A stretch of 64,000 nt of DNA, from NCBI RefSeq assembly GCF_964204865.1, contig NC_135255.1:22659135-22723134 (forward strand), written 5' to 3'. Numbering within the stretch: position 1 is the first letter of the stretch; each line of letters opens with the position of its first letter. This stretch comes from Styela clava. Taxonomy: Eukaryota; Chordata; Ascidiacea; Stolidobranchia; Styelidae. This document shows, one piece after another, positions 1 to 64,000 of this stretch. The translations under genes and the position numbers were made by a program. Below the pieces are notes generated by a model. The model saw nothing but the letters and a program-made list of their open reading frames with translations. It made no database searches and was not told the origin of the DNA.

Positions 1-445
1 CGGACCAAGTTTTTCTGGATTACACATCCTTGCAGTCAACCCAAAAACTGTCCGTTATATTTAATAATCAAGAGTATCAAGCAGCATTTATGAAACGTCA
101 CAAGACATACTTTCACGAAACGATTTGCACCTTCACTCCGAACACGACGTTCTAAAAGTAGCCACAGATACGTAGAACGGTACAACTTTCGGAAAGATAA
201 AATGCTTTTGGCACCGCAGAAGGCGTACGGGGTTCCATTGAGAAATTATGGCAACATTGTCAGCATCGTACTCTTTTATATGACTTTTCACGAAATTTTT
301 TATTGTAGTATTTGTACATCTCATGAAAACTAATTTTCAAATAAATCTAATAGCAGCGGGTCCCATTGAGAAATCACTGCTTTATGTTTCAAATGAAATC
401 AGGCCATATTCGGGTAAGCGATGTCTCCTCAGCTTGTAATATTCC

Positions 446-740
446 GGTGGTTCCCAGCCTTTTATATCTCGACACCCCCTTCCGAAGGCTTTTAGTTTTC
501 ATGTCCCCCTGTTTGCATTCCAGTGTTATTTTGATTGTTAGATTGTAAATGTTGTTCATGTTGATGAAATGCTCAAACAATTCATGAACAAAAAAGTGAA
601 AATACGCAGTGAAATAACCGTACCAAGCAATGGAACTACACATGACGGAGAGTTTTATCGTGTAGTGAAAGTAAAATCAGTTTTGCGTTTGTCATGGTGC
701 CCCCTGACTGCCCTTTGGTTCCCCGACTAGGAACCACTCC
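446..740. mobile_element. degenerate hAT-type MITE
   Basis: The left end reads GGTGGTTCCCAGCC and the right end has the inverted form GGAACCACTCC, the end type seen in many hAT elements. The interior (around 550-670) resembles a second copy near 54753-55030, sharing stretches around CAAACAATTCATG and GTGAAATAACC. No exact target duplication is visible, so the borders are approximate. Apart from this, 1-1784 shows no supportable gene. Confidence 0.5.
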
Positions 741-1792
741 CATATTCTATCCAATATTTTATTACTTACATGAGATAGACATTTAATATAATTGATGTGC
801 TAGCGATAGCGCCCACAAAAATTACATGACTCGAATTCTGCTGGTGATGCGTTTCTTCGCTATTAATAATTTCCCGAAGCAACTATTTCCCAACCAATAG
901 AATGCATCAGAAATGCGATTCATCAGTGACTCACGCCTGCTGATGCCAAAAGAAACGCAAGAAAGACGTGCCGTTTTGGATAACAAATGGCCTATGTACG
1001 AGAGAATTTAAATTTTGATGAGACAATTCTTGTCTTTGTATGAAATGCCATGAAATTTTAAAATTGAATATTGGTCAAAAACGTATTTATTGGACAAAAA
1101 ATGGTGCATATTGAACTTGTAAATTTGGGACGAAAATGGCGCCTATTCATATGTGAAATACTTGAAATAGGCGCTCAGTTCTGTTCGTACCTCCCGTTTA
1201 AACTTGCAACTTTTCAGAAATATACGCTTTGCGCGCCTGTCACCAAAAATACATCTACGACGTATTGGTTTATTTTCATGCCCTTAAAAAGCCCTAGCCA
1301 TAACGTGTCGACAAAATTAAACATACGAGGGAATTTGTGTTCGCAAACTTCATAAGAGTCATCGTATTCGAAGGATTTGAGGTAAACATCGCATGGTGGT
1401 GGTTCGCGAAACCGCAGGTCGAATACGGCTTTCTCTGGCAATTAAATCCACAAATGAGGGATGTTGTACAAGCAAGCTATTTTCCGAAACTAGATACGAC
1501 CGAGAGATCATAATTGCTACACTTTCAAATATTTTTTTCCACCTTTTCTTTACTACTCCAGAGCGGAGTATGTTGAATGCCGAGATTTTATGAGCACTGC
1601 GGGATGTTAGTTATATTTCTGGTCCTTTTCCAGTTAGGGTTAGGAAGGCAGATTGCACTGGAAATTCAAATTTCAATTCATTCCTAACTCTAACCCAACT
1701 GGTCGATAACTAATTTGTGATTACAAAACATGGCGGGATAATATTAGCGGGCTGGGCTAACTAAAAATTGGTCCATTTTCCTAACCTAAATA

Positions 1793-2028
1793 GGTACTCA
1801 TGTAGTATGTGAACCAAGATGGTGGACACCGGAACGTAGTATGTGTACCAGGTTAGGGTTAGGCCATAATTTCAGTTACAAGTACTACGGGAGTCACTTG
1901 GCTAGTCCCCGAACTCGTAATAGAACTAAAATAGGGAAAATAAGAATAAAATTATGTCTTAACCCCAACCTGGTACACATACTACGTTCCGGTGTCTGCC
2001 ATCTTGGTGCACATACTACGGGAGTGCC
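1793..2028. mobile_element. hAT-type MITE, long form (family A)
   Basis: A 236-bp palindromic element with long terminal inverted repeats. It is flanked by the exact 8-bp duplication CCTAAATA (1785-1792 and 2029-2036), the length produced by hAT transposases. The ends read GGTACTCATGTAGTATG and the inverted CATACTACGGGAGTGCC. The left arm contains CCAAGATGGTGGACACCGG and the right arm its inverted counterpart. There is no coding capacity. It is the most upstream of about 13 family members in this window. Confidence 0.85.
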
Positions 2029-2214
2029 CCTAAATATACATACAACTGAGAGATAGCATTTTGTATCGAAAATTTTATGAGGTTTCGTTCACAAATTAGC
2101 TCCGAGCCAGGCTTTTGACAAGCAGCCACATTACGCAACGTCTTGCTTTGTATTTATTTCCGGCCCTGCGTTGCATACCATATTTAGATGAGTCATGGAA
2201 TTTTTATTCCACAC

Positions 2215-2541
2215 CAGGGGTATGCAGCCATTAATACATGAGGGCTCGCTACAAAAATTTGGGTGAAACCGCGGGCCACACCTTTTTAACACAGGCTTTC
2301 TAGTAGTTCAAGCACAAAAATTTTGGTTATTGAGGGTCTGAAATGCGGTGTTTGCTTCGCACAAGCTAACTATTACTGCATTGTAACGTCATATACATAG
2401 ATAATAAATTGGACTCAGATATAGGCTTGGAAGCACTCGCACGTACCAGATTAAAACTAAATTAAAATCTCGTTTCGCGGGCCCTCAATTTTTTTGCTGA
2501 GGGCCGCATTTGAACCGCGGGCCGCAGGTTGCACACCCCTC
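2215..2541. mobile_element. hAT-like MITE relic
   Basis: It starts CAGGGGTATGCAGCC and ends GGTTGCACACCCCT, an imperfect terminal inverted repeat of the hAT type. Inside are repeated GCGGGCC / GGGCCGC boxes, as in several other elements here. No clear target duplication was found, so the borders are provisional. It lies just upstream of the first visible exon of the mucin-like gene. Confidence 0.5.
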
Positions 2542-2586
2542 ATCTAAATTTTCAACCTGCCACTAACCACTTCTTTATTTTCCTAG

Positions 2587-5500
2587 GAGCAACAGAGCAA
2601 CGAATCGGACGCCGAATCATTGATAAGCGATAAAAATAAAGCAGAAGACACGAAAGCTGGGGCAGCAGACGTCGAAATTGACGGTAAGATTCCAAGTTCT
2701 GTCGTTTTTTTCATCAACCTGTTTAAGCCTTCACTACAAATAACACACGGTTACGAGCTAACACTTATATATAACTCCCATTCTTGGGAGTGGGGGGATT
2801 GTTCAATTTCGGTATTGCCTACCAAAATTTTCCATGGGGCAAAATATCGAACCGGTTTTGAATTTTTTTTATATAAAAGACATGAACGCTGATTACAAAA
2901 GCAACAACTGCATTATTTGGTTCAATACCCCTCCCCTTCCCAAAATGTATACATATATACAATAAACGACATTAGCAATTGCATTCGGTGTTTGGATTCG
3001 CAACATAATCCGAGCAACGGGGTGTGCATGCTTCCACTCGTACGTAAATAGCTACTGTTTCATAAAAAGAAATCTTCCATGTTCTACAATGCCTACCGAA
3101 GCAGATTACACAGACGGCGCACGCGCCAAAACACACCAAGCTATTTAGTGAGGCCCTTGTCAAGAATTCTAACCCAACAGTTTATGTTTATAAAAGCGTC
3201 CTCTTTGACTTCAAATACATGTTTTTTACTGTTGCCGTTGTGTTAAATTGTTAAATTTTTCACTTCATTGTGTACATGGAAAAACGGATCTTTTGTGCGG
3301 CCCAGCTAGATGGGCGGCTAATGTTTCACATCTTTGGATTACATCATGAGTCAGATCGTGGGTTCGAATTCAAGATATTTGACCCAAATATACCCGGAAA
3401 TGCTGTTATTCTAACAAGAATATATCAGCATTTTCCAAGAAAGTAGTATATTTTTTCACCACACTAGATATACAAATTACAATAAATTAGGTAAAAGCAT
3501 TTGAGAGTGACGGGAACCGCGAGAAACTGATATTGGTTATCGAGCAGCGGTATCCATAAATAAGTAGACGCCTAGAATTACAGTTGGTAGACAGTAATTT
3601 ATGTTACTGCATAACCCCAAGGTGTAAAACGTGTACAATTACTAATTTCCAGTTCAATGTTTTGTGATATTTTTATCCACGAAGTCATATATTTTTAATT
3701 CATTTTAGCTGTTCCAGAAGTCGCGGTAACGGCGGGAAACGGGAAAAGGAATTCTGAAGACGTCGAGGGAGGACGTAAGTTACTTTTTCAAATTTTTCCT
3801 AAAACTTTTTAAAGTCATATTTGTGGAACTCTATATGTCACACCGGTGCGACCTATGTGAAGTGTCAAAACGTTTTTCACGATGCGTTATATGTTGCGAA
3901 AATATTATTAAAAACGCCAAGGGTGAAGGATACATACGACTCCGACACGATTAAAAAATTCAGACTCGCCAGAAAAACCGTTTGCAACCATTTTGGTTGA
4001 AAATTTCGACCCTGGTCAGCGCTTGGACCACGACACCAACACCAGCTAAAATCCGTTACCAACTCAACATTTATTGAAGCGACGGTAGTATTAATTAAAT
4101 CAACGCCATTAAGACACTTTTAAAATCACATTCGATATAGAGGCGCGTTGACGTTATTACGCCACCCTGGCAACGAAATCAAAATTGAACGATTCGGCAT
4201 TTATTTTGAATTTCGATTCCAACTCCGGAGTATTCAAAATCTAACCACTTCAAGATAATATGATATAACGGCAAAGATGAAGATTTTCACACAAATACAC
4301 CTGCAATTTCGGGGGAAGATATTATGCTGTTCTTAGTAATCAGTCCAATTCCAACTCGATATTTCTCTGAACGCGAACGTATATAAAAACAGAGACACGA
4401 GTTTGAGCATTACAATAACTATATTTTAACAGATAATCGCGTTGGCATTAATTACTAGAATACAAAATCAAACCATAAATATTAGCATTGTGAAAGGGAG
4501 CATGAGGTGTCCAAAACGAATGGAATATTCAAACCGATTCAAAACTCTTGGTTCTACTTCATTTAATAAAATACCATTTTGAGAAAAAAGTCTCACATCA
4601 AGGCCTTGGTTTCATTTCTGAAACAAGTGGGAAATGTAACATCAATAAAAGCACTGTTTATCACTCTTGTATTACTAACTTACAAGTCATTGAAATTACA
4701 TTAACTTATATGTGTTTGTAGTTGAACAGGACAATCATTAAAAATATATTTGACTCTCTATATTCATATCAAATTGGAATGTATTCGAAATTGTATATTA
4801 GGCACTTTTAGCCGATCCCCGGGTAGATCGTATATTTTCAATATATACAATATACATACATAAATATGGCCGAGTACATACACCCTCTCAACAGTTCAAA
4901 CAACGTACAATCAATGTATTTAACGTGAATTTCAACGACATTAATAACGCAAATACACGGTTGGAATTGCTTTGAAATTCACTTCAAATTTACGTTATTT
5001 TTAATTAAGAATGCGCGACACCTAAAACACATTTTTCACCTCGAGTGCTCGATAGGTAGATGGAAATAACAGGATGTCATTGATGCGTCATAAATGTCTC
5101 CATTGTGTTATCATAATACTGGCTTTTTGTTGGGTTTTTACAAAGGTAGCTGACAGCGGTTATATTGTGTAAAATCATTAAGACAGCAATTTATATGTTG
5201 TAGAACAGGGGGCTCCAACTCAAAACATGTCGCGGGCCATTTCTTTAAATTTATTAACCACGCAGTCCGCAAGAAATTAGGTACAACATATTCATTTACT
5301 TGTGCTGGATATTTGGTCTCGATGTTTGGCCTTATTTTGCGTTGGTTTGCTAGTCTTAGGACAACATGCAAATGCTCGTCCGTTAGTTGTGTGCGAAGGG
5401 CTGATTTACTAACTTTCATAGTTGAAAAAAAACTGCTCGCAAATATAAGAACTGCGAAACATCGCAGGTATGCGACGTGAATGTGCAATTAGCTTTGCAA

Positions 5501-8500
5501 ACCTTTCTTCGGGCACAATGGACTGACCGAAACTCGTTTATTTCGTAATAATGAACTTATGAAATTATTGCATTTATAATTGAATTATAACAATAGAGTA
5601 AAACATTAACGTGGATAACAGGGGGAAATTTTTGCTTCATTTTTTACAGTTTGTCGGACCGGACTCTTGATAATAAATGACACGATAAAACTTACTAATA
5701 GTTGACATTGTACCGCTTTAGTTTATTGTGGAAAAATCCCAACCATGACGCGGGCCGCAAAAAAATGCCTGGCGGGCCGCGTGTTGGAGATCCCTGTTGT
5801 AGAATGATATACCGATGTTCCCTCCACGCAGAAGGCTATTTGTGCAATATATTCCTTATTTACAACCTGCTGTATGGCAGTCCAATATGCCCGTGTGGGG
5901 GAGGCCATTTCAAATGACGATTGAGACCATGTCCATCTATATTTCTATTCTAACCTGCTCTCTTCTGTGTCGCAGCCCAATAGCCCTCTTATTGTGTATA
6001 AGCATTTCATTTGTCGATTGGGACAATATTGGTAATTTGCTGTCTATGGCAGCCCAATAGCTCACTACAGGGGAAGTCATTCAAAGTACGATTGGGACCA
6101 TATATCATTTCCTATTTCCAACTAACCTACTATCTATATGGCAGCCCTAAAGCCCTCTATGGAAGACAACAACATAGTAAAAAAAGGGTCCATCCCTTCG
6201 TGCCCAATAAAAAAAAACTTCAGTATTCCGGATTTAGGAAAAGGGGACGAAGTCGTTTTCGTCTAACAAGGAGTCCGAAGCTAAGTTGGATAAATAATTT
6301 TCCAACTGTCATGCCCTGAATATGCTGCGTTCACCACGCCTTCAAAATAGATAGCAGAAAATTTTAGACATGAAAATACATCTTAAAAATTCCATCTGAG
6401 TCTCATCTTGATATATTTACCCTAACTTCTATTAAAAGATTTTTTAATGGATTCATTGCATAATGTTATACTTTTAGGGCTTGTTTCATAATTTTCTCGG
6501 TGAAATTCTTTGGACAGAATTATAAAAACAAAAATATATTTTATCGTTACAGGCACTTTCGTTGGTCGTCAAGAGATCGGACCAGGGCCGGAAGGTTTTG
6601 GCGATCGTATGAAGAAATACAAGTTAGAAATTATCGTTGGGGTTCTGATCGCGATCCTGCTTATCGTTATCATTGTTCTACTTGTAACCACTCTTGGTGG
6701 TGGAGGATCAGGACAAAGTAAGTCGATTGCAAGCACGTAACACTTGATTGAGTGGTTGGATAAGCAACAGGGTTCTGCTAATACCGTCCAATGGCAGGGT
6801 CGTAACGAGGAATGTTCAAAGTGGGGGTTCTCAAGTTCCCAATAGCCAAGTTAGACCGTAACAGCTAGCGCTTCCGATTGGAGACCGGAAAACATGGCTT
6901 TTCGAAAATCGTGAGGGTTTAAAAAGCTAAATTATATACGTCTTTTTTAAGTGGTCACTGATATCTAACGATAGCTGAAAAGTCACCTTCGCTTTGAACA
7001 AGCCCAGTGAGATATTATTGTTGAAACGACCGAATCTTTCTGGTTCGCCATTACCTTATTAATATTGCAACGGTACGACTTAACCGGAATACCGGTAGGT
7101 GCTCGCCACTAATACAGTCTAGTAATACTGTAATACTTAGATCAGAAGATCCAATGTGCTGCAAAGACACACAAATAGGTTCGAAGTTCACGATGCAAAC
7201 GAAGAGACTTTATTAAAATAGTGTAAAATCCACGCTTAAAGCAGATAAAATAAGAGCGACAAAATACGGTCCTTACTCAGCGACAGCAAAAGCAAAGAAG
7301 GGCAGACACTGCGAATCCGAAGCAGTTCACATATGCAGTGGTGGTTGGAGTCGAGTAACTGAAACCAACTGTCGGGCGAATTAGGGCTCAGACTCCACAC
7401 ACCAATGCATATGCAATAACCAGACAAGAAATATAAATAAAATAATAAACAATAAAAAATAGTACCACTCCAGTCCCGCCACAATATATTACCCCCTGGG
7501 TTAGTGAGATGGAGCGTGGAATTTTAATCCGAGATGTGTAATCGACTTATATGAACCCCCGCCCTCCGTTAGAATCACATAAGAACCCCGCCCCCATACG
7601 AAGATACTCCCTTTCAACATAATATATATGAATAAACAACATATTTTATAGGCCATGTCGAATACTTTCAGTTGAGCCAGATCATATGGATATCCCTTCC
7701 CTCCAAGTATGTTTGGGGTGAAGAGCATAATATGATCCGTGTAATCTGCTATGTCAATACTGTTATCGGTTTAACCGATGGGCCATGCTCTTCACAACTC
7801 ATTTGCATACTAGTCGTCTCACGGCGGAGGTTTTCATAATTGTCGACTCTGCATTTCGAGACAGTGAGTCAGATTCGGAAGACAGCTTTACTATGAATAT
7901 CAGCAATTCACTACATAACAGCAGCGCCCATATAAATCTAGTGCAAAGCACTTTCGCCGTTGTTTGTCGACCTCGAGTTGCCGGTCAGTTTAAAATCACT
8001 CCAAACAATTCTCTATACCAGCGACTACTGGAACGTAAAGAGCTCCTATTTTGAGTGGACCGGTAACTTTACTATTCGGCATTGTCTACACAATTTATTG
8101 CACCCTGGGTGAAGCGTTGGGCACGAAGTTTGATTGTAGTATCTTCAACCTGGTATGAAAACAGAGGTCCAATTCTGTAACCAGCGCAGGGCATTGGTTG
8201 AAAAAAATTCAGTACGTTACTTTTACGGTAGTTTATAATTTGTGTATAAATATGAGTAATATTAAACGCAAACACAAAGTAAAATCTTTGTGCTAAATTT
8301 TTCACTGCCCGTGGCGAGTTTCTGATAATGATGCCCCTTATAGCTAACTTCAAAAATACGGGGGATAAAATTATTGATGTTGTTATACATGAGGATTAAT
8401 AAATGAAAGGTGCGGCCAGGGGCGGCTGCAAAGGTCTGTCAGGGGTCGCTGCCCCTATGGCACTCACTCCCTATGGCCCGCTCCTGCAACAACAGATAAA

Positions 8501-9185
8501 CAAACTACAATAAGGCGCATTGGAAAATTCATTACAAATATTAAAATTTATTACAATTTTGGATGTTGTTATGACACCACTGCCCCTATGGTCCGCCCCT
8601 GCAACCCACGACCCCCCCCCCCCCCCCATATTTCTCCCGACTTTGAAAACGCGGCAATGGCAATGCAACAACAGATAAACAGAAAGCACATCGGAAAAAT
8701 TCATTACAATTTATCTAACTGATTTAACATATCTTTATGCAGACACATCGACACTTTCACCAAATGTGGGGAAAACCACTACCGGAACAACTACCACTAC
8801 GATGGCTACTGCAACGGAAGGAGGGTCTGGGATTGCAACAACTGGAGCAGCAATGCCAGTGAGCACTACTAAAATGGGTATTTTATCCCCCACCCATGCT
8901 ACGACCATCGAGACCATGGAGGAAGTTACCACTGCTGAAGCCGTTACCACTGCTGAAGCCGTTACCACTACCACAATGCGAACCAATACCACAACGCAAA
9001 CCACTACCACAATGCAAACCACAACCGTAAGCCCCCCAACCACCATTACCAAAGCACCTAACACAACAACCACTACTCAATCGACCACCCCCGCCCCCAC
9101 TGTTGCTGTCACAAATTCTGAAACACTCCCGGTCGTCACACCGCCTCCCGAAATGACCATGAAGCCTACCAACGGCACTGGATAA
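2587..9185 (+). CDS. mucin-like single-pass membrane protein (5' end missing)
   Basis: Four exons join in phase: 2587-2683, 3709-3774, 6553-6717 and 8743-9185 (stop TAA). All four acceptors end in AG and all three donors begin with GT. The first visible exon opens at a TAG|G acceptor with no ATG in frame, so the start lies in an exon upstream that I could not identify. The visible product is about 256 residues: an acidic N-terminal part, then KKYK directly before a hydrophobic segment (about 24 residues, LEIIVGVLIAIL...), a GGGGSG hinge, and a C-terminal domain of about 147 residues dominated by Thr, Pro and Ser. Positive charges before the membrane segment suggest a type II topology with an O-glycosylated outside domain. 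I recognise no named family; cell-surface mucin or glycoprotein is inference. Function unknown. Confidence 0.75.
3296..3390 (+). repeat. tRNA-like SINE head fragment
   Basis: A stretch in the first visible intron of the mucin-like gene carries a B-box-like GGGTTCGAATTC (about 3359-3370), with a possible A-box about 50 bases upstream. This spacing fits a tRNA-derived SINE head. A shared motif GGTTATCGAGCAGCG follows at 3534 and recurs near 20127 and, as GATTATCGAGCAGC, near 43052, so it belongs to a further dispersed repeat. The rest of the intron 2684-3708 shows nothing I can name. Confidence 0.4.
5206..5796 (-). mobile_element. hAT transposon remnant with 8-bp target duplication
   Basis: A 591-bp element starts CAGGGGGCTCCAACTC and ends GTGTTGGAGATCCCTG (imperfect inverted repeats). 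It is flanked on both sides by TTGTAGAA (5198-5205 and 5797-5804), an exact 8-bp duplication. It has kept part of a transposase gene on the minus strand (see 5300-5488). It lies in the 2.8-kb intron 3775-6552 of the mucin-like gene. Confidence 0.85.
5300..5488 (-). pseudogene. hAT transposase C-terminal fragment
   Basis: The minus-strand reading frame contains STMKVSKSALRTQLTDEHL followed by a short hydrophobic helix. This resembles the end of animal hAT transposases (the hATC dimerisation region, of the kind found in Charlie and GTF2IRD2-like proteins). Only this fragment is left: there is no catalytic core, and the frame runs into unrelated sequence afterwards. It is a relic, not a working gene. 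Confidence 0.6.
5860..6165. repeat. diverged tandem repeat, about 130-bp unit
   Basis: Roughly three diverged units each carry the same run of words: a CTGTNTATGGCAGCCCAATA-like box, then GCCCTCT or GCTCACT, then (C)GATTGGGACCATAT. A related single block lies at about 19430-19600 in the upstream desert, so the unit is dispersed as well as tandem. It is in an intron of the mucin-like gene and shows no coding signal. Confidence 0.55.
6718..8742. other. intron of the mucin-like gene, no gene seen
   Basis: A 2.0-kb intron between the membrane-segment exon and the Thr-rich exon. It holds a C homopolymer run near 8610-8627 and two similar stretches (about 8402-8560 and 8575-8720) sharing CTATGGNCCGC and CAACAGATAAACA, which look like a diverged local duplication. 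Open frames here have no recognisable domain. Confidence 0.5.
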
Positions 9186-10293
9186 CTTTGAGACTGTTTG
9201 AAGCTTATATCACCAATTTATGACATTCGAAGACTTTATTCATTCCAATGAAATCGCCGATAATATTCCAGGCTTGTCCATGGGACATATTTTGGGGCAT
9301 CTTATCCCATAGAATTTTATGCCTGTCCCATCCCATCCCATGGGATTCTCATTGGAATACAATTCAATAGAAATTGTTAAATTTAGGTTTAGCGTCCACT
9401 AAATAGGACTGCGTGTGCAAAGAGACATGCAAAACAACAAAATTCATTGACTTTTTTAACTTTGAAAATACAGAACTATTTTATGGGAAATACAAAAGTG
9501 TGCTGTCCCATCCCATGTGATGGACACGCCTGAATATTCGCAAATAAAAATAGGGCCTTTCGCCTATTGCAAGAAGTGCTAATAGACTATGATAGAATTC
9601 GAATATAGATGGAATTCGAAATTTATAATAGTAAAACCTAATTTTCGAGATTTCATTGCAAAATCCTTAAATTAATAGGAGGTATATTAATTTGGTTATT
9701 CCCCTTTTTTATTATTAATTCCAATTTCTGCGATTTAAACTCTGGACATAGACATGGTATATTCGGCAAAATAAATTCAACGAAAATACTCCAACCAAAA
9801 AAAAGCTTTGAAAATATTCAAGTTAACTCAGCATAAACAAAGCGGTCTTTAAACTCGGGAAGCGAGTCCCAGGCAATATATCGAAATCTCCGCCAATTTT
9901 ATTTATTTTAACATAATCGTGATATTTAGTTCACATTTTCGGAGGAAAACTTGCAAATTATATTTATATTGACATGAACTGATTGAAAGTGCCGCGTCAA
10001 CAGTATCTTTAACCTTTCGAGTATTTGATTCGGACCGCACCTGATTCTTTATTTTGGATCATTAGCCCCACTTCTGAAGTTTCCTTTTATAAAATAACAT
10101 TTATAGTTTTGAATATATATAAAAAGAACTATAACACCATAATAAACAATCTTGATTAGCTAATAATCATTAGCCGGTCGAGGAAGTGCGCTTTTAGGGA
10201 TGCCGAAATAGAATTTCTGGAAAGACCAGACCCAAATAATTTTGAAGTTTTGTATGTGGATCTTTGGTAAAATAGTTGAGTAGCCCTGCTTTT
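9186..10293. other. 3' flank of mucin-like gene, no gene seen
   Basis: AT-rich sequence after the stop codon. Three runs of TCCCATCCCATG-like words (about 9325-9345 and 9505-9525) form a short degenerate simple repeat. Possible AATAAA polyadenylation signals occur, for example near 9543, but none can be assigned with certainty. Confidence 0.4.
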
Positions 10294-10495
10294 GGGTGTC
10301 CATAAAGTCCCTCCACAATTTCAATTTTGTTATGAAGTCAGTTCTAATATATCTTAACCAGGTTTGTTGTTTTTTTAACAATAATTGTTGAAGTATTTTT
10401 ACGTCATTTAATACACCTGTGAGGGACAAAACAACATACGGTTCGATAAATTCTCTTCGCAATTTAAAAAAAAATTAGGGCTTTATGGGAACGCT
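10294..10495. mobile_element. mariner-type MITE (degenerate)
   Basis: Starts GGGTGTCCATAAAGTCC and ends in a damaged inverted copy (CTTTATGGGAACGCTATA). The interior matches the better-preserved copies at 23894-24089 and 39215-39405. The intact relatives have TA next to both ends, as expected for Tc1/mariner insertions. No coding capacity. Confidence 0.6.
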
Positions 10496-10699
10496 ATATA
10501 GATTCGATAGCTCTTGGTATTTCAGCGGTCACCCATCACGATCTATTTTACGTTCGCGAGGGCGCGCGTTATCTTGCATTGAGCAAACTTCCGTGGAAAA
10601 AATCGCAATTTTGCCGCAAAATATAGGGAGTAAAATCATGGAAGACTTCACGGATCAAAAAACCTTGCAAGACTAATAGTAATTTTTCATTAAAAAGCT

Positions 10700-10915
10700 C
10701 TAAATAATATATATTTGTTTAAAGTTTCGCGCTGCCGCCCCAAACAGCGATCTGAACACACATGCACTGGTATATAGACTTTGTTCCTAAAATAACCAAA
10801 ATCTTTCTCGATATAAAGATATTTCACCCAACAGGTAGGCGAGACGGGATTTGAATCCAAAACTCTTAGCATACAAAGCCAACCCATTTAAGTCCAATGC
10901 GCTGTCCCTACGCCC
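10700..10915 (-). repeat. tRNA-derived SINE (second family)
   Basis: On the minus strand a tRNA-like head is visible: GGACAGCGCATTGGACTT (A-box region), then about 45 bases later GGATTCAAATCCCG (B-box region). An unrelated body follows. That is the layout of an RNA polymerase III SINE. It is different in sequence from the SINE at 38560-38912. Confidence 0.55.
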
Positions 10916-11789
10916 AAAGGCTAAACCTGAATTCACACATATATATAAGCGAGTGTCCCGAGGCTAGTGTTTTTTTCATCAATGCAACGTGTTTAATTTA
11001 ATAACGTTTACTCGCCATCGCATCGACTCTAAAAGAGGCGTCAGGGCATCACCGCTACCCAATTCAGATTTTAAATAATTTTTTCATTCGTGTATCGTTT
11101 TTGAAATTATTTTTATGTACTTGATATAACTGTTGAATTTTTATATTTCTCGCTAACCAGCATTGTACCTTTGATTTTAAAATTCCCTGATGGAGTGATA
11201 ATCTGACAGGAATGAGAAACCGAGTAGCACAAGTTGCCGAATTTTATGCAGCAGTTTCACTCTTGCACCCCAAAAATGGCTCTGAACAAGCAGCATCGAA
11301 TGACCAGTCTAATTTTTTTTATTAATGTCCACAGCATCACTAATATACAAGTGGCCAATATTTGTCTTATTAATGTCCCACATCCTGTTTTATGACGTTT
11401 TTCACATCAAAGAAGGTTATGGATATGTAGTCACTGATACATAAAAAGTCACTATTTTTTAAAATGATAGGAATTGCCGGCTCGACCACAAACGGGACGA
11501 GATGAGAGAGGGTTAAACTTTAGATAATTAAACGCCTTTACCAGCCTATCAACGCATCAACCCAACATTTTTTTATATATTTTTCTCAATATTTTACATT
11601 TTTCGTGTTTTACAAACTTGCCCACAGAAAAAAATACATGAAAACATATAATTATTCCAGCAAACATGTTTTTGACATTGCAAGTGTTTTTGCACTGCAG
11701 GGGGAATTTTATGTACTTCATCTATCTATGTAAGTTATTTTGTGTCATCCATCTCTATTTCACATGATCGTCGACATTAGTGTTTATCC
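10916..11789. other. intergenic, no gene seen
   Basis: AT-rich sequence without a reading frame, RNA gene or bounded repeat that I can support. Confidence 0.4.
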
Positions 11790-12112
11790 ATGGCATGGGC
11801 AAATTACGGCACGCGGGCTAATTTCGGCCCGCTGGGTAATTCAATCTGGCCCACGTGATGCTGCTACAACCAAACTAACACCAAATTTCAATTTTTTTTA
11901 GCTAAAATAGCTCAAGGAATTTGTTGAGATTGCGATTAAATTTAGTTTTTGCACAAGGCTTTTTGTTTTTCTCTTTTGCTTTTGTAACACTGTAAATATT
12001 GTTTACAAAATGTAACTTTTTACGTCACACTCACATGACCCGCCAGTCTGAGCGGGCAAAATTTTTAACCCATGTTTCAAAAACTGTTCACATCCCTGGA
12101 CTATAGCCGTGT
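11790..12112. mobile_element. hAT-like repeat, GGCCCGC family
   Basis: Shares long stretches with 39612-40205, for example TAATTCAATCTGGCCC, GTTGAGATTGCGATTAAATT and TGTAACNCTGTAAATATTG. The 39.6-kb copy carries an additional nested MITE. Terminal repeats are too decayed here to fix the borders exactly. Confidence 0.5.
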
Positions 12113-12677
12113 ACCACGGGAGCTGGACATAGTTCAGTCGCCGTAAAAATTATATTATGTGGAATTTCTTTTTTAACAAAAATATCCGATTTACTATTAT
12201 AAGACACGATAAAAGTTATGTTATGTGTAATCGATTTTTTCACTGCAAAAATGTGAAACGTTCATTATAGATTATAAAAGTGAAAATCTTTTAATTTAAA
12301 TTAACAAAATTTATCGTACTATTGTCTGATGTTTCTTGAAGTTCATTATTTTAACTATTTCGTAAGATCAATTTTGCGAACTTAGAAAGTGAGATAAGAT
12401 TGATTTTTTATGCTATTGATATGCAATTTTATTGTTTTTTTCTCGTTTAAATGATATCTTCAAAATATAATATACGGAATAAAAATATATTCGATCTTAT
12501 GAAGAGACTAGATTATTTGATTCAGTTGCTTTGGGTTGAATATAACTTAGAAGTGAAACTTCGGAGACAGTTTACGTATGAATCCCTGAGCCCGCCCTCC
12601 AATGGACTAAATGGCAAAAGTTTTTGTTTGGCCGCCCATGACATTTTCATTATAAATAACTTTTTGATTAATCATTT

Positions 12678-12788
12678 GGACCTCCAGAAGTATGCGCACC
12701 AAGATGGCGCACAACCTGAATATGGTGTGTGTGTACCTTTCAGGATTCAGGTTGTACGATATCTTGGTGCGCATACTTCTGGAGCACC
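12678..12788. mobile_element. hAT-type MITE, short form (family C)
   Basis: A 111-bp element flanked by the exact 8-bp duplication AATCATTT (12670-12677 and 12789-12796). The arms are almost a perfect hairpin: GACCTCCAGAAGTATGCGC on the left and its inverted counterpart on the right, with CCAAGATGGCGCACAACCT in the left arm. Similar short forms lie at 36135-36234 and 41627-41724. Confidence 0.85.
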
Positions 12789-13219
12789 AATCATTTTTTA
12801 TCAATGCGTAAACTGGCACTAGAACGCCAGTTCTAAACCAATGGGCCATGATTTACAGATTAGTCACATTCTCAGAAGGGGCATAAACCATTTAAAAATT
12901 GCAAAGAGTTATTTTTTTTTTTTAGTTTTATCCTGGTATGGAAAGTTAAGGGGTTACAGTGTTTTTGTGCAAAAAGAATGGGCAACGACAAAAAAAAATT
13001 TGAGAACTGCACTTGAATGTCTGAAAAACACTGGCTTGAGTGGTCTGGGTGTTTGACCGAACCGTAAACGGGCATGCTTAAATATACAAAGTTCAAATAT
13101 CATACCCAACTGTTTGTTCAAAAATTTTGATTTGCCATGTTATACCGTAACGCTAGCGGGTTCGGGCGGAGGCCGGAAAACGGATGTTTTCAATAGTCTT
13201 GACTCTTGATGGTCTAAAC

Positions 13220-13534
13220 CAGGGGTGCACAACTCAAATGAGAATACGTGCCAAATTTTTTAAAATATTCTTGTCGCGTGCCATGCACAATCGTTGGTAT
13301 TGTAAATTAACTCCCGTAAAACAAAACACACATCAAACAAATTTCAATAATAATTCATAAAAACGAATATCTATTTATCGAAACAATTTAATGTCCTGAA
13401 AAATTGCTGATTTTGATAGAAACGTGATATTTTGATGTATATCATAATTTTTTTCCCCACAAACCGTTCGCGTGCCACGTTTGAGCGTATGGCATGCCAA
13501 ATTCGGCACGCGTGTCCCGTGTTGTGCACCCCTG
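13220..13534. mobile_element. hAT MITE, CAGGGGTGCACAAC ends
   Basis: A 315-bp element with inverted ends CAGGGGTGCACAAC / GTTGTGCACCCCTG. It is flanked by the exact 8-bp duplication GTCTAAAC (13212-13219 and 13535-13542). Subterminal CGTGCCA and TGGCACG-like words are typical of this class of hAT MITE. No coding capacity. Confidence 0.88.
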
Positions 13535-14190
13535 GTCTAAACAACGTTTCAAGCTACGAAAAGAAGATGGGTTTGATATAGAAATTTTTTTTAATCTTAG
13601 AATAGGGAGGTTCAGGCTCGTACCACCTCCCCTCATGTGTACACCCATGGATTAAATACGAGTTAATTTTACGTTTTTTTTCAATATTCATATTTATTGG
13701 AAGATTTTAAATATAGTACAGATGTGGACTGCCTTTGAGCTAATAAATTACACTTAATTGCCGCATGTAAAAATAAGCTTGGTATATAATGCCAGAGACT
13801 AATTTAAAACATATCAAAAGCTCGTTGCTTCTGATAAAAGATAAGACATACATCGTTGAGGCACGTCTGCCCAAATTTTTAGAGTAAAATAGAACATCAA
13901 ATTCAGCGAGGGAGGCGCGTTTAGAAATTTCTTATTGCCAAGTTAGAGCGTAACAGTTAGTGGCTCCGGTGGTTGTTGAGGGTCTAAAACGCGTTTTTGG
14001 CTACGAAAAATTGCAATGTTTGGTATTTACGGGCATAGTCGTGCGTTAATGTTACCTCGAATTATTAGCTAACCTAACTTTGTTTTCAACAAATTTTTCC
14101 TGACGAAGAAGTTTTAAAATCTTAGTTTTTACTGGTTCAGAAGTCGTGTGACATAAAAATCAAAATAAAGCCACTCTAGGCAGTATAAAC

Positions 14191-14399
14191 GGTACTCCCG
14201 TAGTATGTGTACCAGGTTACGCCATAATTTTATTCCGATTTTCCTTATTTTAGTTCTATTACGAGTTTGGGAACTGTCTGTGTTAGGCAAGTGAATATAC
14301 CCCCTTGCCCATAAACTTCCGTTCCTTTACACAACTTGAAGTAAAGTAGGCGAACAAAATAAGTTACCTCCATATTGGTACACATCCTTCTGGAGCGCC
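14191..14399. mobile_element. hAT-type MITE, medium form (family B)
   Basis: A 209-bp element. It starts GGTACTCCCGTAGTATGTG and ends CACATCCTTCTGGAGCGCC. The internal blocks CGAGTTNGGGAACTGTCTG and CCTTTACACAACTTGAAG are shared with the copies at 17724, 30774, 36698 and 52718. The target duplication is not clean here (GTATAAAC against GTACTTTG). Confidence 0.75.
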
Positions 14400-15200
14400 G
14401 TACTTTGAACTATGCAAAAAAAAAATGGTACACACGCAAGGCGAATAACTTTTTCTCACGACCCGATCATAACGCCACGCTTTTAGCACGCACGGTCGCC
14501 GTGCAAATCAAACATCTCAAAATTCTAAACGTTACTATTTTGCCGGAATTCATAAATGGCCGAATTGTTTGGTATGACGTATGAGTCAGCAACTGCATCC
14601 GCTTTTGTTGTGTATAATGGTGGAAGTCCACGATCGTCATATTCATAAAAAGAGTGCTATTCTGTTATTACCTCTATAAAAAAAAAAACATTCATACTAG
14701 GATAGGATATGGCCACATACAGGGTTCTCATAATAAATGAAACCAATTAATTCGATTACCAATTTTATGGGGTTCGTTTATATTTAGACACCCTGTATTT
14801 TAAATTGTCCTAAATTGTGGTAAATAGATCAATTTGGCGCCCATGAGAAGTTTACAAAACGTTGCTTTAACAGCTACAATCATAAATAGCAAATAGTTCT
14901 TGTGCAGTGGTGTAGCCAGGGCCAATTTTCCGTAGCTTGAAATGCTTTTTAGACTCCTAAGACTAGTATAAACACGCCTATTCCAGCGTTCGGTCGGACC
15001 CGCTAGCACTTTCGATCTAACTTGGCAAATAAAATAATTTCAGAACCCCCCCCCCCCTTTGAACATTTCTGGCAACGCCCCTGTTCGTGTGTCTACAGCA
15101 AATGGTCACTTGTTCTACTCATTTTCAGCTTCTGGGATATTTTTAAAAACTTTGTCAAAATTCACCCCTGAGGCCCAGTTCAACTCAAATTATGACAATG

Positions 15201-15438
15201 GGTACTCCCGTAGTATTTGAATCAATATGGCGGACACCAGAACATAGTATGTGTACTAGGTTAGGGTTAGGCCATAATTCCAGGTACAAATACTATACGG
15301 GAATCACTTGGCTAGTTCCAGAACACGTAATAGAACTAAAATAAGGAAAATTGGAATAAAATTATGGCCCAACCCTAACCTGGTACACATACTACATTCC
15401 GGTGTCCACCATCTTGGTTCACATACTTCGGGAGTACC
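15201..15438. mobile_element. hAT-type MITE, long form (family A)
   Basis: A 238-bp palindromic element flanked by the exact 8-bp duplication TGACAATG (15193-15200 and 15439-15446). The ends are GGTACTCCCGTAG and CTTCGGGAGTACC. The right arm keeps the inverted CCACCATCTTGG block; the left arm has the mutated form AATATGGCGGACACC. Confidence 0.87.
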
Positions 15439-16104
15439 TGACAATGTGTGCGTTTATAGACAACACGTATCTGATACTTTACGTGTTACATAAGCATCGT
15501 CGCTTACAAGCATAAAACAAGGCCTAAATGTGAGAGATGCCCCGAGGCAACTATGTTGATGTGGAGAGACAAGTTCGTCCGGTATTACACGTTCGATTGT
15601 TCGATTTAAATTTTTAACCATCTAATAACGATGATATAGAAAAGGGAAGGCGATAGACAGGCTGCACTGATTTACAGCAGCGTAGTATATCATAGGCAGG
15701 TGTGATCGAAACGAATTAAATATTCTAAGACATTCGGAATTCGATAGAGTAGATTCTAGATTTTGGTAGTAGTTTAGAATATTAGCGTTTGGGCACATGT
15801 CTGACAACTAGACTAAAATAGGATTTGTAATAAATCCGTGTATTGTCATCAATATAGAATGATTTGACTTTATTTTTGTATTGCGTTGGTAAAGTGTATA
15901 TATGTTGTTTATTATATTCGAAGCGGTTAAATTAATCGTTGTATCTATTACAAGCATTCTGATGACGTAAGCCTTTTTCTGTTGAGTGGTTTTCAACCTC
16001 AAATAGGTTGGATCCTTGTTTTTAGCGAAACGCCGTTGATAATTACCCAAAATATTGCTTTGCGCCTCGCTTGTTGATTAGTCCCGCTCCTTTTTCTGGC
16101 AAGA

Positions 16105-16540
16105 CGAAAACGAGAATATCGGTTGGAAACCGAAGACTTATCGATCGATAGTTAGGGGATCCCCCAAAACAGAAACTGCAGTTTCGATTCATCCGCTCTT
16201 GTAACTTGCGCACTGCGCATCGCACACACACACTCGGCGGGTTTCAAAATTCTCTCGCTTTACAAAAATCTAGATCACTATATCAATAATTGATTGATAA
16301 CTCGCTAATTATACGACATAATTCGCCCAAAATCAATAGGCTACTGGTCCGAGATAAGATGAATGCACATGCAAAATCTGGAGCAGATTCAATCTCGCTT
16401 TCGTGAGATATCGCGTGCATCTAACAGACACACAGACAGACATACATACAGACAGACATACATACAGACAGACATACATACAGACATACATACAGACAAA
16501 TACCTATCAATATACTTACCGATCTTAAGATCGATAAGTA
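16105..16540 (-). mobile_element. Helentron-like non-autonomous element (HINE/DINE type)
   Basis: In minus orientation the element begins with a palindrome centred on GATCTTAAGATC. A tetranucleotide microsatellite follows (GTCT mixed with GTAT), then a conserved core (GCACGCGATATCTCACGAAA and onward), and it ends near CCGATATTCTCG. The 11-bp word ACTTATCGATC near the start has an inverted partner GATCGATAAGT near the end. Subterminal inverted repeats plus a GTCY/GTAY microsatellite are the hallmarks described for DINE-1/HINE elements, so I infer Helentron ancestry. A nearly identical copy lies at 49106-49487. Confidence 0.6.
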
Positions 16541-16789
16541 ACAAAATGCGCTCTTCGATAATTACATTTACCAACATACATTTGTTTCGTTCGTCGTTTC
16601 GATAATCGCCATTTATTAAATCCCATTTAACAAGGCCTAAATATCTATGTCAGGTAACAAAAATTGTAAATTTCTTTAAAAAATATATTACATGTTAACA
16701 CATTTTGAACAGCGACGGCTACGTCAAACGCAATATCTCTATGTAGACTCAAAACATGATTGCGCGAAGTATACATGGGCCCATGTTCA

Positions 16790-16985
16790 CAACCCACCGC
16801 TGCAATTCGTGTCAATCATCGTTAGTTCAGTAGTTATTAACAGGTAAGACGAATTGTGGTAGCGTTTTTAATGTTTCCCGATTCTAATCATCTCTTTTGG
16901 CACTGGGTCCTTCGCGTAACGCTTCGTTCGGATTACCTGATACCCGCAATATTATTTTAAAGGGGAACGACGTTTAGTAAACTCA
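16790..16985 (+). repeat. dispersed repeat, uninterrupted copy
   Basis: Matches 36580-37010 over most of its length: shared words include TCAATCATNGTTAGTTCA, GTGTTTCCCGATT, CGTTCGGATTACCT and CGTTTAGTAAACT. In the 36.6-kb copy a MITE interrupts the CTCTTTTGGCACTGG stretch, which is intact here. This copy therefore serves as the empty-site reference. Its identity is unknown to me. Confidence 0.6.
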
Positions 16986-17723
16986 ATTTAATACATCCAA
17001 GAAAAAGTTAATTTCTGAATTTGGAATGGCCGGTATCTCTCCCCGAGAAAGCTTTACCAAGTTATCATACGATATGTGTGAAGATGGGGGTTTAGTTCGG
17101 ACCCGTATTCTTTACCATGCGGCATATGTTGACATTGTCAATTATGTTTTAAACGATTGGTCGCATGCTAATCCTTCAAAAATAATAAATTTATTAAAAA
17201 AGATGGAATTTAATGCGCCAACATAATTGAGTATTTCAAACAAAGGGAATTACATTAGCTTGATAATATTCCTTTGTGCTAATAATGGATTACTCTTTGA
17301 GCCATCGGAGCAAGGTATTTATTTATGGCCAGCAAGATAAACAGGATTAAAATGATTATATCAATCTATATCAAAAGACTATTTTTCGGATAAAATGTAT
17401 TCGCCACATTTGTGGAAGCGACAAAATTTAATTTGTAAAGGTTTGAAATTAGAAAAATTCCCCAACGCCAAGCCTAGAGAAATTGTTCTGGACAAAATAT
17501 GTTGAAGCCTGGAGAGATGGTGGCTCATTGTGTTCCACGTTTTAACTTAATTGCGTAGGCGTCGTATGATATACTACACAGATTGGAATCCCGTGCCGAT
17601 CTACATTGAGTTCTGGGTGATTTAAAAAAATGTAAAACTTTATGCTTGAGGTTTGCAACCTTTTTGGTGAAGCGTAACCTCAATGAAACGTTCCAGAATC
17701 TCGGGGAACTGTGAAATTGATTA

Positions 17724-17935
17724 GGTACTCCCGTAATATGTGTACGAGGTTAGGGCAGGCCATAATTTTATTCCGATGTTCCCTATTTTGGTTCTGTTAC
17801 GAGTTCGGGGACTGTCTGAGTTAGCCAAGTGAATATCCCCCTGTCCATAGGTTTTAGTTCCTTTACACAACTTAATGTAAAACAGGCGAACTAAATTAGT
17901 TACCGCCATATTGGTACACATACTTCAGGAGCGAC
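17724..17935. mobile_element. hAT-type MITE, medium form (family B)
   Basis: A 212-bp element flanked by the exact 8-bp duplication ATTGATTA (17716-17723 and 17936-17943). It starts GGTACTCCCGTAATATGTG and ends ACACATACTTCAGGAGCGAC. This duplication links the medium form to the same hAT-type insertion mechanism as the long form. Confidence 0.87.
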
Positions 17936-17943
17936 ATTGATTA

Positions 17944-19679
17944 TACATATATATGGTTATATTTGTTTTCATAAAATATGTCACGAAACACTTGTGAAAC
18001 AAACTAATTATAGAATTATATCACCGAGTAGTTGAGTATATTTATTCAATATATGCATATATTGATATTTAGACTCTCGGATTTGAATGTAAACTTGCGC
18101 AACTAAACTGACTGGGTTTCGCGGAATCCCTCCGGACAGACGTTAGGCCAGAGTAGGAGTATGAAGGGCGATTCATAGCAATTCTATTAAATTCGGGGTT
18201 CATGACAAGGAACCATATTGCCACAGTAAGACTAAAGTAGCTTATGTCACCTTTTTTTTCATAAATATATTTATTTTTATTTTCTGTAATTATGACCCAG
18301 GGGTCATATTTTGCTTCGGGTTTAAAAGATGTACCTGTTTTAGTTTTAAGTAGCACATTATGTCCATTTTTAGGTTTGGTCGTTAGAGCCATACTCTTAC
18401 AAAAATACAATTTTTTCAAAACCTTAGGATACGTTAAGTGGGTGTTTAGATTTATTTTTTGTCAATTTCGTATGTTATTTTTACTGGATGGAAAAAATAA
18501 ACTTGATTATGATTACTGCGGCGATATACTCGCACATACGCAGACTACCTTTTCGCCCAAAGTAGCCTATTCACATTTTTCATAAATGGAATTAATTTTT
18601 TATCTTTCGTTATTATGGACCAGGGGTCATCTCATGGTCGGGGTTTTAAACCTGTACATGTTCTAGTCTTTATAATTTTCAAGGTATTAACCTAATGTCC
18701 GTTTTAATGCGGCGAAATGCCGAGTAAGATGACATGGGAACATTTGCTCGTAAAGATACTTGGCATTCCAAAACAAAAGGTAGTTGTTGTCATATAAATT
18801 TTTTTGCATCGAAGGTATAAAACACCCCATAAAACGGCGTTATAAAAAAGGTAATCGATCTCGGAAACGGCGTAATAAACTTATTTTAAAGTGTTTAATA
18901 GTCGGGCGATGTTCCTAGCAATTATGATCAAATGACATTCGCGGAATATTCTTATGCCCTCGGGCAACGCAATTTGATCTTTGTTAGTCACTATCGACGT
19001 AAGCTTTGAAAATACGAGATTCATTGTAGATTACGTGCAACGAATATAGGCGTTTAGGTTGTAAATCCGGAAATACAGCAGAAATTTCTTTCGGGTATGT
19101 ATTTACGTTATTTCTATGTGCTATGTGCAAACAAAACTCTTATAGGTAGCGGGTTTGGACTTGGTTCTAATAAAGAAAAGTTTTTTCATTCACGTATCGC
19201 CTTTATACCGTTAATCGTGGAATATTGAAACTAAATGCGGATGAAAAAAATTAAAATATTTTTTCAAATAAATTTATCGTCTGTTTCTTGTAATTCGCAG
19301 ATATCTTGCTTTTGAAGGCAGCTTTTGCTCATACGTATATATTATCCTGTCGAATACTACAATTTTTTGAAATATATACCTATAGTGTAGCTATCCTAAA
19401 ATTATACCCACTGTCAATTTGGCAGACCAGTAGCTTTATCTACATTTAAATTGCGACTGGGACCACGTATCTACTCTACAACCAACGTTTTACACCTATC
19501 CTTTACCTGCTGTCTATATGGTAGGCAAATAGCCCTCTGGGAATGGGGCGATCTCAATGGGAATTGAGACTATATATGCATTCCCACACCAAACTACTAT
19601 TAGTTAAATTATGCAGTTACAACTTATTCATTCTTTATTCTACCAGATTGTTACTTGTTAGCCAAATCTAATGTTAGAA
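17944..19679. other. 5' flank of the KLHL9/13-like gene, no gene seen
   Basis: AT-rich sequence. It contains a diverged local duplication (about 18290-18360 and 18605-18680, sharing ACCAGGGGTCAT and GTACNTGTT) and one block (19430-19600) related to the tandem repeat at 5860-6165. No promoter element could be singled out. Confidence 0.4.
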
Positions 19680-22600
19680 ATGTCCGACAAACTAATGTTG
19701 AAGTCGTCAACTGACTCGGCGTCAGTCTCAAGTTTCAGGACTTCGTCTGACAGGTAAGATAATCTGCATATACCGGTTAACAAATAAAATTATTATTTGC
19801 AAGAAAACTAATGTCAATCGCGATTACAAGATGTCAGTATCCGAAAATTTAGGTATTCTTGAATTCCATCTTGTAATTTTAATTTGAAATTCTTCGAATG
19901 CTACTATTTTACTCCAAAATCAAGTGTTACTCAAGTTAAAATTAACACAAAAAGTCATTACAAACAAAAGAAGAAACAGAAAAAGTAATAATTGTTAACT
20001 AAACCAATCTCTATATCAGTATCAGTAGTTTATTTTTACACATGCCGAAAATACACATTATACGAATAGGATTAAGTAAAAAAAGAAATAAATGCATTTT
20101 AGTGTGAAGGAAGACGCGATAAACCAGTAATGGTTATCGAGCAGCGTCACCTACTAGGGGATTTCTCGAAAATATCAACTTCGAAGTCCGTTAGAACTAA
20201 ATTACACGGGCTACCCTTACAAAGTAGGCGGTTACGTAATTAAAGTGGAGTGGCGCAGTCGTGCAGCCATCCCTGTTAACCAATCATTGCATTAAGTGCC
20301 ACAAGCGATCCGAAATTACCTTCCGCGTACATTACAATTATTACATCGCGAAAATCGTCAATATATTTTGACATCGTTTTAAATTGAACTTAGTAACTAC
20401 AGAAGTCATTTGGAATAACTCGTGAATTCACATTTCATTTCGGCTTTTCGCTCGCTTCAATAACAAATACATAAGTCATTGCTGGAATAGTCAATTAATA
20501 TCAACTACAATTGTGTTCCACCGGGCTTATATAACCAAATAATACCGACTGGAAGCGCTTTATACCAAGTTGACAAATTCAGTCTCCAAAAACAGAAGTA
20601 TACACATCTCCAGCGAATATCTTCGGTATTGATTCCCATACCCGAATTGGACGATAACCCTTGTATTTAGTCTTGTATGCTTTCCACTCGTCGACGACAA
20701 AATCCTGGCGCTTTAAAAGCAATTATAAATACTGAAAATATAATGTAAACTAAAACATAACTTACCGGCATAGTCGCCAATCGGAATCGAGTTGTTTTCA
20801 AAATGGGAGTTGTTGAATTGCGCCCAGATTTTATTTGCGGTTGATACACATGTCACATCTTTGCATATGATACCATAATACATCAATTTATCTGTTCTAA
20901 ATAGCTTCGGGACACTCTAACTATCCTCTGAAATTCGCAAAACCATTCTTCCGAATTCCAACATCCTAAAAGCACGTGGAGTATTTTCCGTGCTACAAGC
21001 ATTACCTATGACGTCATAGAATAGAGAGAGGGGTCTGCTGCTTTTGCAAACGCATGCGTGCGGCAGCGCTCTTCTCTGCTCAAGTGTACAAGTGTTGCTA
21101 AGCATAAACCGAGTTTGTTCTGGCCTATCTGTCGTTATGTAAGTCAATATAAACATAGATAAAAATAATTTGAGCGCAGGGAGTTCAGGGATGCTATCAA
21201 AGCCTTCTTAAACACTACGGTATCGGTAGGTACCGTAACTTAGTACTGTAGTAACTGCTGTCTAATTATTTTATGAATATTTGAATTGATCTTTATCATC
21301 TCCGAGTACGGTACGGTGTACCCGCGCGGCACGGTGTACCCCGTAGGGGTAAATAGAAAAATTTCTTTAATCACCGAGGTATACTCAGATACTGAAAACA
21401 CCGATATACAAATATAGCTGGCAAGTTTTTACAAATCTTGAAGAGTTGGAGGGTAGATTTGGTATGGGTAGGGTTTCCATGTTCCATCCTGTATTTCTGT
21501 GTTTGGCGATGGCCGGAATGAACAGGCGCCGTCACAACACAGGATCTTTTTAAGGATATTGGCCTCTATATCTTGTTATTGCCCTGCTGTCATACAGTCA
21601 TAGGTTTTCTTTCAGTTCTGCAGTTAGGCTTGGCTTGAATATGGTTAAGACAGTGAGATAAGTTGGAAAGTGTGTGGCAATATCCTAAATTATTTAGCGA
21701 TGTACGACTCCACTCTCTATGTCCACGAATTGGAACGCATAGAACCCAACTCACTATAGTCTGATAATTGAGCTTCTCTGGTAATTCAACAAGCGTTCAT
21801 GGTCTGATTTGAGATGCCTGCCAACAATCTGACAAGGCATTTAGAATGATAAATTGGTTGCTTATTGATACATCCACACCCGACCGAGACAGGTTTCTGA
21901 TTGCGAGGACATAGGCTCCCACAAAATTAAGCCATATTTACTTTCCTCTCTTTGGGGCATATATACACAAATTAGCTTGTCACATTCATACCCAACCTGA
22001 GCAGGATACTAATCAAGATGACCCCCAAAAAATTAACCCATAATATTGACTTTATTTTCCCTGGGATACAGATATACTCGTAACCCTACTCTAATTGAAC
22101 TGTTATTTTGCACATTCATCACAAATACAAATATAGTCATACCTAACTTAAGCGAGATTCCATGCTCAACAAACTTGAGCATAATACTCGCTAGAAAAGA
22201 GAAAATTTGTCAAACAGCTATATATTTTTACAAATAATAACTTTACAAAGTTATTTAAAGGCGTATGTTATAGAAATATAACATTTATAGAAATAAATTA
22301 AAATATATAGAAACCAAATAGAACCTAAAACAACCTGAAATCTAAAAAAAAAGTATTGGAAAAGCATGCATGAGTAAGCATGCAATTTATTCATGATCTA
22401 ATCTGACCTTCAAATTTTCTGCTTTTCTAGTGACCACCCTATTGTTCTTATATATTCTTTTCTTTCCATGAGAAATATACACACAATCTAATTTTAATAA
22501 TATTCGTTTTACAGTTTCTGTCAGTCTACCATCAAGAATGGCTACCCTGAGACAGTGTTTTCATCAAACACTTACAACAACACCCTCTTACTAGGGTTCA

Positions 22601-25600
22601 ATGACCTCCGATCAAACAATTTGCTTTGTGATGTCACACTTATTGCTGGTAGCAACCGCTTCCCTGTCCATCGTGCTCTACTCGCATCATGCAGTCCGTA
22701 CTTCAAGGAAATGTTCACAAAAGACACTCAGAATGGTAAAACTGAAATTTCTCGGCTTTTTAATAGAAGTTTTTTTAGGTTTAAGTTAAGTGATTGACGT
22801 CGCACCATTCCTGTACATTATAATAAATCTTACTTGAGGTTTTGTTTTCTCTTCAGATTCCATAGTCAGTCAAATTCCTTTTCAAACTGAGGAACTTGAA
22901 ATTGTAATCAATTTTATTTTTAGCTGAAATTTGTCGCAACGATGGGGCAAAGTACACTTGGTTTTCTGAGTCGATTGAACTCAGAGGCATAAGTAGCGAT
23001 GGACTGAAGCATATTGTTGAATTCATGTACACTGGTCGGCTTCCAATAACAATGCAGACAGTGCAGAACATCCTGGCTGTAGGAAGACATATGCAGGTAT
23101 GTATATCCTCGAAGAACTTTTTTACTGAGAATTTGGTTGTGAGTTGGTGTCTGAGTCAAATTATTTAGGTTTGACTTTGCTCCCAAAGACTGATTTTTCA
23201 CAGTTTTGTTCAGAGCTCAAATAGGAGCCTCAAGTTTTTGGGCAAAATAGACTGAATAAACTTGTAAAATAGGGGGTAGTTACATAATGCCTATTGAACC
23301 TCTAGTCCTTTCTCCTGGTCCTTCCTACTTCGGATTCGTAGCTGTCAGTTAACAGCTTGCCACAGTGATGCTTGAACAATATAGTATTGAAAAATTAACA
23401 AGAATATTTGTCAAGCAACTATACCCACTAATAGCAAGCAAGTTCGTGAAAGAGATTATGCTAATATTATTGAAAGTAACTTGAAAAAAAGCTCAAAAAA
23501 GGGAAAAGCCACCCCCACAGTTAGATAGATGCGTGTCACGGGCCTTGCTAATAGATCAAATGAAAACCTTTTTGATGGATCCTTATTTCAACTAACAGAT
23601 CCAGGTTGTTCTCGACTTCTGCATGGAGTTTCTGATCTCAGCCATAGATGTGAACACCTGTGTTGATATCATCCATATTGCTGAAGTCTTTACAATGGGT
23701 TTGCTCGAAGAGAAGGCTTACAAGTTCATGCTGGAAAGGTTTGTATTGGCTTTACTTGCAATTAAGGGGACATTTAGAATCTTATATTTTGAGAATTTTA
23801 AGTTGATCTATTTAGCAGTGTAATCATCATTGGTACTTCAGCTCCTGGCCTTGTTATAATAAGTCCCAAATAAGTAGGGTAAATTGATAAATAGGGTGTC
23901 CATAAATTTTTTTAAATTGTAAAGGAAATTTATCGATACCACATATTGTATTGGCCCTCACAGAAGTATTAAATGAAGTAAAAATAGTTGGACAATCACT
24001 GATTAAAAAACAACAAACCTGGTTAAGATGTATTGAGAACTAACTTCATAACAAAATTAAAATTGTGAAGGGACTTTATGGACACCCTGTATAAGTATTT
24101 TTAGGGGGTATTTTTGTTATTTACAAGCAACAGCTGATGTGATTAAAACTACTATTTTGGATAGACCATAATTTATACATCCCGGGTGAGGTGGTGGGCA
24201 TGGGATTTGGTCAGAGTCAGATTTTTATTTGTTTTAACCGTTTCATTCACTTTCCAGGTTCCCAGATTTCATCAAATCGAACCAACTACAGAAATTGACT
24301 TTTGAAAACATGAATTTTCTTCTTGAAAACAACGACCTGAAAGTCATGTCTGAACTCGATGTTTTTGCTGCCACTTTGAAATGGATCATGTACGACCCAT
24401 CCAGGTAGGATAGGATTTTTTTCATTTTTGGTTTGACGACTGTCGCAGGTTTAAATTTTGTGAAGGATAATTATGTATAGAAAGATTGCTGGACTCTTTA
24501 CTCTATCTTAGGGTTGTACAAAATAAAGTTATCATCACTGAAGTTTTGAGTATTTTTGGAAATCTGTCATGTAAAATAGAGAATATTTTTTGTTTTTAGC
24601 TTATTAATGACTGATGAACGCTTTTGAAGATGATTGCTTTTAAGAATAATTTATTTCAGGTGATAATGCATAGGGGTGTGTAATATCGTAACCTATACCT
24701 GGGATGTTTGAAATGAAACTAATTTTAAAATGCGAAAAAGTTGTTTCCATTCTAACAGAGCTCCAAGTACCCATTGGTGGGCGGGCTATGGGTTGGCATT
24801 GAGTAACCAATTTATCAAACCCTAGGTGAGGTTTAGGATAGGATAGGATTTATATATTTGTCCCGGGGGTGAAGAAATCCGTTAAAATGGCGGGTATGGG
24901 ATTAGCTCAAAGTACCCATTGGTGGGGGGGGGGGGCTATGGGTTAGCATTGAGTAACCAATTTATCAAACCCTAGGTGAGGTTTAGGATAGGATAGGATT
25001 TATATATTTGTCCCGGGGGTGAAGAAATCCGTTAAAATGGCGGGTATGGGATTAGCTCAAAGTACCCATTGGTGGGGGGGGGGGCTATGGGTTAGCATTG
25101 AGTACCCAATTTATCAAACCCTAGATGAGGTGGCGGACATCGGATTTTAAACCAAGACAATCTACCAGTATAGCTATATCAGCTACGTAAGGTAACCTTT
25201 GAAACTGTATCTTTCAGACAAGCTTTCATTCGTAAACTGATGGAGAAGATTCGCTTCCCTCTGATGCCACCTAGGGACTTGATGGTTCATGTGAATGTTG
25301 TTGACTTTATGAGGACTAAATGCAACGATCTGTTACTTGAGGTAATTTATTAATTGTTCACTCTGAAGGCCCCAGACAAGCCACTACTGTAACGTGTGTT
25401 TTTGGCATTTCGGAATCCCATCTCTACATACATCTCTACGATTTTATGTGTTATTTTTCCTTCGGTCAATTCTTAAAATAACGATCTATTACTTGTGATA
25501 ATAGCTTTATAGAGGCACTTTTGATGAGTTTTACTCACAAAAAGGCTCCAAGGGCCCCATTCAGGATCCACAGATCAGTTGAAGTGGTGCCACAATGCCA

Positions 25601-28600
25601 GGCGCAAAACTGATTTTATTTTTCATTTCATGGGAAAACTACCCATTCTTCCTGGTTTCATTGGTTGATAAGGTTATTTCACAGGGTGTTTTCACTTTGT
25701 TTAGCATGAATTGTTGGAACATACGGTAATATAATTTACCAGTAAAAATAACACACTAAACATTTAATGGAATGCTTAACGGGGGCCATGAGTGCTATAA
25801 GCCTCCGGAAGGAGGCCACAAGCCATAAAAAATTGGAAACCACTGGTCTATCGTAAATTGGTAACTGGGGGGGAGGCCATGGTTCACCTTATGTAGTTAA
25901 GACGTCTTTTCAATGTACCTCTCTTCCCCCCTCTGGTAAAAATAAAAATCATGTTCAATATCCCATTGTATAACAGGCAAGCAGTTACCATATGCTTCCT
26001 CATTCTCAACCAATCGTGCCTTCCTCTCGTACCAGAGTTCGATCCAATGATACAAGATTGGTCGTCCTGGGAGGAGCTGACAACACGGATGAAGTATCAA
26101 ACCAATTGAAAGGTGAGTCAGAAATCTGAATCGATCTGTTCTTACGCTCCTCTGGGCATAATTTGACAGCATTTGGTTCATTGAGTTCCTAGAGATGTGT
26201 TATGTTTTGTGTAATATTAGGGTATCTTATGGCCCAATATGGAATATATTCTAGATTCAAAAATATTTTAGAGTGTATACGAAAACGTAAATTATTTGCT
26301 TTAGGCAGAAATCAGACATTTTACTTGTTAATATACAAACTTGTGTTATGTGTTTTTGTTACTGTATTTTACAAAACATGAGGCGATTGGATTTTTATTT
26401 AAACATAATGCTCATCGTGATACAAAACACAGCAGTTTTTGAAGCAAAATTGGACTTTTAGTGTATTCAACAAACCATATGGCGTACCATATTATAAAGC
26501 ACACTATCAGTAAATTGCACAGTTTTTATTCGGACATAAGGTGTATCGGGCTGTAAGAATGGTTCCTAAGGCAATATAGTAATGGTTTTTAGTGTGGGCG
26601 ATGAAGCATGAAGCCCTACCTGATCTCCATACATTAAGCGCACAGTTGAATTTTGGGAAAAGAGGCATTCAAACTTCAAAGTGTGCCTTATGGTCCGTAA
26701 AATATGGTGCATAAAATTGTTTTCCACTGCACCTCTATGGAAAAAAATCAAAGTGTCCTAGAAGTTGTTAATATTCGTTTTTTCATTTTCTTCCTCGGAC
26801 TTTCTTCAGTCTGTTGAGTTGCCCCTAATTGAACAAGAAAACTAAAAAAACAGATGCACTGTTTATGCGGCCACTGAGATATGAGGCTTATTATTATTAA
26901 TTAATTCCCAGTTCTTTGACTGGTGTATATTTTTTTTAAATCGAGACAAATTTATCAAGATTATCATTAAAATTATCAAACAAAGAATTTTGAATCAATT
27001 GATATATAAGTCCTAATTTTTAAAAATTACAAACAGAATTTATCGATACCATATATTGTTTTGGCCCTCACAGATGTATTAAATAAAGTAAAAATACTCA
27101 ACAATGACTTTTATTTATTCCAGTATTCAATCGTGAGTTGACTGCATACACACTTCTTCCGAGTATGGATACAGGAGTCCACTCCCATTGTGTCGCTGTG
27201 CTGAACAATTTCCTTTACATTCTCGGAGGTCAAAACCATTTTGAAGAGAGAGGAAAAACTGCTGTTACTACGGTTACCAGGTGTGTATTTAGTGAAAGCC
27301 TCATTTTATTCTATACGCCATTAATTCGTGCACATCACTTTTAACAAGGCAATGTATAAGGAGCCAAAAGTCATTGAAGTCTCTCAATAACACCTAAAAA
27401 GCAATTAAGAAACCAACCAAATGGCAATAAAGCTTTCACCAATATGTTTTCCAGTTAAAGAGTTTTCTGACTTTATTTTGTTGTATAATCAGCAATGGAT
27501 GTGTTTAATGAAGTGAAAATAATACTTGAACAATTACTGATTAAAAAAGCAACAAACCTGGTTAAAATGTATTGAGAACTGACTTCATAACAAAATTGAA
27601 ATTGTAACGAGACTTTATGGACGCCCTGTATTTTTACCTCTACATAAAATAATACCTCTAGTCTGGTGTGGCCAGTATGATCATCATAATCTCATGGTTG
27701 ATCGAGTGTTATTACTTCGTCCGGGTATCTGTGTACCAAGTATAGCCCATCCTTTATGGATATAGATGGGACTTCATGTATTATTTTATCAGCAATGGGA
27801 AATATATCACAATGCAGTCGAATCCTGCCAAACTAGTAAGCCAAAGGCTTTAAACTTTGCTTTGAACAAACTGAAAAAAAAATTGACGATAAAATGTCTC
27901 AAATATAGCAAAACTAGCCCCTATTTTTCAGATATGATCCTCATTGTGAATGCGAATTCTGTGGTACCGGTAGTCCACTGTAAAATATTGGATACCCGTA
28001 CTTTTTTGTTTTAGCTTCAGTGTTCAAGGCTTATATATTTGAGCTTTGCTCTTGTTTTTCAGATATGATCCTCGTTTCAACACTTGGATGAAGATTGCAA
28101 GTATGAACGAGCGTCGTGCAGGATTTCACGTCAGTGCTATTCCAGCATACAATCGTCTCTATGCTGTAGGTGGAGTGAATTCCGTTGGACGAATGTCTTC
28201 CGTTGAGTGCTACTGTGTGGAAGAGGACAGATGGAAATATGTTGCTTCTACCCAGGTAAGTTTCCCAACCTATATTTATCCCAAGGAGGGGGGGGGGGGG
28301 GACGATAAGGCGGCTTAATCATATGGTGAACCAAGGCATCTCGTTCGGTTACATGAAGGCCAAGTACTGGTGAGGCATCCTCATATAAGCATTGAATTTG
28401 CTGAAAAGATGGAAAGTATTGTTCCCATAAATCCAAAAAAAAATATAAATTTGGGCTTGCAGGATTTCATTTTCAAAACGATATTTTTTAATTTCACATT
28501 GCATTTTGTGATCATAATGGCTCTGTTCACCGTGACAAAAATTCTCTTGATTCACAAAAACTTTTGTTATTTTCACTATACCCAGGCTATAGGTTAAAAA

Positions 28601-31196
28601 AACATTGATATTGACCTAAAAAAGTATCCAGCCCAAAAGTTGAAATGTTGCTTTATTATTTCAGAATGCATTATGTGATCATAATGGCTCTGTTCACCGT
28701 GACAAACTCTACGTGAGCGGCGGATTCAGTGACGGACATTTCAGTGACGCTATGTTGTGTTATAATCCCAAGCATGATATCTGGGAGCGTCGATCACCAA
28801 TGCAGTATGCAAGAGGATGGCATAGCCAAGTTACTCTGAAGGATAAGTATGTATTTTTTTATGATATTTTTTTGCGTGTTTAAGGATTATTACCTATTGA
28901 TTTTAATCGGTAAGTATGTTGATTTGTCTGTCTGTCTGTCTGTTAGATGCACGCGATATCTCACGAAAGCTAGATTGATTCTGCTCCAGATTTTGCATGT
29001 GCATTCATCATATGTCGTACCAGAAGCCTATTGATTTTGGATGATTTATGTCGTATAATTAGCGAGTTATAAATTAATTAGTGATGGGACACAAGGTGTC
29101 ACTATGGAGTAAGAGCGCTGTTTTGGGGGATCCCCTAACTTTCGACCGATAAGTCTTCGGTCTCTGACCGATATTCTCGTTTTCTTCTTGGGGTGTTTTG
29201 TAATAATAGTAAATTGTATCTCTTTCAAGAAATAGTAGGAGTAACTGTAAGCTTTGATCATAGTCTGAATAAAGTGGTAAGAATCCCAATTTAATAAAGA
29301 CCAAGAGGTTTGCTGGACTCGTAGAGGGGTTAGCATTGATTATCTAGGGCAGGGGTGGGCGACCCCTGGCACGCGTGCCGAACTTGGCATGTGAGCCCAT
29401 TTACTCGGCACGCGAGCGAGGCTTCAGAAACGAAATCATTTTTCTTCAGATAAAAAGTTTCAGAGCTCGGAATTAGCTGTTGAAATTCTGCGTCCGTTTA
29501 ATCAAAATTGTTTGTTAACAATCTGTTATTTATTTGAATTCTTTTTGTCCATTCATGACATAGGGCTTCAAAGAAATATATTATGAAGTCACAACGGAGT
29601 CGGCTTTCGACTATTTTGGTTGGCACACGGAAGAATTTTGTCATTAAATTTAGTCGATTTTGGCATGCGAGTCGGAAAAGGTTGCCCACCCCTGATCTAG
29701 GGCCCCTGTCCATGGTGTGGCGCACCGTTAGGAATACTCTTGTCACTGCAACCCTGATTACCCTGAGTAGGTTCCCATGCAGGGTTAATTATGCGTGAAA
29801 GGTCTCGGCCAATCCGAGAGAACTGAGAAAATTTGAAATAATAAGTAGCTGCTTGTGTAAAACTGGCTGTTTGTTCAGAGCCCAAGGTGTGGAAATATTT
29901 CATGAAAAAATCATTTTTTTTCAGATAATTGAATATTCCACATATTGTATTTATTATAAATGTTTCATTGTTATTTTAAATGCTGTGTATTTTTTTCCCC
30001 TGATAATTTAGTGCCGCACAGACAAAAAGTTTGGGAACCGCTTGTCTAGCTCAGGGCTACTCAACTATTTTCATCAATGTTCGTTTACATTCAAATGGCC
30101 GCTTGTTGTTTACGGTTTCCTCCACCATAAAGTCCATGCACCTGATACAATTACCTGGTTTAACTAATTCTGACATGGTAACCGGATGAGAGGCCGTGGT
30201 TCGCCATATGAATCCTCTTTCCCCAGGAAAAATATGAAATTCCAATCCAATCAAATCTTAAAAATATCCTGAATAGAGTATGTTACCTCTATATTTTTAC
30301 ACTTAAAATTCTCAAAAATGTATTTTCTTTTTCACAGGATTTATGTGATTGGTGGGAACACAGGAATTAACAAACGAGTGGATGTTCTGGACACTGAAGT
30401 CTACAGCCCGGATTTCGATCAGTGGACGACTGTTACACCTATTTCTATGGGACAGAGTGAAGCTGGAGCTACTGTGGTATGTGAAAAATTATTGTTTGGT
30501 GTGTGGTAACTAAATTTTTCATACTTAAGAAATTTTAGGAATAAATAAAAACAAGAGACTTTGAACGAAAAATAAAACTTTCAACCACTGGAAATTTAAA
30601 AGAAATTGGTCCATTAGAAAAGCGTTTTTTTCATAACAAAGAAAAATACTAGCAAAATCAACAACAACAAAATAACAACGATTCATAGGTAGGACCACTT
30701 TGTGTCCAATAATTCATTTTGAACTTTGCCATGGTAGAAATAATAGTAACACAGAAAAGAAATACACAATACAGGGCGCACCAGAAGTGTGTGTACCAAT
30801 ATGAAGGTAACTAATTTTGTTCGCCTACTGTACATCAAGTTGTGTAAAGGGACTGAAACCTATGGACAGGGGGTATATTCACTTGGATAACACAGACAGT
30901 CCCTAAACTCATAATAGAACTAAAATAAGGAAAATCAGAATAAAATTATACCCTAACCTGGTACACATACTACGGGAGTATTCAGATCTTCATTCTCAAA
31001 GTATTTATACTATCTACAGCTTGACAGCAAGATATATGTTGTGGGCGGATACTGTTGGGCTGCTCGACGATGCATAAAGGTCATTCAGACCTATGACCCT
31101 GACAAGGAAGAATGGGAACGTGTCGGAAATCTTCCTCGTGGACTGGCTGGTTTGAGACTATGTACTTTGACCTTGCCACATCACCTTGTTCGATAA
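19680..31196 (+). CDS. KLHL9/KLHL13-like BTB-Kelch Cullin-3 adaptor
   Basis: Twelve exons join in phase: 19680-19753, 22515-22735, 22924-23096, 23599-23738, 24258-24404, 25218-25341, 25977-26112, 27124-27280, 28063-28255, 28665-28846, 30338-30476, 31020-31196 (TAA). The product is 620 residues, the usual size for KLHL9/13. BTB is at about 52-152 (LLCDVTLIAG, FPVHRALLAS), BACK at about 157-260, six Kelch blades at about 300-612 (LYAVGG, LYVSGG, IYVIGG, IYVVGG). IRFPLMPPRDL and VDFMRT closely resemble KLHL9/13. In the family the BTB domain binds Cullin-3 and the Kelch propeller presents substrates for ubiquitination (KLHL9/13: Aurora B). The start exon was chosen because its donor phase (2) fits and no other exon was found; it is the least certain exon. 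The introns are rich in transposons. Confidence 0.92.
19754..22514. other. first intron of the KLHL gene, no gene seen
   Basis: A 2.76-kb intron. It contains a copy of the GGTTATCGAGCAGCG repeat (about 20111-20150) and a short local duplication, ACGGTGTACC, at about 21313-21340. Two stretches at about 21960 and 22040 share AGGATACTAATC/ACAGATATACTC-type wording, but nothing bounded. No convincing frame or RNA gene. Confidence 0.4.
23894..24089. mobile_element. mariner-type MITE
   Basis: A 196-bp element. It starts GGGTGTCCATAAA and ends with the inverted TTTATGGACACCCTG, with TA immediately outside both ends. It lies in the KLHL intron between exons 4 and 5. The interior is non-coding and matches 39215-39405 and the fragments around exon 8. 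Confidence 0.75.
24766..25130. repeat. intronic tandem repeat, 145-150-bp unit
   Basis: The word AGTACCCATTGGTGGG recurs at about 24766, 24911 and 25061. Between the copies is an identical block with GGATAGGATAGGATTTATA and GGGGGTGAAGAAATCC. The units are almost identical except that a G run lengthens from GGGCGGG to about 12-13 and 11 G. The block itself derives from the tail region of the SINE at 38560-38912. It lies in the KLHL intron between exons 5 and 6. Confidence 0.8.
27015..27108. mobile_element. mariner-type MITE, left-half fragment
   Basis: Matches the first half of the MITE at 23894-24089 (GAATTTATCGATACCA, GGCCCTCACAGATGTATTAA). It ends about 16 bp before the acceptor of KLHL exon 8. 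The outer terminal repeat is missing. Confidence 0.6.
27487..27633. mobile_element. mariner-type MITE, right-half fragment
   Basis: Matches the second half of the same MITE and ends GACTTTATGGACGCCCTG, next to TA. It lies in the intron just downstream of exon 8, so the exon sits between a left-half and a right-half fragment. The fragments overlap in content by about 30 bp, so they are two truncated copies and not one split element. Confidence 0.6.
27924..27942 (+). repeat. duplicate of KLHL exon 9 splice acceptor
   Basis: Nineteen bases, the T run, CAG and the first 11 bases of exon 9 (CAG|ATATGATCCTC), are repeated here about 131 bp upstream of the real acceptor at 28061-28062. After that the sequence diverges and in-frame coding similarity ends. 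It could act as a decoy acceptor. Confidence 0.6.
28499..28538 (+). repeat. duplicate of the start of KLHL exon 10
   Basis: About 40 bases match the first bases of exon 10 (28665 onward) with one mismatch; the shared core includes GATCATAATGGCTCTGTTC and CACCGTGACAAA. The copy sits about 168 bp upstream in the intron. Its acceptor is ruined (CACATT instead of CAGAAT), so it is a dead exon fragment. Confidence 0.75.
28906..29181 (+). mobile_element. Helentron-like element (HINE type), diverged copy
   Basis: It begins with CGGTAAGTATGTTG and a short GTCT run, then the core GCACGCGATATCTCACGAAA, and ends CCGATATTCTCG. The 5' palindrome is lost. It shares a subfamily feature (a GATGGGACAC insert) with the copy at 53637-53876. 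It lies in the KLHL intron between exons 10 and 11. Confidence 0.6.
29350..29694. mobile_element. hAT MITE, CAGGGGTGGGC ends
   Basis: A 345-bp element with inverted ends CAGGGGTGGGCGACC / GGTTGCCCACCCCTG. It is flanked by the exact 8-bp duplication ATCTAGGG (29342-29349 and 29695-29702). Subterminal GGCACGCG words occur inside both ends. Intronic in the KLHL gene. Confidence 0.88.
30112..30250 (+). repeat. SINE body fragment
   Basis: Matches the body of the SINE at 38560-38912: CCACCATAAAGTCCATGC, then GACATGGTAACCGGATGAG, then GTGGTTCGCCATATG. The tRNA-like head is missing, so this is a 5'-truncated copy. Confidence 0.55.
30774..30980. mobile_element. hAT-type MITE, medium form (family B)
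   Basis: In inverted orientation relative to 14191-14399. It starts GGGCGCACCAGAAGTGTGTG and ends CACATACTACGGGAGTA. It lies in the last intron of the KLHL gene, about 40 bp upstream of the final exon. The flanks show only a diverged target duplication (AATACAG-like against TATTCAG). Confidence 0.75.
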
Positions 31197-34100
31197 ATCA
31201 AAAAAAACAATCTATCTGGATTTTTAAAGTTCTTAGAATTTAAAATTATTTTGTTGCATTTATCCTATAACTGTAAAAAGACCACACTTGGGGAAAAATA
31301 TCATGTTTTTTCAAGCATAATACGCACAATAGATAAGACGAAGGTCTATTCTACCACACAAATCTCCAGAAATTTTCGATCTCAATGCGTATCGATTTCC
31401 CCATTTTTCTCTTGCGCTGCCGGATGTCTTTTCGCATTGAGGCAAAATTTTTCCAATATTTTCTATGTCAATGCATAATATGAGCCACTCATTCTGAAGA
31501 TAAAATTAGATCTGTAAGCCCATATAGAAACATGCTAACTTTGAGCCATTTGAAAAGGACTTTGGCTCCAAACTGTGGGAAAATTAAATTTTGATAGAAA
31601 TAACTTTAGCGTATATAAGTCTTCTTTAACTGTCAGTTTGAATGCTTAAGGCGACTTAATGCTTTTTTGAGTTTCTATTGGAAATTAGTACCCTTAGAAA
31701 ATACAACTCCGTCTCAAAATTGATTCATAGCTCTTGTTGAATACTGAAAGCGGGTAAAGTCTGACTGAAAAAGCAGAGCTTGCTTGCGTTCATGATATTT
31801 TTGGGGGAAAAGTGTGCTAAATTGTTTTAACTTCCCTGGAGTATGTTGAGAATGGAAGACTTGTCCTATTTACTATCAAGCCACTTCTTGAAGGTACCCC
31901 TTCCACAGGGATTGTGTATTGTTTTACCCTTTTCAAGTACTTGTCCATATTTTACTTCATCCTCTTATAGAAAGTCATATCACATTGTATTGTTAACTAT
32001 TTTGAATACAGATGCATTTATTGTGCAATTCTCATGAATATTTTTGCACTTATTATCAGATTTATTATAAAGAAAATAGATTTGCCTGACGTTATTTTAA
32101 GATTTGCAAAAGCTGATGATCGAAATTTTATTATTGACTAAAAAAATCTTTGAAATGTTGAAGTCCTGAGTCTTTGACCGTCAAATAATAATTTTGTCAA
32201 TTTTTGAGTCTCAAGTCATATTTTTCAAATTCTGAGTCTCGTAATAATCAGAGATCGAAATTTTTAACTCTTCTCCCTCAACTTTGAGATCTCATATGAA
32301 GAATAGCTATACTGCTGTGTATACTTTGATGTGCCTTAGTTTTTTTCTCTCTGTATTATATTTATTTCAGATTGTAAAAATCATGAATAAAAATATTCAA
32401 ATTGATCTGGGTTTCAGTGATTTATGTTGGGATGAAACTGTTCAGGTCATTGGATCAGATGTAAGTGTAGTGACACAACCAATTCTGTGCTTTTTAACTA
32501 TTTAATTTTAGCCTTGACGCTGTATATGGTATCTAGATGAGAGACCACAGCATGCTCGTGTCGTCTCACTTTCTTGTCATTCAACTATACGCTATTAAAA
32601 TCATATTCTAGTAATTAAAATTCTTACAGAAACCAGCATTCCACATGGTAATTGCCGTTTGTGACTTCAGAAATGTGTTAACTTTGCTCTAGCATGTTAT
32701 CTCAGTTTAAGAGTATTTCTGGGTTTCAAGACAATATGGTGATTATCAAACTTTCGAAAAGTTATTATTCGAATTTATCACAACAAAAAAACTCAAAATA
32801 TACGTTTTACTCGTTTTATCAAATTAGGTTTTTCAATTTTCAACTTCTTAGGTTCCTTGAATTGCCCTTGCATGTTATATCAGTTTGAGTATTTCTGAAC
32901 TTTGCGCGAAATTAGATTATTAGTATTAGATATAATTCACAAAAGTCTCATTTGAAAAATTATCATCATTTAGAGCCGGGATGAGCAACATTTTTTGTTG
33001 GTGGGCCATATAACCAACTCCAGACATCTTGCTGGGCCACGCAAAAAATACAAAATGCAGTAGTGACAACCAGAGTGTCGCGGAAAAGGCAAGAGAAGAG
33101 AGTGAGCCTATGGAATAGCTTTACACCAGGGGTGGGCAACTTCTCTAGTCGGCGGACCGGATGTGGGAAAATGAAGTTCTCGGTGGGCCGGATTATTACA
33201 TTAATGTTTACAACGCTCTCTGCTTTGACCTTATATGTATGTATGTTTATTCGTCTTGTAAAAGCAACAAAAGCGTAGATAAATTATCATTATTAAAGAC
33301 GGGATGTATGCACAAGACCACACTGGCCTGAAACACGATTTATTGTTATACCTTATATTGTTTGCTTATATTGCAGAACGACAAAAGATTCAACACAGTG
33401 ACAAGAGCAAAAAACATGTATTTCGATACGGCCACCTGTTGGACACCTATGATTTAAATCTTGGTATGACACATAGGTGTTCATTAACTTTGAGAACTGT
33501 ATAAAGCGTCTTAACTTTCCGACATTTTTAAAGTCAAAATATTTGACTCCTACGTTCTTCCCCGGACGCGACCCAATTTAAAATACATTTTCTGAAATGA
33601 AATTTAGAGTATATATCAGATTACTTGATTTTAGCCAATCCTACCCTGGTAAGCATCAGAAAGGTCTCCGAAGCACAAGAAAATTGCAACTGATGCCCCT
33701 CAACCCTGGCCATAAATAAAACGCTCTAAATACAAATATATTTATTTCAATTTCCATATTTACAAATCGTGCAAAAACATAGATCAGGTCAGGAATAGGT
33801 TCGGCCAAAAGAAGAACCACAGACAATTATCCTGGGCCATGCCGGTCCTTTCCATAATTTTCAAACATTAGATAAACAATAAAAATACTTTTACAGTGAC
33901 AATTACTGAATTACAGTGAACAACTAATAAATACAGCTCTTGTGTGCGATGGGCTCTAAACAAGCGGTCATGAAAATGTAGGGTTTTTTATTAATATATT
34001 GAAATAGCTTGAAACACATGCATTTTATTTGAAACTTATTTAGATTTCTGAAAGAAGCTGCAAAACTTGATAAAGTATTTTTAAATATAATGCAGAAATG

Positions 34101-34388
34101 GTACTTGAAAGTAAATTTCATTTAAAAAGAAATTTCATTGCAAGCGGTTACATATTCTAGAATTTGAGCGAATAAATTTGACAATTTCTAAAATAATCAA
34201 ATTTCATTAAAATAATTAATTCAATTTTACCATAAATGGTAGAATATAACAGAAACGTAAAGTAAACTGATCATCCTGGAAACGTTTCACGAAAATAATC
34301 AAAATCTAATTGAATTTTACCATAAATGGTAGAATATAGCAGAAACTTAAGTAAAAACAACAAACACATAAAATTTCTTGAAAATGTT
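31197..34388. other. convergent intergenic region, no gene seen
   Basis: The 3' ends of the KLHL gene (+) and the EFHC1-like gene (-) face each other across 3.2 kb, which should contain both 3' untranslated regions. A hAT-type end (CAGGGGTGGGCAACTTC) is visible at about 33127, and GTGGGCCATATAAC at about 33001 looks like another relic. A near-identical 35-bp stretch ending AATTTTACCATAAATGGTAG occurs twice (about 34200-34240 and 34305-34335). No frame is credible. Confidence 0.5.
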
Positions 34389-37300
34389 CTACTGTTCATC
34401 TTGTGTCGCTGGCTTTAATGGGGAGGATTTTCCATGTTTTTGTCGAATGCTTTCAATGGTGGAGACAGGATACTGGTCTGCGTTTGCTTCTAAAACTTTC
34501 AACACGTATTCGTCGCAATTTGTGATTAGAAATCGGTGTTTGAAGACTGAAAATATAAAAATTGTTGAGTTGAATTTTCACTGTTTTTGCAAGATTTTTG
34601 ATATTTTCCAACTGTTTTTGGTGTTATTTCAAAATAAGGAGGTGGAGGACCAGGATAAGCCAGTGAAATTGATACAATCAAGTTTAAAGCAAAGCTGCGA
34701 GTCCTCAACTAGAAATGTAAAAGTAGTAACCAGCCTAGACATAGTCTAGAAGTGAGCAATTAGTGACTTTGCGATGTACGATTATTTTATCACAATAATC
34801 ATAAGATTATTCAAAATTTCATATAGTTTTGCAATGCGCTTTAGAAATACACAGGAAGGCTATTGCCCTTTATCTGACCTGTTTTCTTGCGACAATGTAA
34901 TTTATAGATATTAGCATATCTACAGTATGTCCAAAAAATTTCGCCCGATTTTATAGAAATACCAATCCAAAATTTCAACCGGTTCATGGTAATTACAATC
35001 ATAAGTTTAAATAAATTTCATTGTACAATAAGAACTATCAATAAACAAAGATAAATAAATTTTTAATTGTTATTTCCTTAAAATTGGGCAAAATATTTTA
35101 GACACCCGGGATATATATAAAATACACTTACTGTGGACAACACTTCCAATCGCGAAGTCACCTGGGCCATAGAACTCAGGATTCTCAATGTCAGATCCTG
35201 GTTTTGAGATTCGAGTCGCTTCAAGGAATTTTCCGCCGATGATTCCAGAGTTTCGTTGGGGAGGTTCGAAAATACTGATCATGTCGTCAGAGAGACGATA
35301 GGAGAGAATGAAACGACGATCTTTGTCATCTGGACGGACTGAATCCTAAAAAATTAAAATAGTTTTAAAAAAAGAGAAGTCAAGTTATTTAAACAAAATG
35401 AATCGACTCAAAATCAATTAGACTCAATTAGTGGTTTTTTCTCAAGGTTCCATGACACCTTAGGGCCAGTACAGTACCGGCCAGTACTATGCCAGTACAG
35501 TACCGGCGCTCCCTGCAAATTTCTTTCCAAATCCGAGAGTTTGAATCATTGTGTATATATTGTTCAAAGACATAACCAAATACCTAATAGGTTTGCCATT
35601 ATCATTTTGTTTTGCAAGTATCACGGTCGTTTTAATTTCATAGTTTATACAATTTTACCAACAGAAGACAATTAAACTATTGCACAGGCGTTCTGCGAAG
35701 TATAAATTGATTTCTAAAGGAGAGGAAAGGCTGTAGAATGAGGGCCGTGGAGTTGGGAAATATAGGATAGGATTTACATATTTACCACGGCTTTTCGTCC
35801 GGTTACCAGTCCATGTCGGGTATGGGATTAGTTATTTGTTTTCGGAAGCATGGCCTTAATGGTGAAGGAAGCCGTAACCGACCAGCGGTTACTTGAACTA
35901 CCCTACGGCGGCGAGGAGTCCAGCAATCCTCTCGCACATAACCATCCCCGCATGGGATTCGAAATATGCACAATTCGATTGTGGCCCAAACTCTGGGTTT
36001 CACATACAGTTTGCATTAAATTGAGTAGACGAAGCCAAACTAAAAAATTGCGGTCCTATGAAAATAGTTGCTCCTTACACATCAGTGACTAATTACCGGC
36101 ACTTCTACAGAGCCTCATTTAGAGTAAAAACGCTGGACCTCCAGAAGTATGTAAACCAAGATGGTGCACAACCTGAACATAGTATGTTTACCAGGTTAGG
36201 GTTCAAAGTTGTGCACCAATTACTTCGGGAGCGCCAAAACACCATAGAAAAATCCAAATCTTACCAATCTAGCTTCGTATCTAAGAATCTTGTGATCATT
36301 TTCCAACATCTTGATGAAATCTTTCTTAGGAGGTTGCGGAACAAGACTCAGACAATTCTGTTTGGAATCTTCCAAAGATCCGAAACCATTGTACGGGGGA
36401 AGTTCCTGTCGAAAAATAAGAAAGATCGATTTGTTGACACAAATAAAATGGGCAATGTTCCCAATTTGCCGCTGCATTGTGTGTCAATTATTGTTGGTTC
36501 ATTAATTATTAAAAATTAGGACTAATTGTAGTGTTTCCCCATTGTCAAAAAATAAGAGAGATCATTTGTTGACACAAATTATGCCATGTTCACGACCCTT
36601 CACCGCATTCCGTCTCAATCATTGTTAGTTCATTAATTATTCACAGGTAAGATGTGTTAGTCTTTTTAGTGTTTCCCGATTTTAATCAACTCTTTCGAGC
36701 GCCGCTCCAGAAGTATGTGTACCAATATAGAGGTAACTAATTTTGTTCACCTACTTTACATCAAGTTGTGCAAAGGGGCTGAATCCTATGGGCAGGGGAG
36801 TATATTCACTTAGCTAACACAGACAGTCCCCTAACTCGAAACAGAAGTAAAATAAGAAAAATCGGAATGAAAATCGGCTTAGCCCCAACCTGGTACACAC
36901 ACAATGGGAGTACCCTCTTGGCACTGGCCCTTCGCATAATCATACGTTCCGTTCGGATTACCTAGTACCTGCCATATTATCTCAAAAGGGAATGTCGTTT
37001 AGTAAACTTGCGCCAATAAATCATTCTAAGACGCAGATCTGAAATTTTCATGAATAAGTTGATCTCACCATCTTCGAAAGGTCCTTTGCTCTTCCTTTGA
37101 CAGGGATTGGAGTGAAGTCCTGAATGCCGCTCATTGTACGGTAATAGCTAAAATGTAAAAGATTCAGACAGCAATAATACAGGTGTGCCTGATATTTTGA
37201 CTCTGCGACACCAATAAAATTGAGTCACAACTGAAACAAATTTTTTTAACCACTTTTTGCTTGCTCAAAAAATATGTGTTCATTCGTGCACTTGGGTGGG

Positions 37301-40300
37301 TGTATAGGACACCACCACAAGGGGTTTTTGAGGGTGGATCCCCCCCTCCCCTTTGATACGTATAAAAAAGCATTTTTCGGAAACACTTTACCCCCCTCAA
37401 GAATCTGGAAAGCCCATGTATTAGGCATTAGGCAACCTTATCCCATTAGGTAGACAATATACGGGGCTCCCGAAGTATGCGAACCAAGATGGCGGACATC
37501 GGAATGTAATATGTGTACTAGGTTAGGGTTAGGCCATAATTTTAGGTATAAATACTACAGGAGGCTCTTGGCTAGTCTTCGAACTGATAATAGGACTAAA
37601 ATAAGGAAAATTGGAAAAAAATTATCGTCTAACCCTAACCTGTTACCCATGTTACGTTCCGATGTCCGCCATCTTGGTTCGCATACTTCGGGAGCACCCA
37701 ATATACTGTTATTCACATAACCAATCCTATCACCTCCTCCCAATATAAAAGCCTTTTTACTTACTTTTTCGTGAAGTTATCGCAATCATAGATGAGGAAT
37801 CTTCTTCCATAAATGAACAACGTCTTTCCAATTCCAAAGTCTGACGGATTGAACCATTGCTTTACTTCATGGTCCGATAGTTCCATAACTACCATTGGGA
37901 AGGACGCTGAAAATAATTAGTTACGGTTGAATAAGTATGACCTTTGGCTTTATGTTTTGTTTTATAAAATTTGACCTTTGACTCTTAGTCATGCTTCAGC
38001 GATACTGTAAGATAATATGCCCATTGAATTGAATATCAGTTTCCTCTTTGCTATCAAGTTACAATGAAATCAGTAGGCGTGAGGAATAATAAAATACAGA
38101 GATCAAAATGCACTTCATATTACTGAATAGACGAGAATATTGAGAGTTAGGATAAGGATATGAATGGGATTTTCTTATTTACCTGGGGGAGAGGAAAGCC
38201 AATAGGACAGCTTATATATATATTAGAAAACACAGTCTCTCACCGAGTTACTAAATCAAATTGTGCATGGGGATACTCAAGATAGTCGAGTTGTTAATTA
38301 TTCCATGTGTATGAAATACATTGGTGGAGGAAGCCGTAACTAAGGGAGTTCCAAACTTTTGAGCCCGCGACCGTTTCCAATATATTAAATTTTTCCGCCA
38401 CCCCTCGTTAAGTCTGCATTGTTATGCAAGCGCGGTGCTTCTCTGATCCCATGTATTCTCTCAAAATCGTAAGATTTATGTTTTGCACTAGTTTTTATAA
38501 TTGTGTTTCGAATCAAAAGCCAAAAAAAGTACAATAGATACAGTACTTTGTGTGAAGTTGATATACTCTTTGCGGCCCCCAAAATTCGTTGTGCGTCTCC
38601 GCAAGGGCCACCAGTTAAAGAAGCTCTGTTCGCAGGTTCGAATCCCATGCGGAGAGAGTTACAGTATGTGCAAGAGTATTGCTGGACTCCTCGCCGCCGT
38701 TGGGCGGTTTACGTAATCGTAACCGCTGGTCGGTTACGGCTTCCCCCACCATCAAGTCCATGCTTCCGAAAAAAAATAACTGACTAACTAATCCCATACC
38801 CGACATGGACTGGTAACCGGACATGAGGCTGTGGTATGCCATATGCTTGAAGGGCCTTATCGGCTTTCCTCTCCCTCGGGATAAATATGTCACTCTTATC
38901 CTTTCCTAATATATATAATAAAGGGTGACATGTGTGTATTCCTTTATCTACTTACATTCAACGTCATATCTATCAATAGGGAGTCTTTGTCTCCTCAGCA
39001 ACACAGGGAAAGGATCTCGTCCATCGTTTGGTTCATGAACTTCACGGATTTCGATTGTGTCATCCACCAAGAAATAATGAAGTACGAATGGTCGCATCTC
39101 ACCAAACATGGCATCACGATCGTCCCACACGCAATAGAAGCGAAGAACCTGGATGAGAGGAAATGACAATAATAAGAAAACAGCATTTTACTATCCCGAT
39201 TTTTGAGAAGTATAGGGTGTCCATGAAGTCTTAAATTTTTTTAAAATTGCAAAGGGAATCATCGATACCCTCACAAATGTATTAAATCAAGTAAAAATAC
39301 TTAACAATTACTGATTAAGAACAGCAAACCTGAATAAGATATATTGAGAACTGACTTTAAAAAATAAAATTGAAATTGTAAAGGGACTACTTTATGAACA
39401 CCCTGTATATGACACATTTGTTGTAAAGATAACTACTATATATTTAAAAACTTCAAATTAAAAAAAAACAGATAGTTTTCTGAAACATAGCCTTCGTCCA
39501 ACACGCAATCAGAGCGAAGAACCTGACCCGGAGGCCAGTGTGTTGTGTAATGCAGTCATTTTCAACCTTTTTCGCGGGGCGGAACCACAATGGAACATTC
39601 AAAAACTGAAATGGGCCAAGTGCGGCCCGCGGGCCAAATCTGACCCGTTGAGTAATTCAATCTGGCCCGCCTGATGCTGCCATAACCAACCTAAAACCGA
39701 GTTTTGATGTTTTAGCTTAAAAATAGCTCATGGAATCTGTTGAGATTGCGATTAAATTTAGTTTTGGCACGAGGCTTATTGTTTTCCCCCTTTTTTGTAA
39801 CTCTGTAAATATTGGAATTTAGTCTCGCGCAACCTCTAATGATAATCTGTAAATATTGTTCAGAACTTGATTAATTAACCTAATCACATGGCCTGCAGGC
39901 AATGTTCCCTCTAATTTTTTGTAGTATGTGTGCGCAGAAATTTTGGTGTGTGCGCACTTTTTTGGAAATGACTAATATTTGTGTAAAAATCAATGAAGAA
40001 ATTTTGGCGTTCTAACTGGGTAATAAGTGGGCCAACAACAAACTTTCTCAACCTGACAACCGAGAACATTGTTACATTACATCGAAATACGTCTGTGCGC
40101 AGTAAATCTATGCGTGTGCGCAGCCTCTGGAAGCTGTGTGCGCGCGTACACTTTAGAGGGAACACTGCCTGCAGGTCTAGATGAGCAAAATGTTTGACCC
40201 CTGGTCTAAAAACCTTACCCAGTTTTACCCAGCCTACCCCAGTTTTAAGAGACTTGCCGATGCCTTGAACATTACTGTAGCCACTTGGGGCCTAATAAAT

Positions 40301-43300
40301 TATAAACCCTACCAAAACTTGAAAACGAGTTAAAATCAGAAGCATTTTTTCCAACCACAAAAACATTGACATCTATTACGCCACAATAATTAAATGAAGA
40401 AATGATCCTGTAAAATAACAATACTAATTCCTTTATCCTTGCAGAAGTCAATATCTAAGAATGAAAAAAAAAAAAACCTTATAACCTTAGCAACCAACAT
40501 ATTCCTATACCCTGTCTTTCTACCTTAATTAATTATAATTACTCATACTTATAAAGTTACTGATAGATTTAAATACTTATTGCAATCTGGACTATAATTT
40601 GGCAATAATAGGCTCTAGTTTGGGCAATGAAGTGGTCTAGCCCACCTCTTCATGCACCCAATTCTGGCAACTTTGGTTGGGCATTTTGGCATTTGACTCC
40701 ATCTATAATCAGCTTGACAATATATTTTTTTATAAAAGTTTATCTTTACTGTTCACTCCCATTTATAAAATTGATCAATTTGGCAGTGGCAATCATAAAT
40801 TTATTAATATGGTGTGGCAAGTAACTTTTATTTATTTATTTTTTATTAACTACCATTATGTAATTTTTCATGTTCCCTTTACTTAATAACTTCTATATGG
40901 TTGTGTGTGTGGGTGCGTGTGAGCGTGTGTGAAATATTTCAATTATTTTAGGTGAGTGAACACGTACCACATCTTCTTGGCAAAACCTTCCATCTTGTAT
41001 ACATTCTGTACGTTTTAAACCTTATCTAAGGTTTTCTTCGCTCTCCTGATTTCATAATCAGTTTTTATTTATTTATTTTTACCATTCATTTTATTGTTTT
41101 GCTGATTATGGAGTCGAAATAAACTTATACTTATTTAATAAAATAATCCATAGCTCCAACTCTACCTTTCTGTCTAATTTCAAAAATTTCTTCAATTTAT
41201 CGAAGTCAGAGGGAGTGGTGTATGAACGCAGTGGCTGTCTTCGAGATTGTGTGTACGGATCACTTGGTATCGACTCTGGGAAACTCAGAATCAAACCTTC
41301 ACTTTCCATGAAGTCCTGGAACAAAAAATATGATTACTCAGAAATTCATAATGTCAGATAAAATAGGATTTACATATTTATCCCACAGAAGAGGAGAGTC
41401 CTGTTCACAATTTTTGGCAAATTGCCCTGGACAAATTTTGACAAAAAGCTTGGTGTACAAAAGTATTTTTTATGGATATGTTGAGGATCCTTAGCCTGTT
41501 GCTCGTTTAATTTCAATATTAACTTTTTTTATATTTTTACTTCAGCTCAGACGACTTTGAAATACAACTCCGACTTCCATGCCAATAAAAATGCCAAAAA
41601 TCAGGCTCCACTGTAATGCCATTTGGAGATACTCCTGAAGTATGTGCACCAAGATGTCGCATAACCTGGTACACAACGTGAGTTCAGGTAGTGCGCCATT
41701 TTGGTGCGCATTCTTCAGGAGGCCCCATTTGAATCTTGACAACAAAGTGAATAGTGCTCATTTGGTGTTTAATTGTATCAGAGCCTTAAGAATCGAATAC
41801 CTTTTCTACAACTCCACAGTGTTTCAAAAAGTAGAAACTGGGACCAAACCAAATATTCCAAGCTTATGTTATTTTGAATTGAGTAAACATCCAACTCACA
41901 GCTGTAAACTTGTCACAGTTTGTCAGTCTGAATACTTTTCCATAGAACGTCACGTTCATCCCAAGATTCAAATCCTTCCAATGCCAGTTGTCTCCTTGGT
42001 CGTTCTTTGGGAGTCGTTGTCTCTTGATCAACTTGCCCTAAAATTGAAGAATATTTTTAGATTGAAAAAAAAAAAGATTTTCATAAATTTGTCCTGAATA
42101 AAGTTACAGGCGAGTGAACGGCCACTGACAGAAAAGCAGCCAGGATTTTTCTAACAGAGGGTTAGGGTGGAATTAACGCAGTGTGTATAAACAGCCAGGC
42201 CGAGGAGCTTTCCTTTCATTCAAATGGAGTTAAAAGCGAAAATCCTGTTGGACAAATACCAGCGTTGCATGTAGCCTGCCTCCCTTTGTCAGACATTGTT
42301 CGAACAATTTTTGCCCATTCTATATCAAATATATGGAAGCTACTAACATCGACCATTACCCTGTTCCGCAATAACCAAATCTCATTGTTTCATAAATGAA
42401 ATAGAGGTATCGTTCACTGATAAAAAGGAGCTACTATCGGTATATCAATAGTGAGACTGAAAAAAAATTCTTGTTCGAAAAATTATTATTATTTTTGATT
42501 TTACAACTTTGCGCAGAACAAGACTCTGGCCAAGCAGCCACTGAAACAGAAGGAGATACCTTTATTATTGGTTTCACCACTTTATGATGGTGAGGAGTCC
42601 AGCAAGCCAGCAATCATCTTGCACATTATAATACCCAAGACAAACTGTGCAAGCGTGTTCTCAATGCTCACCACGATGTGCCAATCATTTAAACAAAGTA
42701 AATATATTCACATTTCGTTACAAACCTGAGGCATTCCTGAGTTCTCAACAGCCGGTTCAACGACAGCTATACTGTCATCTTCCAGATAATAGTAGATATC
42801 GACTGGACGAACTCGGTAAAACTCAGACGCACTTTCGTGAACTGTTTCTTTGAAGTACGCTTTGTACTTTAGAACCTGGATGAAAAAAGGTTATAACTGT
42901 GGATTGAAATAGTTAAACAGTTGACTGGTTGAAAAATTAGATTATAAGGTCAAGTATTCAGTAATTTATTTTTTCACCAATGCTGGAAAACATTTTGTTC
43001 ATATACATTGTAGAATTCCAGAGAGCGGGGAGACGCACAAAGACCAATAACGATTATCGAGCAGCAACACCCCAGATGGGAGAACAAGACATGAAAAAAA
43101 CTAAATCAATGATATTAAACCTAAGGTAAATGTAAATTATATAGAACAAAATATTCACACGAGGCACTCGTGGCACTCCGGTAAATCCAGACCATTTTAA
43201 ACTGGTATTCAAACTGCAAATGCCAAAATACCTTTTTGTCAAAAGCGAGATGAGCTGGTACGAATGTTTCAGGAGGAGCTTGTTTCGCTTGTCCATACGT

Positions 43301-44708
43301 CAGTGTCGGCATCTTCTTGGCCAATTCATCAAGTTCTGCTTCGGATAGTTGGTTGTGAACCAGCCTTTCACCTGGGATGAGATTTGGTTCATTGAATAAT
43401 AAATTGTATTGAATCAATGATTCTTAAATGCTCCACAATTTTTTGAGGGGGCGTGGGTTCGATTAAAAATAAAAATATTCGGTATATTTGATTTTGACTG
43501 CCCTATTTGTTTTAAAAACTTTGATTAATTTCATTGGTGCTCTCGAAGTATGCAAACCAAGATGGCGGACATCGGAACGTAACATGGGTAACAAGTTAGG
43601 GTTAGGCGATAATTTTTTCCAATTTTCCTTATTTTAGTCCTATTATCAGTTCGAAGACTAGCCAAGAGCCTCCCGTAGTATTTATACCTAAAATATGGCC
43701 TAACCCTAACCTAGTACACATATTACATTCCGATGTCCGCCATCTTGGTTCGCATACTTCGGGAGCCCCATTTCATTATATGTTCCATCCACATATTTTC
43801 AACGTGTTTTTTTAATAAAACATACTTTTGCCTTACTAACTGTTATTTGTAGCTTATTGTTAGCTGGGTATTTTTGAGGTGGGGTGCGAGACTTGACGTA
43901 TTCTAAAAGGGGGCGCGCGGGTTGAAAAGTTTGAAAACTACTGTATTGAATATTCAACCCCAAAAATTACCCTGGGGCCTACGGAAGTGCAAGTCGCACA
44001 GGTTGCAGTGACCTCCAGCCTTGTATACATCTCAAACCTACCTCCTTGCTACAGGTGTAATAAAAAGGGCGAGCCGTGGTGAACTGGAAATATTCTGGTT
44101 ATTGCAAAAAATATCTCCTAACACATCAGCTGATGCTAGTAAAGAGCTTAGTTCGAAGCGAAAAAAAAGTAAAAAAGGTCATATAAAAATATTTAAAACA
44201 ATAAATCTGTGCAACAAAAGCTACCTCCAAGTCCAACTGTTGGTCTCTGTTGGATTGCGTATCCATTCTTGAATCCGAGCGTATTGGAAACATGGAATCG
44301 AGTTTTCTGGGAAAAGAAAAGAAGAGTAATAAAAATCCAAATAGTAACATACAAAGTATTCTACACCAGGGTTCTGAAACTTATATTTAGCGCTTTTAAA
44401 CAGAAATTTGCTCAATAATAAAAGCAAAGTTACAGAGACAAGCACTGAAATGCAGATAGCTGTTGAGTTATTAATCATTATAGCACAGAATTCTGAGACA
44501 CTAAAAACCGATTGACTCAAAAATACTAGAAGTAGGTCAAGTCAATCTTTTCAAGAAAACGGCCATGAGATAGCAAACTTCACATATCTGAATTTCTTGG
44601 GAAAAAACTCACACAAAATGTACTATTTTAAGCCAATTAAATTACCGTGGGATCTTTGAATGTATTCCCAGGAAGAAAAGGCAGCCCGTCAGCTCTGGTT
44701 GTTGTCAT
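34389..44708 (-). CDS. EFHC1: EFHC1-like axonemal DM10-domain protein, no EF-hand
   Basis: Twelve exons, read from the 5' end on the minus strand: 44646-44708, 44225-44306, 43232-43371, 42726-42875, 41900-42037, 41166-41315, 38956-39148, 37765-37906, 37069-37147, 36265-36405, 35132-35345, 34389-34546. All phases agree and give 549 residues. Three DM10 domains lie at about 94-199, 239-355 and 412-515. Hallmarks include LPFLPG near the start, [23 protein letters not shown]-like [26 protein letters not shown] and [16 protein letters not shown]. The family comprises inner-lumen proteins of ciliary doublet microtubules; human EFHC1 is about 640 residues with a C-terminal EF-hand. Here the stop comes about 35 residues after DM10-3, so the EF-hand region is absent unless an alternative 3' exon exists. 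Many introns carry MITEs. Confidence 0.95.
35764..35972 (-). repeat. tRNA-derived SINE copy
   Basis: Reverse orientation of the SINE at 38560-38912. From the left it reads GGATAGGATTTACATATTTA (tail), CCAGTCCATGTCGGGTATGG, GCCGTAACCGACCAGCGGTT, GGCGGCGAGGAGTCCAGCA and CATGGGATTCGAA (remains of the B-box). Located in the intron between EFHC1 exons 10 and 11. Confidence 0.65.
36135..36234. mobile_element. hAT-type MITE, short form (family C)
   Basis: A 100-bp hairpin-like element. It starts GGACCTCCAGAAGTATG and ends TTACTTCGGGAGCGCC, with CCAAGATGGTGCACAACCT in the left arm. Flanks AAAACGCT and AAAACACC look like a decayed 8-bp duplication. It begins about 30 bp beyond the donor of EFHC1 exon 10. 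Confidence 0.75.
36408..36660. repeat. two-unit tandem repeat next to EFHC1 exon 10
   Basis: The words TGTCNAAAAATAAG, GATTTGTTGACACAAAT-like, ATGTTC, and GTTNGTTCATTAATTATT occur twice, about 135 bp apart (36408 and 36543). The first unit starts directly at the acceptor of exon 10, so it includes the polypyrimidine side of a functional splice site. The second unit runs into the dispersed repeat also found at 16790-16985. Confidence 0.65.
36580..37010 (+). repeat. dispersed repeat, interrupted by a MITE
   Basis: This is the same repeat as 16790-16985. The left part runs to ATCAACTCTTT (about 36695) and resumes with CTCTTGGCACTGGCCC at about 36914, ending near TCGTTTAGTAAACTT. The 215-bp interruption is the MITE at 36698-36913. 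Confidence 0.65.
36698..36913. mobile_element. hAT-type MITE, medium form (family B), nested
   Basis: Inverted relative to 14191-14399. It starts GCGCCGCTCCAGAAGTATG and ends ACACACAATGGGAGTACC. It interrupts the dispersed repeat of 36580-37010, whose intact paralogue at 16790-16985 reads straight through. CTCTT is present on both sides as the visible part of the target duplication. Confidence 0.85.
37463..37698. mobile_element. hAT-type MITE, long form (family A)
   Basis: A 236-bp palindromic element flanked by the exact 8-bp duplication CAATATAC (37455-37462 and 37699-37706). The left end is GGGGCTCCCGAAGTATGCG and the left arm contains CCAAGATGGCGGACATCGG, with a near-perfect inverted copy in the right arm. 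It lies in the EFHC1 intron, about 66 bp from the donor of exon 8. Confidence 0.9.
38560..38912 (+). repeat. tRNA-derived SINE, fullest copy
   Basis: The head carries a perfect B-box word, GGTTCGAATCCC (38634-38645). It is followed by GCTGGACTCCTCGCCGCCG, AACCGCTGGTCGGTTACGG, CATACCCGACATGGACTGG and a tail ending ACTCTTATCCTTTCC. Related copies end in ATCCT/AGGAT runs, suggesting a pentanucleotide tail. The copy at 58562-58885 preserves a better A-box region. Inferred to be an RNA polymerase III retroposon. It lies in the intron between EFHC1 exons 7 and 8. Confidence 0.7.
39215..39405. mobile_element. mariner-type MITE
   Basis: Starts GGGTGTCCATGAAGTC and ends TTTATGAACACCCTG, with TA outside both ends. 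The interior matches 23894-24089. It lies in the intron upstream of EFHC1 exon 7. Confidence 0.7.
39612..40205. mobile_element. hAT-like repeat, GGCCCGC family (outer, split)
   Basis: Starts near GGGCCAAGTGCGGCCCGCG and ends near GTTTGACCCCTGG, with the interior shared with 11790-12112. It is interrupted by a separate MITE at 39900-40167. Removing that insertion leaves about 325 bp, the same size as the other copy. Confidence 0.6.
39900..40167. mobile_element. hAT MITE, CAGTGTTCCCTCTAA ends, nested
   Basis: A 268-bp element with inverted ends CAATGTTCCCTCTAA / TTTAGAGGGAACACTG. It is flanked by the exact 8-bp duplication CCTGCAGG (39892-39899 and 40168-40175). Subterminal TGTGTGCGCA words are present at both ends. 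It is inserted into the older hAT-like repeat 39612-40205. Confidence 0.9.
41627..41724. mobile_element. hAT-type MITE, short form (family C)
   Basis: A 98-bp element flanked by CCATTTGG (41619-41626) and CCATTTGA (41725-41732), a 7/8 target duplication. It starts AGATACTCCTGAAGTATG and ends CATTCTTCAGGAGGCC. It lies in the EFHC1 intron between exons 5 and 6. Confidence 0.8.
43536..43769. mobile_element. hAT-type MITE, long form (family A)
   Basis: A 234-bp palindromic element flanked by the exact 8-bp duplication ATTTCATT (43528-43535 and 43770-43777). The ends are GGTGCTCTCGAAGTATGC and GCATACTTCGGGAGCCCC, with CCAAGATGGCGGACATCGG in the left arm. It lies in the intron between EFHC1 exons 2 and 3. 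Confidence 0.9.
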
Positions 44709-45620
44709 TTTGATGATATAAGAAGTTAAGATATGAAATATTTAGCGATAAAATATGCTAAACATACAAAAAAGACAAAATTGAATTTACAATTGATACT
44801 GTTACATTTGACGCCTTACCTTTGTACAAACAAACATTAATATAGATATGGTTAGGTAAAATCTCAAAATGTGATTTTTTTCAAAATTTTCAGAAATATA
44901 CCAACAGTAAACTACCAGCACATGCTTTCATACAAAAAAAATGATATAAACAGAGCTATACAAATGCACAATAAGCAATTTCAAAAATCACGCCATTTTG
45001 GTACGCAATTACAATCATGTTTTTTAAGTGAGATCCGATACCAGAGTAGTTTTATGACACTGAGATCGCATACTGAAGTAGCACCAAAACCCTTAAAAAT
45101 GTACCAACAGCAAACTACATAATTCCATACAAGAACATTTTTAAACATTAAAAATACAATAGCAGCAATATTATGAAACATACAAATGGAAATAGGCTAA
45201 CAATAGAAAAAATCAGCAGAGGCCACAAATAAATACATATAACAATATGTATACAATATCGAAAAATAGGTTTGGTTTGTGAAGTTATGTAAAGAACATG
45301 AATTTTGAGATAAAATGGTTGTCAAATGTAACTTTTACTTTTATTATGATTACTTGGGACCATGGATGTCTAAAATAGTTCAAATATTCTAATTTATATT
45401 CATATTATATTGATTATACGGAAAATCTGGAATTGTTTCAAACAATTGAAATTTAACAGTATTACCACAAAGACTCTCATTCAATTTATGAAAGCTGATT
45501 TCTAATTACTAAAACACCATTTTACATCACTTTGGAACAATGTTGGATATATGGTGATCGGTTAAATGAATATTTAGCTGCCTTATTGGTTTTCCTCTTC
45601 AGTGTCTTACACAGTAATAT
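44709..45620. other. spacer between DNAAF11 and EFHC1-like genes
   Basis: This 912-bp stretch holds the 3' flank of DNAAF11 and the 5' flank of the EFHC1-like gene, both on the minus strand. A near-repeat is visible: ACCAACAGTAAACTACCAGCA at about 44899 has a partner ACCAACAGCAAACTACAT at about 45102. No bounded transposon or frame. It should contain the EFHC1 promoter, but no core element stands out. Confidence 0.45.
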
Positions 45621-46958
45621 TCATATAAGTGGCGGAACATCTGGGTTGTCGATAAAATCATCACTTTGAATCATCTGTTCCTTATTAACCAGTTTCTTCT
45701 TGCTTTTCAAAGTTAACGGCCCTTTCGATTGATGTTTTTCCTCTTTTGTTATATTGGCAAGAGTATTTTGCATAGATTTGGAAGAGTCATATTCTAACGT
45801 CTCAATATTTTTAGTCTTTTTATTATCTTTTACATTTTTAGATGAATTTTTCTTCATTTTTGTATCGGGTTTATTTGTTGTTTGAATCGGTTTTGGTGGG
45901 GGGTTCAATTTAGGCATAGTGACCACTAGGTGGCCAGTGGTCTGTGATCGCTTAGCTGTGGATTTATCTGTCAAAACTTCATCTTGCAACACCAGCTGCA
46001 AAACATCACTTTTCAAGGTGACCTTGACGTATTTTGGTTGAACGTCGACATCAATTAGTGACGTATCAAGATATTTAAAACAAGCAACGTCTAATACAAA
46101 CGCTGAATCATCTTCTGTTTCAGTCAGTGAAAAATCAACTTTGCCTTCATTAATGTTCATTGGATCCCCTGCATCGTTAAAATATCGTTTCGTCCGTTTA
46201 AATTCTGGTTTTTCAAACATTGGTTTTGATTTCTTTTCACGGTTTTCTTTCATTTTTGAATGCATTTCTTTTCTACTTTCTGGGGTATAGTCACATTTAC
46301 TGTTCCAAAAATCAGCATTTTCTTCTTCTGTTTTATCATTATCTTCTGACTTCGATTCTGCATCATTTCCAGAGCTTTGCAATCGTTTTTCATCATCAGT
46401 TTTTTTTGATTCATATTCTTTTTGTTGCTGTAAAATTTTCAGTCGAATAGAATCAAAATCTTGACACGCTTGAATTCTTTCAGACTTTTCAATTGTTTGG
46501 CCATCGAGTCTTTGCAGCTGCGGTAATGCCGCAATAACGTATTGTCTGTAACCTTCAAAATTGACACACGGATTCCCTGTGAGATAAATTTCTTCTAAAA
46601 AATAGTTTGAGCGTAGCGATTCAATTGTTGTAACTTCGCTAACAAAATTCAAAGTTAAATCTAGTTTTTGTAATGACTCGCATCCTTCCATGTTCTCAAT
46701 CTTCGCAACATTATTCAAAGCTAAATTCAGGTATTCCAATTTCTTTAATTTTCCAACATTTTCAATTTTGTCAATAAGATTGCTCTGAAGATACAATATC
46801 TTCAAATCTTTACACCATTTGTCTAAATATTCAATTTTTTCAATGTCTTGCTGATGAAGAGATATTTCTTCCAGAGTATATATCTCACATTCATTGTGCT
46901 CCGCTCTTTTTCGAATCAACTGTTCCGTTATTCGAACCATAATGCTATATCCAGCCAA
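45621..46958 (-). CDS. DNAAF11: dynein axonemal assembly factor 11 (LRRC6/tilB)
   Basis: An intronless frame of 445 residues, close to the family length (human about 466). N-terminal leucine-rich repeats (about 28-150; LKILYLQSNLIDKIENV, LEYLNLALNNVAKIENM) end in a cap with NPCVNFEGYRQYVIAALPQL. A charged coiled-coil stretch follows (about 170-260), then a CS-like domain (about 275-355; DTSLIDVDVQP, KRSQTTGHLVV), and the family's conserved tail, DNPDVPPLI. DNAAF11 works in the cytoplasm in preassembly of the dynein arms of motile cilia. Met7 (46940) begins MVRITEQLIRK, which fits the family start better than Met1. It lies upstream of the EFHC1-like gene on the same strand. Confidence 0.96.
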   Translation of the reverse strand: MAGYSIMVRITEQLIRKRAEHNECEIYTLEEISLHQQDIEKIEYLDKWCKDLKILYLQSNLIDKIENVGKLKKLEYLNLALNNVAKIENMEGCESLQKLDLTLNFVSEVTTIESLRSNYFLEEIYLTGNPCVNFEGYRQYVIAALPQLQRLDGQTIEKSERIQACQDFDSIRLKILQQQKEYESKKTDDEKRLQSSGNDAESKSEDNDKTEEENADFWNSKCDYTPESRKEMHSKMKENREKKSKPMFEKPEFKRTKRYFNDAGDPMNINEGKVDFSLTETEDDSAFVLDVACFKYLDTSLIDVDVQPKYVKVTLKSDVLQLVLQDEVLTDKSTAKRSQTTGHLVVTMPKLNPPPKPIQTTNKPDTKMKKNSSKNVKDNKKTKNIETLEYDSSKSMQNTLANITKEEKHQSKGPLTLKSKKKLVNKEQMIQSDDFIDNPDVPPLI

Positions 46959-47446
46959 ATATTTTTCAAAGAGTTACGGTAATTGAATTTACAACGACAC
47001 CTAAATCAGCTCAGCTCTAAAAGAATTCATAAAAATAAAACCTTAGATTAATCTTCAGTACAGTCTTATCATTCACAATTGCCATAAATTTGGAGAAAAC
47101 GTTCAAGTTCCAAATCTAAGGACTCGAAAACGCTGAAAGTCACGAAAAATAATTTCCAATAGGGCCTTAGTAACGGTTGTTATGGCATACATCGATGACA
47201 ACGGAGTCAGTGGACCGTGTAGGCGTGGCTTCGTGTTTTCAGTGATATATTTTAGGTTTTGTTGGTTTATAATCTTTTAATATTACATAACAAACAACAG
47301 TGATATTTTTTATTTAGATTGATACATATAACCACATATAACATTCTTCGTAGGCAGAGAAAGTGTTTAATAATTCGACTGTTAAGTCTGGTGGCGTGAA
47401 ACACCAGCATTGTTCGAATTAGTAGTTATTTCATAGATCTATTTAA
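46959..47446. other. 5' flank of DNAAF11
   Basis: The region between the DNAAF11 start and the first piggyBac-type MITE. Around 47104-47200 it holds AAGTTCCAAATCTAAGG, CACGAAAAATAATTTCC and GGTTGTTATGGCATACATCGA. The gapped pair GTTGTTATGGCA resembles an RFX X-box half (GTTRCC-type), but I cannot identify a full X-box. No gene. Confidence 0.3.
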
Positions 47447-48120
47447 CCCTTTCCATGCGATTTTTATTTTTTAATAAATAATCGTATTTGCTACGCCGAT
47501 TTTATGTATTTGTACCCCCACAACTAATCGATTGACTAACAAAAAACTAATGATCCTCTGCTGCCCACTGACGGCTCGTTGGAAAGCTTCTTCAAAGAGC
47601 TTGCAATTGGCGATTAAAAAAAAAAGTATTTTTAAAAGTGGTGGTCTGAGTCACGAACCGGATAGAAAAAAGGCAGTTTTTTTTCTTGGGAGTTGAAACT
47701 TTAAACCGTGATAAAAAATAGAAATATTCGCTAAATCCTTTACTGTTACCGCTTCGTGGTTGGCAAACAATAGCATAATATTGCTGTAGCAATTTCGTGA
47801 TCTAACTCAAAATATTTTGGTAGATGGAAGGGATAATATGTCTTCTATTACCACCCAAAAAACACCGAAATTTGCATAAATTTCAAAAACACTCCCTCGT
47901 TCCGCCGCAAATAAAATTCCTGTCGCAAACGAAAGCGAGATTTACCGTCGCTTATGTTAATCTCGAAGAAGACTTCTTATCAATAAACTAAAACCCGGAA
48001 AAACTAGACCAACAGTTTGCGACCCATTGCTAAATAAAACAGTGAAGTACATCAACGTACCCGCCGCAATCTAGCGAATTTTGTCGTGGGTACGTATACG
48101 TGCCCACCGCACGGAAAGGG
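47447..48120. mobile_element. piggyBac-type MITE, copy 1
   Basis: A 674-bp element with inverted ends CCCTTTCCATGCG / CGCACGGAAAGGG. It is flanked by TTAA on both sides (47443-47446 and 48121-48124), the target specificity of piggyBac transposases. A second copy, very similar across its length, lies at 55187-55843. No transposase frame. It sits between the divergent DNAAF11 and BORCS5 genes. Confidence 0.88.
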
Positions 48121-48124
48121 TTAA

Positions 48125-48620
48125 TATTCCAATATTTTTATTCCAAGTTACAAGTCTGAGCGCCCAAAAGGCAGTCCGCTTTCCTTATGAACAAGAAATA
48201 CTTTTAACTGTCACGCGCCATTGCATAATCGAGGATCGCGTTGCCAAACCTTATATTAAATAAACAAATGTAACCGTATTTGTGTGTAATGATACGCGTA
48301 CATCGTCTGCTTTTTTCTTCTACACAGCTCATTATTTGTGTTTTTAAAAATGAGAACTAAAAGTTAAATTTATTGAATTTTACTTTGAGGGTTCAATTGC
48401 TAACGAAAAATTTAAGAGCAGGTGTAGCTTTTAAAATTTATAGAAAGCAATATAATTGAAAATATGGCAACACTAATTTTATAGGTTTCATCAATTGCGC
48501 TACTTTATCGTAAGGCTCTAATTATATGGCTTGTTATATTGTTTTATGATTTAACGTGTTAATTATTGCGCTTTATCTCTTTCTCAGATGCTATTTTATT
48601 GCCCTAATACCATGTAGAGT
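48125..48620. other. 5' flank of BORCS5
   Basis: AT-rich sequence between the piggyBac-type MITE and the BORCS5 start. It must hold the BORCS5 promoter or 5' untranslated region. An AG after a T/C-rich run (TTTCTCAG at 48582-48589, about 30 bp before the ATG) is a possible splice acceptor, either for a 5' exon or for a spliced leader. Confidence 0.35.
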
Positions 48621-50106
48621 ATGGGAAATGAACAAAGCGCTTCACAGACCGCGCCCCAGAGTGTGAAAGCGTCACAGAGAACTGCAGAAAGACGGCAGGC
48701 TTCAACAAAGACATCGGGAATTGTTGTCGTTGGGACAAAAGAGCCAGAACTTTCGGGAAATTATTTGGATAATTATATTACACGGCTAGACACTTGTCCC
48801 TCGTTTCAGCCTATTTTTCAGTCTCAAGGAAGTGGCGAAGGAAGACCACAGCAGGGTGAGCTTGTGGGTCAGTTAGATTGGAAAGCCGCTCTCAAAGTTA
48901 GCACAAGGATTCAAGAACATTTGCATAAATGTGCAGAAGCAGTCTCGTCTGATCAGGTTGATTGTTTATTTTTAATTTTCATAATCAATTCATTATTAGT
49001 ATTAGTAAACTGGCTGAATCACCTTACATCCTCGGTCATTACTGCATTATGAGCTTACATGTTTTCAAAGTACAACTGCTCAAACTTTAAAACATTTGCA
49101 TTATTACTTATCGATCTTAAGATCGGTAAGTATATTGATAGGTATTTGTCTGTCTGTCTGTCTGTGTGTCTGTTAGATGCACGCGATATCTCACGAAAGC
49201 GAGATTGAATCTGCTCCAGATTTTGCATGTGCATTCATCTTATCTCGGACCAGAAGCCTATTGATTTTGGGCGAATTATGTCGTATAATTAGCGAGTTAT
49301 CAATCAATTATTGATATAGTGATCTAGATTTTTGTAAAGCGAGAGAATTTTGAAACCCGCCGAGTGTGTGTGTGCGATGCGCAGTGCGCAAGTTACAAGA
49401 GCGGATGAATCGAAACTGCAGTTTCTGTTTTGGGGGATCCCCTAACTATCGATCGATAAGTCTTCGGTTTCCAACCGATATTCTCGTTTTTTTGTTAGGT
49501 CGTTTATGTAAGCTTGTGCTTGTTGCCTGATTCTTTGTGTGTTGGTCAGAGGGCTTCTATTGTTTCAAACTTTTTTAAAGTTTTTTTTCGCTTCCTAGAG
49601 TTTTCCGTTTTATTTTTGTGTGTAATAATTATTGCCAAAGTAACCCCTTTCCACTGGATAAATAGTGAAATCCTATTGAATCAATGACATAAAAATTTTT
49701 TTCTTTTTTGTTTCCAAGTCTATGCATATTCCAAATTAACTAGATAACCATTCAGATATGGACTGGTGATTGAAAAAGAGGTTATGGCTTGTCATAAATT
49801 ATCCTATTTTCTTTTCATGATAGATATCAAGCGTATACCCAAGCATCGATCTAAAACATTCTCATATTTTTGTTTCAGAATTCTTTGGCTTCACAAATTA
49901 AGCAAGTAGATGCACAGGCTTGCCAGATAATGCAAAAATACACTGAGCGACAAAAAGCATTTGCAAAGTACGCTGAACACATGAGAAAAATTGACGAGAT
50001 TTCTTCAAGTTTGAAACGAGTACGAATGAACCTAGATACGACCTTCAACCTCCTTGACGAGTTGAATAAATATTTGCCAGACGAAGAGAGAATTGATATC
50101 AAATAA
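48621..50106 (+). CDS. BORCS5: BORC complex subunit 5
   Basis: Two exons join in phase 0: 48621-48956 and 49879-50106 (TAA), giving 187 residues; human BORCS5 is 196. The start MGNEQS fits the N-myristoylation signal of the family. Conserved stretches are FQPIFQ, a helix with HLHKCAEAVSSDQ across the exon junction, and QKAFAKYAEHMRKIDEISS, followed by LLDELNKYLPDEER. The family member is the lipidated subunit of BORC, which sits on the cytosolic face of lysosomes and recruits ARL8 for kinesin-driven movement. Only 88 bp separate its stop from the SLC30A9 start. The intron carries the Helentron-like element 49106-49487. Confidence 0.95.
49106..49487 (+). mobile_element. Helentron-like non-autonomous element (HINE/DINE type)
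   Basis: The best-preserved copy. It opens with ACTTATCGATC (49106-49116) within a palindrome around GATCTTAAGATC. A GTCT microsatellite follows at about 49147-49172, then the core, and the inverted partner GATCGATAAGT at 49451-49461. It ends CCGATATTCTCG. It is nearly identical to the inverted copy at 16105-16540, which implies recent mobility. It lies in the BORCS5 intron. Confidence 0.62.
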
Positions 50107-50194
50107 ATATTTACTATTTGTCAACTTGAATGCAGTAAATAATATAATATCATCAATTCTAGTTTAAAAACTGGAACTTTTTATTGTAAATAAT
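50107..50194 (+). promoter_or_regulatory. BORCS5-SLC30A9 intercistronic spacer
   Basis: Only 88 bp lie between the BORCS5 stop and the SLC30A9 ATG. It contains AAATAAATA-type sequence right after the stop and a possible acceptor, CAATTCTAG (about 50153-50161), some 33 bp before the ATG. This would suit a trans-splice or internal processing site, but no such site is proven by the sequence. Confidence 0.35.
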
Positions 50195-51853
50195 ATGGCA
50201 ACACAATCTCCATTTCTCGTCATCTTAAAATATCAGAAATATTTTGCAAAAGGAATCCTCAAGTCACAGAGACGTTTAATTCCAAAAATATGTGGGGCAC
50301 GACATTTTCAGACCACACCTTTCCATTCTTCAAATTCAAAACCTGAGTCGAAAATCGACAGAATCTCAGCCCCAAAAATAGACCCGAAACTGCCTGAACA
50401 GACCTTTCAAATTCTGCAAGAATCTGAAAATGTTTCAGACTCGACGAAAACTGAAAATTTATCAAAAGATGATAAAAAAACTGTTGTAGCTACTGTGAAA
50501 GAATATATTCGAATGAGGCGGGATTTTTCCAAAAAATATACGGATAACAATACTGTAACGGCTGTGCGAGCGATGCAGGAATACGTACTCAAACCAAGCG
50601 ACCTCCAAGATTTAAAACTTATAAAAATACGGAGTCCGTATCGGGATGGTGCCGGTCATCTCTTGGTATACTTGGAAAGAGATATAATTAAGAAAGCAAT
50701 GGAGGTTCACGGAAATAAAGAAAATCTCGAATTGGAACAAAAACGGATAAAAAGACTCAAACAAAAGCAGAAAAATTATCTCGATTGGACTTTTGTTAAT
50801 AAAGAAGAAATTAACGTAGACGCAAAAAAGTTGTTTAAAACCGGACCTGGTAGAGTGGTGGCAGTTGCAGCGGCGGCAAACGGGGTTATATGTCTCACGA
50901 AATTTTCTTGTTGGCTTTGGACTGGGTCAGCAAGTATGTTCTCAGAAACTCTACATTCATTCGCAGACATGGGCAATCAACTTCTTTTATTATGGGGGGT
51001 TTATAAATCTATGAAAATTCCAGACGAGGCCCACCCATATGGGTTTGGTAACATGCGCTATATAGTGTCCCTTATTTCGGGGGTTGGCATTTTTTGCATA
51101 GGATGTGGGGCTAGTATCTACCATGGAATCACTACGATGTCCGCTGGTCATTCACTTGACAGTGTCACAAGTTTCGGTGCGTTTGGAGTTCTTGCAGGCT
51201 CCGCTCTTGTGGAGTCTGCTTCACTAATCGTAGCTATAGATGAAACGAAACACAACGCTGCGAAACAAGGAATGTCATTCTGGAATTATGTTCGTTCATC
51301 GCAAGACCCCAGCACTAATGTCGTTCTATTAGAAGATTCTTGTGCCGTTTTAGGTGTCGGGATAGCTGGCGTCGCATTAGCTTGCGCTCAGTACATGCAA
51401 AATCCTATTTATGATTGTGTGGGATCGATCGCCATTGGTGGACTGTTAGGACTTGTCGCTACATTTTTAGTTCGCAGCAATGTAGAGGCTCTGATTGGAC
51501 AATCAATTCCACAAAATCGTTTAGACGAGCTTCAAGAACAATTGGAGGATGACGCCGTGATTCGTGGTCTTTACGATATCAAAGCAACACAACTTGGCTA
51601 CAGCGAATTCAAATTTAAAGCGGAAATTGATTTTGATGGACGTGAAGTAACAAGAGCTTACTTAGAATCTCAAGACTTTCAAAAAATTATGAATGAATGC
51701 AATAACATTGACTCTGAAAAAGAATTGGAAATATTTTTGCTAAACCACGGTGAAAAGATTATAGATACGTTAGGAATGCAAGTGGACAGATTGGAGGGTG
51801 ATTTAAAAAGAAACAATCCTGGCCTAAGACACATTGATTTAGAAGTTTTATAA
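50195..51853 (+). CDS. SLC30A9: mitochondrial zinc transporter ZnT9
   Basis: An intronless frame of 552 residues (human 568). The basic N-terminal 40 residues suit a mitochondrial presequence. A family-specific soluble domain follows (about 95-205; NNTVTAVRAMQEYVL, SDLQDL), then a cation diffusion facilitator core with about six membrane segments (about 221-426). Visible signatures are GSASMFSETLHSFADMGNQ (His254, Asp258), HPYGFGNMRYI, DPSTNVVLLEDSCAVLG (Asp381) and NVEALIGQSI, then the C-terminal KFKAEIDFDGR and HGEKIIDTLG. The family exports zinc from mitochondria. The start is the first ATG after the BORCS5 stop. The absence of introns is notable. A MITE begins 45 bp after the stop, inside the likely 3' untranslated region. 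Confidence 0.96.
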   Translation: MATQSPFLVILKYQKYFAKGILKSQRRLIPKICGARHFQTTPFHSSNSKPESKIDRISAPKIDPKLPEQTFQILQESENVSDSTKTENLSKDDKKTVVATVKEYIRMRRDFSKKYTDNNTVTAVRAMQEYVLKPSDLQDLKLIKIRSPYRDGAGHLLVYLERDIIKKAMEVHGNKENLELEQKRIKRLKQKQKNYLDWTFVNKEEINVDAKKLFKTGPGRVVAVAAAANGVICLTKFSCWLWTGSASMFSETLHSFADMGNQLLLLWGVYKSMKIPDEAHPYGFGNMRYIVSLISGVGIFCIGCGASIYHGITTMSAGHSLDSVTSFGAFGVLAGSALVESASLIVAIDETKHNAAKQGMSFWNYVRSSQDPSTNVVLLEDSCAVLGVGIAGVALACAQYMQNPIYDCVGSIAIGGLLGLVATFLVRSNVEALIGQSIPQNRLDELQEQLEDDAVIRGLYDIKATQLGYSEFKFKAEIDFDGREVTRAYLESQDFQKIMNECNNIDSEKELEIFLLNHGEKIIDTLGMQVDRLEGDLKRNNPGLRHIDLEVL

Positions 51854-51897
51854 TTTTTGCTTAATTTGACCATTTTTTGATAATTTAAAGTAATTTT

Positions 51898-52133
51898 GGT
51901 GCTCCCGAAGTATGCGAACCAAGATGGCGGACATCGGAACGTAACATGGGTAACAGGTTTGGGTCAGGCGATAATTTTTTTCCAATTTTCCTTATTTTAG
52001 TCATATTATCAGTTCGAAGACTAGCCAAGAGCCTCCCGTAGTATTTATAGCTAAAATTATAGCCTAACCCTAACCTAGTACACGTATTACATTCCGATGT
52101 CCGCCATCTTGGTTCGCATACTTCGGGAGCCCC
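51898..52133. mobile_element. hAT-type MITE, long form (family A)
   Basis: A 236-bp palindromic element flanked by the exact 8-bp duplication GTAATTTT (51890-51897 and 52134-52141). The ends are GGTGCTCCCGAAGTATGCG and CTTCGGGAGCCCC. It is very close in sequence to the inverse of 37463-37698. It starts 45 bp beyond the SLC30A9 stop. Confidence 0.92.
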
Positions 52134-52717
52134 GTAATTTTATTGTATTTTTAGTGCAATTAATGGCATTCTGTTAGCAGACTACTGGCATGCTGAATAT
52201 ATTGTTTGGGCTCAAATCTGTTTGAAAAATGAATGCCGACATGAAAAAGACGTTCAAAAAGACGTTCTATATTAAAAGTGTATTTGTATTCGAATAAAAT
52301 TATTTAATATTCGATCTTGGCAAGTTTAGGCTTGGTATGTATTGCCCTATGTTTGTCGTTTGTATAAATTATCAGTCTGTGACCCAGGATATGGATTCTA
52401 ACTGATATGCTGTGGTCCACCATATGGGTTACCATTCACTTTCAGTTGCCCTTGGTATTCGAGTGTTTGTCCATACTTCTCTCCAGAAATGAGTCTTCTT
52501 CATTTCTGATTGAGAGCATGTGACATCACTCAGAGTACCTATAAAAATGCCTCGCAAGCTAAGAAAAATTGAAGTAAAGTTACTGTAAAATGTTGTTGAA
52601 TTTCTTCATATTTTTACGCTCTTAACCCAAAACCGGAGCAATAAATGTCCAAACATGTTTCATTTTTTGTGACTCTTTTATTGAAATATTGTTTTCACCA
52701 GTAGAACAGCAGTTTTG

Positions 52718-52925
52718 GGGATACTCTCCTTGTGTGTGTACCAGGTTAGGGTATAATTTCATTCCTATTTTCCCCATTTTAATTCCATTACGAGTTCGGG
52801 TACTGTCTGTGTTAGCCAAGTGAATATACCCCTGCCCATAGGTCTACGTCCCTTTACACAACTTGAAGTAATGTCGGCTAACAAAATTAGTTACCTCCAC
52901 ATTGGTACACACACTTCTGGGAGCG
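52718..52925. mobile_element. hAT-type MITE, medium form (family B)
   Basis: A 208-bp element flanked by CAGTTTTG (52710-52717) and CTGTTTTG (52926-52933), a 7/8 target duplication. It starts GGGATACTCTCCTTGTG and ends CACACTTCTGGGAGCG. The internal ACTGTCTGTGTTAGCCAAGTG block is shared with the other medium copies. Confidence 0.8.
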
Positions 52926-53097
52926 CTGTTTTGGGTTTAGTTATACTCTGTCACAGCTCTTAAACTTTCTAACCATTCTTTTCAAACAGTGTTAAATCAG
53001 AGCACATCTTTGCAGGTTGGTTCACATAACACCTGGCTACAATTTTCTTTACCATCCATGTCAATCGAGGTATAGATCGTCTCACAATGGCCCAGTG

Positions 53098-53531
53098 CAG
53101 GGTAGTCCAAACCTAGGCCCACGGGTCACATGTGGCCCGCCGCTTCATTATCTTTGGCCCGCGCCGCGCTCAGGGAGTAATCAAAATATCGTATTTTAAA
53201 TTGCTTCCCGTAAAATAAATCAGAATAATCGTTTGACAAATTGTTGTTATCACCACTGTGACTGAATTGACTAGTATGATGGCTAGCTGAAGCAACTAGC
53301 GAAGTTGAAGATGTAATGGGCAGTTTAGATTGTTACCTGGATTTCTATCGTTTTGGTCGGGAATATATGCTAACAATATAGGCATGATAGAAAACTAAAA
53401 ATCGAATGCGGATTATGTGTTCACCAATAGAGGTGCTTGTTTTGTATTGCACTGTTTACCTATTCCTGGTACTATTGTGGCCCGCGACTAATGTCAAAAT
53501 GATTTTGTGGCCCGCGGAGCCCACCACCCTG
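53098..53531. mobile_element. hAT MITE with GGCCCGC subterminal repeats
   Basis: A 434-bp element starting CAGGGTAGTCCAAACC and ending GGAGCCCACCACCCTG. It is flanked by the exact 8-bp duplication GCCCAGTG (53090-53097 and 53532-53539). Several TGGCCCGC words cluster inside both ends. Confidence 0.85.
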
Positions 53532-53636
53532 GCCCAGTGAAGCGTTAGACTTAACTGTGTTGGCATCCCAGACTCCCCCTCCCCACCTTGGCCAAGATGT
53601 AATGACTGAACCAGAAAGATGCATTTCAAGCAATAG

Positions 53637-53876
53637 ACGAGAATATCGGTCGGAGACCGAAGACTTATCGATCGAAAACTGAAGTTTCGATTCATGACTC
53701 TATAGTGACACATCACTCCAGGAATTGCGTGTCCCATCACTAATTAATTAATAACTCGTTAATTATACGACATAATTCATCCAAAATCAATAGGCTTCTG
53801 GTACGACATATGATGAATGTACATGCAAAATTTGGAGCAGATTCAACCTCGCCTTCATATAACAGACAGACAGACT
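53637..53876 (-). mobile_element. Helentron-like element, 5'-truncated copy
   Basis: Minus orientation, from ACGAGAATATCGG on the left to a short CAGA run at 53862-53875. It lacks the palindromic 5' end. It shares the GTGTCCCATCAC block with 28906-29181, so these two form a subfamily distinct from 16105 and 49106. Confidence 0.55.
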
Positions 53877-54752
53877 TAAATTTTCTAGCGATTCTTTTCA
53901 AACAGTGTTAGATCAGGAAATAAGCTCACTCAAGAGACAAAGGAGTGTGAGCAAAGTTCAGGCCTACCACTGAGGTTAAAAGGCTCAAAACGATGATGGA
54001 GCAATAACTTTCAAAACATTTTTAAATTTGGCGTTTCTACTCTGAATTCATGGATTTTAATGAATTTGAAAAAGTACAAGCCCCTGATGCCAGTTCACGA
54101 GCGAATCCCTATTTTCCAGCCTCAGCTTCAAACATTTGTATTTCTACTTTGGAATGAAAATTATTCAGACTGAAATCTGGCAACATACATTTATGCTTTT
54201 TATTAAAATAAAACAATTACATTTGTGAAAAATTATTCAAAAACAGCTTTGTAAAGTATATGCATGAAGCAGCAAATGAAAGTGTGCGCCAACCTTTGGT
54301 GGCAGTTAAGACTTGGTAAAAAAAAAATCCAAAACCGAATACAAAATAGACGCTGATGTGTATTAAGTGACGTACAATGCGACACTATTTTAGGGAGGGC
54401 AGGAAATCAGTATATTACATACACCAGTGGTTCCCAACCTTTTTAAGCGACCCAAATTTAAAAAAAAAAAAATTACTACAAGCTATACTACAATATCAAA
54501 TAAACAATACAATTTCCGAAAAAAATAAAACCGATAACTTTTAAGCTTGTTGAAAAAACATAGATTGGGGAACACTGACATATTCCATAGGTGGGCACAG
54601 CAGCTAATCCAAAATAGTTCAGCCCAATTCAACCACAAGCAAAATATCTTTTCACTTAAGATTGGGATGTAATAGCACGTCATGTTTTTTTGGGATTGTA
54701 ATAAAATAAACTCAAAGCGAATGATGGCAAGAAGTCCAGCAATGTCCAGTGT
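53877..54752. other. intergenic, one hAT-type end only
   Basis: No gene. A hAT-type end, CAGTGGTTCCCAACC, is visible at about 54426 followed by an A-rich run. I find no matching right end nearby. Confidence 0.4.
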
Positions 54753-55030
54753 AGTGGTTCCAAACATTTTAGGGCTTGTGGCCCTCTCTAGAGGTTTTTA
54801 GAACTCGTGGCCCTGTTTGTCATTACAGTAGTTTTAATTGGAAGATTCCAATCCCATTATGTTCAAACAATTCATGCTCAACAAAGTGAAAACACCTTGT
54901 GAAATAACCTTATCAAGCAATGAAACGGAAAGTTTTCTTGTAGAGCGAAAAGTAATTTGCGTCTGGCATTGTGGCTCAACTCCAACTGATCTGTGAGCCA
55001 TGTGCCCCCATCAGAAAATTGCTGGTCTGA
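54753..55030. mobile_element. degenerate hAT-type MITE
   Basis: Starts GTAGTGGTTCCAAACATTT and ends near GAAAATTGCTGGTCTGATA. The interior matches 446-740 (CAAACAATTCATG, GTGAAATAACC, CAAGCAATG). Both copies are old and the target duplications are gone. Confidence 0.5.
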
Positions 55031-55186
55031 TACCTAATTGATTGAGCAATGGCACATGTGTATACCCACAAATCAATAAAATTAATTAACAAGTCAGCAG
55101 AGCACCTTACTTGGCACCACTTTATACAAAATTCGAAACAAAATTGGACACAGAAAACCAGTATTGGTAGAATATTATGAACTTCA

Positions 55187-55843
55187 CCATTTCCATGCGA
55201 TTTTTATTTTTTATTAAATAATCGTATTTGCTACGCCGATTTTATGCATTTGTACCCCCACAACTAATCGATCGACTAACGAAAAACTAATGATCCTCTG
55301 CTGCCCACTGACGGCTCGTTGGAAAGCTTATTTAAAGAGCTTGCAATTGTCGATTAAAAAAATTTTTTTTTTAAAAGGGGTGGTCTGAGTCACAAACCGG
55401 TTTTTTTCTTGGGTGTTGAAACTTCAAACCGTGATAAAAAATAGAAATATTCGCTAAATCCTTTACTGTTACCGCTTCTTGGTTGGCAAACAATAGCATA
55501 ATATTGCTGTAGCAATTTCGTTATCTAACTCAAAATACTTTAGTAGATGGAAGGGATAATATGTCTTCTATTACCACCCAAAAAACACCGAAATTTGCAT
55601 AAATTTCAAAAACACTCCCTCGTTCCGTCGCAAATAAAATTCCCATGGTAAACGAAAGCGAGATTTACCGTCGCTTATGTTAATCTCGAAGAAGACTTCT
55701 TATCAATAAACTAAAACCCGGAAAAACTAGACCAACAGTTTGCGACCGATTGCTAAATAAAACAGTGGAGTACATCAACGTACCCGCCGCGATCTAGCGA
55801 GTTTTGTCGTGGGTACGTATATGTGCCCACCGCACGGAAAGGG
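55187..55843. mobile_element. piggyBac-type MITE, copy 2
   Basis: A 657-bp element in the same orientation as 47447-48120 and nearly identical apart from scattered substitutions and small indels. The right side keeps TTAA (55844-55847). The left flank reads TTCA, and the first bases are CCATTTCC instead of CCCTTTCC, so the left terminus has decayed. Confidence 0.82.
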
Positions 55844-55847
55844 TTAA

Positions 55848-56183
55848 AAAAGAAAAACATTTAAATTGAAACCCCCAATATCGAACATGTGAAATTGAAC
55901 ATAAGAACAAAATAAGCTCTGAAAATGCTGAGAGAAACTTATTTGACAATTTAAAAACAGGGACATTCATACTTCTGCAGTTTGGGGTGTAAGAACATAA
56001 TTACAATGTACTATATATTATCTGTTTCTCGGCCACCGGATGGCATGAAGAGTTCAATCAAAAGTTATATCGGTAGGTGTTTGTAAGTCATCTTGCCAGT
56101 GAAAACTCACTTTTCAAGATATTAGAAATTGAGATACTGAAAAATGACTATTGAACTCTTTTGAAGGAATCACTATTTTTCAT
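55848..56183. other. 3' flank of GET1
   Basis: AT-rich; expected to hold the GET1 3' untranslated region (minus strand). Nothing else is recognised. Confidence 0.4.
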
Positions 56184-56687
56184 TTATCCACTTAAAACTT
56201 TTGAGAACAATTTTCGCACTGAAACTCGGCAAATAATCATCCAAATTATGCAAGACACAGCGCCGAGTTCGACAGCAGGAAATGAAAGAATATATGCAAT
56301 GGACCATGTCCATTCTTTAGGCACGGATGCCACAGGGTCTCTGCGATAATAAAAACATAAATATAGAAGAACAACCCATAGGATTCCTTGGATCGTGTAT
56401 TGTAAAGATAGTCGCACGGTCTGATACAACCTGGATTTTTCACGATTCATTCTATCAATTTCTTGCGTTAGTTTATCCATTTGTCGTTGGTATCTTGTAT
56501 ATTTCGCAAAATCATCCATTATGCTCAACTGTTTTTGGTTCTCTGCAAATTCTAAGAGTTGAGCGCGGAAATTTAATGTTGCATCTTTGTACTTAAGATA
56601 ACTAACCAGTTTTGCAATTCCCTTGGAAAATATTGGAGCAATCTGCTGGGCAATATTAATGATCAGTATTGTCCAAAACAGATTCAT
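56184..56687 (-). CDS. GET1: GET1/WRB tail-anchored protein insertion factor
   Basis: An intronless frame of 167 residues, the usual length of GET1 (human WRB 174). A first hydrophobic segment at the N-terminus (MNLFWTILIINIAQQIAPIF) is followed by a cytosolic coiled coil (about 40-95) with the conserved SIMDDFAKYTRYQRQMDKL. Two more membrane segments follow (about 98-116 and 127-152). In the family, GET1 with CAMLG/GET2 forms the endoplasmic-reticulum receptor that takes tail-anchored proteins from GET3; the coiled coil contacts GET3. SMIM8 lies 397 bp upstream on the same strand. Confidence 0.93.
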   Translation of the reverse strand: MNLFWTILIINIAQQIAPIFSKGIAKLVSYLKYKDATLNFRAQLLEFAENQKQLSIMDDFAKYTRYQRQMDKLTQEIDRMNREKSRLYQTVRLSLQYTIQGILWVVLLYLCFYYRRDPVASVPKEWTWSIAYILSFPAVELGAVSCIIWMIICRVSVRKLFSKVLSG

Positions 56688-57084
56688 GGCGGAGAAATAT
56701 TGCCTCTACACAAATATATATCAACACAAGCTGTATAATCAGTCCTTCCAATGGTGTAAGGCTTCACTTTTGAGCTAAATAAGCAAGAGCACTTTATAAA
56801 CAGTCTTTTGAAGATAATAACGACTTCAATATAGTGTTAAATTTACCACTGATTAATTAACAGTCTTTCACAATAATAATACAGTAATAAGGACCTCGAA
56901 ATAAAATCAAATATAACAGTGATCACGTTGTAGACAATCTTCCCCAAAATAAGGGCCCCAATATACAGTATTGAGCTTTGATGAAAGTATACCCTTCTCT
57001 CTGTTTATATGTTCAATAAATTCTTGGAATCGTTTTGTTAGTCTTAAAGATGAACCAGTTACAAAAATCTCAAATCAAAGCTAT
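56688..57084. other. SMIM8-GET1 spacer
   Basis: A 397-bp stretch between two co-oriented minus-strand genes. On the minus strand, TTTGTGTAG lies about 20 bp before the GET1 ATG and could serve as a splice acceptor. No transposon is seen. Confidence 0.35.
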
Positions 57085-57393
57085 TTAATCCCACTTTGAA
57101 GATTTCCTTTGCATTTGAGTTGTACCATCAATGTTGTATGCTTCATATAACTCCTTGTTTTCGCTCTGTGCGTTCATGTATGCAAGATAACCAACGCAGA
57201 GTGTTATAGCTGTCAGGCCAAGGCCCATAACAACTTTGTTCGGGCGAGCGTAAAGTTCGAAATTGACCGCTCGAAACACTGATGTTGTTCGCAGAGATCG
57301 TAAACCACTTCCAGGAATTGTAGCTGATTTTGCTTTGTTTCCAGCTTTTGCGTCCCTTTTCTCAGATTGTTGTTTATTGCTTTGTTCAGTCAT
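57085..57393 (-). CDS. SMIM8: small integral membrane protein 8
   Basis: An intronless frame of 102 residues (human SMIM8 is 97). The N-terminus is polar, followed by the conserved PGSGLRSLRTTSVFRAVNFE, then PNKVVMGLG leading into one membrane segment (about 54-71), and the conserved C-terminus ending MQRKSSKWD. The family has a single membrane span and no established biochemical role that I can state. Identification rests on the match at both ends of the protein. Confidence 0.92.
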   Translation of the reverse strand: MTEQSNKQQSEKRDAKAGNKAKSATIPGSGLRSLRTTSVFRAVNFELYARPNKVVMGLGLTAITLCVGYLAYMNAQSENKELYEAYNIDGTTQMQRKSSKWD

Positions 57394-57636
57394 TTGGTCA
57401 TTCTATATTAAGTGACTAAAATGTGGAATGAAACACAGAATTTTTGTTGAGCATATTTATACATTTTTTGTGTATATAAGGAAAATTTTATGTTACCCTG
57501 AGTAAGGCACAGTTCTCCGAATCCAAGATGACTCGAAAGCTAGGATAAAAGTTTTTGCTCCAGTAAATAGAGTTATTTTTTTTCTGGGGGAACCAAAAAG
57601 GTTGGAAGACTGTTTTGCATCAGGACGGAGGCCCAG

Positions 57637-58052
57637 CCGGTCTCATGTAGTTTCGTACCTGACGTACTTCTAGTAGGCGTAGCATAACAATTTTTTCACA
57701 TATCAATCCTATCCCCCACCTGACCTCACCATCCAAAAATTATGTCACTACGACATCACAGTGACGTAATAGAGGCCTTCAAACTGTCATCCAAGACACG
57801 CAGACGAGAACCCGAAATCGAACAGCCATTTCTCTCGTTTTCTCGATGAGAGAGATCGCAGACTTAGTCAGTTCTTTATCGTCGGCGTCGATGCCATTTC
57901 GGGCGATCGTACGAGTATTTGGCAAGCTCTATGACGTGATTGTGATGTAGTTTTTGGATGACGTAGTCAGGTGAGGGTTAGAATTGGCATGTCGAAAAAT
58001 TGTTATGCTACGCCTACTAGAAGTACGTTAGGTACGAAACTACTCGAGACCC
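57637..58052. mobile_element. MITE with about 58-bp terminal inverted repeats
   Basis: A 416-bp element. The left arm begins CCGGTCTCATGTAGTTTCG and continues CGTACCTGACGTACTTC and AGGCGTAGCATAAC; the right arm is its inverted copy over about 58 bp, ending CTACTCGAGACC. GGCCCAG flanks both sides (57630-57636 and 58053-58059). A second inverted level is visible inside (GTGACGTAATAG against CATGACGTGATTG-like). The superfamily is uncertain. Confidence 0.7.
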
Positions 58053-58135
58053 GGCCCAGACTGTCTCCTAAAGATGGGGTTTGGATTCACTGCCATAATT
58101 GATGTATTTTAATTTGGGGCCATGAATTTGTCATC

Positions 58136-58390
58136 ACCGTAGCGGTATCCTATGGATGGGATTACTTGGCCAGTTATTTGTTTTAGATGCCTGGACTTGG
58201 GCATGTAGGGAGACGTAAACTTCCAAAAAAACAACGGTTACATGAACGATTTTACCGCAGACAGTAATAGGTACCGGTACGGTAAGGGTAGTTATCCCCA
58301 CAGCACAGGATACGAACCCACCTGAGGTGCGATGGCTAGCGCATTCCTAATGCCGTACGGTAACGCTTAGCACGATGCCCGACATCACTG
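58136..58390 (-). repeat. diverged SINE copy
   Basis: On the minus strand it preserves TCGTGCTAAGCGTTACCG near the tRNA-like head and traces of the SINE body (TAACTGGCC, CAAGTCCAGGCATC). It lies 170 bp from a better copy at 58562-58885. Confidence 0.5.
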
Positions 58391-58561
58391 AGCCGGACAT
58401 GCAAAACAGAAACAGTCTTGTCAATCTTGTATTCGCATACACTGCCGTACGGATAGCGGTGATCGATCGCCGAACCAAATACATAAAAGCGAGAGAGACG
58501 TTAGATTAACTCTACGATGATAATATTTCGCGCAGCTACGCTCCAATACCTCCATCTAGCG

Positions 58562-58885
58562 GCAGGATAGGATAGGATTTACATAGTTATCCCGGAGGAG
58601 AGGAGAGCCGATGAGACCACGGCCTTCCATCCGGTTAACATTCCATGTCGGGTATGGGATTAGTTAGGTATTTTTTGTTTTTCGGAAGCATGGACTTGAT
58701 GATGGAAAAAGCCATAACCGACCAGCGGTTACGTGAACCACCCAACGGCGGCGAGGAGTCCAGCAATCCTCTCGCACATGACCATCCCCGCATGGGAATG
58801 GGAACTGCGAACTGACGCAGAGGTGCAGCGGTGGGCGTGTTCCTAACGCTTAGCACGATGAGCCACACCGCCGCGCATGGTCGAG
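58562..58885 (-). repeat. tRNA-derived SINE with head
   Basis: On the minus strand the head reads GTGTGGCTCATCGTGCTAAG (A-box region), and about 55 bases later AGTTCCCATTCCC (a mutated B-box). The common SINE body follows, and the copy ends at ATCCTATCCTGCC (tail). This copy shows the tRNA ancestry best. Confidence 0.7.
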
Positions 58886-59167
58886 GCGTACTGAACTTGG
58901 GCAGAACATTTTTATATTTTTTTTTATATCGTATTGGTGCATATTTAAGATAGATAGCGGGATGATTTACTTTGAATTTCGGCCTAGCACAGAAAGTTGT
59001 AATACAATCCATTCTTAATTGTAATACAATCATACAGGACGGATAAGCAGCAGGTATTAATTGCTGTAAGAATTTTGGCTATCATTAAGATATCCCGCTT
59101 ATCCATTGCTTCATTCATATTACAAATTCCACTCCGCCTCCTTACTTTATTATCTATAGCCTACACC

Positions 59168-60059
59168 AGGGGTTCTCAAACTTTTGGTGTTGCGGAGCCC
59201 CTGAAAAGGTTGACCATTATTCGCGGAGCCCTAAAGAAATGTTAAAATTGTAGCTTTCCGATAAATATTCCCGAGTAAGTTAAAAGTACTTAACTTAATT
59301 TAAAGGCTAAACCTTTTTTTAATGGGGTTAATGCAAGTCATAAATAAATCAAAATTTCAAAGATAAATTATATATACTCTTACTAAAGCTGTAAATTTGA
59401 CACTTGACAAACATATTAATAAACTAGGGGTCGAATCTTTTCCCTTTTGACATTTTCGGAAGTCGTATTTTGCCCAGATCTTGTGATTTTTCTTAACGGC
59501 GATATCTTGCTTAATAATAATCTCGAGTGCAAAAGAACAAATCAAGTTTGACAAATTCCAAGATCGCAAAAATACGACTCCAATTTATTCATAGGTGGCA
59601 GTTTATCACGTATTTTATGTTATTTTAGAATAGTATTCCTTCATTTTAGTAATCCTAATAGTAATCTCGAATGAAACTTGAGTAACTATGAGTACAATTG
59701 AATTATTACGACGAGACACTTTAAATGCTCGCATCGGCCATACATTGAATATTTTACGCAACAGAAATCTCGTTATCCGTTTTTTATAATCGCAAAGAAT
59801 GTTGCGCGGAAATTTCCGATTCAAATCCCCACCTCTTGAGAATCCTGGCTGCGCTCCAGCTTATAAATAATGTCATTTTTTGATTCCGCCTCTTTGCCAT
59901 ATTTCGAGGCTATAATGTTGTCAAATTTTATCAAAGCTGTTATTGTTTCTTTGAACAGTTACAAAACTAGTCATTATTTTAAAAAGTAATCGGATAGCTC
60001 ACGGAGCCCCTAGGTTTCTCTCGCGGAGCCCTGGGGCTCCGTACGGAGCACTTTGAGAA
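59168..60059. mobile_element. hAT non-autonomous element, CAGGGGTTCTCAAAC end
   Basis: An 892-bp element from AGGGGTTCTCAAACTTTTGG to GAGCACTTTGAGAA, with subterminal GCGGAGCCC words inside both ends. The flanks CCTACACC (59160-59167) and CCTACAGC (60060-60067) form a 7/8 target duplication. No transposase frame is seen. Confidence 0.8.
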
Positions 60060-60345
60060 CCTACAGCGTTATCATGCTGATATATTTTCCTATATGCCAG
60101 GACCATCGAACAGCATTCTGTGTCATGTGGTTCCCACACGGAGTTTGCTAATTTAATAATGCGATATCTCAACTGTTAATTCTACTGCGAAGGGATAATG
60201 GGTTGAGTTGTTGCCACCTGACTACGCCTGTAAATTTAGGGTCACCATATTTGAAGCAAAATTCCGGACAGTGCATGACTATTTTCATGACCTCGTAGTA
60301 AAAAATATGCGCACAGTACGAAATAACAATGTTCTGTATTAGCAG

Positions 60346-60831
60346 CAGTGGCGTAGCATCGAGCCCCGCGGTCGCGGGAGGGCCCACAGCGCAAAGGGGC
60401 CCAAGCGGTTAAAATTTAGAAATTTAAGCCGCAAAACCAACAGCTGTATTGCAAAACCAATAATGCACATTTTATAACGTTGATGTTAGTTCTGCTCAAA
60501 TCGTTTTGTTACGTGCAATGCCAGGGAGTCGTCGATTTTCGGCGTCCTGTGGTTTGATCGCACCGGCAAAATTTCGAAGGCTGTCAGAATGATGTCGAAA
60601 GCAAAACCTCTCAGTGGCGCACAGAAACGCAGAAAAAGGGCAGATGAAGAAGCACGTATGAAAACAATTGAAGTGACCAAGATAAACGGCAAATATAGGT
60701 TACCATGCCTTTTAATAGCGACATGTTATGCGTTTTGGCGAAATGAAAAAAATAGTTGTTTTAGCTTATTTATGGTCATTTCCACGAAATATTTTTGCAG
60801 GGGGGCCCACGAGCGTCTTGCTACGCCACTG
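60346..60831 (+). mobile_element. internally deleted hAT element
   Basis: A 486-bp element with perfect 12-bp inverted ends CAGTGGCGTAGC / GCTACGCCACTG. It is flanked by the exact 8-bp duplication ATTAGCAG (60338-60345 and 60832-60839). It keeps the beginning of a transposase frame (60589-60700) and the 3' terminus; most of the gene is gone. Its right part is repeated at 62458-62607 by a segmental duplication. Confidence 0.92.
60589..60700 (+). pseudogene. hAT transposase N-terminal fragment
   Basis: The frame opens MSKAKPLSGAQKRRKRADEE and continues for about 35 residues before turning into unrelated sequence. The SGAQKRRKR start is typical of the hAT/ZMYM-type transposase group. Only the N-terminus remains, so no activity is possible. 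Confidence 0.6.
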
Positions 60832-62457
60832 ATTAGCAGTGTGCACAGTGCGATTGCAGATGCAGTAAAATTCCGGATTTCGGACATTTGAGCATTTTTT
60901 GAATTCTTCCCGGACGCAAAATTTAACCCTTAATTCCGGTCATGTCCGGAATTTTCCGGACGGTATGACAACCCTATGCTAGTTAACCAATTTTACGTCT
61001 CTCTTCACCTCGTAGTATTCACTATATGTGCATTTTCTCATCTTCTTAAACCAGGGCTTAAGTTCTAGTTTTGCTACACTGTCTACAGGTTAATATTTAA
61101 AAAAAAACAATACCCTTCCACCAAACTTTCACAATTATTAGAAAAATAAAACTTTGTGTTCCCCAACCATTTATCGGGCGCCATCAGTGATGATTATATC
61201 CGAAAGTTTTGCCAAAGACAAGCCAAGACACTTGTTTTTTTTATATCAGAGCTCCCAAACAAATCAATGCCTCTAGTCGTGCCCTTAATTGGGACAATAG
61301 CTGCGAACTCTTCGGTAATTTCAAAATCATCGTTAACCTCTCGAAGATCGCCGAGCAGTAGACTTGATGGTAGTGTTTTCGTCAAACGCCAAGGAATACG
61401 GTGAAAACGTTTCCGCTGTAGAATTTCTAAGCTCTTCAACACGGTCTGTTTTAACAGGCTTATTTTTGCAAATACCTCTTTTTGGACACGTAGTGGACAT
61501 AGCGATCGTTTAAATATTATGTTGTTGTGGTTGTTCTTGTTCTTTGACACGTTTTTAAAAAGTCGCTTTTTTCTTTGATTACTGGACCAATTGCTTTGAA
61601 ATTTTCAGTGGTTGAAGATAAAAATTTTCTTCAGAAGGCTATTACTTTTTTTTTTGCTTTGACGTCATCAAAATTATTGCCATTAGGTGTCCATATATTT
61701 TTGCAAACACCTATTTTATTTCAATACATTCCTAAAGGAGTTTTTATCTGAGAATGGCTTCGATTGCTTTGCGATTATTTCTGCCACCAGGTAGCTCTCC
61801 TTCACTCTGATTTTTTCACTTTAGCTTGTCTTAGCGCCGAAACATCAAGGATATTATTGTATGTTCGTACCACGTCTAAACGCACAGTATTGGCAATTAT
61901 TACTTTTGCCCCAACCATGTTTGATCAAGTAGTATTTGGGTAGTTATACATTTAAAGGAGAGACTCCGTGATAAAATAGAAGAAGATTGTCTCACAGATC
62001 AGATAAGATCATATATAGAGTAATAAAAGACCAAGTGCGTAAGTGACTATGGCACCTTTATTTATCGATATCTCCTCCCAGTTGGTTTCGATTCAAAATG
62101 GCACTCACGGCTCGTTTGAAAGGGCTGGCAGAGCGCATTTCAGAAAAATAAACTTATCGTTTGTATCAAATCTTTATATACTACATCACTCGAAAAATAG
62201 TTTTGCTCATTTTTTTATTTAATCGCAAAAAATACAGCGCGGGCCACTGGAAATGCTTCTGCGGGCCAGACCTGGCCCGCGGTCCACCCTGTCCTACACA
62301 ATGAACGGCTAAATATTGGAGAAGAACAACAACACTTTTTCAAAATGTAGGGTTGCTTAGAAGTCCCCAAAACCCCAGTAGCGAGTTGAGTCAAGTCGCG
62401 CACTGACTTATGTCTCATTAGCGGTTAGTTGATGACAAGTCCAGAGGCCTTAGCCTT
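60682..62457 (+). repeat. tandem segmental duplication, unit 1
   Basis: A 1,776-bp unit. It starts ATAAACGGCAAATATAGG inside the hAT element 60346-60831 and ends GCCTTAGCCTT. Unit 2 follows directly in the same orientation. The content is non-coding: the hAT 3' end, the outer hAT right end, AT-rich sequence, and a GGGCCAGACCTGGCCCGCGG block at about 62255-62282. Confidence 0.88.
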
Positions 62458-63752
62458 ATAAACGGCAAATATAGGTTACCATGCCTTTTAATAGCGACAT
62501 GTTATGCGTTTTGGCGAAATGAAAAAAATAGTTGTTTTAGCTTATTTATGGTCATTTCCACGAAATATTTTTGCAGGGGGGCCCACGAGCGTCTTGCTAC
62601 GCCACTGATTAGCAGTGTGCACAGTACGATTGCAGATGCAGTAAAATTTCGGACATTTGAGCATTTTTTAAATTCTTCCCGGACGCAAAATTTAACCCCT
62701 AATTCCGGTCATGTCCGGAATTTTCCGGACGGTATGGCAACCCTATGCTAGTTAACCAATTTTACGTCTCTCTTCACCTCGTAATATTCACTATATGTGC
62801 ATTTTCGCATCTTCTTAAACCTTCTTAAATCTTCTTAGTTCTAGTTTTGCTACACTGTCTACAAGTTAATATTAAAAAAAAAGCAATACCCTCCCACCAA
62901 ACTTTCACAATTATTAAAAAAATGAAACCTTGTGTTTCCCAACCATTTATGCGGCTGTAGAATTCCCAAGCTCTTCAACACGGTCTGTTTTAACAGACTT
63001 ATTTTTGCAAACACCTCTTTTATTTCAATACATTCCTTAAGGAATTCTTAATCTGAGAATGGCTCCGATTGCTTTGCGATTATTTATGCCACCAAGTAGC
63101 TCTCTTTCACTTTAGCTTGTCTTAGCGCCGAAACATCAAGAATATTATGTATGTTCGTACCACGCCTAAACGCACAGTATTGGCAATTATTACTTTTGCC
63201 CCAACCATGTTTGATCAAGTGGTATTTGGGTAGTTATACATTTAAAGGAGAGACTCCGTGATAAAATAGAAGAAGATTGTCTCACAGATCAGATCATATA
63301 TAGAGTAATAAAAGACCAAGTGCGTAAGTGACCCTGGCACCTTTATTTATCGATATCTCCTCCCAGTTGGTTTCGATTCAAAATGGCACTCACGGCTCGT
63401 TTGAAAGGGCTGGCAGAGCGCATTTCAGAAAAATTAACTTATCGTTTGTATCAAATCTTTATATACTACATCACTCGAAAAATAGTTTTGCTCATTTTTT
63501 TTATTTAATCGCAAAAAATACAGCGCGGGCCACTGGAAATGCTTCTGCGGGCCAGACCTGGCCCGCGGTCTACGGGTTAGACGACCCTGTCCTACACGAT
63601 GAACGGCTAAATATTGGAGAAGAACAACAACACTTTTTCAAAATGTAGGGTTGCTTAGAAGTCCCCAAAACCCCAGTAGCGAGTTGAGTCAAGTCGCGCA
63701 CTGACTTATGTCTCATTAGCGGTTAGTTGATGACAAGTCCAGTGGCCTTAGT
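62458..63752 (+). repeat. tandem segmental duplication, unit 2
   Basis: A 1,295-bp unit highly similar to unit 1. Two deletions of roughly 240 bp each account for most of the size difference: one after CAACCATTTAT (about 62950) and one at TTTTTGCAAACACCTCTTTT (about 63003). It contains a truncated copy of the hAT 3' end and its right target duplication (62608-62615). Unit 2 has CTACGGGTTAGACGACC near 63570, which unit 1 has lost. Confidence 0.88.
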
Positions 63753-64000
63753 CTCCTAAACGCTGTTTTAGCGCACACATGTACCCTAGTCGGGAGTTTT
63801 ACTCCCTGTTAATTTGTCGTCGCCTGAACAACATGTCAGAAAACCGGTGACCTAAAAACTCAGAATTGAAAATATAGACAAACATTTCAACTATGTACAA
63901 TTATTTATTCAAAATGAAAGAAGTTTCTACGTTTACGTGATGTTTTAAATCGAAATAATCAAATTCTAACAGGCTAGTTTATAAAAAGTGTTACATTTGT
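63753..64000. other. end of window, nothing identified
   Basis: About 250 bp after the duplication. No gene, RNA or bounded repeat is visible. Confidence 0.4.

What the first reader, a model, noticed from the sequence alone, without database searches (positions are those of the whole stretch)
1793..52925. One MITE family, three size classes, about 13 copies, with mostly 8-bp target duplications
Seen directly: elements at 1793, 12678, 14191, 15201, 17724, 30774, 36135, 36698, 37463, 41627, 43536, 51898 and 52718 share ends of the type GGTGCTCCCGAAGTATG. Exact 8-bp duplications flank seven of them (1793, 12678, 15201, 17724, 37463, 43536, 51898), and 7/8 matches flank two more. Long (about 236 bp), medium (about 210 bp) and short (about 100 bp) forms share the same termini but differ inside. 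An 8-bp duplication is the mark of hAT transposases, so one enzyme probably mobilised all three forms. This density (one per about 5 kb) suggests a recent burst.
Basis: partly seen in the sequence, partly recalled or inferred. Interest (0 to 1): 0.72.

Follow-up and report, generated by a model that had tools for sequence, protein, structure and literature searches.

The report
Merlin MITEs from virus-like retro-transposon hybrids
The short repeats in this window appear to be deletion remnants of large, recently mobile, virus-like elements that combine retrovirus-type genes with a DNA-transposon enzyme and DNA-transposon ends, a combination we did not find described.

Summary
In detail: 13 related elements in three size classes, 8 of 13 with exact 8-bp duplications. 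The hAT reading fails. The ends are of GG type (20 of 26), the duplications lack the hAT pattern, and Merlin transposase genes carry matching ends (no other superfamily could be searched).

Unexpectedly, the partner is a 15.75-kb element with these ends and an exact 8-bp duplication. It encodes a Merlin transposase, a 278-aa protein, an envelope-like protein, gag, and protease-RT-RNase H-Tpt1. No integrase match or LTRs were seen. The same gene set recurs in divergent families (transposases 44-52% identical). In one family, 6 of 8 loci are 13.9-14.7-kb units with exact 8-bp duplications. Three medium MITEs keep a fragment of the pol Tpt1 domain above a simulated control, so MITEs probably arose from such elements by internal deletion.

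Closed into a circle, the map reads gag-pol-transposase-env, the retroviral order. I infer a pararetrovirus-like cycle with a Merlin transposase replacing integrase. That cycle is inferred, not shown.

The parts
1793..2028 (+). long MITE (subtype A), 236 bp; duplication CCTAAATA at 1785-1792 and 2029-2036
   Evidence: exact 8/8; end profile
12678..12788 (.). short MITE, 111 bp; duplication AATCATTT
   Evidence: exact 8/8
14191..14399 (-). medium MITE, 209 bp; no clear duplication (3/8)
14219..14308 (-). remnant of pol C-terminal (Tpt1) coding sequence inside the medium MITE
   Evidence: tblastn to L055 pol aa 1030-1067, 33.5 bits; best in 20 simulated windows 29.3
15201..15438 (+). long MITE (subtype A), 238 bp; duplication TGACAATG
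   Evidence: exact 8/8
17724..17935 (-). medium MITE, 212 bp; duplication ATTGATTA
   Evidence: exact 8/8
17760..17870 (-). remnant of pol C-terminal (Tpt1) coding sequence inside the medium MITE
   Evidence: tblastn to pol aa 1022-1066, 35.4 bits
30775..30982 (+). medium MITE, 208 bp; no clear duplication (3/8)
30847..30972 (+). remnant of pol C-terminal (Tpt1) coding sequence inside the medium MITE
   Evidence: tblastn to pol aa 1024-1075, 38.9 bits, E 4.45e-5; best in 20 simulated windows 29.3 bits
36135..36235 (.). short MITE, 101 bp; flanks match 6/8
36701..36914 (+). medium MITE, 214 bp; flanks match 3/8
37463..37698 (+). long MITE (subtype B), 236 bp; duplication CAATATAC; first 36 bp identical to the left end of the large Merlin element on C8 (L054)
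41628..41725 (.). short MITE, 98 bp; flanks match 7/8 (CATTTGGA / CATTTGAA)
43536..43769 (-). long MITE (subtype B), 234 bp; duplication ATTTCATT
   Evidence: exact 8/8
51898..52133 (-). long MITE (subtype B), 236 bp; duplication GTAATTTT
   Evidence: exact 8/8
52720..52927 (-). medium MITE, 208 bp; duplication GTTTTGGG
   Evidence: exact 8/8 after refining the ends

Best explanation
The 13 elements are non-autonomous Merlin-type MITEs. They descend by internal deletion from large Merlin-ended, virus-like retroelements in the same genome. Shown: the large elements (10.0-15.75 kb) have GG-starting inverted ends and 8-bp target duplications. The three families read through carry, on one strand, a Merlin DDE transposase, an accessory protein, an envelope-like protein, gag, and protease-RT-RNase H-Tpt1, with no integrase match and no LTRs; pol sits in -1 frame to gag. 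Three medium MITEs retain a piece of the pol Tpt1 domain, and all classes share the ends. Inferred: the transposase cuts the element out and rejoins it at new sites, replacing integrase. Excised copies circularise, giving the order gag-pol-transposase-env. RNA made from the circle is packaged, reverse transcribed, and re-inserted by the transposase. The envelope-like protein would allow spread between cells. MITEs are carried along by the same transposase.
For: Ends and 8-bp duplications. Merlin genes: PF12762 in 12 places; 2 of these 12 loci, the C19 and C8 copies of family 1, have the MITE end profile (E 4.8e-9, 1.7e-11). One end of each of the three long-B MITEs is identical over 36 bp to the C8 copy. 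Family 1: 15.75 kb with exact duplication GATCCAAA; RT, RNase H and Tpt1 over Pfam cut-offs, transposase over cut-off. Families 2 and 3 have the same gene set. Exact duplications in 6 of 8 family-2 loci examined, in family 3 and in a 3-like 10.0-kb element; the last two were found by scanning GG..CC pairs, one candidate each. No LTR-type direct repeats inside three families. Pol in -1 frame in 3 of 3, slippery heptamer in phase in 2 of 3. YIDD and DTGS motifs in family 1. Best solved structure for the RT profile is 8r0s 'Enzymatic polyprotein' (85.8 bits; recalled as cauliflower mosaic virus), then 4ol8 (69.2; recalled as Ty3) and Ty3 7q5b (67.0). Pol remnant in medium MITEs.
Against: Circular DNA, reverse transcription and particles were not observed. 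The second family-1 copy (C8) has broken transposase and env frames, and homology stops before gag-pol. One full family-2 copy (C2:23.36 Mb) has no duplication, and the right end of another (C8:1.7 Mb) was not found; the C6:2.9-Mb copy has a broken transposase. In family 3 the accessory ORF lies after env, not before it, and there is no standard slippery heptamer. The gag zinc knuckle is below the Pfam cut-off in families 1 and 2; family-3 gag was not scanned. The envelope-like protein matches no Pfam family or solved structure convincingly. 8 of 21 pol loci have no transposase hit upstream on their strand (all with in-frame stops), and one has it on the other side. Of the five MITEs with a pol match, two are below the control score; short MITEs show only the ends. 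A decayed distant Merlin locus (L079) also has a weak 19-bp end match. GC differs between parts of family 1.
Confidence: 0.75

Rival explanations
1. The large elements are DNA transposons that merely picked up retroviral genes. They move only by cut-and-paste, and RT plays no part in their spread.
For: Transposon-type ends and 8-bp duplications; no LTRs; no RNA data.
Against: Gag, RT, RNase H and envelope-like frames stay open and alignable in families whose transposases are only 44-52% identical. Frameshift signals are kept in 2 of 3. Pol is more conserved between families 1 and 2 (57%) than the transposase (44%).
Confidence: 0.2
2. Nested insertion: an ordinary LTR retrovirus-like element landed inside a Merlin transposon.
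For: In the C8 copy of family 1 the homology stops before gag-pol. GC differs along family 1.
Against: Same gene set in three families, in the same order but for the accessory ORF of family 3; length 14,700-14,706 bp in six family-2 copies; no LTRs and no integrase match; env upstream of gag. Of 10 long stop-free pol loci, 9 have a Merlin transposase upstream.
Confidence: 0.03
3. The MITEs are hAT elements, as first proposed.
For: 8-bp duplications.
Against: GG ends (20 of 26); nTnnnnAn 0 of 8 and 1 of 10; inverted repeats longer than hAT; Merlin genes carry the ends; pol remnant. A hAT family search of the genome did not complete.
Confidence: 0.02
4. The MITEs belong to a Mutator-like (MULE) family, which can make 8-9 bp duplications and has long inverted repeats with internal repeats.
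For: Aedes MULEs have 8-9 bp duplications and mostly long inverted repeats (PMC5225508, passages). The long MITEs contain internal copies of the end motif.
Against: No 9-bp case among 8 exact in the window or 10 genome-wide at fixed boundaries. Ends match Merlin genes. MULE transposases were not searched.
Confidence: 0.02
5. MITEs derive from an unseen simple Merlin transposon with the same ends; the large element is only a cousin.
For: Long and short MITEs share only the terminal 24-51 bp or so with family 1 at DNA level.
Against: Three medium MITEs carry a pol Tpt1 fragment, and long MITEs share 75-83 bp with medium ones. Among the 30 loci fetched of 38 transposase hits, the end profile marks only the two large elements, a complete short MITE lying in another Merlin gene (L076) and a weak 19-bp end at a decayed locus (L079).
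Confidence: 0.1

Closest known systems
Merlin superfamily (DNA transposons; PMC8101967, passages read)
   Same: GG ends, 8-bp duplications, DDE_Tnp_IS1595 transposase of about 320 aa
   Different: Known Merlins are small and carry essentially a transposase gene (recall); these carry gag, protease, RT-RNase H-Tpt1 and an envelope-like gene, 10-15.75 kb
Caulimoviridae (pararetroviruses; from recall, RT comparison)
   Same: RT-RNase H closest among solved structures; no integrase match; CCHC motif in gag
   Different: Has a transposase, inverted ends, chromosomal copies with duplications and an envelope-like protein; caulimoviruses have none of these (recall)
Retroviridae / Metaviridae (LTR elements; recall)
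   Same: gag-pro-RT-RNase H and an env-like gene; closed into a circle the order is gag-pol-transposase-env; pol in -1 frame
   Different: No LTRs, no integrase match, DNA-transposon ends
Teratorn (PMC10175614, start of abstract in a search listing)
   Same: [quoted passage not shown] that these are herpesvirus genes is recall
   Different: Different transposase and virus type; no reverse transcriptase (recall)
Troyka (PMC12440569, abstract and outline read)
   Same: Unusual virus-like retroelement of invertebrates
   Different: LTR element with 3-bp duplications

Membership tests
Merlin superfamily | Ends begin 5'-GG | tested here: met
   20 of 26 window ends; both ends in families 1-3 and the 3-like element (in families 3 and 3-like GG was part of the search)
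Merlin superfamily | 8- or 9-bp target duplications | tested here: met
Merlin superfamily | DDE_Tnp_IS1595 transposase | tested here: met
   PF12762 over cut-off in families 1-3; the MITEs themselves encode none
Merlin superfamily | Inverted repeats 24-462 bp | tested here: met
   24 bp with 3 mismatches in family 1; about 80 bp fold in long MITEs
Merlin superfamily | No Zn_Tnp_IS1595 finger | tested here: inconclusive
   Zn_ribbon_IS1595 only below cut-off in family 1 (14.9 of 25.4 bits)
hAT | 8-bp duplication with nTnnnnAn | tested here: not met
   8 bp yes; pattern 0 of 8 and 1 of 10
hAT | hAT transposase with the same ends | not tested
   search not answered
MITE | Short, non-coding, inverted ends, duplications, high copy | tested here: met
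   7,095 end sites at up to 3 mismatches, 0 in the reversed-pattern control
LTR retrovirus-like elements | Two LTRs | tested here: not met
   no direct repeats inside families 1-3 except one 101-bp tandem in family 1
LTR retrovirus-like elements | Integrase (rve) | tested here: not met
   no integrase in Pfam scans of pol of families 1-3; small unassigned ORFs were not scanned
LTR retrovirus-like elements | RT and RNase H | tested here: met
   RVT_1 E 2.6e-14, 4.1e-16, 1.7e-17 in families 1-3; RNase H likewise
LTR retrovirus-like elements | tRNA primer-binding site before gag | tested here: inconclusive
   a 29-bp run containing TGG lies upstream of gag in 3 of 3 (identical in families 2 and 3, one mismatch in family 1); genome search for its tRNA did not complete; no 11/12 match to 14 recalled motifs in family 1
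Viral envelope glycoprotein | Furin-type site, C-terminal membrane anchor, glycosylation motifs | tested here: met
   RxKR, strong C-terminal hydrophobic peak and 13-15 NxS/T in 3 of 3; N-terminal signal-like peak in 2 of 3
Viral envelope glycoprotein | Homology to a known envelope, or fusion activity | tested here: inconclusive
   no Pfam family or solved structure convincingly matched; fusion not testable here

The most novel reading that the evidence does not exclude
A previously undescribed lineage of enveloped, reverse-transcribing viruses or virus-like elements. The genome is a circularly permuted retrovirus (gag-pro-RT-RNase H-Tpt1 | ends | transposase-accessory-env). It lacks LTRs and integrase, enters chromosomes through a Merlin DNA-transposon transposase, and sheds thousands of MITEs.
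Probability: 0.55. Interest if true: 0.97.

Novelty: categorically new. Interest (0 to 1): 0.9.

Why it matters
It would bridge the two great classes of mobile elements, DNA transposons and retroelements, within one transposing unit. It would show that a retrovirus-like genome can swap integrase and LTRs for a bacterial-type (IS1016-related) transposase and inverted ends. It gives a concrete origin for a MITE family, with a leftover pol fragment inside some copies. It also suggests that integrase-free pararetrovirus-like agents with envelopes may exist.

Tried and rejected
hAT and MULE origins (see rivals). Nested LTR element: rejected on shared gene set in several families, lack of LTRs and constant unit length. 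Known primer-binding sites: no 11/12 match to 14 recalled tRNA-complementary motifs in family 1. Relatives in viral contigs: 3 scans (pol alone, pol alignment, envelope alignment) found none. Phage collection: no match to the first MITE. Literature: ten searches; judged by the listed titles and abstract starts, none reports a Merlin element with reverse transcriptase or envelope. Only open-access PMC text is held, only 0-20 papers per search were listed, and one search was badly aimed. One search found no paper with the end sequences. ORF2 of family 1 (278 aa) has no Pfam match, while families 2 and 3 match PWP3A-B_C; their kinship is weak (16-21%).
Full report
1. The observation. The pattern scan gives 19 end-like sites in the window against 0.05 expected. 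Thirteen elements with paired ends are present, and a profile built from their ends finds no further pair. After refining four boundaries, 8 of 13 have exact 8-bp duplications, one has 7/8, one 6/8 and three 3/8. In every exact case 8 is the longest exact length, and chance is 6.25e-5 per site. Size classes are long (5 copies, 234-238 bp), medium (5, 208-214 bp) and short (3, 98-111 bp). 20 of 26 ends begin GG.

2. Genome-wide. The window lies in a 376.6-Mb assembly in 379 contigs. The source is probably an animal: the window encodes DNAAF11-, SLC30A9- and GET1-like proteins, each in one open frame; reading this as an animal is recall. The first long MITE has 4,581 first-look candidates, of which only the best 40 were scored; the nearest other copy is 93% identical. 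A 30-base end pattern at up to 3 mismatches occurs 3,638 + 3,457 times, against none for the reversed pattern. Of those 40 copies, 32 had both ends; 10 of the 32 (one is the window's 1793 copy) have exact 8-bp duplications and 8 more have 7/8.

3. Not hAT. The Hermes target pattern nTnnnnAn (PMC10368747, passage) fits 0 of 8 and 1 of 10. hAT inverted repeats are given as 5-27 bp (PMC2874221, passage), whereas long MITEs fold end to end over about 80 bp. Merlin is described with GG ends, inverted repeats of 24-462 bp and 8-9 bp duplications (PMC8101967, passages). The genome has 12 matches to the Merlin transposase domain. Two of those 12 loci carry the MITE end profile just upstream; these are the C19 and C8 copies of one family. 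Among 30 loci fetched in a wider transposase search (38 hits), the profile marks only these two elements, a complete short MITE lying inside another Merlin transposase gene (L076), and a weak 19-bp end at a decayed locus (L079). Only Merlin transposases were searched; the hAT search did not complete.

4. The autonomous partner. On C19 the element runs from 10,440,547 to 10,456,298 (15.75 kb) with exact duplication GATCCAAA. Its left end matches long-B MITEs at 35 of 36 bp (36 of 36 for the C8 copy, for one end of each of the three MITEs). Its right end matches the short MITE 12678 at 23 of 24 bp. The large frames discussed lie on one strand: Merlin transposase (319 aa), a 278-aa protein, an 841-aa envelope-like protein, an 875-aa gag-like protein with CYLCKAPGHLSKNC (Pfam zinc knuckle below cut-off), and a 1,089-aa pol. 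Pol has a DTGS protease motif and YIDD, and RVT_1, RNase H and a C-terminal Tpt1/KptA domain over Pfam cut-offs. There is no integrase match. LTR-type direct repeats are absent apart from one 101-bp tandem. The C8 copy is 87-97% identical in its main aligned blocks, but its transposase and env frames are broken and homology stops before gag-pol.

5. It is not an accident of one locus. Family 2 (transposase 44% identical to family 1) has the order transposase 319, ORF2 484, envelope-like 809, gag 964, pol 1,021 aa. The C2 and C6 copies are 99.4-99.9% identical in the aligned blocks that span the unit; the C6:2.9-Mb transposase frame is broken. Of 8 family-2 loci examined, 6 have both ends and exact 8-bp duplications: TATAATAC (C6:2.9 Mb), GGACTTCC, CCGTACGG, CCGGTATT, CATGTGCT and TACAAATC. 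Five of these are 14,700-14,705 bp and one is 13,946. For the five found only the ends and transposase region were fetched; pol lies inside each. One full copy (C2:23.36 Mb, 14,706 bp) has no duplication, and one (C8:1.7 Mb) lacked a detectable right end in 2.1 kb fetched. Family 3 (C9:5,432,731-5,444,742, 12.0 kb) has duplication AATATTTT, and a related 10.0-kb element on C1 has GGATATTT (its interior was not fetched). In family 3 the accessory ORF lies after the envelope-like frame, not before it.

6. Conserved machinery. Pairwise identities among families 1-3 are transposase 44-52%, envelope-like 36-38%, pol 46-57%, gag 29-47% where aligned. Pol is in -1 frame to gag in 3 of 3, with overlaps of 118, 31 and 43 nt. 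GGGAAAC (family 1) and TTTAAAC followed by a stable hairpin (family 2) are in the right phase; family 3 has no such heptamer. Envelope-like proteins share an RxKR site, a strong C-terminal hydrophobic segment and 13-15 glycosylation motifs, but match nothing known convincingly. Among solved structures the RT profile scores best against 8r0s (85.8 bits), then 4ol8 (69.2) and Ty3 7q5b (67.0); that 8r0s is cauliflower mosaic virus and 4ol8 is Ty3 is recall.

7. Pol and transposase travel together. A pol search scored 42 of 3,042 first-look candidates, so counts are lower bounds; these give 21 loci at 39% identity or more (my grouping). Compared, 12 of 21 have a Merlin transposase hit upstream on the same strand within about 15 kb, one has it on the other side, and 8 have none there; all 8 contain in-frame stops. 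Of 10 loci with long stop-free pol, 9 have the transposase upstream. More distant RTs (26-28%) form a separate set.

8. MITEs descend from these elements. The C-terminal Tpt1 part of family-1 pol matches medium MITEs in the window: 30847-30972 (38.9 bits, KGLKPMDRGYIHLDN against KGLKPMARGYIHLTN), 17870-17760 (35.4) and 14308-14219 (33.5). The best score in 20 simulated windows (first-order Markov) with the same 15 proteins is 29.3. Two further matches, in 52720 (26.6) and 15201 (25.4), are below that control, and one other window match (gag of family 3 at 50879-51055, 29.3) equals it. Long MITEs share 75-83 bp with medium ones. Short MITEs show only the ends.

9. Mechanism. In the chromosome the order is end-transposase-accessory-env-(conserved motif)-gag-pol-end, with accessory and env swapped in family 3. 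Closing the ends gives gag-pol-transposase-env, the retroviral order with a transposase where integrase would be. A 29-bp run, identical in families 2 and 3 and with one mismatch in family 1, lies upstream of gag in all three. It contains TGG and could be a primer-binding site, but this is untested. I infer that the transposase excises the element, the joined circle is transcribed, RT copies the RNA, and the transposase re-inserts the DNA. The transposon route is supported by ends and duplications; the RNA route rests on gene content, frameshift signals and conservation.

10. Known or new. Closest are Merlin transposons, caulimovirus-type RTs, and transposon-virus hybrids such as Teratorn (search listing only). 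Ten literature searches in open-access text listed no element of this make-up by title or abstract start; subscription papers and preprints were not searched, so prior description cannot be excluded.

Noticed in passing
window ends of MITEs, e.g. 37463-37500: The inverted ends contain CCAAGATGGCGGAC, which resembles the YY1 binding motif (recalled), and the long form contains TTAGGGTTAGG, telomere-like; possible regulatory cargo.
   Followed up: no
window 16107-16450 and 49147-49490; 28914-29092; 53729-53856: Another dispersed repeat family with copies 89-99% identical in inverted orientation, likely a different mobile element.
   Followed up: no
window 60682-63762 and 47443-55700: Local duplications of 150-300 bp blocks at 92-99% identity.
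   Followed up: no
window 45621-46973 (-), 50168-51853 (+), 56184-56705 (-): DNAAF11-, SLC30A9- and GET1-like proteins each in one uninterrupted frame; may be retrocopies or an intron-poor host.
   Followed up: no
L055:200-540 and L087:6660-6994: A stretch without large ORFs that is 88% identical between families 1 and 2, far above their coding similarity; conserved RNA element or shared insertion.
   Followed up: partly
L055:2161-2191, L087:8513-8541, L091:6951-6981: 29-31-bp motif (29 bp identical in families 2 and 3, one mismatch in family 1) upstream of gag; candidate primer-binding site, its tRNA not sought because the search did not complete.
   Followed up: partly
L076:1387-1497 (G000:C9, about 11,236,868-11,236,978): By position arithmetic, a complete short MITE sits inside an older Merlin transposase gene, between residues matching about 203 and 206.
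   Followed up: no
G000:C2:5180512-5192282: Open pol (740 aa) with a Merlin transposase fragment on the opposite side from the other families; possibly a differently permuted or rearranged copy.
   Followed up: no
L087:1407-2858 and L091:5458-6465: The accessory protein of families 2 and 3 matches PWP3A-B_C, a PWWP-factor domain; possible chromatin function.
   Followed up: no
L055:5971-9237 (aa 917-1078): RNA 2'-phosphotransferase (Tpt1/KptA) fused to reverse transcriptase in three families; I recall no retroelement with this.
   Followed up: partly
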